A DNA stretch of 49,309 bases, taken from positions 1-49,309 of the forward strand of contig NZ_JABEQE010000023.1 in assembly GCF_014174375.1 (NCBI RefSeq). The letters are read 5' to 3'. Under the pieces are notes generated by a model. The model had not been told where the DNA came from, did not search any database, and saw only the letters and a list, made by a program, of their open reading frames with translations. Made by a program: the position numbers and the translations under genes. Positions 1-49,309 of this stretch are shown here, one piece after another. This DNA is from Gluconacetobacter asukensis (GTDB lineage: Bacteria; Pseudomonadota; Alphaproteobacteria; Acetobacterales; Acetobacteraceae). Every line of letters starts with the position of its first letter. The first letter of the stretch is position 1.

Positions 1-1
1 G

Positions 2-106
2 TTCTTCTACATGGGCGAGCTGGTCGAGGTGGACAGTGCCGACCGCATGTTCACCGCCCCGCGCGAGCGGCGCACCCAGGATTACATCACCGGCCGGTTC
101 GGCTGA
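2..106 (+). CDS. pstB: PstB C-terminus (partial): phosphate ABC transporter ATPase
   Basis: Only the last 34 codons are inside the window; the 5' part lies to the left. The readable tail ([10 protein letters not shown]...[10 protein letters not shown], stop TGA) matches the usual C-terminus of PstB, the ATP-hydrolysing subunit of the high-affinity phosphate importer PstSCAB. PstB family proteins typically end in DYITGRFG, which is seen here. It is followed 26 bp downstream by phoU, the usual pst-phoU order, so the two are probably co-transcribed as the end of a phosphate-starvation operon. The catalytic motifs are outside the window. Confidence 0.88.
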
Positions 107-132
107 GTTCGGCGGGCAGGGGGAGAGGCAGC

Positions 133-831
133 GTGGTCAAGGAACAGGCGCACACCGTCAGCAGCTACGAGCAGCAGCTCTCGCAGTTGCGCGGAATGAT
201 GGTCGCCATGGGGCGGCTGGTCACACAGCAGACCGAACAGGCGGTTGCCGCCGTGGTGGAGGGCGATACCGAGGCCGGCCGGACGGCGCAGGCGCTCGAC
301 CCGCAGGTGGACCAGCTGGAGCGCGATATCGAGACGCTGGCGATCCGCCTGCTGGCGCTGCGGGCGCCGATGGCGGGCGATTTGCGCGAGATCGTGGCGG
401 CGATGAAGATTTCGGGCGACCTGGAGCGGATCGGCGATTGCGCCGCCAGCGTGGCCAAGCGCGCGCTGAAGGTCGATACCGTGCCGACCGATGTCCCGGC
501 CGGGGCCCTGCGCAGCATGGGCCGGCTGGTGCAGGAGAATCTGCGCCGGGCGGTCGACGCCATGAGCCAGCAGGACAGTGCGCGCGCGGTCGAGGTCTGG
601 CAGTCGGACGCGGCGGTGGACGAGCTGTATACCGCCATGTTCCGCGAGCTGGTGACCTACATGATGGAGGACCCGCGTACCATCCGCTCCTGCACCCATC
701 TGCTGTTCATCGCCAAGAACATGGAGCGGATCGGCGACCACGCCACCAATATCGCCGAGCGCGTCTATTACGCCGCCACGGGTGAGATGCTGCCGCCGGA
801 GAGGCCGCGCGGGGGGGCCTCCGTCCGCTAG
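133..831 (+). CDS. phoU: PhoU, negative regulator of phosphate uptake signalling
   Basis: A 232-residue protein of the usual PhoU length (about 220-240). PhoU links the Pst transporter to the PhoR/PhoB two-component system and restrains phosphate uptake. The sequence shows the two repeated three-helix PhoU domains, each with the acidic/arginine metal-site signature: EIVAAMKISGDLERIGDCAAS in the first half and a matching KNMERIGDHATNIAE segment in the second. The start is GTG at 133, preceded by GGGGGAGAGGCAGC, a good ribosome-binding site. It lies 26 bp after pstB. The C-terminus is short and basic. It is followed by a 317-bp gap containing a structured repeat. Confidence 0.95.
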   Translation: MVKEQAHTVSSYEQQLSQLRGMMVAMGRLVTQQTEQAVAAVVEGDTEAGRTAQALDPQVDQLERDIETLAIRLLALRAPMAGDLREIVAAMKISGDLERIGDCAASVAKRALKVDTVPTDVPAGALRSMGRLVQENLRRAVDAMSQQDSARAVEVWQSDAAVDELYTAMFRELVTYMMEDPRTIRSCTHLLFIAKNMERIGDHATNIAERVYYAATGEMLPPERPRGGASVR

Positions 832-876
832 CGGACGACCCGCAGGCATGTCGGATGGTGGTGGCCGCCATGCCGT

Positions 877-1041
877 AGAGGCTGTTTCAAAAGCCCCGCT
901 GGCGGCGGCCTGACGGCGGTTTCCTGCGCTTCGGTGCTCACGGCCCACAAGGCCGCTCCGCTCCGATGCTCAAAAACCACCGCCAGACGCGCGGCTGACG
1001 CCGCGCTTCCACTCACCATCAGGGCTTTTGAAATAGCCTCT
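877..1041 (+). repeat. Structured dispersed repeat, copy 1 (MITE-like, complete)
   Basis: A 165-bp element between phoU and the Spy-like gene. Its ends are inverted repeats: AGAGGCTGTTTCAAAAGCCC at 877-896 and its complement at 1022-1041, with 19 of 20 positions matching. TA precedes the left end and follows the right end. Inside are two hairpins: CGGCC-CACAA-GGCCG (about 945-960) and a 7-bp stem GCGCGGC-TGAC-GCCGCGC (about 990-1010). The interior aligns with copies 2-4 (for example TGCGCTTCGGTGCTCAC). It starts 45 bp after the phoU stop. This element fills most of the 832-1148 gap; nothing else coding was seen there. Confidence 0.8.
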
Positions 1042-1148
1042 TACATTTCGTAGCACAAAGGCCTGATTTCGAACCGGCTTTGCATGGTTAGATTTCATGG
1101 TTGGGCCGGGGGCGACCCCGGGCCGGTTACGGAAATAGAGGCTCACAC

Positions 1149-1667
1149 ATGTTCAAGAAGACGATCCTGGCAGTGACGGTCCTGGCCGGCCTGTCGGCAA
1201 CGGTGGCCCAGGCCCGTGATATGCCGCCGCCGCCTCCCGGCCCGGGTTTCCATGGCGGCTGGGGCACGCGTCATGGCCTGGAGGTTCTGGCCGGGCTGCA
1301 GCTGACTCCGGCGCAGCACAAGCAGATCCATGCAATCCTGGCCGCCGCGCGCAAGGACAAGCGTGGGGACTGGAAGCAGGAAGGCGCGCTGCATGAGCAG
1401 ATCCGCGACCTGCTGCTGGCGCCCGGCCCGGTCGACCGGGCGAAGCTGACGTCGCTGACCCAGCAGATCGAAGCCCTGCATCAGGCCGCCATCGACAGCC
1501 GGCTGGACGTGGCGGTGAAGATCCATGACATCCTGACGCCCGCGCAGTTGGCCGATGCCAAGGCGCGCGAGGACAAGATCCGTTCGCTGCACGAGCAGCT
1601 GGACGAGCTGACGGCGCCGCCCCCGCCGCCCGCCAAGGGCGCGCCCAAGGAAGACGGCGCGGAATAA
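1149..1667 (+). CDS. Spy/CpxP-like periplasmic LTXXQ protein
   Basis: A 172-residue predicted exported protein. Residues 1-22 form a Sec signal peptide (KK, hydrophobic core, cleavage near VAQA). The mature part begins proline-rich and contains two copies of the LTxxQ motif that defines the Spy/CpxP family (LTPAQHKQI and LTPAQLADA) in an all-helical region. Family members are periplasmic ATP-independent chaperones or envelope-stress sensors. The C-terminus is a proline/lysine tail. ATG 1149 was chosen over the upstream in-frame 1101 because the signal peptide starts there and GAGG sits just upstream. It stands alone, with a strong hairpin behind it. The family is clear; the precise partner is unknown. 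Confidence 0.82.
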   Translation: MFKKTILAVTVLAGLSATVAQARDMPPPPPGPGFHGGWGTRHGLEVLAGLQLTPAQHKQIHAILAAARKDKRGDWKQEGALHEQIRDLLLAPGPVDRAKLTSLTQQIEALHQAAIDSRLDVAVKIHDILTPAQLADAKAREDKIRSLHEQLDELTAPPPPPAKGAPKEDGAE

Positions 1668-1705
1668 GGCGCCCGGAATAAGGCGTACAGGCAGTCGCGA
1701 CTCCA

Positions 1706-1734
1706 CCGGGGCGGCCATTCCGAGGCCGCCCCGG
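1706..1734 (+). terminator. GC-rich hairpin after the Spy-like gene
   Basis: A perfect 11-bp stem, CCGGGGCGGCC / GGCCGCCCCGG, with a 7-base loop, 39 bp after the stop codon. There is no T-run behind it, so it is only a probable terminator. It also separates the Spy-like gene from the ffh promoter region. Confidence 0.6.
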
Positions 1735-1744
1735 ACCGGAATCG

Positions 1745-1773
1745 TTGACAGCGGGAGGGGAGGGGCGTAAAGC
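1745..1773 (+). promoter_or_regulatory. Candidate sigma-70 promoter of the ffh operon
   Basis: TTGACA at 1745-1750, a 17-bp spacer, then TAAAGC at 1768-1773. The -35 element is perfect and the -10 weak. It lies about 75 bp ahead of the chosen ffh start and just after the terminator hairpin. The position fits a promoter for the ffh-rpsP-rimM-trmD-rplS run; this is inference from sequence only. Confidence 0.4.
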
Positions 1774-1846
1774 CTCCCCCGAAATCAGGACCGCCGCCTC
1801 GCGAGTGTTCGCGCAGTGGCGCGATATCTTTTGGGGTGAACGTCCT

Positions 1847-3232
1847 TTGTTCGAGGCGCTGTCAGGTAAGCTTTCCGGTGTGTTCGACGGCCTCGCCAAG
1901 CGCGGCGCGCTGTCCGAGGCCGATGTGGCCGAGGCGATGCGCGAGGTGCGTCTGGCGATGCTGGACGCCGACGTGGCCCTGCCGGTCGTCAAGGACTTCG
2001 TCACCAAGGTGCGCGAGCGCGCCGTGGGGCATGAGGTGCTGGACAGCATCTCGCCCGGCCAGGCCGTGGCCAAGATCGTCAATGACGCGCTGATCGACGC
2101 GCTGGGCGGCGCGGGCGCGGTGCCGCTGAACCTGAATGCGGTTCCGCCGGTGCCGATCCTGATGGTCGGCCTGCAGGGCTCGGGCAAGACCACGACCTCG
2201 GGCAAGATCGCCCTGCGGCTGGCGACCCGCGAGCGCAAGAAGGTGCTGCTGGCCAGCCTGGATACCCAGCGCCCGGCCGCGCAGTTGCAGTTGCAGCAGC
2301 TTGCCGAGCGCGCGGGCGTGCCCTCGCTGCCGATCGTGCCCGGCCAGACGCCGGTCGAGATCGCGCGGCGGGCCATGGATACCGGGCGGCGCGAGGGTTT
2401 CGACGTCGTCATCCTCGACACCGCCGGCCGCCTGTCGATCGACGAGGCGCTGATGAACGAGGTGCGGGAGATCCGCGCCGAGACGTCGCCGACCGAAACC
2501 CTGCTGGTCGTCGATGCGATGACCGGCCAGGATGCCGTCAACACCGCCCGCGCGTTCAACGAGGCCGTGGGCGTGACCGGCGTGGTCATGACCCGGATGG
2601 ACGGCGATGCCCGTGGCGGCGCCGCGCTGTCGATGCGGGCCGTGACCGGCGCGCCGATCAAGCTGACCGGCTCGGGCGAGAAGCTGGACGCGCTGGAGGA
2701 GTTCCATCCCGAGCGCGTGGCCGGCCGTATCCTGGGCCTGGGCGATATCGCCGGTCTGGTGGAGAAGGCCGCCGATACCCTGGATCATGAAGAGAGCGAG
2801 AAGATCGCCCTCAAGATGATGCAGGGCAAGTTCGACCTGGACGACTATGCCGCGCAGATCCGCCAGATCGCGAAGATGGGTTCGCTGTCGGGGATTCTCG
2901 ACATGCTGCCCGGCATGGGCAAGGTCAAGCAGGCGCTGGGCGACAAGGACCTGGATACCTCGGTCCTGAAGCGCCACCAGGCCATCATTTCGTCCATGAC
3001 CCGGGCGGAGCGCAAGACGCCCGCCATCATCAAGGCGTCGCGCAAGAAGCGTATCGCCGCCGGGTCGGGCAGCACTGTTCAGGACGTCAACCGGCTGCTG
3101 AAGCAGTTCGATGACATGTCCACGATGATGAAGCGGATCAACAAGCTGGGCATGAAAGGTCTCATGCGCCAGGGGATGTCCGCTCTCATGCCCAAGGGGC
3201 CGAAACCGCCCGGCGGCCGTCCGTTCGGCTGA
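1847..3232 (+). CDS. ffh: Ffh, signal recognition particle GTPase (SRP54)
   Basis: The protein subunit of the bacterial SRP. It binds 4.5S RNA and signal sequences and delivers ribosomes to FtsY at the membrane. It has the N domain (helical bundle, residues 1-100), the G domain with P-loop GLQGSGKTT (108-116), DTQRPAA, DTAGR and TRMDGD motifs, then a methionine-rich M domain ending in GGRPFG. With TTG at 1847 as start ([16 protein letters not shown]) it is 461 residues, normal for the family, and GGGGTGA lies 7 bases upstream. An in-frame TTG at 1745 would add 34 residues with no family counterpart. It is the first gene of the conserved ffh-rpsP-rimM-trmD-rplS order. Confidence 0.96.
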
Positions 3233-3299
3233 CGCGATCGACCAGATCGTTTCGTCCCTGTCCGCATTCCGCACGTTTTCATTTCGGAGAATTGCCTCA

Positions 3300-3650
3300 A
3301 TGAGCCTGAAGATCCGCCTCGCCCGCGCCGGCGCGAAGAAGCGCCCCTACTACCACATCGTGGTGGCCGACAGCCGTTCGCCCCGCGACGGCCGTTTCGT
3401 CGAGAAGGTTGGCGCCTACAACCCGATGCTGCCCTCCGATCATGCCGACCGCATCCGTCTGACGAGCGAGCGCATCACGTACTGGCTGTCGCAGGGCGCC
3501 CTGCCGACCGACCGCGTTGCCCGCTTCCTGGGCAATGCCGGCCTGATCGCGAAGCCGGTCTATACCGAGCAGCCGAAGCAGTCCGCGCCGAAGAAGCGTG
3601 CGCAGGAGCGTGCCGCCGCTGCCGCCGCCGCTGCTGCCGCCACGGCCTGA
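3300..3650 (+). CDS. rpsP: 30S ribosomal protein S16
   Basis: A 116-residue S16 with the hallmark N-terminus [20 protein letters not shown] and [19 protein letters not shown]16 binds 16S rRNA and helps 30S assembly. The alanine- and lysine-rich tail (a run of alanines at the C-terminus) is a common alphaproteobacterial extension. GGAGAA lies upstream of ATG 3300. It sits 67 bp after ffh and 37 bp before rimM, in the classical operon order. Confidence 0.97.
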
Positions 3651-3687
3651 GCCAACGGGCGGATAGGAACACGGACGGGCTGAACCG

Positions 3688-4251
3688 GTGGATCGCGATC
3701 GTATCCTGATGGGTGTGGTGGGGCGGCCGCATGGCGTGCGGGGGCTGGTGCGCGTGCACAGCTACGCCACCGTGCCGGAAGACCTGACTTCCTATGGAAC
3801 GCTGACCGACGACCGGGGACAGGTCTGGACCCTGCGCTGGCGCGGTGACGGCATTGCCGAACTGCGCGACGCGGCGGGTCAGCCTGTGGCAGGGCGGGAA
3901 GCCGCCCAGGCCCTGGTCAACCGCCGCCTGTACATCGCGCGGGCCAGCCTGCCGGAGCCCGATCAGGACGAATTCTATTTTGCCGACCTGATCGGCCTGC
4001 CGGTTCACGAGCAGGGTGGCAGGTCGCTGGGGCGCGTCCTGGTCGTCCATGATTACGGCGCCGGGGTCAGCCTGGAGATCGGCGGGGAGGGGCATGCGCC
4101 CCTGATCCTGCCCTTTACCCAGGCCTGTTTCCCGGTGATCGACATCGCTGCCGGCCGGATCGAAGCGGTCCTGCCGGACGAGGTCGAGGTGCAGGGCGAC
4201 CTGTCGTCGGAGGGGGGCGATGTCTCCCCTGCCGTCGGGGGGGCGTCATGA
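3688..4251 (+). CDS. rimM: Ribosome maturation factor RimM
   Basis: A 187-residue protein of normal RimM length. RimM helps mature the 16S rRNA 3' domain and binds S19 in the 30S head. It shows the N-terminal RimM beta-barrel ([18 protein letters not shown]) and the C-terminal PRC-barrel with FYFADLIGL and the closing [24 protein letters not shown] motif. The start is GTG 3688, with only a weak Shine-Dalgarno. The stop overlaps the trmD start (ATGA), so translation is coupled. Confidence 0.95.
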
Positions 4252-4994
4252 CCTGGCAGGCCACGATCCTGACCCTCTTCCCCGGCATGTTTCCCGGTCC
4301 GCTCGGCCAGTCGCTGGCCGGACGGGCGCTGGAGGACGGGCTGTGGTCGCTCGACCTGCGCGACCTGCGGGAATACGGCCTTGGGCGGCATCGGACGGTG
4401 GACGATACGCCCTTCGGCGGCGGGGCCGGCATGGTCATGCGTCCGGATGTGGTGGCCACCGCGATCCGCGACGTGGCGGCCGCCGGGCGCCCGGTGATCT
4501 ATCCCACTCCGCGCGGGCGGTTGCTGCGCCAGGATGACGTCCGTCGCCTGACCAGTGGCCCCGGAATCGTGGTGCTGTGCGGGCGCTACGAGGGGGTGGA
4601 TGAGCGGGTGCTGGAGGAATGCGCCGTCGAGCAGGTCTCGATCGGCGATTATGTCCTCTCCGGCGGGGAGATGGCGGCCCTGGTGCTGCTGGATTCCTGC
4701 GTTCGGCTGATCCCCGGCGTCATGGGCTCGGACGCCAGCGGCACGGAGGAAAGCTTCTCCGACGGGCTGCTGGAATATCCGCATTACACCAAGCCGGCGA
4801 GCTGGGAGGGGCGCGATGTCCCCGACATCCTGCTGTCCGGTCATCACGCCGCCATCGCAAGCTGGCGGCAGACTGAATCCGAGACGGCGACCCGCGTCCG
4901 CCGGCCCGACCTCTGGGCCGCGTATCGGCGCCGCACCGGCCAAGACACGTCCGATCCGGTCAGCCATGCGGCTGATCCCGACCGGCTGCACTGA
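4248..4994 (+). CDS. trmD: tRNA (guanine-37-N1)-methyltransferase TrmD
   Basis: A 248-residue SPOUT-class methyltransferase that methylates G37 of tRNAs reading CNN codons and prevents +1 frameshifts. Visible motifs are the N-terminal [10 protein letters not shown], the [13 protein letters not shown] loop, [12 protein letters not shown] and [18 protein letters not shown], which forms the trefoil-knot AdoMet site. The start overlaps rimM by 4 bp. It precedes rplS by 30 bp in the conserved operon. A gene for its substrate tRNA-Pro(GGG) lies elsewhere in this window, probably by coincidence. Confidence 0.97.
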
Positions 4995-5024
4995 TTAGAC
5001 TGTTTTGAAACGAGGAACCCGATC

Positions 5025-5405
5025 ATGAACATTATCCAGCAGTACGAGGCCGGTGAGATCGCCCGCCTCTCCACCGAGCGTGCGGTCCCCGAATTCGGCC
5101 CCGGCGACACGGTCCGCGTGTCGGTCCGCGTTGTCGAAGGCGAGCGCAAGCGCGTCCAGGCCTATGAAGGCGTGGTGATCGCCCGTTCGAACAAGGGGCT
5201 GAACAGCAACTTCACCGTTCGCAAGATCTCGAACGGCGAGGGCGTCGAGCGCGTGTTCCCGCTCTATTCCCCCACGATCGCCGAGATCAAGGTCGTGCGC
5301 CGTGGTGCCGTGCGTCGTGCGAAGCTGTATTATCTGCGTGGCCGTCGCGGCAAGTCGGCGCGTATCGCCGAGCGCGCCCGCGAGACGGTGACGGCCCAGG
5401 CTTGA
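5025..5405 (+). CDS. rplS: 50S ribosomal protein L19
   Basis: A 126-residue L19, which sits at the 30S-50S interface. Family signatures are [45 protein letters not shown] and [18 protein letters not shown], followed by [20 protein letters not shown] lies 9 bases upstream of ATG 5025. It is the last gene of the ffh operon and is followed by a strong hairpin. Confidence 0.97.
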
Positions 5406-5440
5406 TCATCGCCTGATCACCATCTGATACGCGATGCGTC

Positions 5441-5488
5441 GCGCCGCCCACCGCCCTGGCCGGGCGGGCGGCGCATCGCCCTGATTTT
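5441..5488 (+). terminator. Terminator after rplS
   Basis: Outer stem GCGCCGCC (5441-5448) pairs with GGCGGCGC (5467-5474); inner stem CGCCC/GGGCG closes a TGGCC loop. A short T-run (GATTTTA) follows at 5483-5488. The position at the end of the ribosomal operon fits a rho-independent terminator. The rest of the gap before leuC shows no leucine-rich leader peptide. Confidence 0.55.
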
Positions 5489-5569
5489 ACGGGTTCGTTC
5501 CTTCGCCGCCTGTGTGTTCGCGGGCGGCGGGGCCGTGCCCCGCCATGCCGTTCCGAAGGGGAAAGACCG

Positions 5570-6973
5570 ATGGCCGCACGCACGCTGTTCGACAAGATCT
5601 GGGACAGTCATGTCGTGGAACGGCTTGAGGACGGCACGGCCATTCTCTATATCGACCGGCACCTCGTGCATGAGGTGACGAGCCCGCAGGCGTTCGAGGG
5701 GCTGCGTGTCAGCGGCCGCCGCCTGCGCCGGCCCGACGCCACCATCGCGGTGGTCGACCATAACGTGCCGACCTCGGACCGCACCCTGCCGATCGAGGAG
5801 CCGGAAAGCCGCAACCAGATCGAGACGCTGGAGCGCAATGTCCGCGAATTCGGCGTGCCGTATTTCCCGCTTCTGTCGGAACGGCAGGGCATCGTGCATG
5901 TGGTGGGGCCGGAGCAGGGGATTTCGCTGCCCGGCATGACCATCGTCTGCGGTGACAGCCATACCTCGACCCATGGCGCGATGGGCGCACTGGCGTTCGG
6001 CATCGGCACGTCCGAGGTCGAGCATGTGATGGCGACCCAGACCCTGCTGCAGAAGCCCGCCCGCAACATGAAGGTGGTGGTCGAGGGCACGCTGGGCGCG
6101 GGCGTGACCGCCAAGGACGTGATGCTGGCCATTATCGGCACCATCGGCACCGCCGGCGGCACCGGCTATGTGATCGAATTCGCGGGTTCGACCATTCGCG
6201 GGCTGGACATGGCCGGGCGGATGACGATCTGCAACATGTCGATCGAGGCGGGTGCCCGTGCCGGGCTGGTGGCGCCGGATGAGACGACCTTTGAGTATGT
6301 GCGCGGCCGGCCTTTCGCCCCGCAGGGCGAGGCGTTCGAGCAGGCGGTGGCCTACTGGAAGACGCTGGCGGCCGACGAGGGTGCGCAATACGACAAAATC
6401 GTGGAATTGCGGGCCGAGGATATTCCGCCGGTCCTGACCTGGGGCACCAGCCCCGAGACGGTGATCCCGGTTTCCGGCACCGTTCCCGATCCGGCGGCGG
6501 AAAGCGACGAGGCGAAGCGCGCGCAGTTGCAGCGCATGCTCGACTATATGGGGCTGGAGGCTGGGCAGAAGATCGCCGGCGTGCCGGTCGATGTCGTCTT
6601 TATCGGCTCCTGCACCAACAGCCGGATCGAGGATCTGCGTTCGGCGGCGTCGATCGTGGCGGGGCGGCATGTGGCGCCGGGCGTGCGCGCCATGGTGGTG
6701 CCGGGTTCTGGCATCGTGAAGGCGCAGGCCGAGCGTGAGGGGCTGGATCGGGTCTTTCTCGATGCCGGTTTCGAATGGCGCGAGGCGGGGTGTTCGATGT
6801 GCCTGGGCATGAACCCCGACCGGCTGACGCCGGGGCAGCGCTGCGCCTCGACCTCCAACCGCAATTTCGAGGGGCGCCAGGGACCGGGTGGGCGCACCCA
6901 TCTGCTCTCGCCCGCGATGGCGGCGGCGGCGGCGGTGACGGGACATCTGACGGACGTGCGGGAGCTGATCTGA
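5570..6973 (+). CDS. leuC: 3-isopropylmalate dehydratase large subunit
   Basis: A 467-residue aconitase-superfamily subunit. With LeuD it isomerises 2-isopropylmalate to 3-isopropylmalate in leucine biosynthesis. The three [4Fe-4S] ligands are visible: Cys348 (IGSCTNSR) and Cys408/Cys411 ([12 protein letters not shown]). [21 protein letters not shown] and [16 protein letters not shown] are also family signatures. The start has a strong ribosome-binding site (GAAGGGGAAAG). It is the first of leuCDB, with leuD 3 bp after the stop. No attenuator or leader peptide was seen upstream. Confidence 0.97.
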
Positions 6974-6976
6974 ACC

Positions 6977-7600
6977 ATGGATAAATTCACCGTCCTGACC
7001 GCGATCGCGGCGCCTCTGCCGGAAGCGAACATCGACACGGACAAGATCATTCCGGCGCGGTTCCTCAAGACCACCAAGCGTTCCGGCCTGGGCGTGCATG
7101 CCTTCGACGGCATGCGCTACAATCAAGACGGGTCGGAGAAGCCGGATTTCGTGCTGAACCGGGAGCCTTATCGCAAGGCCGGCATCCTGATCACCCATGA
7201 CAATCTGGGGTGCGGTTCGTCGCGGGAGCACGCGCCCTGGGCGCTGCTGGATTTCGGCATCCGTTGCGTGATCGCGCCGTCCTTCGCCGATATCTTCTTC
7301 AATAACTGCTTCAAGAACGGAATCCTGCCGATCCGCCTGCCGCGCGAGATCTGCGATGCGCTGATGGACGATGCGCGGCTGGGCGCCAATGGCCGGCTGA
7401 CGGTCGATCTGGAGCGCCAGGTGGTCGTGCGGCCCGATGGCGAAGAGATCGGGTTCGAGATCGACCCGCTGCGCAAGCATCTGCTGCTGGAAGGGCTGGA
7501 CGATATCGGCCAGACCCTGCAGCACGAAGGCGCGATCAGCACGTTCGAGGCCACGCGCGGTCAGGCCCAGCCCTGGCAGACGCAAATCGTCATCGACTGA
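6977..7600 (+). CDS. leuD: 3-isopropylmalate dehydratase small subunit
   Basis: A 207-residue swivel-domain partner of LeuC. Signatures are [19 protein letters not shown] near the N-terminus, [16 protein letters not shown] (substrate-recognition loop) and [17 protein letters not shown]. The length is normal for bacterial LeuD. It starts 3 bp after leuC, so translation is probably coupled. leuB follows after 45 bp. Confidence 0.97.
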
Positions 7601-7645
7601 CCATCGCGCCCTGCGCCGTCTATTTGTCACGACAGGAAACGAGAA

Positions 7646-8758
7646 ATGACCGTTACCAAGAAGCTCCTTGTCCTGCCCGGCGACGGGATCGGCCCCGAGG
7701 TGATGAACGAGGTCGCGCGTGTCGTGGCGTGGATGGGCCGCAAGCGCGGTATTGCCTTCGATATCTCCGAGGATCTGGTGGGCGGTGCGTCGCTGGCGGT
7801 CCATGGCGTGCCGATTCGTGACGAGGTGATCGTGGCGGCCCGCGCGGCGGATGCGGTGCTGTTCGGCTCGGTCGGCGATCCGAAATGGGCGTCGGTCGGC
7901 TTCGATCTGCGGCCGGAGGTCGCGATCCTGAAGCTGCGGCAGGAGCTGGGGCTGTTTGCCAACCTGCGCCCCGCGAAGGTGTTCGACGCGCTGGCCGAGG
8001 CCAGCACGCTGAAGCCCGAAGTGGTGGCCGGGCTGGATATCATGATCGTACGTGAATCCGTGGGCGGCATCTATTTCGGCACCCCGCGCGGAATCGAGAC
8101 GCTGCCCGACGGCACGAAGCGCGGCATCAACACCGAAATCTACACCACGTCCGAGATCGAGCGCGTGGCGCGGGTTGCCTTCGACCTGGCGCGGCAGCGC
8201 GGCAACCGCGTCTGTTCGGTCGAGAAATGCAACGTGATGGAAAGCGGCCTGCTGTGGAAGGAGGTCGTGACCGCGCTGCATGCACGCGAATATGCGGATG
8301 TGGAACTGACCCACATGCTGGCCGACAATTGCGCCATGCAGCTTGTGCGCAATCCGCGCCAGTTTGACGTCATTGTGACCGGCAATCTGTTCGGCGACCT
8401 GCTGTCGGATCTGGCGTCGATGTTGACCGGCAGCCTGGGCATGCTGCCTTCGGCCACGCTGGGTGCGGTGGATGAGGACGGGGGGCGTCCGGCGCTGTAT
8501 GAGCCGATCCATGGCAGCGCGCCCGACATCGCCGGCAAGGGAATCGCCAATCCGCTGGCGCAGATCCTCTCGTTTGCGATGCTGCTGCGCTATTCCTTCG
8601 CGATGGAAGCGGAGGCCGCGCTGATCGAGCAGGCGGTGGCCAATGTGCTGGCCAGCGGTCTGCGCACCGCCGATATCATGAGCCCCGGCATGGCCCAGGT
8701 CGGTACCACCGTGATGGGTGAGGCCGTGGTGCGCGAACTGGACAAGCTGAACGGCTGA
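7646..8758 (+). CDS. leuB: 3-isopropylmalate dehydrogenase
   Basis: A 370-residue NAD-dependent beta-decarboxylating dehydrogenase that oxidises 3-isopropylmalate. Motifs are the N-terminal [26 protein letters not shown], the [24 protein letters not shown] region, [24 protein letters not shown] (metal-binding Asp residues) and [20 protein letters not shown] (NAD site). AGGAAACGAG precedes ATG 7646. It is the last gene of leuCDB. A short C/G-rich inverted repeat near 8775-8793 may end the transcript, but it lacks a T-run. Confidence 0.97.
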
Positions 8759-8828
8759 TCCGATCCGGCATTCGTCCCCCGGGCCGCGGGGGACGGTATC
8801 GGGCTTCCCACGGGCCGGAACATCTGGA

Positions 8829-10949
8829 ATGCTTCCGGTCATGCGCTCGTTTCGAATCGTCATCGCTGGATTTGCGATGCTGGCTGCCATGCCGGCCGTC
8901 GCCTCTTCTTCTTCCGCGCCGCCCCCCGATGCCTTGTCCGAGGTGCGCGGCAAGGCCGCCTTGTCGTGGGTGGATGAGCAGAACCGGCGGACCTTCGCGG
9001 GGTTGGAGGCCGATCCACGCTATCGTGCCTTTCATGATTCCGTGCTGCGGATTCGGCAGGATGCGCACCGCATACCGGTGCCGACCTTCCTGGGCGGGGC
9101 AATCTTCAATTTCTGGCAGGACGCGGCCCATCCGCGCGGGATCTGGCGCGAAGCCGCGCCGGAGCGCTTTCTGGACGGGCATCCGGCGTGGACCACCCGG
9201 CTGGATGTCGACGAGCTGGCCCGGCGCGAGCATCGCAACTGGGTGTTTCAGGGCGCGGACTGTCTGGCACCCGACGATTCGCCCTGTCTGATCCAGCTTT
9301 CGGAAGGGGGCGAGGACGCGACGACCCTGCGTGAATTCGCCCCCCTGTCTGGTGGGTTCACGCCCGATGGTTTCCTGTTGCCCCATTCCAAGCAAACCGT
9401 GGCGTGGGAGGATCGGGACACGCTGCTGGTGGCGCGCGACTGGGGTGACGGCCCGAGTGGCGTTTCTGGCGGGGCCATGACCCGTTCGGGTTATCCGTTC
9501 GTGGTACGCCGCCTGCGCCGGGGGCAGGCGCTGGACCAGGCCGTGGAAGTCATGCGCGGCCAGCGTGATGACGTGTTGGTGGCGCCCGTCGCGCTGGCCG
9601 ATGGGCAGGGGCACCGGATGGTGCTGATCCGTCGGGCCGTAACCTTCTTCGAGGACCGCTACAGCCTGGTCACCGACGGGGGCACGCGGGCGCTCGACCT
9701 GCCCGCGCGGATGGACCTGCATGGCCTGCTGGCCGGGCAACTGATCCTGTCGGCCAACCAGGACTGGTCCTCGGGCAATGTGCGGGTTCCGGCCGGCAGT
9801 GTCATTGCCGTCGATCCGGAAGGGCGGCAGCCGGTTCGGGTCCTGTTCAGTCCCGGTGCGCGCCAGGCGGTCGATGAGGTCGCGGTGACGGGGACGGGCG
9901 TGGTGATGACGATCCTCGACTCGGTGCGTGGCCAGGGCTGGGTCTTCCGGCCCGATGCGGCGGGGGGCTGGCAGGGCGTGCGGCTGAAGCTGCCGGACAT
10001 GATGTCGGTCCATATCCTGGATACCGACCGCCGTTCGGGGCGGGCCTTCCTGTCGGTTTCGGGCTTCCTGACGCCGCAGCAACTGTGGCTGGCCGACAGC
10101 ACCGACGGCAGCGCGCGGAAGATCATGGAACTGCCGCCCCAGTTCGCCTCGGCCGGGCTGGTGGTCGGGCAGGAATGGGCGACCTCGAGCGACGGGACGC
10201 GGATTCCCTATTTCATCGTGCATCGGGCGGATATGCGCCTTGATGGCACCAACCCGACGCTGCTGACGGCCTATGGCGGATTCCAGCTCTCGTCACTGCC
10301 CGATTATGACCCGGTGGCAGGCCGGCTGTGGCTGGATCGGGGTGGTGTCTATGTCGTGGCCAATATCCGGGGCGGCGGAGAGTTCGGGCCGGCCTGGCAC
10401 GAGGCGGGACGGATGGCCGGCCGCCAGCATGTCTTCGACGATTTCGCCGCCGTGGCGCGGGACCTGATCGCGCGCAAGATTACCGTGCCCGCCCATCTGG
10501 GGATTCGCGGGCGCTCGAATGGCGGGCTGCTGATGGGGGTGGAATTTACCCAGCATCCCGATCTGTGGGGGGCGGTAATCGTGGGCGTGCCGCTGCTGGA
10601 CATGGAGCATTTCGAATCCATGGCCGCGGGAGCCTCGTGGGCCGGAGAGTATGGCAGCATGACGGTGCCGGAGCAGCGGGCGTTCCTGGAACGGATTTCG
10701 CCCCTGCGGGCGTTGCGCCCCGGTGTGCGGTATCCCGAGCCGTTCATCTTTACCTCGACGCTCGATGACCGGGTGGGGCCGGTCCATGCCCGGCTGTTCG
10801 CGGCGCGGCTGCAGGCGCTTGGGGTGCCCTTCCTGTATTACGAGGATACCGAGGGCGGCCATTCGGGGACGGTGAATGCCAACGAGGTGGCGCGCGAGCG
10901 CGCGCTGGAGGCCGTTTATCTGAGCCGCCTGATAGACCCGGCCCATTGA
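8829..10949 (+). CDS. Exported prolyl oligopeptidase family serine peptidase (S9A)
   Basis: A 706-residue S9 peptidase with an N-terminal signal peptide (hydrophobic core, cleavage near AVASS), so probably periplasmic. The N-terminal two-thirds is the seven-bladed propeller type with an N-terminal strand-helix segment (LSWVDEQNRRT). The C-terminal alpha/beta-hydrolase domain has the nucleophile Ser563 in GRSNGG, an Asp in LDDRVGP and His678 in EGGHSG. The YGGFQLSSLP and NIRGGGEFG motifs are typical of the family. It cleaves short peptides, often after proline. It could also be read from ATG 8841. It stands alone between leuB and a bidirectional terminator. A second S9 peptidase (oligopeptidase B) lies at 22 kb. 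Confidence 0.9.
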   Translation: MLPVMRSFRIVIAGFAMLAAMPAVASSSSAPPPDALSEVRGKAALSWVDEQNRRTFAGLEADPRYRAFHDSVLRIRQDAHRIPVPTFLGGAIFNFWQDAAHPRGIWREAAPERFLDGHPAWTTRLDVDELARREHRNWVFQGADCLAPDDSPCLIQLSEGGEDATTLREFAPLSGGFTPDGFLLPHSKQTVAWEDRDTLLVARDWGDGPSGVSGGAMTRSGYPFVVRRLRRGQALDQAVEVMRGQRDDVLVAPVALADGQGHRMVLIRRAVTFFEDRYSLVTDGGTRALDLPARMDLHGLLAGQLILSANQDWSSGNVRVPAGSVIAVDPEGRQPVRVLFSPGARQAVDEVAVTGTGVVMTILDSVRGQGWVFRPDAAGGWQGVRLKLPDMMSVHILDTDRRSGRAFLSVSGFLTPQQLWLADSTDGSARKIMELPPQFASAGLVVGQEWATSSDGTRIPYFIVHRADMRLDGTNPTLLTAYGGFQLSSLPDYDPVAGRLWLDRGGVYVVANIRGGGEFGPAWHEAGRMAGRQHVFDDFAAVARDLIARKITVPAHLGIRGRSNGGLLMGVEFTQHPDLWGAVIVGVPLLDMEHFESMAAGASWAGEYGSMTVPEQRAFLERISPLRALRPGVRYPEPFIFTSTLDDRVGPVHARLFAARLQALGVPFLYYEDTEGGHSGTVNANEVARERALEAVYLSRLIDPAH

Positions 10950-11035
10950 GGGCGTGACCGGAACACGGGGCGGGCGCGGCCCTTCGGGCCGCTCTCGTTT
11001 CCCCCGCCCCTGTGTCCAGTCATGCTCCGGGCATG

Positions 11036-11074
11036 AAAAAAGCCGGCCTCCCGAAGGAGGCCGGCTTTTTTGCG
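11036..11074. terminator. Bidirectional terminator between S9 peptidase and rpsU
   Basis: AAAAAAGCCGGCCTCC and GGAGGCCGGCTTTTTT form a perfect stem around the short loop CGAA. A-run on one side and T-run on the other make it a rho-independent terminator on both strands, fitting the convergent S9 peptidase gene and rpsU. Confidence 0.93.
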
Positions 11075-11096
11075 GGGATCGACGCCTGGCGGCGGA

Positions 11097-11300
11097 TCAG
11101 AACCCTTCGCGCTCCAGACGCTTGCGCTCCATCTTGCGGGCGCGGCGCACGGCCTCGGCAGCCTCGCGCGCCTTGCGCTCGGAGGGCTTTTCGTAGTGGC
11201 GACGCAGCTTCATCTCGCGGAAGATGCCTTCACGCTGCATCTTCTTCTTGAGTGCCTTGAGAGCCTGGTCGACATTATTGTCGCGAACGAGAACCTGCAC
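11097..11300 (-). CDS. rpsU: 30S ribosomal protein S21
   Basis: A 67-residue basic S21 starting from GTG ([20 protein letters not shown]) with the conserved [21 protein letters not shown] core. S21 helps base-pairing at the mRNA Shine-Dalgarno site. AGGAG lies 11 bases upstream on this strand. It is divergent from def and the COQ9-family gene, the arrangement after which that family was named (rpsU-divergently transcribed). The 268-bp gap to def should hold promoters for both directions; no clear -35/-10 pair could be settled. Confidence 0.97.
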
Positions 11301-11568
11301 TTGGTCGCTAACTCCTGTTTGTGGCTGCCTTGGGGTTAACCACGAAAACCATGGATGGGATAACCGCCCAAGGCCCGGCCCTGCACGCGATTCCCGAATG
11401 GCGCGGAGCTATAACATGGGCTTTGCGCGAAATACAAATCATTCCGCCCGTTTCCTGCGGGGCGGGGGCGGACTATTTTACAGATCCGCCTCGCGCCAGA
11501 CGCGGGGGTGGATGATTCCGTGAGGATTCCGGGCCGCGATACGGCTGGACGGAGGATAGGCAGAGACC

Positions 11569-12099
11569 GTGACCTTGCTCAAGATCGCCCGGATGGGCCA
11601 TCCCGTCCTGCTGCGTCGCGCGGACGACGTGCCGGACCCCACCGCGCCGGAGATCGGCCGACTGATCGACGACATGATCGAGACGATGGAAGATGCGCGC
11701 GGCGCCGGCCTGGCGGCGCCGCAGGTCCATGTCTCGCAGCGGCTGTTCGTCTATCGCGTGCCGGCCGAGCGCAGTGCGGGGGAGGACGACCCGCCGCGCG
11801 AGGCCAGTGTGCTGATCAACCCGGTGCTGCGGCCGGTCGGTGACGAGATGGTGTTGCGGCCCGAGGGCTGCCTGTCGATTCCCGGCCTGCGGGGCGTGGT
11901 GCCGCGCCATGTGCGTGTCGCCTATTCGGGCGTGGACCGGGCCGGTCAGCCGGTGCAGGGCGTGGCGACGGGTTTTCTGGCCAACGTGTTACAACATGAA
12001 TACGATCATCTGGACGGCATTCTGTACCCGATGCGGATGAGGGATCTGGGCCAGATGGGATTCGACGAGGAAATCGGGCGCTACGGGGTGCGGGGATGA
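11569..12099 (+). CDS. def: Peptide deformylase
   Basis: A 176-residue metalloenzyme that removes the N-formyl group from nascent proteins. All three motifs are present: GAGLAAPQV (motif 1), EGCLSIPG with the metal Cys (motif 2) and QHEYDHLDG with the two metal His and catalytic Glu (motif 3). The start is GTG 11569 (MTLLKIARMGHPVLL), with GGAGGAT upstream at somewhat long spacing. The stop overlaps the next gene by 4 bp (ATGA). Confidence 0.95.
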   Translation: MTLLKIARMGHPVLLRRADDVPDPTAPEIGRLIDDMIETMEDARGAGLAAPQVHVSQRLFVYRVPAERSAGEDDPPREASVLINPVLRPVGDEMVLRPEGCLSIPGLRGVVPRHVRVAYSGVDRAGQPVQGVATGFLANVLQHEYDHLDGILYPMRMRDLGQMGFDEEIGRYGVRG

Positions 12100-12758
12100 A
12101 CGGGATAGGCGTTGTCGCGGCGCTGGCGGGCCGGTTGGCCGGATGCGCTGTCGCCTGCGGGCGGCCGGGACGGCCGGAACGCAGCCTGGCGCGGGATGAG
12201 GCGGTGAGCCGCCTGGGCGCGGTGGCGGGCGCGCGCGGATGGGGGCTGGATGTTCTGCGGGATGTCGCCGGTCCGGATGCCGACCTGCTGTTCCCCGGCG
12301 GGTCGGCCGAACTGGTTGAAGCCTGGTTCGATCTTGGCGACCGGATCATGATCGATGCCGCGCGGGGGCTGGACGAGCCGCGCCTGGGGCGGCGGGTGCG
12401 CGCGGTCATCCTGTTGCGGCTGGGGGTGATCGCGCCGGATCGCGATGCGGTGCGCCGGGCGCTTGGCGTCCTGCTGGCTCCGGGCCATGCGGGCCTGCTG
12501 GCGCGTGTCATGGGCCGGACGGTGGACGCGATCTGGGAAGCCGCGGGAGACCATGCGACCGGCGTGACCCGGCAGACCAAGCGGATGAGCCTGGGCACGA
12601 TCTACGGCCAGGTGCTGCTGTTCTGGCTGGCGCGGGGGGATGACAGCGAGGCGGTGGCGGATTTCCTGGACCGGCGGCTGGCCGGGGTCGTGCGCCTGGG
12701 CCGGGCGAAGCAGGCCCTGCTGGCGCGGCTGCGGCCCGGACGGGCCCAGGCCGCGTGA
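12096..12758 (+). CDS. COQ9 family protein (ubiquinone biosynthesis accessory, rpsU-divergent family)
   Basis: A 220-residue protein related to COQ9, a TetR-like fold lipid-binding protein that in mitochondria assists the Coq7 hydroxylation step of ubiquinone synthesis. Supporting segments are SRLGAVAGARGWGLDVLRDVA (N-terminal helices) and the C-terminal VDAIWEAAGDHATGVTRQTKRMSLGTIYGQVLLFWLARGD-type sequence, with the conserved W-GD--TD/G-N-YTKR-like pattern. Position agrees: the family is known next to and divergent from rpsU in alphaproteobacteria. It overlaps def by 4 bp and the marR gene by 4 bp (GTGA). Confidence 0.85.
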   Translation: MNGIGVVAALAGRLAGCAVACGRPGRPERSLARDEAVSRLGAVAGARGWGLDVLRDVAGPDADLLFPGGSAELVEAWFDLGDRIMIDAARGLDEPRLGRRVRAVILLRLGVIAPDRDAVRRALGVLLAPGHAGLLARVMGRTVDAIWEAAGDHATGVTRQTKRMSLGTIYGQVLLFWLARGDDSEAVADFLDRRLAGVVRLGRAKQALLARLRPGRAQAA

Positions 12759-13294
12759 GCGAACAGAAGGCGCCGGGCCGGCGCCATGCCGCGGGTGCTG
12801 GCCTGCTGTTCCTGCGCGAGGAGGAAATGCGGCAGGCGCAGGAGCTGATGATGCTGGCGTGGCGGGATTTCGGCGGGGTGGTCGATCCGGTGCTGGAAGC
12901 GCTGGGCCTGGGCCGGGCCCATCATCGGATCCTGCAGCTTGTCGGCCATCACCCCGGCATCGCCGTCGGCGCGCTGATCGACCTGCTGGGCATTACCAAG
13001 CAGAGCCTTGGGCGTGCGCTGACCGACCTGCAATCGCGTGGCTACGTGGTGCAGGAAGTGGGGCGGCGCGACCGAAGGCTGCGCCTGCTGTCGCTGACCG
13101 AGAGCGGGGCGGCGGTGGAGCGGCAGCTCTTCGACCTGCAGCGGGAGAAACTGATGGGTGTGTATCGCGACGTGGGAGCTGCGGCGATCGATGGGTTTCG
13201 CCGGGTCGTGCAGGGACTTATGGACGATCGGACGCGCCTGGTACTCGAGGACGTGGCTGCGGCGGCGGAACGGGCGCATCGTGGCGGAGCATGA
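12755..13294 (+). CDS. MarR family transcriptional regulator
   Basis: A 179-residue winged-helix DNA-binding protein. Helices around residues 50-110 hold HHRILQLVGHHPGIAVGALIDLLGITKQSLGR (recognition helix) followed by the wing DLQSRGYVVQEVGRRDRRLRLLSLTESG, typical of MarR. The GTG start overlaps the COQ9-family stop (GTGA). The response regulator follows after 13 bp. Ligand and targets are unknown; from its location it may control the adjacent two-component genes or itself. Confidence 0.88.
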   Translation: MSEQKAPGRRHAAGAGLLFLREEEMRQAQELMMLAWRDFGGVVDPVLEALGLGRAHHRILQLVGHHPGIAVGALIDLLGITKQSLGRALTDLQSRGYVVQEVGRRDRRLRLLSLTESGAAVERQLFDLQREKLMGVYRDVGAAAIDGFRRVVQGLMDDRTRLVLEDVAAAAERAHRGGA

Positions 13295-13307
13295 GCCGGG
13301 ACGGATA

Positions 13308-14030
13308 ATGATGGGACTGGACGGGCGGGACGGATCGGTGGTGGGGGCGCATATTCTGGTGGTGGATGACGATCCGCGCCTGCGGCGCCTGCTGCAACGC
13401 TACCTGACCGAGCATGGATTTCGGATCAGTGCGGCCGCGTCGGCCGCCGAGGCGCGACAGGTGCTGGGCTTCATGCAGCCCGACGCGATGGTGCTGGACG
13501 TGACGATGCCCGGCGAGAACGGGTTGGCGCTGACCCGAGCCCTGCGGCAGGAGGGGCAGGACCTGCCGATTCTGCTGCTGACCGCGCGCGGCGAGCCGGA
13601 GGACCGGATCACGGGGCTGGAAGCGGGGGCCGACGATTATCTGGGCAAGCCGTTCGAGCCGCGCGAATTGCTGCTGCGGCTGAAGGCGCATCTGCGGCGT
13701 TTCGCGCCGCCCGCGCCGTCGGACAATCTGCGGGTGGTGCGGCTGGGCGGGCTGGAATTCGACCCGGCGCGCGGCCTGCTGTCCGGCCCAGAAGGCAGCG
13801 TGCACCTGACGGGTGGAGAGGTCGCGCTGCTGAGCGCGCTGGCGCGCCGCCCCAATGAAGTGCTGGGCCGGGACGAAATTGCCCGCCTGCTGGACATGGA
13901 GGAAATCGGCGAACGCGCGGTGGACGTGCAGGTGACGCGCCTGCGCCGCCGGATCGAGCCCGACCCGCGCGAGCCGCGTTTTCTCCAGACCGTCCGCGGC
14001 AAGGGATATGTGCTGAAGCCGGGCATGTGA
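13308..14030 (+). CDS. OmpR-family response regulator
   Basis: A 240-residue receiver plus winged-helix output protein. The receiver shows ILVVDDDPRLRRLL (acidic pocket), the phospho-acceptor Asp in MVLDVTMPG, LLLTARGE and GADDYLGKPFEPRELLLR. The C-terminal half is a Trans_reg_C domain (LTGGEVALLSALARRPNEVLGRDEI ... VDVQVTRLRRRIEPDP ... VRGKGYVLK). ATG 13308 is chosen; ATG 13311 or GTG 13281 (14-bp overlap with marR) are alternatives. It precedes its histidine kinase by 24 bp and forms an OmpR/EnvZ-type pair. Confidence 0.93.
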   Translation: MMGLDGRDGSVVGAHILVVDDDPRLRRLLQRYLTEHGFRISAAASAAEARQVLGFMQPDAMVLDVTMPGENGLALTRALRQEGQDLPILLLTARGEPEDRITGLEAGADDYLGKPFEPRELLLRLKAHLRRFAPPAPSDNLRVVRLGGLEFDPARGLLSGPEGSVHLTGGEVALLSALARRPNEVLGRDEIARLLDMEEIGERAVDVQVTRLRRRIEPDPREPRFLQTVRGKGYVLKPGM

Positions 14031-14054
14031 GGGCAGGCGGGAAGGAGGCCATCC

Positions 14055-15449
14055 ATGGCGGTGGATGACAGGCCGCGGCGGGCGGGACGGTCCCGCTCCA
14101 TGGCGGGGCTGTATCGCCGGATGGATCGGCCGGTGCGCCGGGTCCTGCCGCGTTCGCTGCTCGGGCGGATGCTGCTGATCGTGCTGATCCCGCTCCTGGT
14201 CACGCAGGGGATTTCGCTGGAGCTGTTCTACGGCAATTACCTCAAGGTCGTGTCGCGCCGCATGTCGGGCAGTGTCGCGGCGGATATCGTCCTGACCCTG
14301 GACCTGCTGAAACGGTATCAGGCGCCGGGGGACAGGGCCTGGATCATGAACCAGGCCCGGGTGCGCACCCAGCTGGACATGGATTGGGGCCCGGGACAGC
14401 GCCTGGCGCGCACCGGGTCGACCCATGTGCTGGGCCCCATGGATGACGACCTGGCCTATGCGCTGGACAATTCGATCGGCCGGCCGTTCCATGTCGACTG
14501 GATCGGCGATCCGCAGACCGTGCACATTCGTATCCAGATGCCCGACGGCGTGCTGGATGTCGGCGCGCCGCGCAAGCGGCTGGCCGTGGCGCCCATCTGG
14601 CTGTTCGTGGCCTGGGCGGTGGGGAGCACGTTCCTGCTGTTCACGATCGCCAGCCTGTTCATGCGCAACCAGATCCGTGCGATTCGCCGCCTGGCCCGGG
14701 CGGCCGAGCTGTTCGGCCTGGGGCGTGATATCGGGCCCATCCGGCCCGAGGGCGCGCAGGAGGTGCGCAAGGCGGCGGTCGCGTTCAACCGCATGCAGGA
14801 GCGTATCTTCCGTTTCGTGGCGCAGCGCACGGCGGTGCTGGCCGGCGTGTCGCACGACCTGCGGACGCCGCTGACCCGCCTGCGCCTGTCACTGGCGATG
14901 ATCCCGCCGCAGGGCTCCATAGATGCCGCGCAGTTCCAGGCCGAGGTGACCGACATGGTCGGTGACGTGGCGGAAATGGAAGGCATGATCGAAAGCTATC
15001 TGTCCTTCGCCCGGGGTGAGGGGGCGGAGACGCCGGTCGGGGTCGATGTCGGCCAGATGCTGGACGAGGTGGCATCCGCCTTTCGCCGGGCGGGCGGGAC
15101 GATCCTCTCCGTTTCGGTGCCTGGGGCGATCGAGGCTGTCCTGCGGCCGGGCGCGATCCGCCGCGTGCTGGACAATCTGCTGCAGAATGCGCGGCGGCAT
15201 GGGGCGTGCGTGGCCCTGAGTGCCAGCCAGGACGGACGTGGTGTGGTGATCTGCGTCGATGATGACGGGCCGGGCATCCCGCGCGACCGGATGGAGGCGG
15301 TCTTCCGCCCGTTCGAGAGCGGACAGGATGGCGGGACGGGGCTGGGCCTGACCATCGCGCGCGATATCGTGCGCGCCCATGGCGGCGACATCGCCCTGCG
15401 GCAGAGCCGCCTCGGCGGCCTGCAGGTCCGGATCGTGCTGCCGGCGTAA
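14055..15449 (+). CDS. EnvZ-type sensor histidine kinase
   Basis: A 464-residue membrane kinase with a strong ribosome-binding site (AAGGAGG). TM1 is near residues 34-57 and TM2 near 178-202, bracketing a periplasmic sensor of about 120 residues. A HAMP domain follows, then the HisKA helix with the phospho-His in GVSHDLRTPLTRLRL, and the ATPase domain with N box (NLLQNARRHG), G1 (DDDGPGIP) and G2 (GTGLGLTIA). Overall layout is EnvZ-like; partner is the upstream OmpR-family regulator. It ends facing bamE on the other strand; a partial copy of the structured repeat lies between. Confidence 0.93.
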   Translation: MAVDDRPRRAGRSRSMAGLYRRMDRPVRRVLPRSLLGRMLLIVLIPLLVTQGISLELFYGNYLKVVSRRMSGSVAADIVLTLDLLKRYQAPGDRAWIMNQARVRTQLDMDWGPGQRLARTGSTHVLGPMDDDLAYALDNSIGRPFHVDWIGDPQTVHIRIQMPDGVLDVGAPRKRLAVAPIWLFVAWAVGSTFLLFTIASLFMRNQIRAIRRLARAAELFGLGRDIGPIRPEGAQEVRKAAVAFNRMQERIFRFVAQRTAVLAGVSHDLRTPLTRLRLSLAMIPPQGSIDAAQFQAEVTDMVGDVAEMEGMIESYLSFARGEGAETPVGVDVGQMLDEVASAFRRAGGTILSVSVPGAIEAVLRPGAIRRVLDNLLQNARRHGACVALSASQDGRGVVICVDDDGPGIPRDRMEAVFRPFESGQDGGTGLGLTIARDIVRAHGGDIALRQSRLGGLQVRIVLPA

Positions 15450-15468
15450 GGTCGGTCAGACGTTGATC

Positions 15469-15557
15469 GAGCGGAGCGGCCATGACGGCCGTGAGCGCCG
15501 ACGCACAGGAAATGCGTGTCGGATCGCCGGCAGGACGGCTTTGCAGGCAGGCTTTTA
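15469..15557 (-). repeat. Structured dispersed repeat, copy 2 (partial), abutting bamE stop
   Basis: Read on the minus strand, the repeat starts at the bamE stop TAA: AAGCCTGCCTGCAAAGCC, then GGCGATCCGACACGC, TGCGTCGGCGCTCAC and the hairpin CGGCC-GTCAT-GGCCG followed by CTCCGCT. These blocks align with copies 1 and 4. The second half (second hairpin and right terminal repeat) is missing or too diverged. It fills most of the gap between the convergent kinase and bamE genes. Confidence 0.7.
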
Positions 15558-16118
15558 GGGGAGGCTGTTGCCCGAGCCGGCGTGACCCGGACCGCTGTTG
15601 GAGCCCATCGGCCCGGTGCTGCCGCCGAACGTGCTGTTCATGTTGCTCAGCGGGTTGTAGCGGCCGACATTGCCCAGGATCTGCTGCAGGACATTGATCT
15701 TGGTGCCCGGAGTCGGGGTCGCGCCCGGCGCCATGTTGGTGACGCGCGCGTTGCTCTTGTCCAGGGTCTGCAGCGTGCGCAGCACGCCCTTGTCATCGAA
15801 GCTCAGCACCACGACGTTCTGCGAGCGGACGGACGGGAAATCCAGCGGCGCCGGCACCGTTCGCATGGAGATGTAGATCCATGTGTTGTCGTCGAACGTC
15901 GCATGGGTGGTGGGCGAGCCCAGCAGGTCCATCGCCTCGGCGCGGGTGCTGACGCCGGGCTTGAGCTGCTTGTAATCGTCGGGCTCGATCAGCGAGCCGC
16001 GCTGGCCCGGCCGGGGCGAGAAGATCGAGCAGCCGGACAGCAGCAGGCCCAGTCCCACGATCGCGCAAGGAAGAAGACGCCCGATCGGGCGGATGGTCGT
16101 GTCCGAAGATGACCGCAT
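15555..16118 (-). CDS. bamE: BamE/SmpA outer-membrane assembly lipoprotein
   Basis: A 187-residue lipoprotein: signal peptide with lipobox LLSGC (Cys30), then the SmpA/OmlA domain (YKQLKPGVSTRAEAMDLLGSPTT...NTWIYISMRTVP...VVVLSFDDKGVLR). BamE supports the BAM complex that inserts beta-barrel proteins. The C-terminal 50 residues are Gly/Ser/Asn-rich and probably flexible, common in alphaproteobacterial members. The stop TAA is the exact boundary of structured repeat copy 2. It is divergent from the DUF177 gene, with about 170 bp between the chosen starts. Confidence 0.9.
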   Translation of the reverse strand: MRSSSDTTIRPIGRLLPCAIVGLGLLLSGCSIFSPRPGQRGSLIEPDDYKQLKPGVSTRAEAMDLLGSPTTHATFDDNTWIYISMRTVPAPLDFPSVRSQNVVVLSFDDKGVLRTLQTLDKSNARVTNMAPGATPTPGTKINVLQQILGNVGRYNPLSNMNSTFGGSTGPMGSNSGPGHAGSGNSLP

Positions 16119-16285
16119 GGCCTGTGGGGCGTCCTGATCCGGGGAAAACTCTTCCGTCCGGTGCCCGATTGGGGTGGCTAAGTCAATTCTTCATCGCCAT
16201 ACAGGGAGCATTATCAGCATCGGGCGCGCGGATTACCGGGCCGCCCCCGGGGCGGCAGCAGGACAGGATGCGGGAGCAGGACAGG

Positions 16286-16837
16286 ATGAAGACGGAATTT
16301 TCCCGCAAGCTCGCGGTTGGGCGAATCGGCGCGGCGGGTCGCGAGATGGATATCGAGGCCGATGCGGCGGAGCGCGCCGCCCTGGCCCGCCGTTTCGGGC
16401 TGCCGGCCATCCATGCGCTGTCCTGCCGCTATCGCCTGACGGTGGGCCGGCGGGAGGAGGTGCTGGCCGAAGGCTGGCTGGCGGCCGAGGTGGAGCAGGT
16501 GTGCGTGCTGACGGCCGAGCCGTTCGTGACCGTGCTGACCACGGAGGTGATCGCCCGCCTGGTGCCCGCCGAGCGGTTTCGCGAGGATGAGGAGCTGGAC
16601 CCCGAGGCGGTGGATGAGATCCCATATGAGAACGATACGATCGACCTGGGGGAACTGACGGCGGAGGAGCTGTCGCTGGCGCTCGATCCCTATCCACGCA
16701 GCCCGGGGGCCATGCTGCCCGACGAGGTGGGGTATGTGGACGTGCCGCCCACGAGTCCCGAGGCGGCGGAAGAGGCGGAAGAGGGGCGTCCGTCCCCGTT
16801 CGCCGGGCTGGCCGCGCTGCGCAAGGGTAATGCATAA
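16286..16837 (+). CDS. YceD/DUF177 family protein (23S rRNA accumulation protein type)
   Basis: A 183-residue acidic protein matching the DUF177/YceD family, whose E. coli member affects 23S rRNA accumulation. The core C-L-----V---V---F (EQVCVLTAEPFVTVLTTEVIARLVP) and the acidic DEIPYENDTIDLGELTAEELSLALDPYPRSPGA block are characteristic. ATG 16286 (MKTEFSRKL) is chosen, with GGGAGCAGG upstream; longer versions lack family support. It lies upstream of rpmF, the usual DUF177-rpmF-plsX-fabH order. Confidence 0.87.
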   Translation: MKTEFSRKLAVGRIGAAGREMDIEADAAERAALARRFGLPAIHALSCRYRLTVGRREEVLAEGWLAAEVEQVCVLTAEPFVTVLTTEVIARLVPAERFREDEELDPEAVDEIPYENDTIDLGELTAEELSLALDPYPRSPGAMLPDEVGYVDVPPTSPEAAEEAEEGRPSPFAGLAALRKGNA

Positions 16838-16988
16838 CGGAGGCACTAGGTGTGTGCCGGGGGTGCCGTAGTGAGAAGATATCTTGCGAGTTCGCTTTCT
16901 TCCTGCTAGAGGCGCCCCCTCATTATCGATAACTGATCGGGTTCCAGCCGGGCCCGGTTAAGATCCCAGATCGGAGGGGCCCGGGCCC

Positions 16989-17192
16989 ATGGCTGTACCC
17001 AAAAGAAAAACCTCGCCGTCCCGTCGCGGCATGCGCCGCAGCCACGAGGCGCTGAGCGTGCAGGCACATGCCGAATGCGCGAATTGCGGCGAACTGAAGC
17101 GCCCGCATCATGTCTGCAGCCATTGCGGCCATTATGACGGCCGTGAGGTCGTTGCGGCTGGCAAGACGCTGAAGACCGCCGTCCGGGCCTGA
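16989..17192 (+). CDS. rpmF: 50S ribosomal protein L32
   Basis: A 67-residue L32: [19 protein letters not shown] is the classic N-terminus. The zinc ribbon is intact, with two CxxC pairs (CANC and CSHC), so this is the zinc-binding form. It sits between the DUF177 gene and plsX, as in most alphaproteobacteria. The 151-bp gap upstream has no other gene. Confidence 0.97.
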
Positions 17193-17313
17193 CCCGCGGC
17201 GCATGGCCGTGCGGATGCGATAAGCGTGACCCGTCAGATGGCGGGCCACGCTTCCTGCGACACGATTCCGTGACGGCCTTGCGAATTTGGTGTTCACCCG
17301 GCAGAAGGCAGGC

Positions 17314-18411
17314 ATGAGCGAGACAGGTTCCTCTTTTTCCGGGGCAGAGCCCTTCACGCTGGCGGTTGACGGCATGGGGGGGGACGGCGGTCCGGAAGTT
17401 GTGGTGGCCGGCTTGGCGATTGCTGCCGACAGGCACCCCGGCACACGGGTTCTGCTGATCGGGGATGAGCACCGTCTGACCGAGACACTGGCCCGCCACC
17501 CCAAGGCCGCCGCGATCTGCACGGTGCGCCCCGCTGGCAGTGCCATCCCCATGGACATGAAGCCGACGGCCGCGCTGCGCGTGCGGGATTCGTCGATGCG
17601 GCTGGCAATGGATGCCGTGGCGCAGGGCGAGGCCCTGGGCGTGGTATCGGCCGGCAACAGCGGCGCGATGCTGGCGCTGGCCAAGATTGTCATCAAGACC
17701 CTTCCCGGTGTCTCCCGTCCCGCCATGGCGGCCATCAGCCCGACGCTGAAGGGCGATGTCGTGATGCTGGACCTGGGCGCCAATGTCGCCTGTGACGCGC
17801 GCAACCTCGTCGAATTCGCGGTGATGGGCGAGGCCTTCGCCAAGGCGGTGCTGGGCCTGCCCGCGCCGACCATCGGCCTGCTGAATGTCGGGTCCGAAGA
17901 GGTGAAGGGCGACGAGAAGCTGCGCCAGGCGGCCGAGATCCTGCGCAACAGCCCCCTGGCAGCGCAGTTCCATGGCTTCGTCGAAGGACATGACATCACC
18001 GCCGGCACCACCGACGTGGTGGTGACCGACGGCTTTACCGGCAATGTCGCGCTGAAGACCGGCGAGGGCGCGCTGAAGATGGCGTTCGTCCTGCTGCGCC
18101 AGGTCTTCCGCTCGGGCCTGCTGGCCAAGCTGGGCTACCTGCTGGTGCGTCCGGGACTGGAGCGCATGCGCGAATGGCTGGACCCGCGCCGGTATAATGG
18201 CGCGGTATTCGTCGGCCTCAATGGTGTCGTGGTCAAATCGCATGGCGGGACCGACGCCGAAGGCTTTGCATCGGCGGTGGATGTTGCCATGGATATGGTA
18301 TCGCACCGGTTCAACGAGAGCATAAGGGACCAGATCTCCCGACTGGAGACGCTGTCCGTCATGCGGCCGGGCGTGGAAAAGGAACAGCCGGCGGTCGCAG
18401 CCGTAAGCTGA
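17314..18411 (+). CDS. plsX: Phosphate acyltransferase PlsX
   Basis: A 365-residue enzyme that converts acyl-ACP and phosphate to acyl-phosphate at the start of phospholipid synthesis. Visible signatures are LAVDGMGGDGGPEVVVAGL at the N-terminus, SAGNSGAMLALAKI, LDLGANVACDARNLVEFAVMG, GLLNVGSEEVKGDE and VVVTDGFTGNVALKTGEG. ATG 17314 has GAAGG 5 bases upstream; TTG 17287 or GTG 17290 would add nine residues. fabH follows 54 bp later. Confidence 0.96.
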   Translation: MSETGSSFSGAEPFTLAVDGMGGDGGPEVVVAGLAIAADRHPGTRVLLIGDEHRLTETLARHPKAAAICTVRPAGSAIPMDMKPTAALRVRDSSMRLAMDAVAQGEALGVVSAGNSGAMLALAKIVIKTLPGVSRPAMAAISPTLKGDVVMLDLGANVACDARNLVEFAVMGEAFAKAVLGLPAPTIGLLNVGSEEVKGDEKLRQAAEILRNSPLAAQFHGFVEGHDITAGTTDVVVTDGFTGNVALKTGEGALKMAFVLLRQVFRSGLLAKLGYLLVRPGLERMREWLDPRRYNGAVFVGLNGVVVKSHGGTDAEGFASAVDVAMDMVSHRFNESIRDQISRLETLSVMRPGVEKEQPAVAAVS

Positions 18412-18465
18412 CCCGCCCCGCCGGGGCGGTGCGTCTCCATCGCGGGGGCGAGGGCCGGGCTTGGA

Positions 18466-19443
18466 ATGATGGGAATGATGGCGAGACGTTCGCTTATGGT
18501 CGGGTTTGGCGGGTATCTGCCGGACCGGATCGTGACCAATGACGAGCTGGCGGCTCGCCTCGAGACTTCGGACGAATGGATACGGGCCCGTACCGGGATC
18601 GGCCAGCGTCATATTGCCGGGCCGCAGGATACTGCCGTCAGCATGGCGGCGGCCGCGGCGACGCGGGCGCTGGAGTATGCCGGTATGGCGGCGGCGGATG
18701 TCGGCGCCGTCATCGTTGCGACCAGCACGCCGGACCAGGCTTTTCCCGCCACCGCTGTCCGGGTGCAGGCCGAGCTGGGAATGCGCGGCGGCTTCGGCTT
18801 CGATATCGCGGCGGCGTGCTCGGGCTTCATCTATGCGCTGACCGTGGCCGACTCGCTGATCCGGAGCGGCCAGACGGATTCGGCCCTGGTGATCGGCAGC
18901 GAAGTCTATTCGCGCATTCTCGACTGGTCGGATCGCGGCACTTGCGTGCTGTTCGGCGACGGCGCGGGCGCCGTGCTGCTGAAGGCCGGGGATGCCGCGC
19001 AGCCGGCCGGCATTCTGTCCACGCATCTGCATTCGGACGGCACGACGGGCGACCTGCTCTATGTCGATGGCGCGGTGGGGTTGCGGGAGCAGTCCGGTTT
19101 CCTGCGCATGCAGGGGCGCGACGTGTTCCGCCACGCGGTGGCCAAGCTGTCATCCTCGGTGGACGAGGTGCTGCAGGCCAATGGCCTGGCCTATGCCGAC
19201 GTGTCGTGGCTGGTGCCGCACCAGGCCAATCTGCGGATTATCGAGGCTGTTGCCCGCAAGCTGGAACTGCCGCCCGAGCGCGTGGTGGTGACGGTCGACA
19301 AACATGCCAATACCTCGGCGGCGTCGATCCCGCTGGCGATGAACGAGGCCGTGCGCGACGGGCGCATCCGCAAGGGCGACCTGGTGCTGATGGAAGCGCT
19401 GGGCGGTGGTCTGACCTGGGGATCGGCCCTGGCACGGATCTAG
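18466..19443 (+). CDS. fabH: Beta-ketoacyl-ACP synthase III
   Basis: A 325-residue condensing enzyme starting fatty-acid synthesis from acetyl-CoA and malonyl-ACP. The Cys-His-Asn triad is Cys118 (AAACSGF), His252 (VPHQANLRI) and Asn282 (KHANTSAASIP). GFGGYLPDRIVTNDELA and GDGAGAVLL are also typical. The first Met could be 18466, 18469 or 18478; ATG 18478 (MARRSLMVGFG) gives the most usual N-terminus, and no strong Shine-Dalgarno decides. The stop TAG runs straight into structured repeat copy 3. Confidence 0.96.
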   Translation: MMGMMARRSLMVGFGGYLPDRIVTNDELAARLETSDEWIRARTGIGQRHIAGPQDTAVSMAAAAATRALEYAGMAAADVGAVIVATSTPDQAFPATAVRVQAELGMRGGFGFDIAAACSGFIYALTVADSLIRSGQTDSALVIGSEVYSRILDWSDRGTCVLFGDGAGAVLLKAGDAAQPAGILSTHLHSDGTTGDLLYVDGAVGLREQSGFLRMQGRDVFRHAVAKLSSSVDEVLQANGLAYADVSWLVPHQANLRIIEAVARKLELPPERVVVTVDKHANTSAASIPLAMNEAVRDGRIRKGDLVLMEALGGGLTWGSALARI

Positions 19444-19539
19444 GGGCTGGCCGGGAATGCGCGCTGGTGGCGATCCGGCGCGCGTTTCCTGTGTTTTGTG
19501 GCACTCTCGCTCACCAGCCCGCATTTCCGGTCAGCTTCC
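19444..19539 (+). repeat. Structured dispersed repeat, copy 3 (internally deleted), abutting fabH stop
   Basis: It begins directly after the fabH stop TAG: GGGCTGGCCGGGAATGCGCGC, TGGTGGCGATCCGGCG, then jumps to GTGGCACTCTCGCTCACCAGC and the right terminal repeat GCATTTCCGGTCAGCTTCC. Compared with copy 4, the central stretch with hairpin 1 and the left arm of hairpin 2 is lost. Weak similarity to the copy 4 flank continues to about 19575. It occupies much of the fabH-ihfA gap. Confidence 0.75.
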
Positions 19540-19634
19540 ACGCCCCTACGCCGTCAGGGAGGGGGCTTTCGGGGCCTCTAAGGTGGCTTGCCGGGCACCG
19601 AACGTGAAAAAATAGTGCGGCTTAACGCATTGAA

Positions 19635-19664
19635 TTGACGCGTCCTCGTCGCATGCCATAGTTT
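19635..19664 (+). promoter_or_regulatory. Candidate ihfA promoter
   Basis: TTGACG (19635-19640), an 18-bp spacer and TAGTTT (19659-19664), ending 6 bp before the ihfA ATG. If used, transcription would start at or near the start codon. No Shine-Dalgarno is visible between this element and ATG 19671, consistent with a leaderless or very short-leader mRNA. Confidence 0.4.
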
Positions 19665-19670
19665 TGCGGC

Positions 19671-19988
19671 ATGAGCACCGTGACCCGCGCCAGTCTGGCA
19701 GAGCATATTTATAGTCAGGTCGGACTCTCCCGTAATGAGTCGGCCGACCTTCTCGAACATGTGCTCGAGCGCGTCGCGAAGGAGCTCGAGGGCGGGAATA
19801 CCGTCAAAATCAGCGGATTCGGGACGTTCTCCGTCCGTCAGAAGGGGCGCCGGACCGGCCGCAATCCGAAGACGGGCGTGGAAGTGCCGATCCTGCCGCG
19901 ATCGGTCCTGGTCTTCCGCCCCAGCCAGCTTCTGCGGGCGCGCGTCAATGGCCGGCAGGTCGACGGCATCGAGGATGACGGTGAATGA
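19671..19988 (+). CDS. ihfA: Integration host factor alpha subunit
   Basis: A 105-residue HU/IHF-family DNA-bending protein. [29 protein letters not shown] and the beta-arm region [24 protein letters not shown] fit the alpha subunit, as does the gene order fabH-ihfA-merR known in alphaproteobacteria. IHF bends DNA sharply at specific sites for recombination, replication and sigma-54 promoters. A possible promoter lies immediately upstream with no clear ribosome-binding site. The stop overlaps the MerR start (ATGA). Confidence 0.94.
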
Positions 19989-20659
19989 GCATTCTCAGCA
20001 CCGGGCAGGAGGACTGGCCGGATTCCGGCATGCCGGAGCCCGGCGAGGGTGCCGACCCCCACGTGCTCGATGACGCAGCCGGCGCCGGCCGCCTGAAGAA
20101 GGCGCCCCATGCGTTCCGCACCATCAGCGAAGTGGCGGACGAGCTGCATGTGCCGCAGCATGTGCTGCGTTTCTGGGAGACGCGGTTCAGCCAGGTCCGC
20201 CCGCTGAAGCGGGGCGGTGGCCGGCGCTATTATCGTCCCGACGATATCGAATTGCTGCGCCGGATCTCGGACCTGCTCTATGTGCAGGGTTATACGATCA
20301 AGGGGGTGCAGCGCATGCTGCGCGAGGGTGGAGACGCCGGCGCACCCTATGCCGCGACGCCCGCCGAGGCGGCGGAAGAGCTTGATCTGGCGCCTCACGC
20401 TTCGCCGGCAGCTGACGCCGCGCCTGTGGCGGTGGAGCCGGTGGATAGCGGCATTGTGGTGGAAAGCGTGGTCGAATCGGTCGTGGTCGTGACGGCGGAG
20501 GCCGAATCGGCTGAGCCGGCTCCTGCGATTCCGGTTGAGGAAACGGCTGCAGACTCCTCGGAGATCGAGCGAATCCATCGCGAGAACCTGATCCTGAAGG
20601 ACAGTCTGCGCGGGATTCTGGTGGAATTGCAGGCCCTGAGGCGGTTGATTCCGGTCTGA
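19985..20659 (+). CDS. MerR-family transcriptional regulator (ihfA-linked)
   Basis: A 224-residue protein with a MerR-type HTH at residues 44-115 ([27 protein letters not shown] ... [30 protein letters not shown]). There is no metal-binding cysteine set of the MerR/CueR type. The middle is Ala/Val/Glu-rich and low in complexity; the C-terminus ([23 protein letters not shown]) is a likely coiled coil for dimerisation. This family regularly follows ihfA in alphaproteobacteria. It overlaps ihfA by 4 bp, so it is co-translated. Targets are unknown. Confidence 0.88.
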
Positions 20660-20742
20660 ACCGGATTTGGTGCCAGATTGGTGGCACTCATGGGTTGCGG
20701 AGTATGGCGCACGCTGCTACACGGCGTGTCGTCGCAGACGGA

Positions 20743-20816
20743 CGGGCAGTAGCGCAGCCTGGTAGCGCATCAGTCTGGGGGACTGGGGGTCGTGGGTTCG
20801 AATCCCGCCTGCCCGA
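20743..20816 (+). tRNA. tRNA-Pro (anticodon GGG)
   Basis: A full cloverleaf can be drawn: acceptor stem CGGGCAG/CTGCCCG with A73, D stem GCGC/GCGC, anticodon stem TCAGT/ACTGG, loop CTGGGGG with anticodon GGG at 20777-20779, 5-base variable loop and T arm GTGGG-TTCGAAT-CCCGC. The CCA end is not encoded. It decodes CCC/CCU. It lies 83 bp after the MerR gene and does not seem to carry an integrated element: the downstream gene is an ordinary permease on the other strand. Confidence 0.96.
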
Positions 20817-20902
20817 TATTCCCGTCTGCGACCATTTCCCTTGGTAAAATCGACGGATAGATGACTTGGGGCGCGGTTCGCGCCGGCTTGACGCCGGCCG
20901 GT

Positions 20903-22072
20903 TCAGCCCAGGCTTGGGTCCGGCAGGTCGTCGATCTCCTCGCGCTCGGCGCGCGTGGGGTCCTGGATGCGGTCGCGCGTCCAGTTGCGCCAGATCAGGT
21001 GCAGGACCGACATGATGGCGGGCCCGATGAACAGGCCCAGCAGGCTCCAGCTTTCCACCCCGCCCAGAATGCTGACCAGGACCCACAGGAAGGGCATCTG
21101 GGTCGATCCGCCGATCAGCGCGGGCCGGACGAAATGGTCGGCGAAGAAGATGACGGCCATGCCCAGGCAGAAGATGACGAGGGCGGCGATGACCGTCCCT
21201 TTGACCAGCAGGGCTAGTGCGACCAGCGTGACGGCGATGACGGCGCAGAACGGGATCATGGCCGCCACGGCGGTGAAGACGCCGAACAGGAACGGGTGCT
21301 GGGCGCCCGCGATCAGGTAGGCGACGCCCATCAGCGCGCCTTCGCCCAGACCCACCAGCACCAGCCCGGCGACCGTGCCGTGGATCGAGGCCACGATCTG
21401 CTCGGCGATGGTCTCGCCCCGCTTGCCGAAGGCCCGGCGCGAGACCACCAGGCATTGGCGGGTTACCACGTCGCCATCCTTCAGCAGGAAGAACAGGGTG
21501 AGGATGGTGAAGATGAACAGCAGGCCGCGATGGAAGACCTGCGTCCCCACCTGCTGCGTCATGCGCATGCTGCGTCCGATATTGAACGAATGCAGCAGTT
21601 CCGAGACATCCTCCGGGTCCTGCAGATGCTGCTGCCACCAGTTGGTGATGGCCGAGGCGCCGGCGGGCAGGCGGCGGAGCCAGCCCGGCACCGGCACGCC
21701 CGAATGGCGCGCGATGTCGGCCCAGTTCAGGACGCCCTGGGCCTCGCGCCCGGCCTCCAGTGCGAACAGGCCCATCGGAATCAGGAAGATGAGGGCGATT
21801 GCCGTGGTGAACAGCAGCGGCAGGGTGATGCCGTCGGGCCGGAACTTCCAGCGATCGCGGATGGTGACATAGGGCGGCCATGCCGCGATGGCGAAGATGA
21901 CGCCCCAGATCAGCGACGGCAGGAACCCCCGGACCGTATAGAGCCCCAGGGCAACGAAGGATGTGGCCAGCAGCCCGCGGGCGATGCGCTGCACCTTGTG
22001 GCGTTCGCGCATCTGGCGGAACGGCGACCGGTCCATGGGGGGGACGATCGCGGGGCTGGCGTGGTCCGTCAT
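20903..22072 (-). CDS. AI-2E family transporter (YdgG/PerM-type membrane protein)
   Basis: A 389-residue polytopic membrane protein of the AI-2E exporter-like superfamily. Hydrophobic segments lie near residues 30-75 (paired), 155-180 and 210-340. Motifs are LPSLIWGVIFAIAAWP, FTILTLFFLLKDGDVV, EGALMGVAYLIAGAQHPFLFGV and the C-terminal IGPAIMSVLHLIWRNW typical of the family. Members export autoinducer-2 or ions, or have unknown substrates; none is shown here. ATG 22072 has AAAGGA 5 bases upstream, better placed than ATG 22075. It starts about 20 bp after the oligopeptidase B stop, in the same transcript. Confidence 0.88.
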   Translation of the reverse strand: MTDHASPAIVPPMDRSPFRQMRERHKVQRIARGLLATSFVALGLYTVRGFLPSLIWGVIFAIAAWPPYVTIRDRWKFRPDGITLPLLFTTAIALIFLIPMGLFALEAGREAQGVLNWADIARHSGVPVPGWLRRLPAGASAITNWWQQHLQDPEDVSELLHSFNIGRSMRMTQQVGTQVFHRGLLFIFTILTLFFLLKDGDVVTRQCLVVSRRAFGKRGETIAEQIVASIHGTVAGLVLVGLGEGALMGVAYLIAGAQHPFLFGVFTAVAAMIPFCAVIAVTLVALALLVKGTVIAALVIFCLGMAVIFFADHFVRPALIGGSTQMPFLWVLVSILGGVESWSLLGLFIGPAIMSVLHLIWRNWTRDRIQDPTRAEREEIDDLPDPSLG

Positions 22073-22092
22073 CATGATCCTTTGCTCGGGCG

Positions 22093-24171
22093 TCACGGCA
22101 GCTTCGTGCCATCCGCCGCCCAGATGGCGAAGGCCTGAATCAGGGCGGCCTCCTTCAGCGCGTCGAAACGGCCCGACGCGCCGCCATGGCCGGCTTCCAT
22201 ATTGATGCGCAGCATGATCGGGCGCGGCGAAATGGTATGTTCCCGCAGGCGGGCCACCCATTTGGCTGGCTCCCAATAGGTCACGCGCGGGTCCGACAGG
22301 CCGCCGATGGCCAGGATGGCGGGGTAGGGGCGCGGGCCCACCTGTTCGTAGGCGGCGTAGCCGGCGATCAGGTCATAGGCGTCCGGGTCCTCCAGCGGAT
22401 TGCCCCATTCCGGCCATTCCGGCGGTGTCAGGGGTAGGCTGGTGTCCGACATGGTGTTCAGCTCGTCCACGAAGGGTACCACCGCCACGATGCCTCCGAA
22501 CAGGTCGGGGCGCATGTTGGCGATCGCCCCCATCACCATGCCGCCGGCCGAACGGCCATCGCTGACGATCCGTCCGGCGCGGGTGAAGCCAGTGGCGACC
22601 AGATGTTCGGCGCAGGCGATGAAATCGGTGAAGCTGTTGGGCTTGTTGCGCCCGCGTCCGCCGAGGAACCAGTTCCAGCCTTTCTCCGACCCGCCCCGCA
22701 CGTGGGCGATGGCGTAGAACCAGCCCCGGTCCACCAGGCTGAAGACACCGGTGGAGAAGGTGGGCTCGATCGCATGGCCATAGGAGCCATAGCCGTAGAG
22801 CAGCAGCGGGGCGGAGCCGTCCAGTGGAGTGTCGTGCCGCCCCAGGACGGTGATGGGGACTTCGGTGCCGTCGGGGGCGGTGGCGGTCAGACGCCAGCTT
22901 CGATACTGCGCGGGATCATGGCCCGACGGGACCTCCTGGCTTTTCAGCAGGTGGCGGCTCCGGCTGTGCATGTCGTAGGCGTACCACTGCCGTGGCGTGG
23001 TCGGCGACTGGTAGACGTAGCGCAGTTCGGTCGTGTCGTATTCGTAGGAGCCCGAGAAGGACAGCACGTAGGCGTCCTCGTCGGAGGACAGCACATGGTC
23101 CACGCCGTCCGTGGGGCGGATCACCAGCGCCGTGTTGGCATCGCGGCGCTCGCGCCAGACCAGGTGGCCGGCGAAGGCGACGCAGTCGGTGATGTAGCGG
23201 CCGGGCTCGTGGGGTACCAGGTCGCGCCAGTTTTCCCGTGACAGGGCGGTGTCGGGCGTTTCCATCAGTTTGAAATCGACCGCGCCGTCGGCGTTGGTCA
23301 GGATCGCGAACCGATCGCCCCAGTGGCTGAGTGTGTAGAGCACGCCGCTGCGGCGGGGCTCGACGCAGACGGGTTCGGCCTCGGGGCGTGTGCCGGGGAT
23401 CAGCCAGGATTCGGACGTGTCCTGGTTGCTGGCGGAGATGACGATCCACCGTCCAGAACGGCTGGCCTCGACCCCGATGAAGAAGCCCGGATCGGATTCC
23501 TGATAGACCAGCACGTCCTCGTCGGAGCCGATGCGGCGGCGATAGATCTGCGTCGGGCGGCCGTGCGCGTCGCGCCAGGTCCAGAACAGGTATTGCGCGT
23601 CGGGCGAGAAGGCGAAATTGCCGCTGCAGCTTTCGATGGCCGGCCCGACCGGCGCGCCGCTGGCGATGTCGCGGATGATGACGCGATAGACTTCGGAGCC
23701 CTGATTGTCTTCGGCATGGGCGAACAGGCGGTGATCGGGGCTGTGCGTCGCGGTGGCGACGGCGAAATAGTCGTGGCCCTGCGCTGCGCGCTCGACATCC
23801 AGCAGGATGGTTTCCTCATCCGGCCGGCCGGCCGGATGGCGGGCATGGACGGGGTGCTGCGCCCCGGTGTTGTAGCGCATGTAATAGCGCCAGGGGCCGT
23901 GCGGCAGGGCGGGATAGGTTTCGTCCTCGCGGATGCGGCCGCGCATCTCGGCGACGATGGTGGCCTGCAGGGCCTCGGTCGGCGCCAGGATGGCGGCGGT
24001 ATAGGCGTTTTCGGCCCGCAGGTGGGCTGCGATGTCCGCGCGCAGCAGGGATGGGTCGCGCAGGACGGCCTGCCAGTTCTCGTCCTTCATCCAGCCATAT
24101 TCGTCCACGCGCACGCGGCCGAGCTGGGTGATCGTCTGAGGCTCCTTGCGGGCGACCGGGGCGGTGGTCAT
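22093..24171 (-). CDS. ptrB: Oligopeptidase B (S9A serine peptidase)
   Basis: A 692-residue cytoplasmic oligopeptidase with no signal peptide, cleaving short peptides after Arg/Lys. The propeller half starts at DEYGWMKDENWQAVLRDP and holds ENAYTAAILAP. The catalytic half shows HVRGGSEKGWNW, Ser in SDGRSAGGMVMGA, Asp in GLSDPRVTYWEP and His in EAGHGGASGR, the sequence typical of PtrB rather than prolyl oligopeptidase. The start ATG 24171 has GGAGAGAG upstream. It is followed by the AI-2E-type gene about 20 bp later. Upstream lies structured repeat copy 4. Confidence 0.95.
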   Translation of the reverse strand: MTTAPVARKEPQTITQLGRVRVDEYGWMKDENWQAVLRDPSLLRADIAAHLRAENAYTAAILAPTEALQATIVAEMRGRIREDETYPALPHGPWRYYMRYNTGAQHPVHARHPAGRPDEETILLDVERAAQGHDYFAVATATHSPDHRLFAHAEDNQGSEVYRVIIRDIASGAPVGPAIESCSGNFAFSPDAQYLFWTWRDAHGRPTQIYRRRIGSDEDVLVYQESDPGFFIGVEASRSGRWIVISASNQDTSESWLIPGTRPEAEPVCVEPRRSGVLYTLSHWGDRFAILTNADGAVDFKLMETPDTALSRENWRDLVPHEPGRYITDCVAFAGHLVWRERRDANTALVIRPTDGVDHVLSSDEDAYVLSFSGSYEYDTTELRYVYQSPTTPRQWYAYDMHSRSRHLLKSQEVPSGHDPAQYRSWRLTATAPDGTEVPITVLGRHDTPLDGSAPLLLYGYGSYGHAIEPTFSTGVFSLVDRGWFYAIAHVRGGSEKGWNWFLGGRGRNKPNSFTDFIACAEHLVATGFTRAGRIVSDGRSAGGMVMGAIANMRPDLFGGIVAVVPFVDELNTMSDTSLPLTPPEWPEWGNPLEDPDAYDLIAGYAAYEQVGPRPYPAILAIGGLSDPRVTYWEPAKWVARLREHTISPRPIMLRINMEAGHGGASGRFDALKEAALIQAFAIWAADGTKLP

Positions 24172-24299
24172 CGTCTCTCTCCATCGCTGTCCGACCGGAA
24201 GCCGGGACCAGCCGCGAGCATACAAGACCGCCTGTGGAAGGGACAGAGGGGGACGTGACAGAGAGAGTGGGCGCCCGTCGGCGACGGCAAGAGCACGGT

Positions 24300-24462
24300 A
24301 GAACCTGCCTGGAAATGTGGGCTGGTGAGCGAGAGTGCCGCGAAGCGGCACGGCCGTCGTGTGTTTCCGAGCACCGAAGCGGAGCGACCTTCAGGTCGTG
24401 AGCACCGAAGCGCAGAAAATGCCCGTCGGATCGCCACCAGCGCGCATTTACAGGCAGGTTCT
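24300..24462 (-). repeat. Structured dispersed repeat, copy 4 (complete), overlapping a stop codon
   Basis: A 163-bp element between ptrB and the DUF3574 gene. On the minus strand it reads AGAACCTGCCTGTAAATGCG at its start, and the same ends in inverted form (AGAACCTGCCTGGAAATGTG) at the other side. Internal hairpins: CGACC-TGAA-GGTCG and GTGCCGC-TTC-GCGGCAC. The first base of the element is the last base of the DUF3574 stop TGA. Plus-strand flank at the other end is TA. It is the best-preserved copy together with copy 1. Confidence 0.82.
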
Positions 24463-24899
24463 CAGAAGGTTTGGCAGTTGGGGCGGATGATTAGTCCGAC
24501 GGATTGCTGCTGGAAGTCGCGGCGATACTCCGCGCGGATGGCGTCCAGTCTGGCAGCGAGGCCGGGAGTGTCGGCTTCGGCGGCGATCCAGACGATGCGC
24601 GATGGTTCGGAGGTGATCTGCTGGCTGGTCCGGTCCCGCCACTGGCCGCTGGCCTGGAACACGCTCAGCCCGTCGGGAAAGCGCGGCGTCACCGACCGGG
24701 CCAGGAAATCGTGCCATTGCGCGTCGGTGACCGGGCTTCCGTCAGGGCGGGTCAGGCCGAACAGTAGCGAGATTTCGATACCCGGCCGGGCGCCGAATCG
24801 CGCGCAGGCCAGGGCGCCGATCGCCGGCCTGTCAGGGGTTGCCGGCGCGCAGGCGGCCAGCGTGAGCGATGCCGCCAGAAGGCTTGGCGCTACCCGCAT
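24462..24899 (-). CDS. DUF3574 lipoprotein
   Basis: A 145-residue predicted lipoprotein: short signal peptide with lipobox LAAC (Cys17), then a DUF3574-type domain (EISLLFGLTRPDGSPVTDAQWHDFLARSVTPRFPDGLSVFQASGQW ... SRIVWIAAEADTPGLAARLDAIRAEYRRDFQQQSVGLI). The family function is unknown. The ATG shares a base with the Nudix stop (TGATG), so it is translated with that gene. Its stop codon overlaps repeat copy 4. The C-terminus NCQTF may have been left unaltered by the repeat insertion. Confidence 0.85.
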   Translation of the reverse strand: MRVAPSLLAASLTLAACAPATPDRPAIGALACARFGARPGIEISLLFGLTRPDGSPVTDAQWHDFLARSVTPRFPDGLSVFQASGQWRDRTSQQITSEPSRIVWIAAEADTPGLAARLDAIRAEYRRDFQQQSVGLIIRPNCQTF

Positions 24900-25750
24900 C
24901 AGGCGAAGGCCGGATTGTCCAGCCCGGACAGTCCCGCGCGCAGGCGGTGCCCGTCCGGACTGTCGGGATCGATCAGCCCGTGGCGGAGGAACAGGTCGAT
25001 CAGTACCAGATTGACGTTGAACTTGAACGCGTCGCCCTCCCGCACGATCCGCCAGGCCTCGTGCAGGGGCATCAGCGTGAAGAATTCGACCTCGCCATCG
25101 GTGGGGACGGGCACGAAATCGGGCGGCAGGTCCAGCTCGTAGCAATGCAGCACGTCGCGGCGTAGCCCTTCGGGCCGTTCCATGGCGTAGCGGATGGTGG
25201 CCGTCGGCGTGGCGCGGGCGATGAGGGCGGGAGCGATGCCGGCTTCCTCGGCTGCCTCCTTTTCCAAGGCCTGGCGGGGCGAGTGGCCGGCGGGGATGCC
25301 GCCGGCGACCAGATGGTCCAGCTTGCCGGGGTCCAGGCGCTTGTTCATGGCGCGGCGGCCGACCCACAGATGCAGCCCGTCGGGGCGCCGGACCAGCCCG
25401 TTCATGTGCACGCCATGGGCGATCAGCCCGAACAGGGGCAGGGCGCCCCGGTCGATGCGTGCGATGGGCGGTGCCTCCGCCGTCGGGGCGACGTCGAACA
25501 GTTCGTGGTGGGAGCGGTAGATGCCGTCGGCGGCCAGCGCCTCGCCCAGTCCTTCCAGCCGGGTGGGGTCGTCCAGCACCAGCGCGCCGTCCTGCCGGTG
25601 CAGGCCGCGCCGTTCCAATTCGGGCACCAGGGCGGGCGCGATCCAGCCGGCCGGGGCATTCCCAAGGCGGAAGGGTGTGCGGTCGCCGGGCAGACGTGCG
25701 GTGTTGCAGGAATCGAGATGCCGGATGAAGGGGGCGGCGTCCGATGTCAT
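24899..25750 (-). CDS. Nudix hydrolase with DUF4743 N-terminal domain (thiamine pyrophosphokinase-like)
   Basis: A 283-residue protein. The N-terminal half (FRLGNAPAGWIAPALVPEL ... LGEALAADGIYRSHHELFDV) matches DUF4743. The C-terminal half is a Nudix domain with box GGIPAGHSPRQALEKEAAEE, where the usual GX5E glutamate is His and the Arg is Lys, but the metal-binding Glu set (KEAAEEAG) is kept. Related eukaryotic and bacterial proteins are annotated thiamine pyrophosphokinase-related or act on oxidised thiamine diphosphates, so a housecleaning role is possible. AAGGAG precedes ATG 25750. It is divergent from the ABC exporter (127 bp). Confidence 0.87.
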   Translation of the reverse strand: MTSDAAPFIRHLDSCNTARLPGDRTPFRLGNAPAGWIAPALVPELERRGLHRQDGALVLDDPTRLEGLGEALAADGIYRSHHELFDVAPTAEAPPIARIDRGALPLFGLIAHGVHMNGLVRRPDGLHLWVGRRAMNKRLDPGKLDHLVAGGIPAGHSPRQALEKEAAEEAGIAPALIARATPTATIRYAMERPEGLRRDVLHCYELDLPPDFVPVPTDGEVEFFTLMPLHEAWRIVREGDAFKFNVNLVLIDLFLRHGLIDPDSPDGHRLRAGLSGLDNPAFA

Positions 25751-25877
25751 GCCGGTCTGCTCCTTGTGCGTGGGGATGGCATACCGGGTGGGAAAGGGTG
25801 TGACAATCCTGCCGCGCCAGCGGTCCGAGCGGGGCTGGCGGTTTGCAAATTCGCCCTCGCATGCCACATCCAGTGGC

Positions 25878-27758
25878 ATGACACCGCCCTCATCCTCCGC
25901 CCGGGCCGCGCTGGAGCGCCCCGTGCATGCGACCCTGCGCGCCCTGCTGCCTTATCTCTGGCCTCGTCACGATCTCGGCACCCGTGCGCGGGTGGTGGGC
26001 GCCTGCCTGCTGCTGGTCGCCGCCAAGATCGCGACGATCGCCGTGCCTTATGTCTACAGCCTGGTGGTCGATGCGTTGCATCGTGGCCCCGGCGGCACGG
26101 GTGCCTCCGGTACCATGAATGAAATGACGGTGCCGATGGCGCTGATCGTGGGATACGGGACGCTGCGCCTGATGTCGGCGGGCATGGGGGAGTGGCGCGA
26201 TGCGCTGTTCGCCCCGGTGCGCTTTCATATCAGCAGCGTGGCGGCGGTGCGCAGTTTCCGCCACATGCATGCGCTGTCGCTGCGCTTTCACCTCGATCGC
26301 CAGTCGGGCGGCGTGACGCGGGCGATCGCGCGGGGGACCGAGGCGATCGAGACCATCCTGCGGGTGGGCGTGTTCAACATCGTGCCGACGCTGATCGAGG
26401 CATTGCTGGTGATTGTCGTGATCTGGCGCCTGTTCGACTGGCGCTATGCCGCGATCATGCTGCTGGCTGTCGTCGCCTATGTCGCTTTCACGATCAGCTT
26501 CACCTCCTGGCGGATCGGCATTCGCCGCGAGATGAACGAGATCAACAGCGAGGCGAGCTGGAAGGCGCTGGACAGTCTGCTGAACTACGAGACGGTCAAG
26601 TATTTCGGCAATGAGGAGCATGAGAGCCGCCGGTATGAGGAGACCCAGCGCCGCTATGAGCGCGCGGCGGTCAAGACCCAGCTTTCGCTCAACGGGCTGA
26701 ATTTCGGTCAGGCAGCGATCATCGCCGTGACGCTGACGGTGGTGATGCTGCTGGCGGCGCATGATGTGGGGCAGGGGCGCCTGACGGTGGGGCGGTTCGT
26801 GCTGGTCAACACCTATCTGATGCAGCTCTATCTGCCGCTCAATTTCCTGGGCAGCATCTATTCGTCGCTGCGTACCTCGCTGGTGGATCTGGAGCAGATG
26901 TTCCGGCTGATGGAGGAAGCGCCCGACGTGAAGGACCGGCCGGATGCCATCGACCTGCCGGCGCGGCTGGACGAGGCGCCGGCGGCGGCGATCCGCTTCG
27001 AGCATGTGCGGTTCGGCTATCGGGCCGACCGCGAGATCCTGCACGATGTCAGCTTCAGCGTGCCGGCCGGCGGGCGGGTGGCCATTGTCGGCCCGACCGG
27101 GGCGGGCAAATCGACCATCAGCCGGCTGCTGTTCCGTTTCTATGACGTGACCTCGGGCCGGGTCGTGATCGATGGGCATGATGTGCGCGACTATCACCAG
27201 GCCGCGCTGCGGGCGGCGATCGGCGTGGTGCCGCAGGATACGGTGCTGTTCAACGACACGATCGGCTACAATATCGCCTATGGCCGGCGCGGGGCGTCGC
27301 AGGACGAGATCGAGCATGCGGCGCGGCTGGCGCAGATCCATGATTTCATCGTCAGCCTGCCGGACGGCTATGCGACCCGGGTGGGCGAGCGGGGGCTGAA
27401 ACTGTCGGGCGGCGAGAAGCAGCGCGTGGCCATTGCCCGGACCATCCTGAAGAATCCGCGCATCTTGATCCTGGATGAGGCCACCAGCGCGTTGGACACC
27501 CATACCGAGCAGGAGATCCAGGTGGCGCTGCGCACGGTCTCGGCGGAGCGGACGACCGTGATCATCGCCCATCGGCTGTCCACCGTGATCGACGCGGATG
27601 AAATCCTTGTGATGGGGGATGGCGTGATCAAGGAGCGCGGCACCCATCGCAGCCTGCTGGCCCGCGACGGACTCTATGCCGGCATGTGGGCCGCCCAGGC
27701 CGAGGAGCGTGGCGAGGATGCCGGCCAGGCGGCGGTGGGGGCTGGTCTTTCGGCCTGA
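25878..27758 (+). CDS. Atm1-type ABC exporter (half transporter)
   Basis: A 626-residue half ABC exporter: six TM helices in residues 35-340 followed by an ATPase. The sequence SLLNYETVKYFGNEEHESRRYEE and LNFGQAAIIAV in the TM domain are typical of the Atm1/ABCB7 branch, which exports glutathione-linked sulfur or metal conjugates and supports cytosolic Fe-S protein assembly. The ATPase has Walker A GPTGAGKST, Q loop VVPQDTVLFND, signature LSGGEKQR, Walker B ILILDEATSALD and the H loop IIAHRLSTV. ATG 25878 is chosen as the only Met preceding the first TM with a plausible N-terminus; its Shine-Dalgarno is weak. Confidence 0.92.
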   Translation: MTPPSSSARAALERPVHATLRALLPYLWPRHDLGTRARVVGACLLLVAAKIATIAVPYVYSLVVDALHRGPGGTGASGTMNEMTVPMALIVGYGTLRLMSAGMGEWRDALFAPVRFHISSVAAVRSFRHMHALSLRFHLDRQSGGVTRAIARGTEAIETILRVGVFNIVPTLIEALLVIVVIWRLFDWRYAAIMLLAVVAYVAFTISFTSWRIGIRREMNEINSEASWKALDSLLNYETVKYFGNEEHESRRYEETQRRYERAAVKTQLSLNGLNFGQAAIIAVTLTVVMLLAAHDVGQGRLTVGRFVLVNTYLMQLYLPLNFLGSIYSSLRTSLVDLEQMFRLMEEAPDVKDRPDAIDLPARLDEAPAAAIRFEHVRFGYRADREILHDVSFSVPAGGRVAIVGPTGAGKSTISRLLFRFYDVTSGRVVIDGHDVRDYHQAALRAAIGVVPQDTVLFNDTIGYNIAYGRRGASQDEIEHAARLAQIHDFIVSLPDGYATRVGERGLKLSGGEKQRVAIARTILKNPRILILDEATSALDTHTEQEIQVALRTVSAERTTVIIAHRLSTVIDADEILVMGDGVIKERGTHRSLLARDGLYAGMWAAQAEERGEDAGQAAVGAGLSA

Positions 27759-27847
27759 ACGGGGGCACCTTGCGCCCGCCGCGTCCCCCGGGACGCAGGG
27801 ACGAGACGCAGTTTTGAGACGCGCATTGACGTTAGGGAGAGGATGAC

Positions 27848-28129
27848 ATGGCGGAGACGGAAGGCGAAGGACCCGCGCTGGGCCAGGACGGATCGGTGCC
27901 CGAGGAACTGAGCCATTGCGGGGCGGTGGTCGACAAGGCCATCGAATACATGCTGGGCGAGAACCTGCCGCCGATCGCCATCGCGTCGGCCCTGCTGGGC
28001 GGCTCGCTGGGCCTGCTGTCGCGCACCATGGACCAGGGGACGATGCTGGCGATGCTGGAAAACGCCATCCACAGCGTGCGTTCCGGCGACCTGCACCCCG
28101 ACCGTGACAAGGTCACGCGCTCCGAGTAA
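27848..28129 (+). CDS. Small conserved-type protein of unknown function
   Basis: A 93-residue protein with a good ribosome-binding site (GGGAGAGG) 90 bp after the Atm1-type gene. No recognised domain. It begins acidic and Gly-rich and has one hydrophobic/helical stretch (PPIAIASALLGGSLGLLSR), too short and polar to be a clear TM helix, then a helix TMLAMLENAIHSVRSG and a charged tail. A single Cys (SHCGAVV) is present. Codon use matches its neighbours, so it is probably a true gene. It may be co-transcribed with the exporter. Confidence 0.7.
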   Translation: MAETEGEGPALGQDGSVPEELSHCGAVVDKAIEYMLGENLPPIAIASALLGGSLGLLSRTMDQGTMLAMLENAIHSVRSGDLHPDRDKVTRSE

Positions 28130-28184
28130 GGGGATGGGCCGGGAGGAGATTCGGGCGAAAACGCCTCGAATCGTGCCTTTCGGC

Positions 28185-28213
28185 TTGACTGGGCGCGGTA
28201 CCTTGGCCATAAG
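28185..28213 (+). promoter_or_regulatory. Candidate rpmB promoter
   Basis: TTGACT (28185-28190), 17-bp spacer, CATAAG (28208-28213), about 68 bp before the rpmB start. Good sigma-70-like spacing ahead of a ribosomal protein gene. A second TTGACG at 28226 lacks a -10 at normal distance. Confidence 0.45.
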
Positions 28214-28280
28214 CCGCGCCTAATCTTGACGATCGTTGCCGGGCATTATGCCTCGGCCCCAGTTATCCGAGGATGATACC

Positions 28281-28583
28281 ATGTCTCGCCGTTGCCAGAT
28301 CACGGGCAAGGGCGTGCTGACGGGAAATAACGTCAGCCACGCCAACAACAAGAGCCGCCGCCGCTACCTGCCGAACCTGCAGGAGACGTCCCTGCTGTCC
28401 GATATCCTGGGCAGCGCGGTGCGCCTGCGCCTGAGCACCAACGGCATTCGCACGGTCGAGCATAACGGTGGCCTGGACGCGTTCCTGCTGTCGACGCCGA
28501 ACCGCAAGCTGCCGCTTGAGGCGCAGGCGCTGAAGCGCCGCATCCTGCGCGCCCAGGAAAAGAAGGCCGTAGCGGCCGCCTGA
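28281..28583 (+). CDS. rpmB: 50S ribosomal protein L28
   Basis: A 100-residue L28 of the long alphaproteobacterial type: [34 protein letters not shown], then [21 protein letters not shown]. Only one Cys remains near the N-terminus, so this is a zinc-free form. GAGGAT lies 6 bases upstream of ATG 28281. It is followed by a GC-rich hairpin and then fusA. Confidence 0.96.
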
Positions 28584-28598
28584 AGACACTGTGCTGGT

Positions 28599-28622
28599 CC
28601 GGCCGGGTTTTCGCCCGGCCGG
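28599..28622 (+). terminator. Hairpin between rpmB and fusA
   Basis: Perfect 9-bp stem CCGGCCGGG/CCCGGCCGG with a TTTTCG-type loop, 16 bp after the rpmB stop. The T-run is absent, so termination may be partial. Confidence 0.5.
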
Positions 28623-28783
28623 GCTTGCATGTCTCAGGTGCCTGACGCATGTCAGGGCCATCTGTCTATTCAGCCGGTCCGCATCTTCCTCGACCCCGGT
28701 GATGGGGTGGGGGGCTTCCGGCTCCGACAGGCGCGAGGGGAAAGGTTCCGTTCGCGCCTGAATTGTTTTGTGGAGGTTCCCCC

Positions 28784-30871
28784 GTGTCTGAAAAGTCCGA
28801 TCTTTCACTGATCCGTAATATCGGCATCACCGCGCATATCGATGCCGGCAAGACCACGACCACCGAGCGGATCCTGTATTACACCGGCGTGTCGCACAAG
28901 ATCGGTGAGGTCCACGAGGGCAACACCACGACCGACTATATGGACCAGGAGCGTGAGCGCGGCATCACGATCACCTCGGCCGCCGTGACCTGCGAATGGG
29001 ACGGGCGTCGGATCAACATCATCGACACCCCGGGCCACATCGACTTCAACATCGAAGTGAACCGCTCGCTGCGCGTGCTCGACGGTGCGGTGTTCATCAT
29101 CGAGGGCGTGGCCGGCGTGCAGCCGCAGTCCGAGACGAACTGGCGCCTGGCCGACCGCTACAACGTGCCGCGCATCATCTTCATCAACAAGCTGGACCGC
29201 ACCGGCGCCGACTTCTACCGCGCGTTCGACACGCTGAAGGAGAAGCTGGACATCGTCGCGATCCCGCTGCAGCTGCCGATCGGCGCCGAGGAAAACTTCA
29301 TCGGCGTCGTCGACCTGGTCGAGATGCGTGCGATCATCTGGGAAGGCGGCGAGCTGGGCGCGAAGTTCCATTATGCCGAGATCCCGGACGACCTGAAGGA
29401 AAAGGCCGCCGAGGCCCGCCAGGAACTGCTGGACACGGCGCTGGCCGTCGACAACGCGGCGATGGAAGAATATTTCGAGAAGGGTGACGTCGACGTCGCC
29501 ACCCTGAAGCGCTGCATCAAGAAGGGCACGATCTCGGGCGAGTTCCGTCCGGTCCTGTGCGGCACGGCCTTCAAGAACAAGGGCGTGCAGCCGCTGCTGG
29601 ACGGCGTGATCGACTACCTGCCGGCGCCGGACGACGTGGCGGGCATCCGCATCGCGCCGCCCGAGGGCGAGGAAGTCGACGAGAACGCGCTGCCGATCAT
29701 CCCGGTCGATCCGGACGGCAAGTTCGCCGGCCTGGCGTTCAAGATCATCAACGACAAGTATGGCACCCTGACCTTCGTGCGCGTCTATCGTGGCGTGCTG
29801 CGTTCGGGCGACAGCGTCCTGAACACCACGAAGGACCACAAGGAGCGTATCGGCCGTATCTTCCAGATGCATGCCGACAAGCGCCAGGAAGTGAAGGAAG
29901 TTCACGCTGGCGACATCGCTGCCTTCGTGGGCCTGAAGGACACGCAGACCGGTGATACGCTGGCCGACCCGGCCGATCCGGTGGTGCTGGAGCGCATGAG
30001 CTTCCCGGTGCCGGTGATCGACATCTCGGTCGAGCCGAAGACGAAGGACGGGGTCGAGAAGATGACCCTGGCGCTGCAGAAGCTGGCGGGCGAAGACCCC
30101 TCGCTGCGTCTGAAGACCGACCAGGAAACCGGCCAGACCATCCTGTCGGGCATGGGCGAGCTGCATCTGGACATCATCATCGACCGTCTGCGCCGCGAAT
30201 ATGGCGTGGATGCGAATATCGGTGCGCCGCAGGTGGCCTATCGCGAGACGATCACCCAGCCGCATGTCGAGATCTACACCCACAAGAAGCAGTCGGGTGG
30301 TTCGGGCCAGTTCGCCGAAGTGAAGATCGAGTTCGCGCCGCTGGAGCGGAACCAGGAGATCCAGTTCGAGAACAAGGTCGTCGGCGGCACCGTGCCGAAG
30401 GAATATATTCCGGCGGTCGAAAAGGGCATCCGGATGCAATCCTCGACGGGCGTGCTGGCGGGCTTCCCGACCGTGGACTTCAAGTTCACGCTGCTGGACG
30501 GCAAGTACCACGACGTCGACTCCTCGGCGCTGGCGTTCGAAATCGCCGCCAAGGCCTGCTTCCGCGAAGGCATGAAGAAGGCCGGCCCGGTGATCCTGGA
30601 GCCGATCATGGACGTCGAAGTCACGACGCCGAACGACCATGTCGGCGACGTGGTGGGCGACCTCAACCGTCGTCGCGGCATGATCCAGAACCAGGAAAGC
30701 TCGGGCTCGACCGTCATGGTCCGCGCGCTGGTGCCGCTGAAGGAAATGTTCGGCTACATCTCGCACCTGCGTTCGATCACGAAGGGCCGTGCGTCCTTCA
30801 CGATGCAGTTCCACCACTACGACCCGGTGCCGCGCAACGTGGCCGAAGAGATCGTGGCCAAGTCGGCCTGA
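28784..30871 (+). CDS. fusA: Elongation factor G
   Basis: A 695-residue translocation GTPase. The G domain has [19 protein letters not shown] (P-loop, residues 17-35), RGITITSAA (switch I), DTPGHIDF (G3) and NKLDRTGAD (G4). The domain II-V sequence, including [14 protein letters not shown] and the C-terminal [15 protein letters not shown], is that of a canonical bacterial EF-G, not the divergent EF-G2. Start GTG 28784 with TGGAGG 7 bases upstream. Its codon use is very strongly biased to C-ending codons, as expected for high expression. It is not next to rpsL-rpsG-tuf as in the usual str operon. Confidence 0.96.
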
Positions 30872-30892
30872 TTTCGACCGGATTGAACGGAC

Positions 30893-30914
30893 GGCCGCCC
30901 CGGGAGGGGCGGCC
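30893..30914 (+). terminator. First hairpin after fusA
   Basis: GGCCGCCCC and GGGGCGGCC form a 9-bp stem with a GGGA loop, 22 bp after the fusA stop. There is no T-run; it may protect the mRNA end or assist the next hairpin. Confidence 0.5.
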
Positions 30915-30926
30915 GGGATTGCCGGC

Positions 30927-30959
30927 AAACCCCGCCCCTGTGGCGGGGTTTGTTGTTTT
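30927..30959 (+). terminator. Rho-independent terminator of fusA
   Basis: AAACCCCGCC pairs with GGCGGGGTTT around loop CCTGT, followed by GTTGTTTT. A complete intrinsic terminator for the highly expressed fusA. Confidence 0.88.
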
Positions 30960-31048
30960 GGGGCGTTGGTTGCTGGACGAACGGGCCGGAGGCAGGAGTC
31001 CGACGATGAATCCGGTCGGGTCATGTTCCCCGACGATATAAAAACAAA

Positions 31049-31486
31049 TCAGACAATATATTCGATGTGATCTTTCAGGGCGCTGTCCGGCGTTTTTGTG
31101 AGATCTTTCCTGATGATGCCGATGATCTTTGCCTTGGCCTCGGCCTTGAGATGATTGGTGATGCTGGAATTGCTGTGCGATGGGGCGATGACCAGAAGCT
31201 TTTCATAAGCCTGATCCCATTCGTTGATCTGTCTGGCGACAAATTTCCCGAAGGATTCCATTTCCAGCCTGTGGCGGTCATGATGCGGATTGAGGGCATG
31301 ATGGGCGGTCGAACCGGTGTGGTACGTGGCGCCCGGTGCGTCATCGCCCAGGTCGGATGTTCGCTGATGAGCGGTGAGCGCATCGAAGGATGCGACGGTA
31401 TGCAGAGCATGATTTTCGGCCGGTTGCACGAAACGGGCATGCTCGCCATCCGCGATAACGATAAGAGTACCATGCCTGGCGGTCAT
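31049..31486 (-). CDS. Host-attachment / baeRF family protein
   Basis: A 145-residue protein of the family annotated 'protein required for attachment to host cells' (a release-factor-related baeRF group). Supporting segments are LIVIADGEHARFVQP at the N-terminus, ESFGKFVARQINEWDQAYEKLLVIAPS and the C-terminal IIGIIRKDLTKTPDSALKDHIEYI. The family name comes from an Agrobacterium phenotype and does not imply virulence; a role in ribosome rescue or stress has been proposed for relatives. GAGGA precedes ATG 31486. It is divergent from the site-2 protease with 192 bp between. The gene is noticeably richer in A/T than its left neighbours. Confidence 0.85.
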   Translation of the reverse strand: MTARHGTLIVIADGEHARFVQPAENHALHTVASFDALTAHQRTSDLGDDAPGATYHTGSTAHHALNPHHDRHRLEMESFGKFVARQINEWDQAYEKLLVIAPSHSNSSITNHLKAEAKAKIIGIIRKDLTKTPDSALKDHIEYIV

Positions 31487-31678
31487 TTTCTTCGATCCTC
31501 ATGCCAAACGGGCTCATGTCCTCCGAGACATGCGGACAGGTGGGTGGGGGAACAATAGGCCTCCGGACTCTGTGATGGCGGGTAGCGGGGATGCGTCGCG
31601 CGCTGCCTGAGCGAACTTATGCCGCGCGGCTGTGTTAACCGTGCTCGTGCGGCAAGTGTCGCGCATTGAGGGCATGGT

Positions 31679-32788
31679 ATGACCTGGTCCATTCCGATCG
31701 GCAGGTTCTACGGTACGACCGTTCGCCTTCACGTCACCTTCCTGCTCTTTCTGATCTGGATTGGCGCGGCCTATGGCATGCGATCTGGGGTGCAGGCGGC
31801 GATTGACGGCGTTCTGCTCATTCTTGCCGTGTTCGCCTGCGTCGTTCTGCATGAATTCGGCCATGTGCTCGTCGCGCGCCGGTATGGCGTGCGCACGCCG
31901 GACATAACGCTCCTGCCCATCGGCGGGGTCGCCCGGATGACGCACATTCCCGAACAGCCGACGCAGGAACTGCTCATCGCGTTGGCGGGCCCGGCGGTGA
32001 ATCTCGTGATCGCCGCGATCCTGTATGGGGTCACGGATACCGTGCCCCATCTGTCCGGTGTCGATTTCCAGGACCCGGGCGTCGGGCTGATACCCCGATT
32101 GTCGAGCATCAACCTGTTTCTGGCCGTCTTCAACCTGATCCCGGCCTTTCCCATGGATGGCGGGCGGGTTCTGCGGGCCTTGCTGACCTATCGGATGGAC
32201 TATGCGCGGGCGACCCAGCTTGCAGCTTCGGTCGGGCAGGGGATTGCCTTTCTCTTTGGATTTCTGGGGCTGATGGGCAATCCGCTGCTGCTGTTCATCG
32301 CCCTTTTCGTCTATCTGGGCGCCGCCGGCGAAGCGCAGGGTGCGCTGTTCCGGCAATTGGCGCATGGCATGATCGTGGCCGATGTCATGACCACGCGTCT
32401 GGAGACGCTGTCACCCGACAGCCGGATGGATGAGGCGGCGCTGAGGATGATCCATACGTCACAGCAGGAATTCCCGGTCGTGGATGGGCAGGGCAAGCTC
32501 TGTGGCCTGCTGACGCACGCGACCATCCTGCAGGCCATGCATGCCGGCAAGGCGGATGCGATGGCCGCGGATGTCATGGTGCCAGATATTGCCTGCCTGC
32601 ACCCCTACCAGACGGTGGATGAGGCGCTGCGTCTGCTGGAGGAAAATCAGGTGCCGGCGATCGGCGTGAATGATGCGCAGGGACGTTTCATCGGCCTGAT
32701 TTCCCGGGCGAATATAGGTGAGATCATGACGATCCATATTCTGCGGGACAAGAGCCGTCCGGCATCGGCTCTTCCGCTGTCCAGATAG
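31679..32788 (+). CDS. Site-2 protease (M50) with two CBS domains
   Basis: A 369-residue membrane zinc protease. The active site HEFGH (58-62) lies in a TM helix and the third ligand Asp160 in NLIPAFPMDGGRV. About six TM helices precede the C-terminal half, which holds two CBS domains (VADVMTTRLETLSPDSRMDEAALRM and AADVMVPDIACLHPYQTVDEALRLL), so activity may respond to adenine nucleotides. This SpoIVFB/Rip3-like type differs from RseP (no PDZ). No anti-sigma factor gene is adjacent, so the substrate is unknown. It is convergent with the hsp20 gene. Confidence 0.92.
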   Translation: MTWSIPIGRFYGTTVRLHVTFLLFLIWIGAAYGMRSGVQAAIDGVLLILAVFACVVLHEFGHVLVARRYGVRTPDITLLPIGGVARMTHIPEQPTQELLIALAGPAVNLVIAAILYGVTDTVPHLSGVDFQDPGVGLIPRLSSINLFLAVFNLIPAFPMDGGRVLRALLTYRMDYARATQLAASVGQGIAFLFGFLGLMGNPLLLFIALFVYLGAAGEAQGALFRQLAHGMIVADVMTTRLETLSPDSRMDEAALRMIHTSQQEFPVVDGQGKLCGLLTHATILQAMHAGKADAMAADVMVPDIACLHPYQTVDEALRLLEENQVPAIGVNDAQGRFIGLISRANIGEIMTIHILRDKSRPASALPLSR

Positions 32789-32845
32789 TGCCGCGGCCCG
32801 GCCGTCCCGCGATGGGGGCCGGGTCGCGCATCGTGGCTTGCCCTG

Positions 32846-33382
32846 TCAGGCATGTTTGACGGGGATGATCTTCTCGTTCTTCTGGGCCTCCGGCGTTTTG
32901 GGCATGGTGATCGTCAGGAGCCCATTATCGAACGTGGCGTCGATCTTCGTCGTATCGACGCCCTCGGGGACCGGCAACGACCTCATGAATGAGCCGAAGC
33001 GGCGTTCCGAGTAATGATAGTTCTTTTGCTCGTCCTCGCGTTGTTCGCATTTTTCGCCGCAAATGCTCAGGACCCCTCCGGAAAGCTTAATTTCCAGATT
33101 CTTCTCGTCTATGCCGGGCAATTCCGCAACGACGTCATAGGCATTGTCCTTTTCCACCACGGAGATCGCCGGAACGACATTGAATGTGTCCTCGCGCGGC
33201 CAAAGACGGTCGAGACCGGGGATGCGGCTTGCCGGACGCCGCCATACGGATGAGCGGAAATCATCGAAGAGACGATCGAATTCCCATCGCAGCGTATCCA
33301 GTGCTGAGCCTGAAGGTGAGCGGGCTACGGGCGTACTCGTCGTCGTTTCCGTTTTTTCCTGGGTTTTTTCGAGGGTTGCCAT
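32846..33382 (-). CDS. Hsp20 small heat-shock protein
   Basis: A 178-residue alpha-crystallin protein, an ATP-independent holdase. The alpha-crystallin domain runs from about residue 70 (PAISVVEKDNAYDVVAELPGI) through LSICGEK, ERRFGSFMRSLPVPEGVD and FDNGLLTITMPKTP. The N-terminal arm (about 60 residues) is Thr/Ser-rich then aromatic (WEFDRLFDDF). ATG 33382 lies 7 bases after AGGAG; ATG 33388 is too close to it. The 145-bp upstream gap has no clear sigma-32 promoter or thermometer. It comes after the phosphoribosyltransferase on the same strand. Confidence 0.93.
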   Translation of the reverse strand: MATLEKTQEKTETTTSTPVARSPSGSALDTLRWEFDRLFDDFRSSVWRRPASRIPGLDRLWPREDTFNVVPAISVVEKDNAYDVVAELPGIDEKNLEIKLSGGVLSICGEKCEQREDEQKNYHYSERRFGSFMRSLPVPEGVDTTKIDATFDNGLLTITMPKTPEAQKNEKIIPVKHA

Positions 33383-33527
33383 GGTCATTCTCCTGTTCGC
33401 TACTTTTTCCCGTCTTGAGGAATTGCGCCCGGACCGCCTGGGGCGTCGGGCTCATGACTGAGCTGGTTCCGAAAGCGGTGGGCTCAAGGGTGAATTCGAA
33501 AAATTCATGATGTCGGTTAACAGAAAA

Positions 33528-34238
33528 TCAGATGGCATCGAAATGCCGGCTAGCTTCTCTTGTCGGGCGGTTCCGGTGTGGGCCGTGGGCCTGGGCGAGC
33601 AGCCGGATGATTTCGGCATCCTCGACTTGCGGGAAGTCCTGATAATGGGCCCCCACGGCAAAGAACGATTGTGGTTGCAACAGGCAGACGATCTGATCGC
33701 ATTCGGGGCGGAGTGTCGCGACACTGTCGGAAGGCGCTACGGGTACGGCCAGCACCAGGCGGGCCGGGTGATTTTTCCGCAATGCGCGAAGGGCGGCCCG
33801 CATCGTGCCGCCGGTCGCGATCCCGTCATCGACCACGATCACGACGCGGCCAGGGACCGGCACCGGCTGCCGGTCCGGTGTATACAGGCGACGTTGCCGG
33901 TCGATTTCGGCACATTGCCGGTTCACGATATCCTGGATCGTTTCCGCACTGATGCCTGAAACCCGCACATAGGCGTCATCCAGCACGATTTGCGGGTCGG
34001 CGCCGTCCACGACCGCGCCGAAACCATATTCCTCCTGACCCGGACTGCCGATCTTGCGCACGAACAGCAGGTCCATGTCTGCATCCAGCGCCCTTGCGAC
34101 CTCGAACGCGACCGGCACGCCGCCGCGCGGGAGCGCCAGAACCAGCGGATGGGTGGAGGCCAGCGGCAGAAGGGCCGCGCCCAGCGCCCGACCGGCCTCC
34201 TGCCTGTTTCTGAAGACTATGGAGCGATCTGACGGCAT
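33528..34238 (-). CDS. Phosphoribosyltransferase-domain protein
   Basis: A 236-residue type I phosphoribosyltransferase. N-terminal LVLALPRGGVPVAFEVARAL and the RKIGSPGQEEYGFGAV block belong to the group often annotated 'predicted phosphoribosyltransferase'. The PRPP loop is VVIVVDDGIATGGT (133-145). The substrate is unknown. In actinobacteria this domain is fused to an erythromycin-esterase-like domain (Mycobacterium Rv2030c); here the two are adjacent genes 29 bp apart. The last residues (RNRPTREASRHFDAI) are a polar tail. Confidence 0.9.
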   Translation of the reverse strand: MPSDRSIVFRNRQEAGRALGAALLPLASTHPLVLALPRGGVPVAFEVARALDADMDLLFVRKIGSPGQEEYGFGAVVDGADPQIVLDDAYVRVSGISAETIQDIVNRQCAEIDRQRRLYTPDRQPVPVPGRVVIVVDDGIATGGTMRAALRALRKNHPARLVLAVPVAPSDSVATLRPECDQIVCLLQPQSFFAVGAHYQDFPQVEDAEIIRLLAQAHGPHRNRPTREASRHFDAI

Positions 34239-34267
34239 GTTGCCCTCCCGCTCGCGGGTTCATGTCT

Positions 34268-35611
34268 CTAGAGGCCGAATGGCCATGTTTCGGGGACGCC
34301 CTGCGGGTGTGCGTGGCCCAGAGGCGTGACGGCCCTTGTCTGTTCGAACCAGACCCAGGCGTCGAACTGTTCGGCGAGGGAGGCTTCGAAATAATGGCTG
34401 GAGAGTTCGCTTTCCGGACGATAGATCACCCCGATCGCCCGTTCACGCAGAGGCGCGCGCAGATGTCCGCGCAATGTCGAATGCCCGTGTCGCCAATCCG
34501 TCAGCGTCCGGGGCAATCCGGCGCGCACGAACGCATGTTCGTAACTATCCGGCCGGGCCGGGCGTACGGTCTTGATTTCCAGGTCGCCGTCCCAGTCGCT
34601 GGCAGCCGCTACGGTGCCGCGATCGGTGCTGAAGCCGACCAGAATGGCTTCGTCACCATGCGCCATGCGGCAGAGCTCGCCGATATTGAATTGCCCTTCC
34701 CATCCCATCGTGGTCGCGGCGGCGTTGCCCACATGCGAATTATGGGCCCATACCACCGCCTTGGCCGCATCGCCCCGATGGGCGAGCAGGGCCTGAAGCG
34801 TTCCGAACATATGCCGGTCGCGCAGGTTCCAGCTTTCGTTCGCGCCTCGGTACATGATCCGGTAATATTGCTCCGCCGCCCGCACGATCCGGGCGTTCTG
34901 CGCCGCATCGAACCAGGCTTCTCCATCATGCTGAAGGTAGCGGAGGCGGTTGCGCAGCAGATCGCGCAACTGCGCGACCACGGCGTCTTCGGAGGCGCTG
35001 TGCGTCTGTCGGCCGGCCGCCCTGCCGTAAAGGGCCGGATTATGCTGCCATTGCACGAGACGGGCATAGCGCTGCCGCGCCGACGCGGCCGCCTCGGGGT
35101 CGACCTTGTCGAGATAGGCCAGGACGGCATGAATGGATTCATCCAGGCTGTAGATATCGAGGCCATGGAACGAGACCCGTCTTTCGCCAGGCAGATGCTC
35201 GTTATGATGATGAAGCCAGCGGACGAAGGTTGCGACCTCCTCGTTGCGCCACATCCATGTTGGAAAGCGTGTAAAGGACGGGTTTCGCCAGGGCCGGGGC
35301 GCCTGATGGCGCACATAATCGTCGATCCGGCTGCCGTCCGGCCAGTCGGCCTCGACCGCGACGATGGTAAAGCCGTGATGTTCGATCAGCCTGCGGGTGA
35401 TGGCGGCTCGCGCGCGATAGAATTCCGACGTGCCATGGGTGGCTTCGCCCAGCAACACGACCCGGGCATCGGCGAAGCGATCGAAAAACGCGCCGAATGG
35501 TTCAGGCTCCTCCAGCGAGGGCAGGGGTTCCGATTGCTCACGCAGGGCCGTGACGAGCGCGTCGGGGATCTTGTGACTGCCCGTGGCATGAAAGGGCGGT
35601 TCGACGATCAT
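34268..35611 (-). CDS. Erythromycin-esterase-like (EreA/ChaN-like) protein
   Basis: About 447 residues of the erythromycin-esterase superfamily. Characteristic motifs are VVLLGEATHGTSEFYRARA, FTIVAVEADWPDG, SFHGLDIYSL, AVVWAHNSHVGNAAAT and the C-terminal FDAWVWFEQTRAVTPL. Family members of this long type are not shown to cleave macrolides; a general hydrolase or stress role is likely. Starts at 35668, 35647, 35626 or 35611 are all in frame; 35611 (MIVEPPFHATG) has GGGGA about 8 bases upstream and is chosen, with low certainty. It is the first gene of a likely EreA-phosphoribosyltransferase-hsp20 transcript. Confidence 0.85.
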   Translation of the reverse strand: MIVEPPFHATGSHKIPDALVTALREQSEPLPSLEEPEPFGAFFDRFADARVVLLGEATHGTSEFYRARAAITRRLIEHHGFTIVAVEADWPDGSRIDDYVRHQAPRPWRNPSFTRFPTWMWRNEEVATFVRWLHHHNEHLPGERRVSFHGLDIYSLDESIHAVLAYLDKVDPEAAASARQRYARLVQWQHNPALYGRAAGRQTHSASEDAVVAQLRDLLRNRLRYLQHDGEAWFDAAQNARIVRAAEQYYRIMYRGANESWNLRDRHMFGTLQALLAHRGDAAKAVVWAHNSHVGNAAATTMGWEGQFNIGELCRMAHGDEAILVGFSTDRGTVAAASDWDGDLEIKTVRPARPDSYEHAFVRAGLPRTLTDWRHGHSTLRGHLRAPLRERAIGVIYRPESELSSHYFEASLAEQFDAWVWFEQTRAVTPLGHAHPQGVPETWPFGL

Positions 35612-35745
35612 GGATGTCGTCCCCATTGAGGTCCGCGCGCCCGGCATGTGCCAAATCGCGCGACGCAATTGGAAATGGGACGCGCCGCGTCATCCTGCAG
35701 GAGGGACGTTTTTCACGAAATGGGGAGGTTGGCCGTCGGGCATGA

Positions 35746-38172
35746 TCATCTGTCCCGCAATGCCCGGGCTGGAGGCTGGCGGGCCACTTGGAGGGTCTGG
35801 GCAATGACTGTCGCATATCCGATCAGGATCGCGCTCAATGTCGCCTCGATGAATGGCCAGGGAGTCAGGGCGATGCGCTGGTCGAAGCCGTTCAGCCACG
35901 TTCGCATCAATGCCCAGGCGACCGGCCAGGCGATCAGGTTCGCCAGCAGCACCGGGCGAAGGAAATGTTCGACCAGCAAGGCCAGCACATTCCCAGTGCG
36001 CGCGCCGAGCACCTTGCGGATTCCGATCTCGTGCCGCCGGCGCGAGACCGTGAAGAGCGAAAGTCCATAGAGGCCGAGGGCGGCGATGCCGACCGAGATG
36101 CCGGCGCCCATACCGAAGAGGAGTCCATGCTCCCGGTCGCTCCGGCTGTCCTGCGCCAGGATGTCCGAGACCGTCTCGGCCGCGAATGGTACGTCGGGCG
36201 CGGTTGCGATCCATGCGGCCTGGAGACGCGCGATCATGTCCGGGCTGGAGACGCCGGAGAAGCGCACATGCATGGCGACCGCCGTTCTGGCCTGATCGTC
36301 GGGGCGCAGCCCATAGAACAGAAGGGGACGGATACGTTCATGCGGGCCGTTGAGCCGCAGATCGTCGACCACGCCGATCACGCGTAAAGTCGGTGCCGCA
36401 TCTTCTTCGCGTACCAGACGGCCGATTGCCGCCTGTGGGCTCCCGATCCCCAGCCGATCTACCGCCGCACGGCTGAGCACGACGCTGCGGATGGACGGCA
36501 AGAGGCGATGCGTCCCGCGAAGATCTTCTCCCCGTTGCGGATCGAACCATCGTCCGGCCAGCAATTTCAGCCCGTAGAGATCGGCGTAGCCGGGTGTCGC
36601 GAAGCCCCAATTGAGCGATGCGTGGTTCTGCGGTGTTGTGTCGAGGCTGAACGCATCGCCGTCGGTCACGAAATGCGGGTAGATGTCGGAACGCTCCACG
36701 CCCGTGACACCGGGGACTGTGCCGAGGGCGTGACGCAAGGCGCCCTGACGATCGACCAGGCTGTCATCGGCGGCCGACGTGACGACGATCAGGCCGCTGG
36801 TCGTGATGCCACGCGCCATCATACGCACGAAATACGCCTGGTCGGTCATGACAAGCGTGCAGATGGCGAGCCCGATCGCGAAACCGAATTGCAGGGTTAC
36901 GAGGAGTGCGCGCAGTCTGGCACCTATGCGTCCCCCGGCGGGCATGTGGCTCGCCGCGAGGACGGGGGCCGGTGCATAGGCGGAGAGGACCATGGCCGGG
37001 TAGAATCCGGCCCCAATGCCGACCACCAGCACGATGGCACCCAGCATGATCCCGCAGAAGACGGGATCGAGCGTGAGCTGCCAGCCGCCAAGTGTCCCGA
37101 TCAGGTGGATCGCCATCTCGCACAGGGCCAGCCCGCAGAAGGCGGCGACCGCCGTCAGGACCATCGCCTCCGCCATGAAGCGCCAGACCAGCGAGGCTCG
37201 GGTCGCCCCCAGGACCTTGCGGACCGCCACTTCGCGTGCCCGCAGGGACGCGCAGGCGGTCGCGAGGTTGATATGGTTGATGCCGGCCGTGAACAGGGCG
37301 GCGAGACCGACGAGGCCGAGGATCGTGATCAGGGTGCGGCTGATCGTACCCGCGCCGATCTCGGCATTGCGGAAATGCATCTCGCGGAAGGGGACCGGTG
37401 TCAGCCCGCCATCGCCCATATCGTCGCGAATGGTCTGAGGCGTGTTCGCGCCCGGATGGCGCGCCATATAATGGCGCAGGCCCGCGCGGATCGACGGCAG
37501 GGCCCGCGCGTCCGGTATCCGGACAAAGAGCGGCCCCCAGGTCGAGCCCCAATGGGTGACGGCTTCCCAGCCCGCGGCCTCGGACGGAATCCGCGCGACA
37601 ATTCCGAAATGATACGTCGCGTTCGGGGGCGGATCGGCATAGACGAGCGCGACGACAAGGGGCCTGGCATCCTGGGCGATGCGCATCGTGCGGCCGACCG
37701 CATGGATGGTTCCGAAATATTTGAGGGCGATACTGGCGGGAATGGCAATGTCGGCGGGTTCGGCCAATGCCGAACGCGGATCACCGTCGAGTGCGCGCAG
37801 CCTGAAGAAGGAAAAGAAGGCGGGATCGGCGAAACTTGTATCCTCCTGTTCGACACGCGCGCCGACATGCACCGGTTGCGACTGGGTCACCAGTCTCAGG
37901 ACATCGGCGATGGCCGGAAAATCCTGATGCAGGAAGGGGGCTGCGACAAAGCTGGCACCGGGGATTTCGTCGGGCGCGCGACCGGGCAGCGTCCAGATCT
38001 GGTCGAGGCGATAGAGGCTACCGGTCTCGGGCAGGTCGGCATCATATCCCGTCTCGTAGCGCACGATCAGCGCCATCGTCAGGAAGACCGCGATGCCGAG
38101 CGAGAGGCCGACAAGATTGATCGCCGTATAGAGTGGATGCCGAGTCAGGCCGCGCAGGAGAGAATGGATCAT
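35746..38172 (-). CDS. Large FtsX/MacB-type ABC transporter permease, no ATPase partner nearby
   Basis: An 808-residue protein with two MacB-periplasmic/FtsX modules in tandem. TM1 is near residues 18-38 (INLVGLSLGIAVFLTMALIV), a periplasmic domain follows (40-265), then three TM helices (about 275-400), another TM near 420, a second periplasmic domain and three TM helices at 675-800 (GISVGIAALGLYGLSLF). VRKVLGATRASL and IRKVLGARTGNVL are the repeated FtsX coupling-helix motifs. Relatives pair with a MacB-like ATPase to export lipoproteins or peptides. Here no ATPase gene is adjacent. It lies upstream of the EreA-like gene on the same strand. Confidence 0.88.
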   Translation of the reverse strand: MIHSLLRGLTRHPLYTAINLVGLSLGIAVFLTMALIVRYETGYDADLPETGSLYRLDQIWTLPGRAPDEIPGASFVAAPFLHQDFPAIADVLRLVTQSQPVHVGARVEQEDTSFADPAFFSFFRLRALDGDPRSALAEPADIAIPASIALKYFGTIHAVGRTMRIAQDARPLVVALVYADPPPNATYHFGIVARIPSEAAGWEAVTHWGSTWGPLFVRIPDARALPSIRAGLRHYMARHPGANTPQTIRDDMGDGGLTPVPFREMHFRNAEIGAGTISRTLITILGLVGLAALFTAGINHINLATACASLRAREVAVRKVLGATRASLVWRFMAEAMVLTAVAAFCGLALCEMAIHLIGTLGGWQLTLDPVFCGIMLGAIVLVVGIGAGFYPAMVLSAYAPAPVLAASHMPAGGRIGARLRALLVTLQFGFAIGLAICTLVMTDQAYFVRMMARGITTSGLIVVTSAADDSLVDRQGALRHALGTVPGVTGVERSDIYPHFVTDGDAFSLDTTPQNHASLNWGFATPGYADLYGLKLLAGRWFDPQRGEDLRGTHRLLPSIRSVVLSRAAVDRLGIGSPQAAIGRLVREEDAAPTLRVIGVVDDLRLNGPHERIRPLLFYGLRPDDQARTAVAMHVRFSGVSSPDMIARLQAAWIATAPDVPFAAETVSDILAQDSRSDREHGLLFGMGAGISVGIAALGLYGLSLFTVSRRRHEIGIRKVLGARTGNVLALLVEHFLRPVLLANLIAWPVAWALMRTWLNGFDQRIALTPWPFIEATLSAILIGYATVIAQTLQVARQPPARALRDR

Positions 38173-38348
38173 GCCGTCTCTTCATTGTCAGATCGTCCGG
38201 AATGACAGTCTGACATGAAACGGAACATCGTGCATTTATTTGAAATGAAAAGGGTTTTCAGGAAGGCTCAGTGTGGGGTGTCCGTATCCGGACAGTGGCG
38301 AGCCCCGATACGTTCCTGTCCCGTTGCCTGTCCGGATGGGACAGGGGC
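38173..38348. other. Intergenic region upstream of the FtsX-type gene
   Basis: Relatively A/T-rich (TTTATTTGAAATGAAAAGGG near 38230-38255), probably holding the promoter of the minus-strand permease gene. It contains a small dyad TGTCCG-TATC-CGGACA (38279-38294) and an inverted repeat CCTGTCCC...GGGACAGG (38315-38345) that sits where a terminator would follow the glcB-like remnant. No gene was seen. Confidence 0.4.
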
Positions 38349-38440
38349 TTCAGGCGGTCGTTCGTTCCAGCACGGGTGTGCCCCTGATCCTGTGCCGCCT
38401 GCGTCCTGACCCATCCACGCAGTCTCCATCGGCTGGCTGA
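38349..38440 (-). pseudogene. Decayed remnant of the glcB 3' end
   Basis: On the minus strand the end of this stretch reads GTG CTG GAA CGA ACG ACC GCC TGA (VLERTTA stop), against GCG CTG GAA CAG ACG GGC GCC TGA (ALEQTGA stop) at the end of the intact glcB. Upstream, CAGGCGGCACAGGATCAGGG aligns with CAGGCGGCGGAAAGCCAGGG of glcB, with one extra G that breaks the frame; weaker similarity (RWRLRGWVRTQAAQ versus HRWRRVAKAQAAE in the other frame) continues to about 38440. It is in the same orientation as glcB, 2.3 kb away. It is too short to be functional. Confidence 0.6.
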
Positions 38441-38523
38441 CCGAATGTTCCTACGGATTTGTTTCTGCGTTGGAATGCCCGATGGGGTGGTTGCATATTG
38501 CGGCTTGCCAATGGCAACCCCAA

Positions 38524-38553
38524 GCTTCCGCCTCTCCGTGGAGAGGCGGAAGC
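38524..38553 (-). terminator. Perfect hairpin after the proline-rich lipoprotein gene
   Basis: GCTTCCGCCTCTCC and GGAGAGGCGGAAGC form a perfect 14-bp dyad around GT, 32 bp beyond the minus-strand stop. There is no T-run on either strand. It may terminate or stabilise the lipoprotein mRNA; it may also mark a cassette edge. Confidence 0.55.
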
Positions 38554-38585
38554 CCAGACAAGCCAGATCGTTGAAAATGACAGCC

Positions 38586-38783
38586 TTAGCCGCGTGCTGG
38601 CGGAACGGGCGGCGGCGGCGGGGGAGGTGGCGGCGGCGGCGGAGGAGCTTCGACCGGCGCGGGCGGCGGCGGGGGCTTGTCTTCAGCACACGCCGCCAGA
38701 AGCACCACAGGCAGCGCTGCGGCAACCATAGCGACCGCACGCAGACGCTTATGACGGGACAATGTTTCGGAAACCGCGAACAT
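38586..38783 (-). CDS. Small proline-rich lipoprotein
   Basis: A 65-residue predicted lipoprotein. The basic N-terminus (RHKRLRAVAM) and hydrophobic core lead to lipobox LLAAC (Cys32). The mature part is only about 34 residues: AEDK then PPPPPAPVEAPPPP and a further run of 13 prolines in total with PARG at the end. GGAGG sits 7-8 bases upstream of ATG 38783; the longer frame from 38843 has no signal-like start. A rigid polyproline arm on a lipid anchor could span part of the periplasm. It is divergent from the L,D-transpeptidase lipoprotein gene, which suggests a related envelope job. The CGG/CCG tract could slip in replication. Confidence 0.7.
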   Translation of the reverse strand: MFAVSETLSRHKRLRAVAMVAAALPVVLLAACAEDKPPPPPAPVEAPPPPPPPPPPPPPVPPARG

Positions 38784-38939
38784 CAGGCACCCTCCAATTG
38801 GAATTTCAGAAGATAACGGGTAATTAGCAACACCTCTTGACAAAAAGTCAAACTACTATTTGCGTGATCCGCGACGATCTTGGAGTCATGTTTCGTGCGG
38901 GTACCATGGTGTACGGTCAGGTCAGGTCGGCAGAAGTCA

Positions 38940-40358
38940 ATGACCGTCGTTCGGTCGCAGATCTCCACCCGCGGCACGGTCGCGCGCAGCCTGCTCGGCC
39001 TCGCCGTGACATGCGTGCTTGCGGCGTGTGGCACGAATCCGGAACATGCCAATACCGAACTCGGCAATCTGATCGATGGCGCGCCGCAACTGACTGTCGC
39101 CGGAGAACCGGTGAATGTCGTGTTGCTGCGGCGTTTCTACGCGCGCCATGATTTCGAGCCCGTATGGACAGCTCGGCAGGCAGAGGCAAATTCACTCCTG
39201 AAGGCCGTGTTGCGTGCCGGAGAGAACGGTCTCGACCCTGAATTGTTCCATGCCGTTCTGCTGCGGCAGGGCACAAATTTATCGCCGCTTGATCGCGAAT
39301 TGTTACTGTCCGATGCTTTTCTGTCATATGGCGACGCCCTGGCCCGAGGGGCCGTGCCCGTAGAACGCCGGAAAGATGATGAGGCGCTGACGCCCGAACC
39401 GGTTGACGTGGCCGCCAAGCTGGATGCCGCGATCGACAGCCCCGATCCGGCGGCGGTCATTGATGCGCTGGCGCCATCGACACCGGCCTATCGGGCGTTG
39501 CGTCAGGCATTGCGCACATGCCGCCGATCCCCCGCGGGCAGCGACAGCGGTGAGGCGGGGTGTTTGCGCAAGATCGCGGTGAATCTCGAACGTCAACGCT
39601 GGCTGCCGCGATCACTGCCGCCAGATCGTGTGCTGGTCAATGTGGCCGAGGAAAGACTGGTCCTTTATCGGGCCGATCGGCCGGTGTTTTCCACGCGGGT
39701 CATTGTCGGCCAGGATGTGGAGCGTAACCAGAGTCCTGAATTTCATGCCCTGATCGACGCAAGCCTGTATAATCCGCCATGGGTTGTTCCGAGCGATATC
39801 GTGGAGCGGGAGATTCTGCCGAAGATCCGCCGCGACCCTGATTATCTGGCGCGGAACAAGATGGTCATGCTTGCCAATGGCGAAATAGAGCAGCGACCGG
39901 GACCCGATGCGGGGCTCGGACTGATCATGTTCGACATGCCAAATCGGTTCGATGTCTATCTGCACGATACGCCGGATCAAGATCTCTTCAAGCGCGATAA
40001 CCGTCGCATCAGCCATGGATGCATCCGGGTACAGAACCCCCGCGACTTCGCCGCTCTGCTGATGCGGCAGCCGCTCGACGTGATCAATCAGGGGATCGCG
40101 AAGGGCACGACCACGCGCAATACGCTACCCGTGCCCGTGCCCGTATTCGTGGTCTATCTGACCGCGCTTCCGGATGCTGACGGGGTCTTGCAATTCCATC
40201 CGGATTTCTACAATCGCGATGCTGAAATCTGGCAACAGCTGAAGAGACTGCCAGACAGGCAACATCCTGAGGCACAGGCGGATAATCGCCAGGCGTCTTC
40301 AGCGGGGCTTCTGGCGGCCCTGGAGGGGCCGGGATCGCAGGGAGGTAGGTCTTTTTGA
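38940..40358 (+). CDS. L,D-transpeptidase (YcbB/LdtD-like), predicted lipoprotein
   Basis: A 472-residue YkuD-domain enzyme that cross-links peptidoglycan (3-3 bonds) or anchors proteins. An N-terminal lipobox LAAC (Cys30) follows a signal peptide. Residues 45-200 form the scaffold region typical of long YcbB-type enzymes (VLLRRFYARHDFEPVW ... LLKAVLRAGENGLDPELF). The YkuD domain spans about 230-400 (VLVNVAEERLVLYRADRPVFSTRVIVG) with His359 and catalytic Cys361 in SHGCIRVQNPRDFA. ATG 38940 is chosen for the signal peptide; an upstream TTG frame exists from 38880. The gene is visibly more A/T-rich in wobble positions than glcB or fusA, suggesting a different history. Confidence 0.9.
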   Translation: MTVVRSQISTRGTVARSLLGLAVTCVLAACGTNPEHANTELGNLIDGAPQLTVAGEPVNVVLLRRFYARHDFEPVWTARQAEANSLLKAVLRAGENGLDPELFHAVLLRQGTNLSPLDRELLLSDAFLSYGDALARGAVPVERRKDDEALTPEPVDVAAKLDAAIDSPDPAAVIDALAPSTPAYRALRQALRTCRRSPAGSDSGEAGCLRKIAVNLERQRWLPRSLPPDRVLVNVAEERLVLYRADRPVFSTRVIVGQDVERNQSPEFHALIDASLYNPPWVVPSDIVEREILPKIRRDPDYLARNKMVMLANGEIEQRPGPDAGLGLIMFDMPNRFDVYLHDTPDQDLFKRDNRRISHGCIRVQNPRDFAALLMRQPLDVINQGIAKGTTTRNTLPVPVPVFVVYLTALPDADGVLQFHPDFYNRDAEIWQQLKRLPDRQHPEAQADNRQASSAGLLAALEGPGSQGGRSF

Positions 40359-40374
40359 AAAAAAAAGACCGGAT
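40352..40374 (+). terminator. Possible terminator overlapping the L,D-transpeptidase stop
   Basis: GGTCTTTTT and AAAAAGACC form a stem with loop GAAAA-type; the TGA stop is inside it. A-rich 3' arm rather than a T-run makes it unusual. Confidence 0.35.
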
Positions 40375-40480
40375 ATTCAGGGGCTTCGAGGTCCGTGAGC
40401 GGGCTTGCCTGTCATGCCGGATGGCCTGAGATCGACGGCTAACCATCGCGCGGCCCTGATCCCCGATCGTGTGACAACAT

Positions 40481-40519
40481 TTGGCATTCCATCGGCCGGA
40501 ACGGCCGATGGAATGCCAA
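40481..40519. repeat. Perfect 18-bp inverted repeat (3-base loop)
   Basis: TTGGCATTCCATCGGCCG (40481-40498), loop GAA, and its exact complement (40502-40519). There is no T-run on either side. It lies in the 286-bp gap between the convergent L,D-transpeptidase gene and glcB; the rest of the gap shows nothing else apart from the glcB terminator. Such a long perfect dyad is rare in an ageing intergenic region. Confidence 0.85.
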
Positions 40520-40597
40520 CGGAGGGGTAATCCACGCCTCGGTCTTTCGGTGCGTCGGTGTGGATAGCCATGGTTTGCGCGGCCCAATCCAATGGCC

Positions 40598-40630
40598 TGC
40601 CCCGTCCCGATGAGAGATCCGGACGGGGCA
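40598..40630 (-). terminator. glcB terminator
   Basis: TGCCCCGTCC and GGACGGGGCA, a perfect 10-bp stem with a 13-base loop, 15 bp beyond the glcB stop on the minus strand. No T-run. Confidence 0.6.
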
Positions 40631-40644
40631 GAGGTAAGGATTGT

Positions 40645-42855
40645 TCAGGCGCCCGTCTGTTCCAGCGCGGGTGCGCCCTGGCTTTCCGCCGCCTGCGCCT
40701 TGGCGACGCGGCGCCAGCGGTGCAGGGTCGGCTCGGTGTAGCCGTTGGGCTGGGTGGCGCCGGTGAAGACCAGTTCGGCCGCCGCGCGGAAGGCCGGACC
40801 GTCGGGATTGTGGGCCATCGGGCGGTAGCCTTCCTCGCCCAGGTTCTGCGCGTCGACGATGGCGGCCATGCGCGTCATCGACGTGCGGACGTCCTCTTCC
40901 GAGATCACGCCGTGGCGCAGCCAGTTGGCGACATGCTGCGAGGAGATGCGCAGCGTCGCGCGGTCTTCCATCAGGCCGACATCGTTGATGTCCGGCACCT
41001 TGGAGCAGCCGATCCCCATATCCACCCACCGCACCACATAGCCCAGGATGCCTTGCAGGTTATTGTCCAGTTCCGCCCGACGTTCGGCCGCCGACCAGGT
41101 GATCTGGCGGGCCAGCGGCAGCGTCAGCAGCGACTGCAATGAAGCCGGCGCCGTGCTCTCCAGCCGGGTCTGCACCGCGCGGACATCGACAAAATGATAG
41201 TGCAGGGCATGCAATGTCGCCGCCGTGGGCGAGGGCACCCACGCCGTATTCGCGCCCGCGCGGGGGTGGGCGATCTTCTGATCCATCATGTCGGCCATGC
41301 GGTCCGGCATCGCCCACATGCCCTTGCCGATCTGCGCGCGGTCCTTCAGGCCGCAGGCCAGGCCGATGGCGACGTTGCGCTGCTCGTAGGCGGTCATCCA
41401 CGGTTCGGCGCGCATTTCGCCCTTACGCACCACCGGGCCGGCCTGCATGCTGTAATGGATCTCGTCGCCCGTACGGTCGAGGAAGCCGGTATTGATGAAC
41501 ACCACGCGGTTGCGCGCGGCATGGATGCAGGAGGCCAGGTTGGCGCTGGTGCGCCGTTCCTCGTCCATGATGCCCATCTTGATCGTGTTGGGCGGCAGGT
41601 CCAGCAATTGCTCGACGCGATCGAACAGGGCGTTGGACAGCGCGACTTCTTCCCCGCCATGCATCTTCGGCTTGACGATATAGATCGACCCGGTGCGGCT
41701 GTTGATGGTCGGCGAGTTGCCGCGCAGATCGTGCAGCGCGATGGCGGCGGTGATCGCGGCGTCCAGCACGCCTTCGGGGATGGCGTGGCCGGTGCTGTCC
41801 ACCACCGCATCGGTGAACATGTGGTGCCCGACATTGCGCACCAGCATCAGGCTGCGCCCCGACAGCACCAGCGACGTGCCGTCGGGCGCGGTGTAGCGGC
41901 GGTCGGGCGCCAGTTGCCGCTCCACCATCCGTCCGCCCTTGGGGAAGGAGGCGGTGAGCGTGCCCTTCATCAGGCCCAGCCAGTTGCGATAGACCAGGAT
42001 CTTGTCCGCGACATCGACGGCCGAGACGCTGTCCTCGCAATCCATGATGGTGGTCAGGGCGGATTCCGCGATCACATCCGCAATGCCGGCGCGATCGCGG
42101 CTGCCGATGGGCGATGCGGGATCGAAGCGCAATTCGATATGCAGCCCGTGATTGCGCAGCACGATCGTATCCGGCGCCTCGGCCGCGCCCTGGAAGCCCG
42201 CGAACTGGGCGGGGCGGCGCAGTTCGACCGGCTGGGCAATGCCGTCGAGGGTCGCGAACAGGCGCCCGTCGGCGATGTGATAGCGGGTGGCATCGGCGTG
42301 GCTGCCCTGGGACAGGGGCGTGATTTCATCCAGAATCAGCCGCACGCGCCGGATCACCTGCGCGCCGCGCTGTTCGTCATAGCCGCGCGCCGGTATGCCG
42401 GACGGGCCGAACGGCTCGGCATCCGTGCCGTAGAACGCATCGTACAGGCTGCCCCAGCGTGCGTTGGCGGCATTGAGCGCGTAGCGGGCATTGGTGACGG
42501 GAACCACCAGCTGCGGGCCCGCGACATGCGCGATTTCGGCATCGACGTCGCGGGTCGTGATCTCGAAATGGGACGGCTGGGGCTCCAGATAACCGGTTGT
42601 CCGCAGCACGCGGATCTGGCCCTCGATATCCGCCGGATCGAAACCCGGGGCGGTCAGCAACTGGTCGACGGCCTGTTGAAGCAGCCGGCGCCGCGCCAGT
42701 GCGTTCAGCACCTTGGGCGTGAACTGCGCGACGATGTCGGACAGGCCGGCCCAGAACCGGTCAGGGGCGATGCCGGTCCCGGGCAGGACCTCGTTCGTGA
42801 CGAATTCATCGAGGGCGTGATCGACTTGAATCTGACCAATCGTGCGGCGGGACAT
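40645..42855 (-). CDS. glcB: Malate synthase G
   Basis: A 736-residue monomeric malate synthase that condenses glyoxylate with acetyl-CoA in the glyoxylate shunt or glycolate use. Typical segments are NARYALNAANARWGSLYDAFYGTD, IMDCEDSVSAVDVADKI (catalytic acid), GRSLMLVRNVGHHM, IYIVKPKMHGGEEVA and MGIMDEERRTSANL. The closing SKVPDINDVGLMEDRATLRISSQH also fits. AAGGGGA precedes ATG 42855. It is divergent from a ScfR-type regulator and close to acs, a grouping for acetate or C2 use. Its 3' end also exists as a decayed copy at 38349. Confidence 0.97.
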   Translation of the reverse strand: MSRRTIGQIQVDHALDEFVTNEVLPGTGIAPDRFWAGLSDIVAQFTPKVLNALARRRLLQQAVDQLLTAPGFDPADIEGQIRVLRTTGYLEPQPSHFEITTRDVDAEIAHVAGPQLVVPVTNARYALNAANARWGSLYDAFYGTDAEPFGPSGIPARGYDEQRGAQVIRRVRLILDEITPLSQGSHADATRYHIADGRLFATLDGIAQPVELRRPAQFAGFQGAAEAPDTIVLRNHGLHIELRFDPASPIGSRDRAGIADVIAESALTTIMDCEDSVSAVDVADKILVYRNWLGLMKGTLTASFPKGGRMVERQLAPDRRYTAPDGTSLVLSGRSLMLVRNVGHHMFTDAVVDSTGHAIPEGVLDAAITAAIALHDLRGNSPTINSRTGSIYIVKPKMHGGEEVALSNALFDRVEQLLDLPPNTIKMGIMDEERRTSANLASCIHAARNRVVFINTGFLDRTGDEIHYSMQAGPVVRKGEMRAEPWMTAYEQRNVAIGLACGLKDRAQIGKGMWAMPDRMADMMDQKIAHPRAGANTAWVPSPTAATLHALHYHFVDVRAVQTRLESTAPASLQSLLTLPLARQITWSAAERRAELDNNLQGILGYVVRWVDMGIGCSKVPDINDVGLMEDRATLRISSQHVANWLRHGVISEEDVRTSMTRMAAIVDAQNLGEEGYRPMAHNPDGPAFRAAAELVFTGATQPNGYTEPTLHRWRRVAKAQAAESQGAPALEQTGA

Positions 42856-43145
42856 GGCGGTTCCCCTTGATAGGATGGTTCGGACCGGGTCGGGCCCGGC
42901 TTGTTCTCTGTTCAGAATGCGGTCATGCCGATTGGGGGGCGGGCATGGAGCGGGCCGCGGGACCGAAGGGGCGCCCGGGCATCATGCAGCGGCCTCAGGC
43001 CCGTGGCCTGGTTCCGATCGGCCTTGGCAATGGCGATGGATTCGACGTGCATTGACGAATCTTCCTCTTCGATCATCCTGTGCCGTCAGTTAAGGAGACC
43101 CGGGAAGTCGACGCCAGACAAAAGAAGACGCCAAGACATGAATGG
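42856..43145. other. glcB-regulator intergenic region
   Basis: A gap of 343 bp with no convincing gene; short frames here have no ribosome-binding site or family look. The right end holds the operator-like dyads reported separately. The region near glcB is GC-rich, the region near the regulator A/T-rich, consistent with promoters for both directions. Confidence 0.5.
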
Positions 43146-43196
43146 TGTAAAACCATTTACATACTGATCTGTGTATTTGTAAAAACGGGTAAATAA
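43146..43196. promoter_or_regulatory. Operator-like dyads before the ScfR-type gene
   Basis: TGTAAA-ACCA-TTTACA (43146-43161) is a perfect 6-4-6 inverted repeat. A second, imperfect one (TATTTG ... TAAATA, 43174-43196) follows and ends just before ATG 43199. A dimeric XRE regulator would be expected to bind such sites, so autoregulation and control of glcB are plausible. This is inference. Confidence 0.5.
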
Positions 43197-43198
43197 GC

Positions 43199-44641
43199 AT
43201 GTCCCCGACCCGCATCGGTCGTATCATCCGCAGGCTTCGGACCGAACGGTCCCTGTCGCAGCAGGCGCTGGCGGTACGGCTGGGCATTTCGCCCAGCTAT
43301 CTCAACCTGATCGAGCACGATCAGCGCAGCGTGACGGCGTCGCTGCTGATCAAGCTGACGCGGGCGCTGGATGTCTCGATCGAGGCGCTGTCGGGCGTGG
43401 ACGAGCAGCGGATGGAGGGGCTGCTGCACCAGGCGCTGTCCGATCCGCTGCTGGGGGCGCATGGCGTGCCGGCGCAGGAAATCGCGGCGCTGGCGGCGCA
43501 GCCCGAGGCCGCGCGCGCGGTGCTGACGCTGCACCAGGCGTTCCGGGCCGCGCATCACGACGCAACACGGCTGATGCTGCCGACGGGCACGCGCGTCATC
43601 CTGCCGCAGGACGAGGCGCGGCTGGTCTATGACGAGCGGCTGAACCATTTTCCCCAACTGGAAGAGCTGGCGGAGCAGGTGCGCGCGGAGATGGCGCGGA
43701 CGGCCCGCCTGCCGGATGGCGAGGGCGTGGCGCCATCGGAAAGCAACCACATGATCGCGACCCGGTTGCGCCAGCATCACGGCATCGTGGTGCGCATCAC
43801 GGCGCTGGACGGGACATTCCGCCGCTATGACCCGGACAGCCGGCTGCTGCTGCTGTCCGACCTGCTGCCCCGGGAAAGCCGGGGATTCCAGCTGGCTTTT
43901 CAACTGATGCTGCTGGAAGGGCGGGAGGTGATCGAGGCGCTGCTGCACGAGATCGCGCCCAGCACCGAGGATGCGCGCATCGTGATCCAGATCGGGCTGG
44001 TGAACTATGCCGCCGCCGCTTTGTTGATGCCCTATTCGCCCTTCCTGGCGGCGGCGGGGGGGCTGCGCTACGATCTGGACCTGCTTTCGGCGCGGTTCGG
44101 CGTGTCCTACCAGCAGGCGGCGCAGCGCCTGTCGACATTGCAGAAGCCGGGCGAGCGGGGGGTGCCGTTCTTCTTCGTGCGCACCGATCCGGCCGGCAAT
44201 ATCACCAAGAGCTTTTCCGCCTGTGGTTTTCCGGTGGCCCGGCAGGGACATTCCTGCCCGCAATGGAATGCCAATACCTGTTTTGCCACGCCCGGCGTGA
44301 CGCAGGCGCAGGTGGCCCAGTTTACCGACGGGCGGACGTTCCTGTGCTTCGCGCGGACCGTGTCGGGCATTTCGACCGGCTGGAACGATGTGCAGCCGGT
44401 CCATGCCATCGCCATGGGGTGCGATATTACCCGCGCGTCGGAAATCGTGTATTCCGACCGGCTGAATCTGCAGGCGCCGGCCATTCCCGTCGGCATTTCC
44501 TGTCATCTGTGCGACTGGACCGAATGCCGGTCGCGCGCGCATCCGCCGCTGCATCATCGCCTGGCGCTGGACATCAACCGGCGGGATGCGCTGCCGTTTA
44601 CGCTTGATACCGGGCCGGAACGCCCGAACGGAGGGGGGTGA
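43199..44641 (+). CDS. XRE-family acyl-responsive regulator (ScfR/MccR/RamB-like, DUF2083)
   Basis: A 480-residue regulator: N-terminal XRE helix-turn-helix (residues 4-65, LSQQALAVRLGISPSYLNLIEHDQR), a central ImmA/IrrE-like region (about 185-290) and C-terminal DUF2083 domain with the conserved cysteines (GHSCPQW, NTCFATPG, GISCHLCDWTECRSRAHPP). Family members (RamB, MccR, PrpR type) sense short acyl-CoAs and control glyoxylate, propionate or acetate genes. It is divergent from glcB and followed by acs, so acetyl-CoA or related metabolite is the likely signal. ATG 43199 has no strong Shine-Dalgarno. Confidence 0.9.
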   Translation: MSPTRIGRIIRRLRTERSLSQQALAVRLGISPSYLNLIEHDQRSVTASLLIKLTRALDVSIEALSGVDEQRMEGLLHQALSDPLLGAHGVPAQEIAALAAQPEAARAVLTLHQAFRAAHHDATRLMLPTGTRVILPQDEARLVYDERLNHFPQLEELAEQVRAEMARTARLPDGEGVAPSESNHMIATRLRQHHGIVVRITALDGTFRRYDPDSRLLLLSDLLPRESRGFQLAFQLMLLEGREVIEALLHEIAPSTEDARIVIQIGLVNYAAAALLMPYSPFLAAAGGLRYDLDLLSARFGVSYQQAAQRLSTLQKPGERGVPFFFVRTDPAGNITKSFSACGFPVARQGHSCPQWNANTCFATPGVTQAQVAQFTDGRTFLCFARTVSGISTGWNDVQPVHAIAMGCDITRASEIVYSDRLNLQAPAIPVGISCHLCDWTECRSRAHPPLHHRLALDINRRDALPFTLDTGPERPNGGG

Positions 44642-44742
44642 TCCGACAGAACGGACGTGCTCACGGCGATAGGGGCTGCGCCGGCTCCTCAGACAACATT
44701 TCCCGGCGGGCTCTGAAATGGGGCTCGTGCAGCGGGGATGAA

Positions 44743-44758
44743 TTCTCTATATTGAGAA
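44743..44758 (+). promoter_or_regulatory. Dyad with embedded -10-like box before acs
   Basis: TTCTC-TATATT-GAGAA: a perfect 5-6-5 inverted repeat whose centre is a good -10 hexamer (TATATT). It lies 65 bp upstream of the acs start. A protein bound there would cover a promoter; no clear -35 is seen 17 bp upstream, so an activator could be needed. Confidence 0.4.
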
Positions 44759-44822
44759 ATGTACATCCCCCCAACCAAGAAATCGGCATTCGAACCGATC
44801 AGACAGGCGGATTGAAAATACA

Positions 44823-46760
44823 GTGTCAGACAAAGAAATTTTCCAGATTCCACCGTCTTTCGCCGCGCAGGCCGGCGTCGATGGTGCCCGCCTGCGTCAG
44901 ATGACCGACGCCGCCGCGCGCGATCCGGAACAATTCTGGCTCGGCGAGGCGGGGCGTCTGGACTGGACGCAGCGCCCGACGGTCGCGTCCGGCTCCTCCT
45001 TCGCGGACGATGTGTCGATCCGCTGGTTCGCGGACGGCCGGCTGAATGCCAGCGTCAATTGCCTGGACCGCCATCTGGCCGAGCGGGGCGAGCAGATCGC
45101 CCTGATCTGGCAGGGGCAGGAGGCGGCGCAGGTCGAGCGTCTGACCTATCGCGCGCTGCACGAGCGCGTCTGCCGGATGGCCAATGTGCTGCGCGGGCTG
45201 GGGGTCGGCAAGGGCGACCGGGTCGCGATCCATCTGCCCATGGTGGTCGAGGGCGTGGTGGCGATGCTGGCCTGCGCGCGGATCGGCGCCCTGCATGTGG
45301 TGCTGTTCGGCGGGTTTTCGGCCGAGGGGCTGGCCGACCGGCTGAACGATAGCGGGGCGGTGGCGGTGATCACCGCCGACGAGGCGCGGCGCGGGCCCAA
45401 GCGGATCGCGCTGAAGACGGTGATGGACGAGGCCCTGGCGCGGGGCGTGCCCAGCGTGCGCCATATGCTGGTGCTGGCCGTGACCGGCCTGGACGTGCCG
45501 ATGCAGGAGGGGCGCGACCTGGCGCTGACCCCGCTGCTGGCGCAGGCGGCGCCCGATTGCGCGGCGGCCGAGATGGAGGCCGAGGACCCGCTGTTCCTGC
45601 TCTATACCTCCGGCAGCACCGGCAAGCCCAAGGGCATGGTCCACTCCACCGGTGGTTACATGGTCTGGGCTTCGTTCACCCACGAGCTGGTCTTCGACCA
45701 TCGGGCGGGGGATGTGTTCTGGTGCACGGCCGATATCAGCTGGATCACCGGGCACACTTATGTGGTCTATGGGCCGCTGGCCAATGGCGGCACGATCCTG
45801 CTGTTCGAGGGCCTGCCGTCCTATCCCGCGCCGGGGCGGTGGTGGGAGGTGATCGATACCCACAAGGTCACGACCTTCTATACCGCGCCCACGGCGATCC
45901 GCTCGCTGATGCGCGACGACGATGCGGTGGTGAAGCGCCATGCGCTGGACAGCCTGCGCCTGCTGGGCAGTGTGGGCGAGCCGATCAGCCCCGATGCCTG
46001 GGTGTGGTTTCACGAGGCTGTCGGACGGGGGCGCTGCCCGGTCGTCGATACCTGGTGGCAGACCGAGACGGGCGGCATCCTGATCGCCCCGGTGCCCGGC
46101 GCGGTGCCGCAGAAGCCCGGTTCCGCCACCCTGCCGCTGCCCGGTGTGGAGGCCGTGCTGCTGACGGACAAGGGCGAGCTGATCGAAGGCGAAGGGGAGG
46201 GCTGCCTGTGCATCGCCCGCTCCTGGCCTGGTCAGGCGCGCACCATCTGGGGTGGTCACGAACGGTTCCGCCACACCTATTTCAGCTTCAGCCCCGGCTA
46301 TTATTTCTCGGGCGACGGGGCGCGGCGGGATGCCGATGGCTATTACTGGATCACCGGGCGCATCGATGACGTGATCAACGTCTCCGGCCATCGGATCGGC
46401 ACCGCCGAGGTCGAGGATGTGGTGGCGACCGACCATCGCTTCGTCGAATGCGCGGCGGTCGGCGTGCCGCACGATATCAAGGGGCAGGGGCTGGTCGTGT
46501 TCGCGGTGGCGCGCGATGCGTCCGTGCCGGATCTGGCCGAGGCCGCTTCGCTGGCCGTGACCAAGGGCATCGGGCGCTATGCGGTGCCCGAACGGGTCTA
46601 TCTGGTGCCCGACCTGCCGAAGACCCGGTCGGGCAAGATCGTGCGGCGGCTGCTGCGCAAGATCGCCTGCCATGAACTGGACGGGCTGGGCGACCTGTCG
46701 ACGCTGGCGGACGCGACGATCGTGGACCGGCTGATCGCGGTGGTCGGGCCGGCGAAATGA
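44823..46760 (+). CDS. acs: Acetyl-CoA synthetase (acetate-CoA ligase)
   Basis: A 645-residue AMP-forming acyl-CoA synthetase; length and sequence suit Acs. Motifs are LYTSGSTGKPKGMVHSTGGY (P-loop), ADISWITGHTYVVYGPL, WWQTETGGILI, YFSGDGARRDADGYYWITGRIDDVINVSGHRIGTAEVE and the C-terminal KTRSGKIVRRLL with the lysine target of acetylation. The W in WWQTETGG and the pocket favour acetate over longer acids (propionate also possible). Start GTG 44823, weak Shine-Dalgarno. It follows the ScfR-type regulator and glcB, pointing to acetate assimilation via the glyoxylate shunt. Confidence 0.95.
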   Translation: MSDKEIFQIPPSFAAQAGVDGARLRQMTDAAARDPEQFWLGEAGRLDWTQRPTVASGSSFADDVSIRWFADGRLNASVNCLDRHLAERGEQIALIWQGQEAAQVERLTYRALHERVCRMANVLRGLGVGKGDRVAIHLPMVVEGVVAMLACARIGALHVVLFGGFSAEGLADRLNDSGAVAVITADEARRGPKRIALKTVMDEALARGVPSVRHMLVLAVTGLDVPMQEGRDLALTPLLAQAAPDCAAAEMEAEDPLFLLYTSGSTGKPKGMVHSTGGYMVWASFTHELVFDHRAGDVFWCTADISWITGHTYVVYGPLANGGTILLFEGLPSYPAPGRWWEVIDTHKVTTFYTAPTAIRSLMRDDDAVVKRHALDSLRLLGSVGEPISPDAWVWFHEAVGRGRCPVVDTWWQTETGGILIAPVPGAVPQKPGSATLPLPGVEAVLLTDKGELIEGEGEGCLCIARSWPGQARTIWGGHERFRHTYFSFSPGYYFSGDGARRDADGYYWITGRIDDVINVSGHRIGTAEVEDVVATDHRFVECAAVGVPHDIKGQGLVVFAVARDASVPDLAEAASLAVTKGIGRYAVPERVYLVPDLPKTRSGKIVRRLLRKIACHELDGLGDLSTLADATIVDRLIAVVGPAK

Positions 46761-46821
46761 ATGGCGGCGGGCGGGGTTATCCCGCCCGTTGCCCGGCGAG
46801 GATCGGCGGAGAGGTTACGGA

Positions 46822-47172
46822 TCACGTACGGCTTTGGTGCGTGCGTTCGTAGGTTCCCCATTCGGCGACGGGCAGAAGGATGTCGACCAGCGTGCGTCCT
46901 TTGGCGGTGGCGGTGTAGCAGGCGGCCCCGTTGTCGCCAGGGCCGGGGTCCTGTCGTGCGATCAGGCCGTCCGCTTCCATGGCGCGCAACTGGGTGGAGA
47001 GGACCTGCTGGCTGACGCCGCCGAGTGCGCGGCGCAGCTGGGCGAAACCGAACGCGTCCTGTGTCAGGAGGTGGAGCGCCCGGGCTTTCCACTTGCCGCC
47101 GATCATGGCGATGACGGTCTCGATCGGGCAGGGATCGAGAGGCGTTCGTTTCGGAATATACTCTTTGGGCAT
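46822..47172 (-). CDS. HxlR-family transcriptional regulator
   Basis: A 116-residue winged-helix protein with the HxlR signature: CPIETVIAMIGGKWKARALHLL near the N-terminus, FAQLRRALGGVSQQVLSTQLRAME (recognition helix), ADGLIARQ and YTATAKGRTLVDIL. HxlR proteins sense aldehydes, quinones or redox state; a Cys (PCPIE) lies at the position used for redox sensing in some members. It is divergent from the HD-domain gene, which is its likely target. Gap 77 bp. Confidence 0.92.
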   Translation of the reverse strand: MPKEYIPKRTPLDPCPIETVIAMIGGKWKARALHLLTQDAFGFAQLRRALGGVSQQVLSTQLRAMEADGLIARQDPGPGDNGAACYTATAKGRTLVDILLPVAEWGTYERTHQSRT

Positions 47173-47249
47173 GATGGTCAGAACATTCTGTGTCTTGCCG
47201 GGACCGGCCTGGGCGCGCTCTGTCGCCGACGGTTCCGAAGGGCAGAAGG

Positions 47250-47825
47250 ATGGAGAGCGTGCGCGAAGAGATCAAGATCGTCCGGCATGACGAAACAGTC
47301 GAGCGCGAACTGGCGACCCTTGCCGGCGTGATCGGTGCGGACCTTCCGGCCTATCGCAACCATATCTATCGCGTGCTGACCTATGCGCTGGATGTCCTGG
47401 GCGAGGACCGGACATGGCGGGAAACGATTGCCTTCGCGCTGGTGTATCACGATGCCGGTTTGTGGACGGCGCGCGACCTTGCCTATCTGGAACCTTCGGA
47501 GGCGGCAGCGGAGCGGGCCCGTCTGGTCAGGGCGCCCCATCTGGATGGCCGGCTTGTCCGCGCGATCATCCATTGGCATCACAAGATAACGCCGTATCGC
47601 GGCGCGCATGCCGATGTGGTCAACGCGGTGCGCAGGGCAGACTGGATCGATGCCAGTGGCGGGCTGATCCGCAAGGGCCTCGCCCGACAGCGGATCAGGG
47701 CCGTCATGCGCGCCATTCCGGTCGCCGGATTTCCCGCTATCCTGATGCGGCTGGCGGCGGATCTCAATCATGGGCGCCAAGCGGCCGGCCTGCGGCGCGT
47801 GCTGAGATACGTCTACAAGATATGA
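47250..47825 (+). CDS. HD-domain protein
   Basis: A 191-residue protein with an HD-type metal-site pattern: His in YRNHIYRVL, VYHDAGLWTARD (HD pair), and HWHHKITPYRG further on. HD proteins are metal phosphohydrolases; no nucleotide-specific motif could be named, and relatives are mostly uncharacterised. ATG 47250 with GAAGG(G) upstream is chosen; an upstream frame from 47190 lacks support. Control by the divergent HxlR regulator is plausible. Confidence 0.78.
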   Translation: MESVREEIKIVRHDETVERELATLAGVIGADLPAYRNHIYRVLTYALDVLGEDRTWRETIAFALVYHDAGLWTARDLAYLEPSEAAAERARLVRAPHLDGRLVRAIIHWHHKITPYRGAHADVVNAVRRADWIDASGGLIRKGLARQRIRAVMRAIPVAGFPAILMRLAADLNHGRQAAGLRRVLRYVYKI

Positions 47826-47884
47826 AGCGCGGGGCCCTTGGCAGGTTCGTGCCGGCGCCCTTCATGCTGGTAGGGAGAAAAACG

Positions 47885-48700
47885 ATGCGATCCTGGTGGG
47901 GACTTGTTGCGCTGGCCTGTCTGGCCCTGGCTGGTTCCTGCGGACGGCCGAGCGAGGCCGTGGCGCGGATGGTGACGCGGCCCGTTACCTGGACACAGGA
48001 CGGTGTGCGGTTCGATAGTGTGCTGGTCTATGACGATGTGGTTTCGGGCCACCGGCCGGGGCTGGTCATGGTGCCCAACTGGCATGGGGTGAATGCGATC
48101 GCCATCGACAAGGCGCGGATGATCGCGGGGCATGATTACGTCATCCTGCTGACCGACCTGTATGGCGCTGCCATTCGCCCCACCGACGATGCGCAGGCCA
48201 AGGCGGCGGTGAAGCCGCTGATGGCCGACCGGGCGTTGCTGCGGCGACGGATGGCGCGGGCGCTGGCGGAATTGCGGGCCCAGGCTGCATCGGCGCCGAT
48301 CGATCTCTCGCGTCTGGCGGCCATCGGCTTCTGTTTCGGCGGCACGGCGGTGCTGGACCTGGCGCGCAGCGGGGCGGATGTGCGGGCGGTGATCTCGTTC
48401 CATGGGGATCTGGCGACCGACGCCCCGTCTCTGGCGCGGGGTATCCGGGCGTCGGTGCTGGCCATGAACGGGGCGGACGATCAGTGGACGATGCCCGATC
48501 TGCCGGCTTTTCTGCAGGAAATGAGCCAGACGCCCACCGCGTGGCAGTTCGTGGTGATCGGGCATGCGGTGCATTGCTTCACCGAGACCGAGGCGACAGG
48601 CTCCAGTGGCATGTGCCGGTATAATGAAGATGCTGCCCGGCGATCCTATGAGCTGATGCGCGGCTGGCTGGCGGCGCATTTCACGGCGGCGCGGCCGTGA
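47885..48700 (+). CDS. Exported dienelactone-hydrolase-like protein
   Basis: A 271-residue alpha/beta hydrolase of the DLH family with an N-terminal signal peptide, possibly a lipoprotein (LALAGSC). The nucleophile is the DLH-type Cys in GFCFGG; the acid is in NGADDQW and the His in GHAVHCF. Most DLH enzymes are cytosolic, so export is unusual. ATG 47885 has AGGGAG 8 bases upstream; an alternative ATG 47822 overlaps the HD-protein stop (ATGA) but would bury the signal sequence. Substrate unknown. It overlaps the next gene by 4 bp. Confidence 0.87.
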   Translation: MRSWWGLVALACLALAGSCGRPSEAVARMVTRPVTWTQDGVRFDSVLVYDDVVSGHRPGLVMVPNWHGVNAIAIDKARMIAGHDYVILLTDLYGAAIRPTDDAQAKAAVKPLMADRALLRRRMARALAELRAQAASAPIDLSRLAAIGFCFGGTAVLDLARSGADVRAVISFHGDLATDAPSLARGIRASVLAMNGADDQWTMPDLPAFLQEMSQTPTAWQFVVIGHAVHCFTETEATGSSGMCRYNEDAARRSYELMRGWLAAHFTAARP

Positions 48701-49182
48701 GGGCGAAGCTGTCGCGGCGGTATGGGCTGGCCCTGATGGTGGGGCTGGCGCTGCTGCCATGGCGGCCGGCTGCGTGGTCGCAGGGATATCGTCCCGGTAT
48801 TCCGCCCGGGGGACTCATACCGGGCGGGATCGTGCCGGGGGACAGCGTGGCGTCGGCGGCCGATCGGGCGCGGCGGCGGATGGAGGCGGAGACGGCGATC
48901 CGTCAGCAGGACCTTGCCGCCCGGACGCGTCAGCAGCAGGCGATCGCGCGCGATCGTGCGGCGCTGGATGCGTCTCGGGGCCAGCGCGGTGCGTCGTCCC
49001 CCGCGACGCCGGAACAATGGCAACGCGAGCAGGCGCTGCAGAACGACATCGACCGGCGGATCGCGGTGCAGCGCCGGGGTGTGACCGTCACGCCGACCGG
49101 GCCGGGGGCATGGATCGTGCGTGACGGGGAAGGCGCGACCCAGGGCGTGTGCCGCGAGATCGGCGGTGTTCTGACCTGTTGA
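48697..49182 (+). CDS. Small exported protein of unknown function
   Basis: A 161-residue protein. Signal peptide in residues 1-29 (hydrophobic core LALMVGLALLP, cleavage near AWSQG). The mature part starts Gly/Pro-rich with GIPPGGLIPGGIVPG, has a charged helical segment rich in Arg/Gln/Ala (about 55-120), and ends with WIVRDGEGATQGVCREIGGVLTC, two Cys that may form a disulfide. No family recognised. Start GTG overlaps the DLH-like stop (GTGA). Confidence 0.75.
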   Translation: MRAKLSRRYGLALMVGLALLPWRPAAWSQGYRPGIPPGGLIPGGIVPGDSVASAADRARRRMEAETAIRQQDLAARTRQQQAIARDRAALDASRGQRGASSPATPEQWQREQALQNDIDRRIAVQRRGVTVTPTGPGAWIVRDGEGATQGVCREIGGVLTC

Positions 49183-49200
49183 GGGTTGGCGGGTGCCTTA

Positions 49201-49309
49201 GGCGCTGTCTGCATTCATGGATTCCCTTTGATTTGAAGTTCTGATTCAAGGCTGTCGATGGAGGGCAAGCCTTGAGCAGACGGACACTGACAGACGAGCA
49301 ATGGAGCCG
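49201..49309 (+). mobile_element. Left end of an IS5-like insertion sequence (truncated by window)
   Basis: After TTA at 49198-49200 the sequence GGCGCTGTCTGCATTC begins, and a reading frame starts at TTG 49272 with GGAGGG 6 bases ahead (SRRTLTDEQWSR). LTDEQW near the N-terminus is typical of IS5-family transposases. The first bases would be the left terminal inverted repeat, inserted at a TA-type target. The rest lies outside the window, so identity and completeness cannot be checked here. Confidence 0.65.
49272..49309 (+). CDS. Transposase N-terminus, IS5 family (partial)
   Basis: Twelve codons before the window ends: (M)SRRTLTDEQWSR. The TTG start has a good ribosome-binding site. The DEQW motif at this place is common in IS5-family transposases (DDE type). 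No catalytic residue is in view. Confidence 0.6.
   Translation, partial: MSRRTLTDEQWS

Follow-up and report, generated by a model that had tools for sequence, protein, structure and literature searches.

Four copies of a palindromic repeat

The window, that is, the whole stretch of 49,309 nt analysed here, contains four copies of a dispersed structured repeat, which adjoin phoU, a bamE-like gene, fabH and a DUF3574 gene (Table 1). Such a repeat had been proposed in the first-pass annotation, and all four copies were confirmed at their places, together with the quoted hairpins and the paired differences between copies. The accompanying description of the copies as all lying between genes is too loose because copies 2, 3 and 4 overlap the stop codons of the bamE-like, fabH and DUF3574 genes, respectively. 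In its own orientation, copy 2 starts at 15555, which is the final base of the TAA stop codon of the bamE-like gene (15555-15557), and the first base of copy 4, 24462, is the final base of the TGA stop codon of the DUF3574 gene (24462-24464). The inverted repeats that bound copies 1 and 4 measure 26 and 28 nt and are 88 and 89% complementary, and the predicted RNA folds of these two copies are very stable compared with 200 shuffles (z of -8.2 and -7.4, respectively). Because copy 1 belongs to subfamily A and copy 4 belongs to subfamily B, their paired differences are not recent compensations. A search of the window with Rfam 15 at the gathering score returned a tRNA only, and the repeat copies had no match.

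Table 1. Repeat copies and their structural features in the window.
Feature	Position	Strand	Description
Copy 1	877..1041	+	subfamily A, complete; arms AGAGGCTGTTTCAAAAGCC / GGCTTTTGAAATAGCCTCT; 3' of phoU
Copy 1, left target triplet	875..877		GTA; right side (1041-1043) and empty site are TTA
Copy 1, hairpin 1 and outer stem	926..971	+	inner stem CGGCC-CACAA-GGCCG at 941-955
Copy 1, hairpin 2	989..1006	+	GCGCGGC-TGAC-GCCGCGC
Copy 2	15469..15557 (about)	-	rearranged remnant, mostly the 5' half of the element and its inverse
Copy 3	19442..19539	+	subfamily B, internal deletion; starts on the fabH TAG stop (19441-19443)
Copy 4	24300..24462	-	subfamily B, complete
Copy 4, hairpin 2	24335..24351	-	GTGCCGC-TTC-GCGGCAC on the - strand
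Copy 4, hairpin 1 and outer stem	24369..24414	-	inner stem CGACC-TGAA-GGTCG at 24385-24398

The repeat represents a family of palindromes of approximately 162 bp that contain no gene. In the source genome, at least 144 sequences match its covariance model (among the best 150 of 7,276 candidates scored), and at least 52 match a copy 4 query, including copy 4 itself and some arm-only matches (with 40 of 172 candidates scored). These numbers are lower bounds, and the covariance-model search that yielded 144 matches did not recover copy 3, which a further search detected. Every one of the 14 searched genomes from the genus contains the family, as do 28 of the 150 Acetobacteraceae genomes searched, so the expectation of further copies in the genome and its relatives was borne out. 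Subfamilies A, B and C and a AGTTTGTG...AAACG group can be distinguished; in addition, some arms are singletons without the terminal GAG, for example CCGGAGAGCCG and TAAGCCGGGCC. A plasmid search with copy 1 returned partial matches in four records, and the same search with a subfamily B copy returned no match; a Mesorhizobium plasmid carries a relative of the family. The literature searched, including the accessible text of PMC2765452 (the G. diazotrophicus PAL5 genome paper) and of PMC4686929, gave no account of the family, which is weak evidence given that this literature covers few subscription papers.

Empty sites and related insertion sequences

Clean empty sites were found in relatives at six independent loci; at five of them the unoccupied triplet reads TGA or TTA, and at the sixth it is unclear. 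Further empty sites occur at L205 4462, L208 and L232, which were compared with G004 only. The site of copy 1 is empty in the genomes G004, G007 and G001 (CATGC/TTACATT), and the element is also absent in G010 and G006. The copy 4 locus is filled in G007 and internally deleted in G004, and the element is absent from it in G001, G005, G010 and G006. Shortened forms occupy the copy 3 locus in G007, G001 and G004; G002, G008 and further genomes have an empty site there, and in G009 the locus carries an apparently separate insertion of about 132 nt. In the source genome, equal triplets lie on both sides of 20 of the 112 model-length copies, a class whose ends were extrapolated from the profile match and which consequently includes some partial copies. 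Seventeen of these 20 triplets are TNA (14 TGA, 2 TCA and 1 TAA), and three are not.

Insertion sequences (ISs) of the IS1031 group are generally described as using TNA targets and having GAG ends. The termini of the repeat match those of IS5-family elements of the IS1031/IS12528 group, which also duplicate TNA. Four ISs have termini near-identical to those of the repeat. One IS in G001 has the terminus GAG(A/C)CTGTTTGG(A/G)AAATC and the target site duplication TTA; a multicopy IS in G003 has the terminus GAGCCCGATCCGAAAG and duplications of TTA or TAA in five of seven copies (one ATA and one unreadable); and an IS on pGOX2 of Gluconobacter oxydans, annotated in its record as IS12528 family, has the terminus GAGCCCTTTTGGAAAT and the duplication TAA. 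The fourth, L298 of the source genome, has the terminus AGAGCCTGTTTTAGAATG, and its flanking triplets are unequal (TTA and TCA), which is contrary to the explanation that we favour below. Canonical copies of the repeat have both the terminal GAG and homology of the terminal inverted repeats (TIRs) to ISs of the IS1031 group; copies with private arms do not.

The repeat family is a MITE, as the empty sites, the TNA duplication and the IS-like TIRs demonstrate, and the parallel with MITEs drawn in the first-pass annotation was correct. Like bacterial MITEs in general, the repeat is short, non-coding and intergenic, has TIRs and a target duplication, occurs in many copies and is akin to resident ISs. 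Unlike them, it occupies stop codons exactly and in a preferred orientation, it forms a nested multi-stem palindrome, and its arms differ between copies yet match within a copy. With the IS1031/IS12528 group of acetic acid bacteria it shares the terminal GAG, near-identical TIRs of 15-18 bp and the 3-bp TNA duplication, but it differs from these ISs in having a length of approximately 162 bp, no gene and a palindromic structure throughout. RIME elements of rhizobia (attributed to Osteras 1995), reportedly intergenic palindromic mosaic elements of Alphaproteobacteria, can be likened to it in general description. The second parallel that had been suggested, with REP/BIME sequences, failed. REP, BIME and REPIN sequences are likewise dispersed palindromic extragenic repeats that sometimes stand in close tandem pairs, as copies of the present family sometimes do; unlike them, the repeat measures 162 bp and has TIRs and 3-bp duplications. 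A Y1_Tnp (RAYT) gene was found in none of five genomes (the control search was positive in 5/14), and an identity with REP/RAYT systems was rejected on this basis. According to the accessible text of PMC3733652, CGTC-type REPs are missing from Acetobacteraceae.

With a probability of about 0.8, we consider the repeat to be a non-autonomous IS5-family MITE of the IS1031/IS12528 group whose arms are matched at birth and re-matched by template-switch copying. A transposase of this group would act on its termini of 15-18 bp (GAG[C/G]CTG...). The targets of insertion are TNA triplets within CTNAG-like surroundings, and the triplet is duplicated.

Copies at gene ends

Gene ends were determined from a period-3 G+C rule rather than from annotation, and the counts of position and orientation in this section again rest on model-length copies with extrapolated ends, some of them partial. 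Among 120 flanking gene ends, the stop codon ends exactly on the first base of the element (+1) in 41 and lies within -3 to +6 of the element start in 62. Single copies (n = 77) touch a stop codon with the 5' end in 46 cases and with the 3' end in 3 cases, and the corresponding numbers in relatives are 45 and 3, at loci partly shared with the source genome. Of 31 convergent islands, 21 were usable, and 19 of these are at a stop codon compared with 10.0 (sd 1.6) expected from random use of TNA; among 97 islands, 3 are flanked by gene heads on both sides. Because the stop codons TAA and TGA fit the TNA target and insertion there spares the gene, many copies lie exactly on stop codons. The observed orientation bias exceeds what TNA targeting alone would explain, which also speaks against the explanation that we favour. 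The bias amounts to 8:2 in copies absent from the relatives examined (n = 13), 14:1 in copies shared with relatives (n = 25), 22:0 in copies of unknown sharing (n = 40) and 2:0 in ambiguous copies (n = 2), and these ratios do not support a clear age effect. Copies away from stop codons lean in the same direction (21 TGA and 8 TCA). Nor was there support for the middle base of the target as the sole determinant of orientation, given this 21:8 ratio and the ratio of 95:3 by end at stop codons.

The position at stop codons and the orientation suggest a possible directional role at mRNA 3' ends. In one version of this role, sense copies at stop codons would act as portable directional terminators, probably Rho-dependent, and antisense copies would be lost. 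The preference for 5' contact in the source genome and in relatives and the scarcity of islands between gene heads agree with such terminators, as does the C-rich and G-poor 3' part of the sense strand (C 0.45 and G 0.23 at positions 119-150). However, the copies away from stop codons share the lean, and the copies absent from relatives are already biased, which indicates that the orientation bias may arise at insertion. Furthermore, a pattern search found no terminator-like site on the sense strand of copy 4 and one weak site on that of copy 1, and the terminator and sigma-70 pattern searches of these two copies gave nothing convincing. We regard terminator function as a tentative proposal with less than even odds. 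In four genomes of the genus, the TNA rule often sets this mini-transposon exactly on stop codons and mostly in one orientation, and a mini-transposon at stop codons would be a natural system for how insertions reshape mRNA 3' ends.

Matched arms and their origin

Within copies, the arms match at 1330 of 1512 positions compared with 883 expected, a number reached by 0 of 2000 shuffles. Both sides have changed in 27 of 56 pairs, and the covariation score is 0.322 compared with 0.121 in shuffles, a level that no slid control and not one of 500 shuffles attained, although relatedness is not fully controlled in this comparison. The paired changes are real, and the strong covariation that the first-pass annotation had led us to expect is present. 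The annotation had further taken the kept pairing as a pointer to selection on RNA or cruciform structure. The location of the copies at gene ends in a single orientation and the very stable folds accord with selection of this type at mRNA 3' ends, and so does the comparison of more divergent orthologs. From 45 ortholog pairs, which share loci and are not independent, five with more than five arm mismatches (tandem junctions) were dropped, and 18 of the pairs kept have an interior identity below 0.93; these 18 pairs contain 38 paired and 35 single changes. In contrast, the 22 close pairs (17 loci of the source genome), whose selection by interior identity may favour slowly changing copies, contain 27 one-sided changes and no paired change, and their arms diverge at the speed of the flanks (3.4% per site vs. 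3.3-5.4%). In addition, mismatches on the transcribed strand show no wobble bias (22 G·U vs. 31 A·C in 49 copies, p = 0.27), and the outer stem has 12 one-sided (wobble) cells compared with 146 two-sided cells. Given these results and the host-like arms of locus L192 described below, the step from covariation to selection on structure is unsupported, and we consider such selection quite improbable.

The paired differences might instead be due solely to several MITE subfamilies, each fitted to the terminus of its own IS, and to turnover in which a second copy takes the place of the first at a given stop codon. The subfamilies exist, and 25 of the 38 paired changes in divergent orthologs fall in four pairs that resemble copy replacement, with 6-7 paired changes each and interiors of 0.89-0.91, which is the range of unrelated copies. 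Some of the other divergent pairs, with one to three paired changes each, could represent paired change in place. However, the singleton arms without a terminal GAG are unlikely to have an IS of their own, and we view the subfamily account as somewhat unlikely.

Interiors that are 96% identical can bear unrelated arms, as in L222 and L194, whose arms are 22-28% identical. A core element that invades pre-existing host hairpins (terminators) would produce such a pattern, the private arms being those of the host. Moreover, both arms of L192 match a sequence that in G004 is a host gene end without the element. However, this host sequence contains one arm only. Host-like arms (at least 9 of 18 positions) were counted in 52 of 193 empty-side comparisons, and L192 was the only clean capture on inspection. 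Invasion of host terminators was rejected because clean empty sites have no hairpin and the insertions there have near-canonical arms, and we assign it hardly any probability.

We return to the MITE with template-switch copying. As a nested palindrome over its whole length, the element is able to fold at the DNA level. The arms of a copy would match at its birth and then decay at an approximately neutral rate; template switching during replication would copy one arm from the other, or even host flank into an arm as in L192, and exchange between copies would also re-match arms. The L178 3063 locus is in line with re-matching because its arms are mismatched in G001 and matched in the source genome and in G007, but its form in G004 is not a clean single-tract copy. 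Paired changes could thus accumulate without selection on RNA. According to the accessible text of PMC8794818, template-switch mutations create and maintain hairpins in RNA genes. The multi-base matched changes and the new stems formed by copying one arm are common to both cases; unlike those RNA genes, the hairpin here is a mobile element, and close orthologs give no visible sign of constraint on its pairing. In subfamily B, just 31% and 15% of 65 copies are matched at arm positions 19 and 21, which is contrary to our explanation because unrestricted arm copying should have repaired them.

This family is a well-populated case for testing textbook compensatory base changes against a mutational origin, and it urges caution when intergenic repeats of bacteria are mined for RNAs by covariation. 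A more speculative reading, which we think unlikely, is that the mobile palindrome, oriented on the stop codon, supplies the gene with a ready-made directional 3' end, and that template switching rewrites its arms repeatedly in matched pairs and on occasion takes up the end of the host gene as an arm. If this were true, strong RNA-like covariation would arise without selection on RNA.

A family of mobile palindromes

The four repeat copies reported by the first-pass annotation are all present on reading (table). Their neighbour genes encode, according to Pfam, PhoU, a HisKA sensor kinase, a BamE-like protein, FabH and a DUF3574 protein, and the nearest FabH sequences in named genomes are those of Komagataeibacter xylinus (80%) and Novacetimonas (79%).

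Repeat copies and tRNA gene of the window
Feature	Position	Strand	Length (nt)	State
Copy 1 (subfamily A)	877-1041	+	165	complete palindromic unit; terminal inverted repeats (arms) of 26 nt
Copy 2	about 15469-15557	-		rearranged remnant
Copy 3	19442-19539	+		shortened; interior partly missing
tRNA gene	20743-20816			
Copy 4 (subfamily B)	24300-24462	-	163	complete palindromic unit; terminal inverted repeats of 28 nt

Further copies, looked for at the suggestion of that annotation, occur both in this genome and in relatives. Used as DNA queries, copies 1 and 4 gave at least 67 and at least 52 matches in the host genome, respectively (self and arm-only matches counted; best 40 candidates scored), and a covariance model of 32 aligned copies gave at least 144 at E <=0.01 (best 150 of 7,276 candidates scored). 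The element is present in each of the 14 genomes searched within the genus, the host included, and in 19 of the 40 genomes of the same search. Across the family, matches at E <=1e-6 came from 28 of 150 genomes, representing 22 of 102 genera. A class sample of 240 genomes yielded six with the element, namely the host and five with weak matches (E 6e-11 to 9.5e-7); two further genomes of the host's family in this sample had none. A Mesorhizobium plasmid holds a relative, AGAGACTGTTTGGAAATTC...GAATTTGGAAACAGTCTCT, with a TTA triplet on each side. Partial matches over the hairpin-1 core (TGCGCTTCGGTGCTCACG...) occur on plasmids of other alphaproteobacterial orders (Sphingobium, L343:501-565; Bosea; Phyllobacterium). 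Rfam contains no match, and no earlier description of this MITE family was found in the literature searched.

The repeat is a mobile element. Relatives have clean empty sites at six loci: window copy 1, the extracted stretches L196, L195 (1136), L254 and L178 (5892), the last two each with an ortholog in the compared genome G007, and the fabH 3′ end in G009. The empty triplet is TNA (TGA or TTA) at five of them and ambiguous at L195 1136. Because the fabH 3′ end reads CTCTGACGCC in G008 (empty) and CTC TGA [GAGCC...GGCTC] TGA GGC in G009 (filled), the target was the fabH stop codon, which is now duplicated. Equal triplets flank 20 of the host's 112 model-length copies, whose ends are extrapolated from the profile match; 17 of the 20 are TNA (14 TGA), and the preceding base is C in 17.

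At its termini, the repeat matches IS5-family elements whose transposases fall in PF13340 or PF01609. An IS in G001 has termini GAG(A/C)CTGTTTGG(A/G)AAATC and a TTA target duplication; a multicopy IS in G003 (GAGCCCGATCCGAAAG) has TTA or TAA in five of the seven copies read, ATA in L391 and an unreadable duplication in L369; and an IS12528-family element of the Gluconobacter oxydans plasmid pGOX2 (GAGCCCTTTTGGAAAT) has TAA. The host's own IS (L298) also matches and has unequal flanking triplets, TTA versus TCA. In L297 (G000:C16:71418), a sequence that matches PF13340 transposases and contains an internal TGA lies between perfect 18-bp inverted repeats, CTAGGCGCTGTCTGCATT. The TNA target and GAG ends are presumably marks of the IS1031 group. 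Judged by these sequences, we assign the repeat to the IS1031/IS12528 group, as a large family of MITEs. Of the two parallels first proposed, MITE is thus borne out by the empty sites, the TNA duplication and the IS5-like termini, whereas REP/BIME was removed because no RAYT gene was found in the five genomes searched.

Position and orientation at stop codons

We surveyed 97 islands of one or more adjacent copies (115 elements) with 120 flanking gene tails in stretches of the host genome. The stop codon ends exactly on the first base of the element in 41 of the 120 tails and within -3 to +6 in 62, and only three islands lie between two gene heads. Of 31 convergent islands, 21 were usable and 19 of these are at a stop, compared with 10.0 (sd 1.6) expected under random TNA use. 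Among 77 single model-length copies, the 5′ end touches the stop in 46 and the 3′ end in 3 (one copy is in both counts); relatives give 45 versus 3, at loci partly shared with the host. Such stop-codon occupancy and orientation are unusual for a MITE family. Copies away from stops lean the same way more weakly (21 TGA-oriented versus 8 TCA-oriented; 23 toward the upstream gene tail versus 10 away), and the orientation is already 8 versus 2 among copies absent from the relatives examined. Therefore, targeting may account for part of the bias and the loss of antisense copies for another part.

In the 3′ part of the sense strand (positions 119-150), C is abundant (0.45) and G scarce (0.23), which is compatible with a Rho-dependent terminator. 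A pattern search of the sense strands found no terminator-like site in copy 4 and one weak match in copy 1. Because of the C-rich 3′ part, the stop-codon position and the orientation, a directional role at mRNA 3′ ends is plausible but unproven.

In seven gene tails (L175:989, L178:1813, L184:1002, L185:1062, L186:1002, L234:1039 and L292:1091), the stop lies at +9, on a TGA within the arm (as in AGAGCCTGA); here the gene seems to take its stop codon from an element that inserted into its last codons. Adjacent copies occupy 17 of the 97 islands, two in 16 and three in one (for example L179:5199-5522, L195:2674-3005 and L209:1049-1578), with the same orientation throughout in all but L175:1979-2338.

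Origin of the matched arms

The compensatory base changes first noted in the window are confirmed: both sides have changed in 27 of 56 pairs, including 18 of the 25 outer-stem pairs, and the covariation score is 0.322, compared with 0.121 in shuffles and <=0.084 in slid controls. In 84 full-length copies, the arms of one copy match at 1330 of 1512 positions, a count reached by none of 2000 shuffles; 883 would be expected between copies. Subfamily B (65 copies) carries this effect (1040 of 1170 versus 729); for the 10 subfamily A copies, with 156 of 180 positions matched, an excess over the shuffles (mean 148, maximum 157) is not obvious.

The first-pass annotation took the preserved pairing as a sign of selection on RNA or cruciform structure, for which we find covariation not to be good evidence. 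In its favor, 18 kept ortholog pairs with interior identity below 0.93 have 38 paired and 35 single changes. Four of these pairs account for 25 paired changes (6-7 each). Their interiors (0.89-0.91) fall in the range of unrelated copies, and the best reading is that one copy was replaced or that two copies inserted independently at one stop; the other 13 paired changes, spread over several pairs with 1-3 apiece, could have arisen in place. However, in 22 close ortholog pairs (interior identity >=0.93; 17 host loci), arm divergence (3.4% of sites) is similar to that of the flanks (3.3-5.4%) and consists of 27 one-sided and 0 paired changes, 26 of the 27 flipping a pair between matched and mismatched. 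Nor do mismatches on the transcribed strand favor G·U over A·C (22 versus 31, p 0.27; 49 copies).

A third reason lies in three loci with direct signs of arm copying. In L192, both arms are CCGGAGAGCCGTAGAGGC; the far arm seems to have been copied, inverted, from the host flank, because G004, which lacks the element, ends the host gene with CCGGAGAGCCGTAAAGGCCC. The L178 3063 locus has four arm mismatches in G001 and none in the host and G007. At L205 1028, the host has a full copy and G004 a perfect 19-bp hairpin. Template switching as creator and maintainer of hairpins is a published idea (PMC8794818). Two observations are points against arm copying: of 193 empty-side comparisons, 52 passed a loose similarity cut but by inspection only L192 is a clean host capture, and most copies of subfamily B remain mismatched at arm positions 19 and 21 (matched in 31% and 15%). 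We believe that the covariation is better explained by arms that would have been matched at birth and then subject to DNA copying than by RNA selection.

Rearrangements are visible at single loci. The element at L188:1074-1237 is chimeric, with a left half of subfamily A and a right half of B, whereas both arms are of the B type in its G001 ortholog; this suggests exchange between dispersed copies. A near-solo arm, AGAGGCTGTTTCAAAAGCCCTCT, is found in the host (L179) and G004 (L258) where G007 has a full copy (L318:1273), and is probably a deletion or excision scar. Between L231 of the host and L308 of G004, the element core is flipped relative to the flanks, while the arms keep their private outer GACCC.
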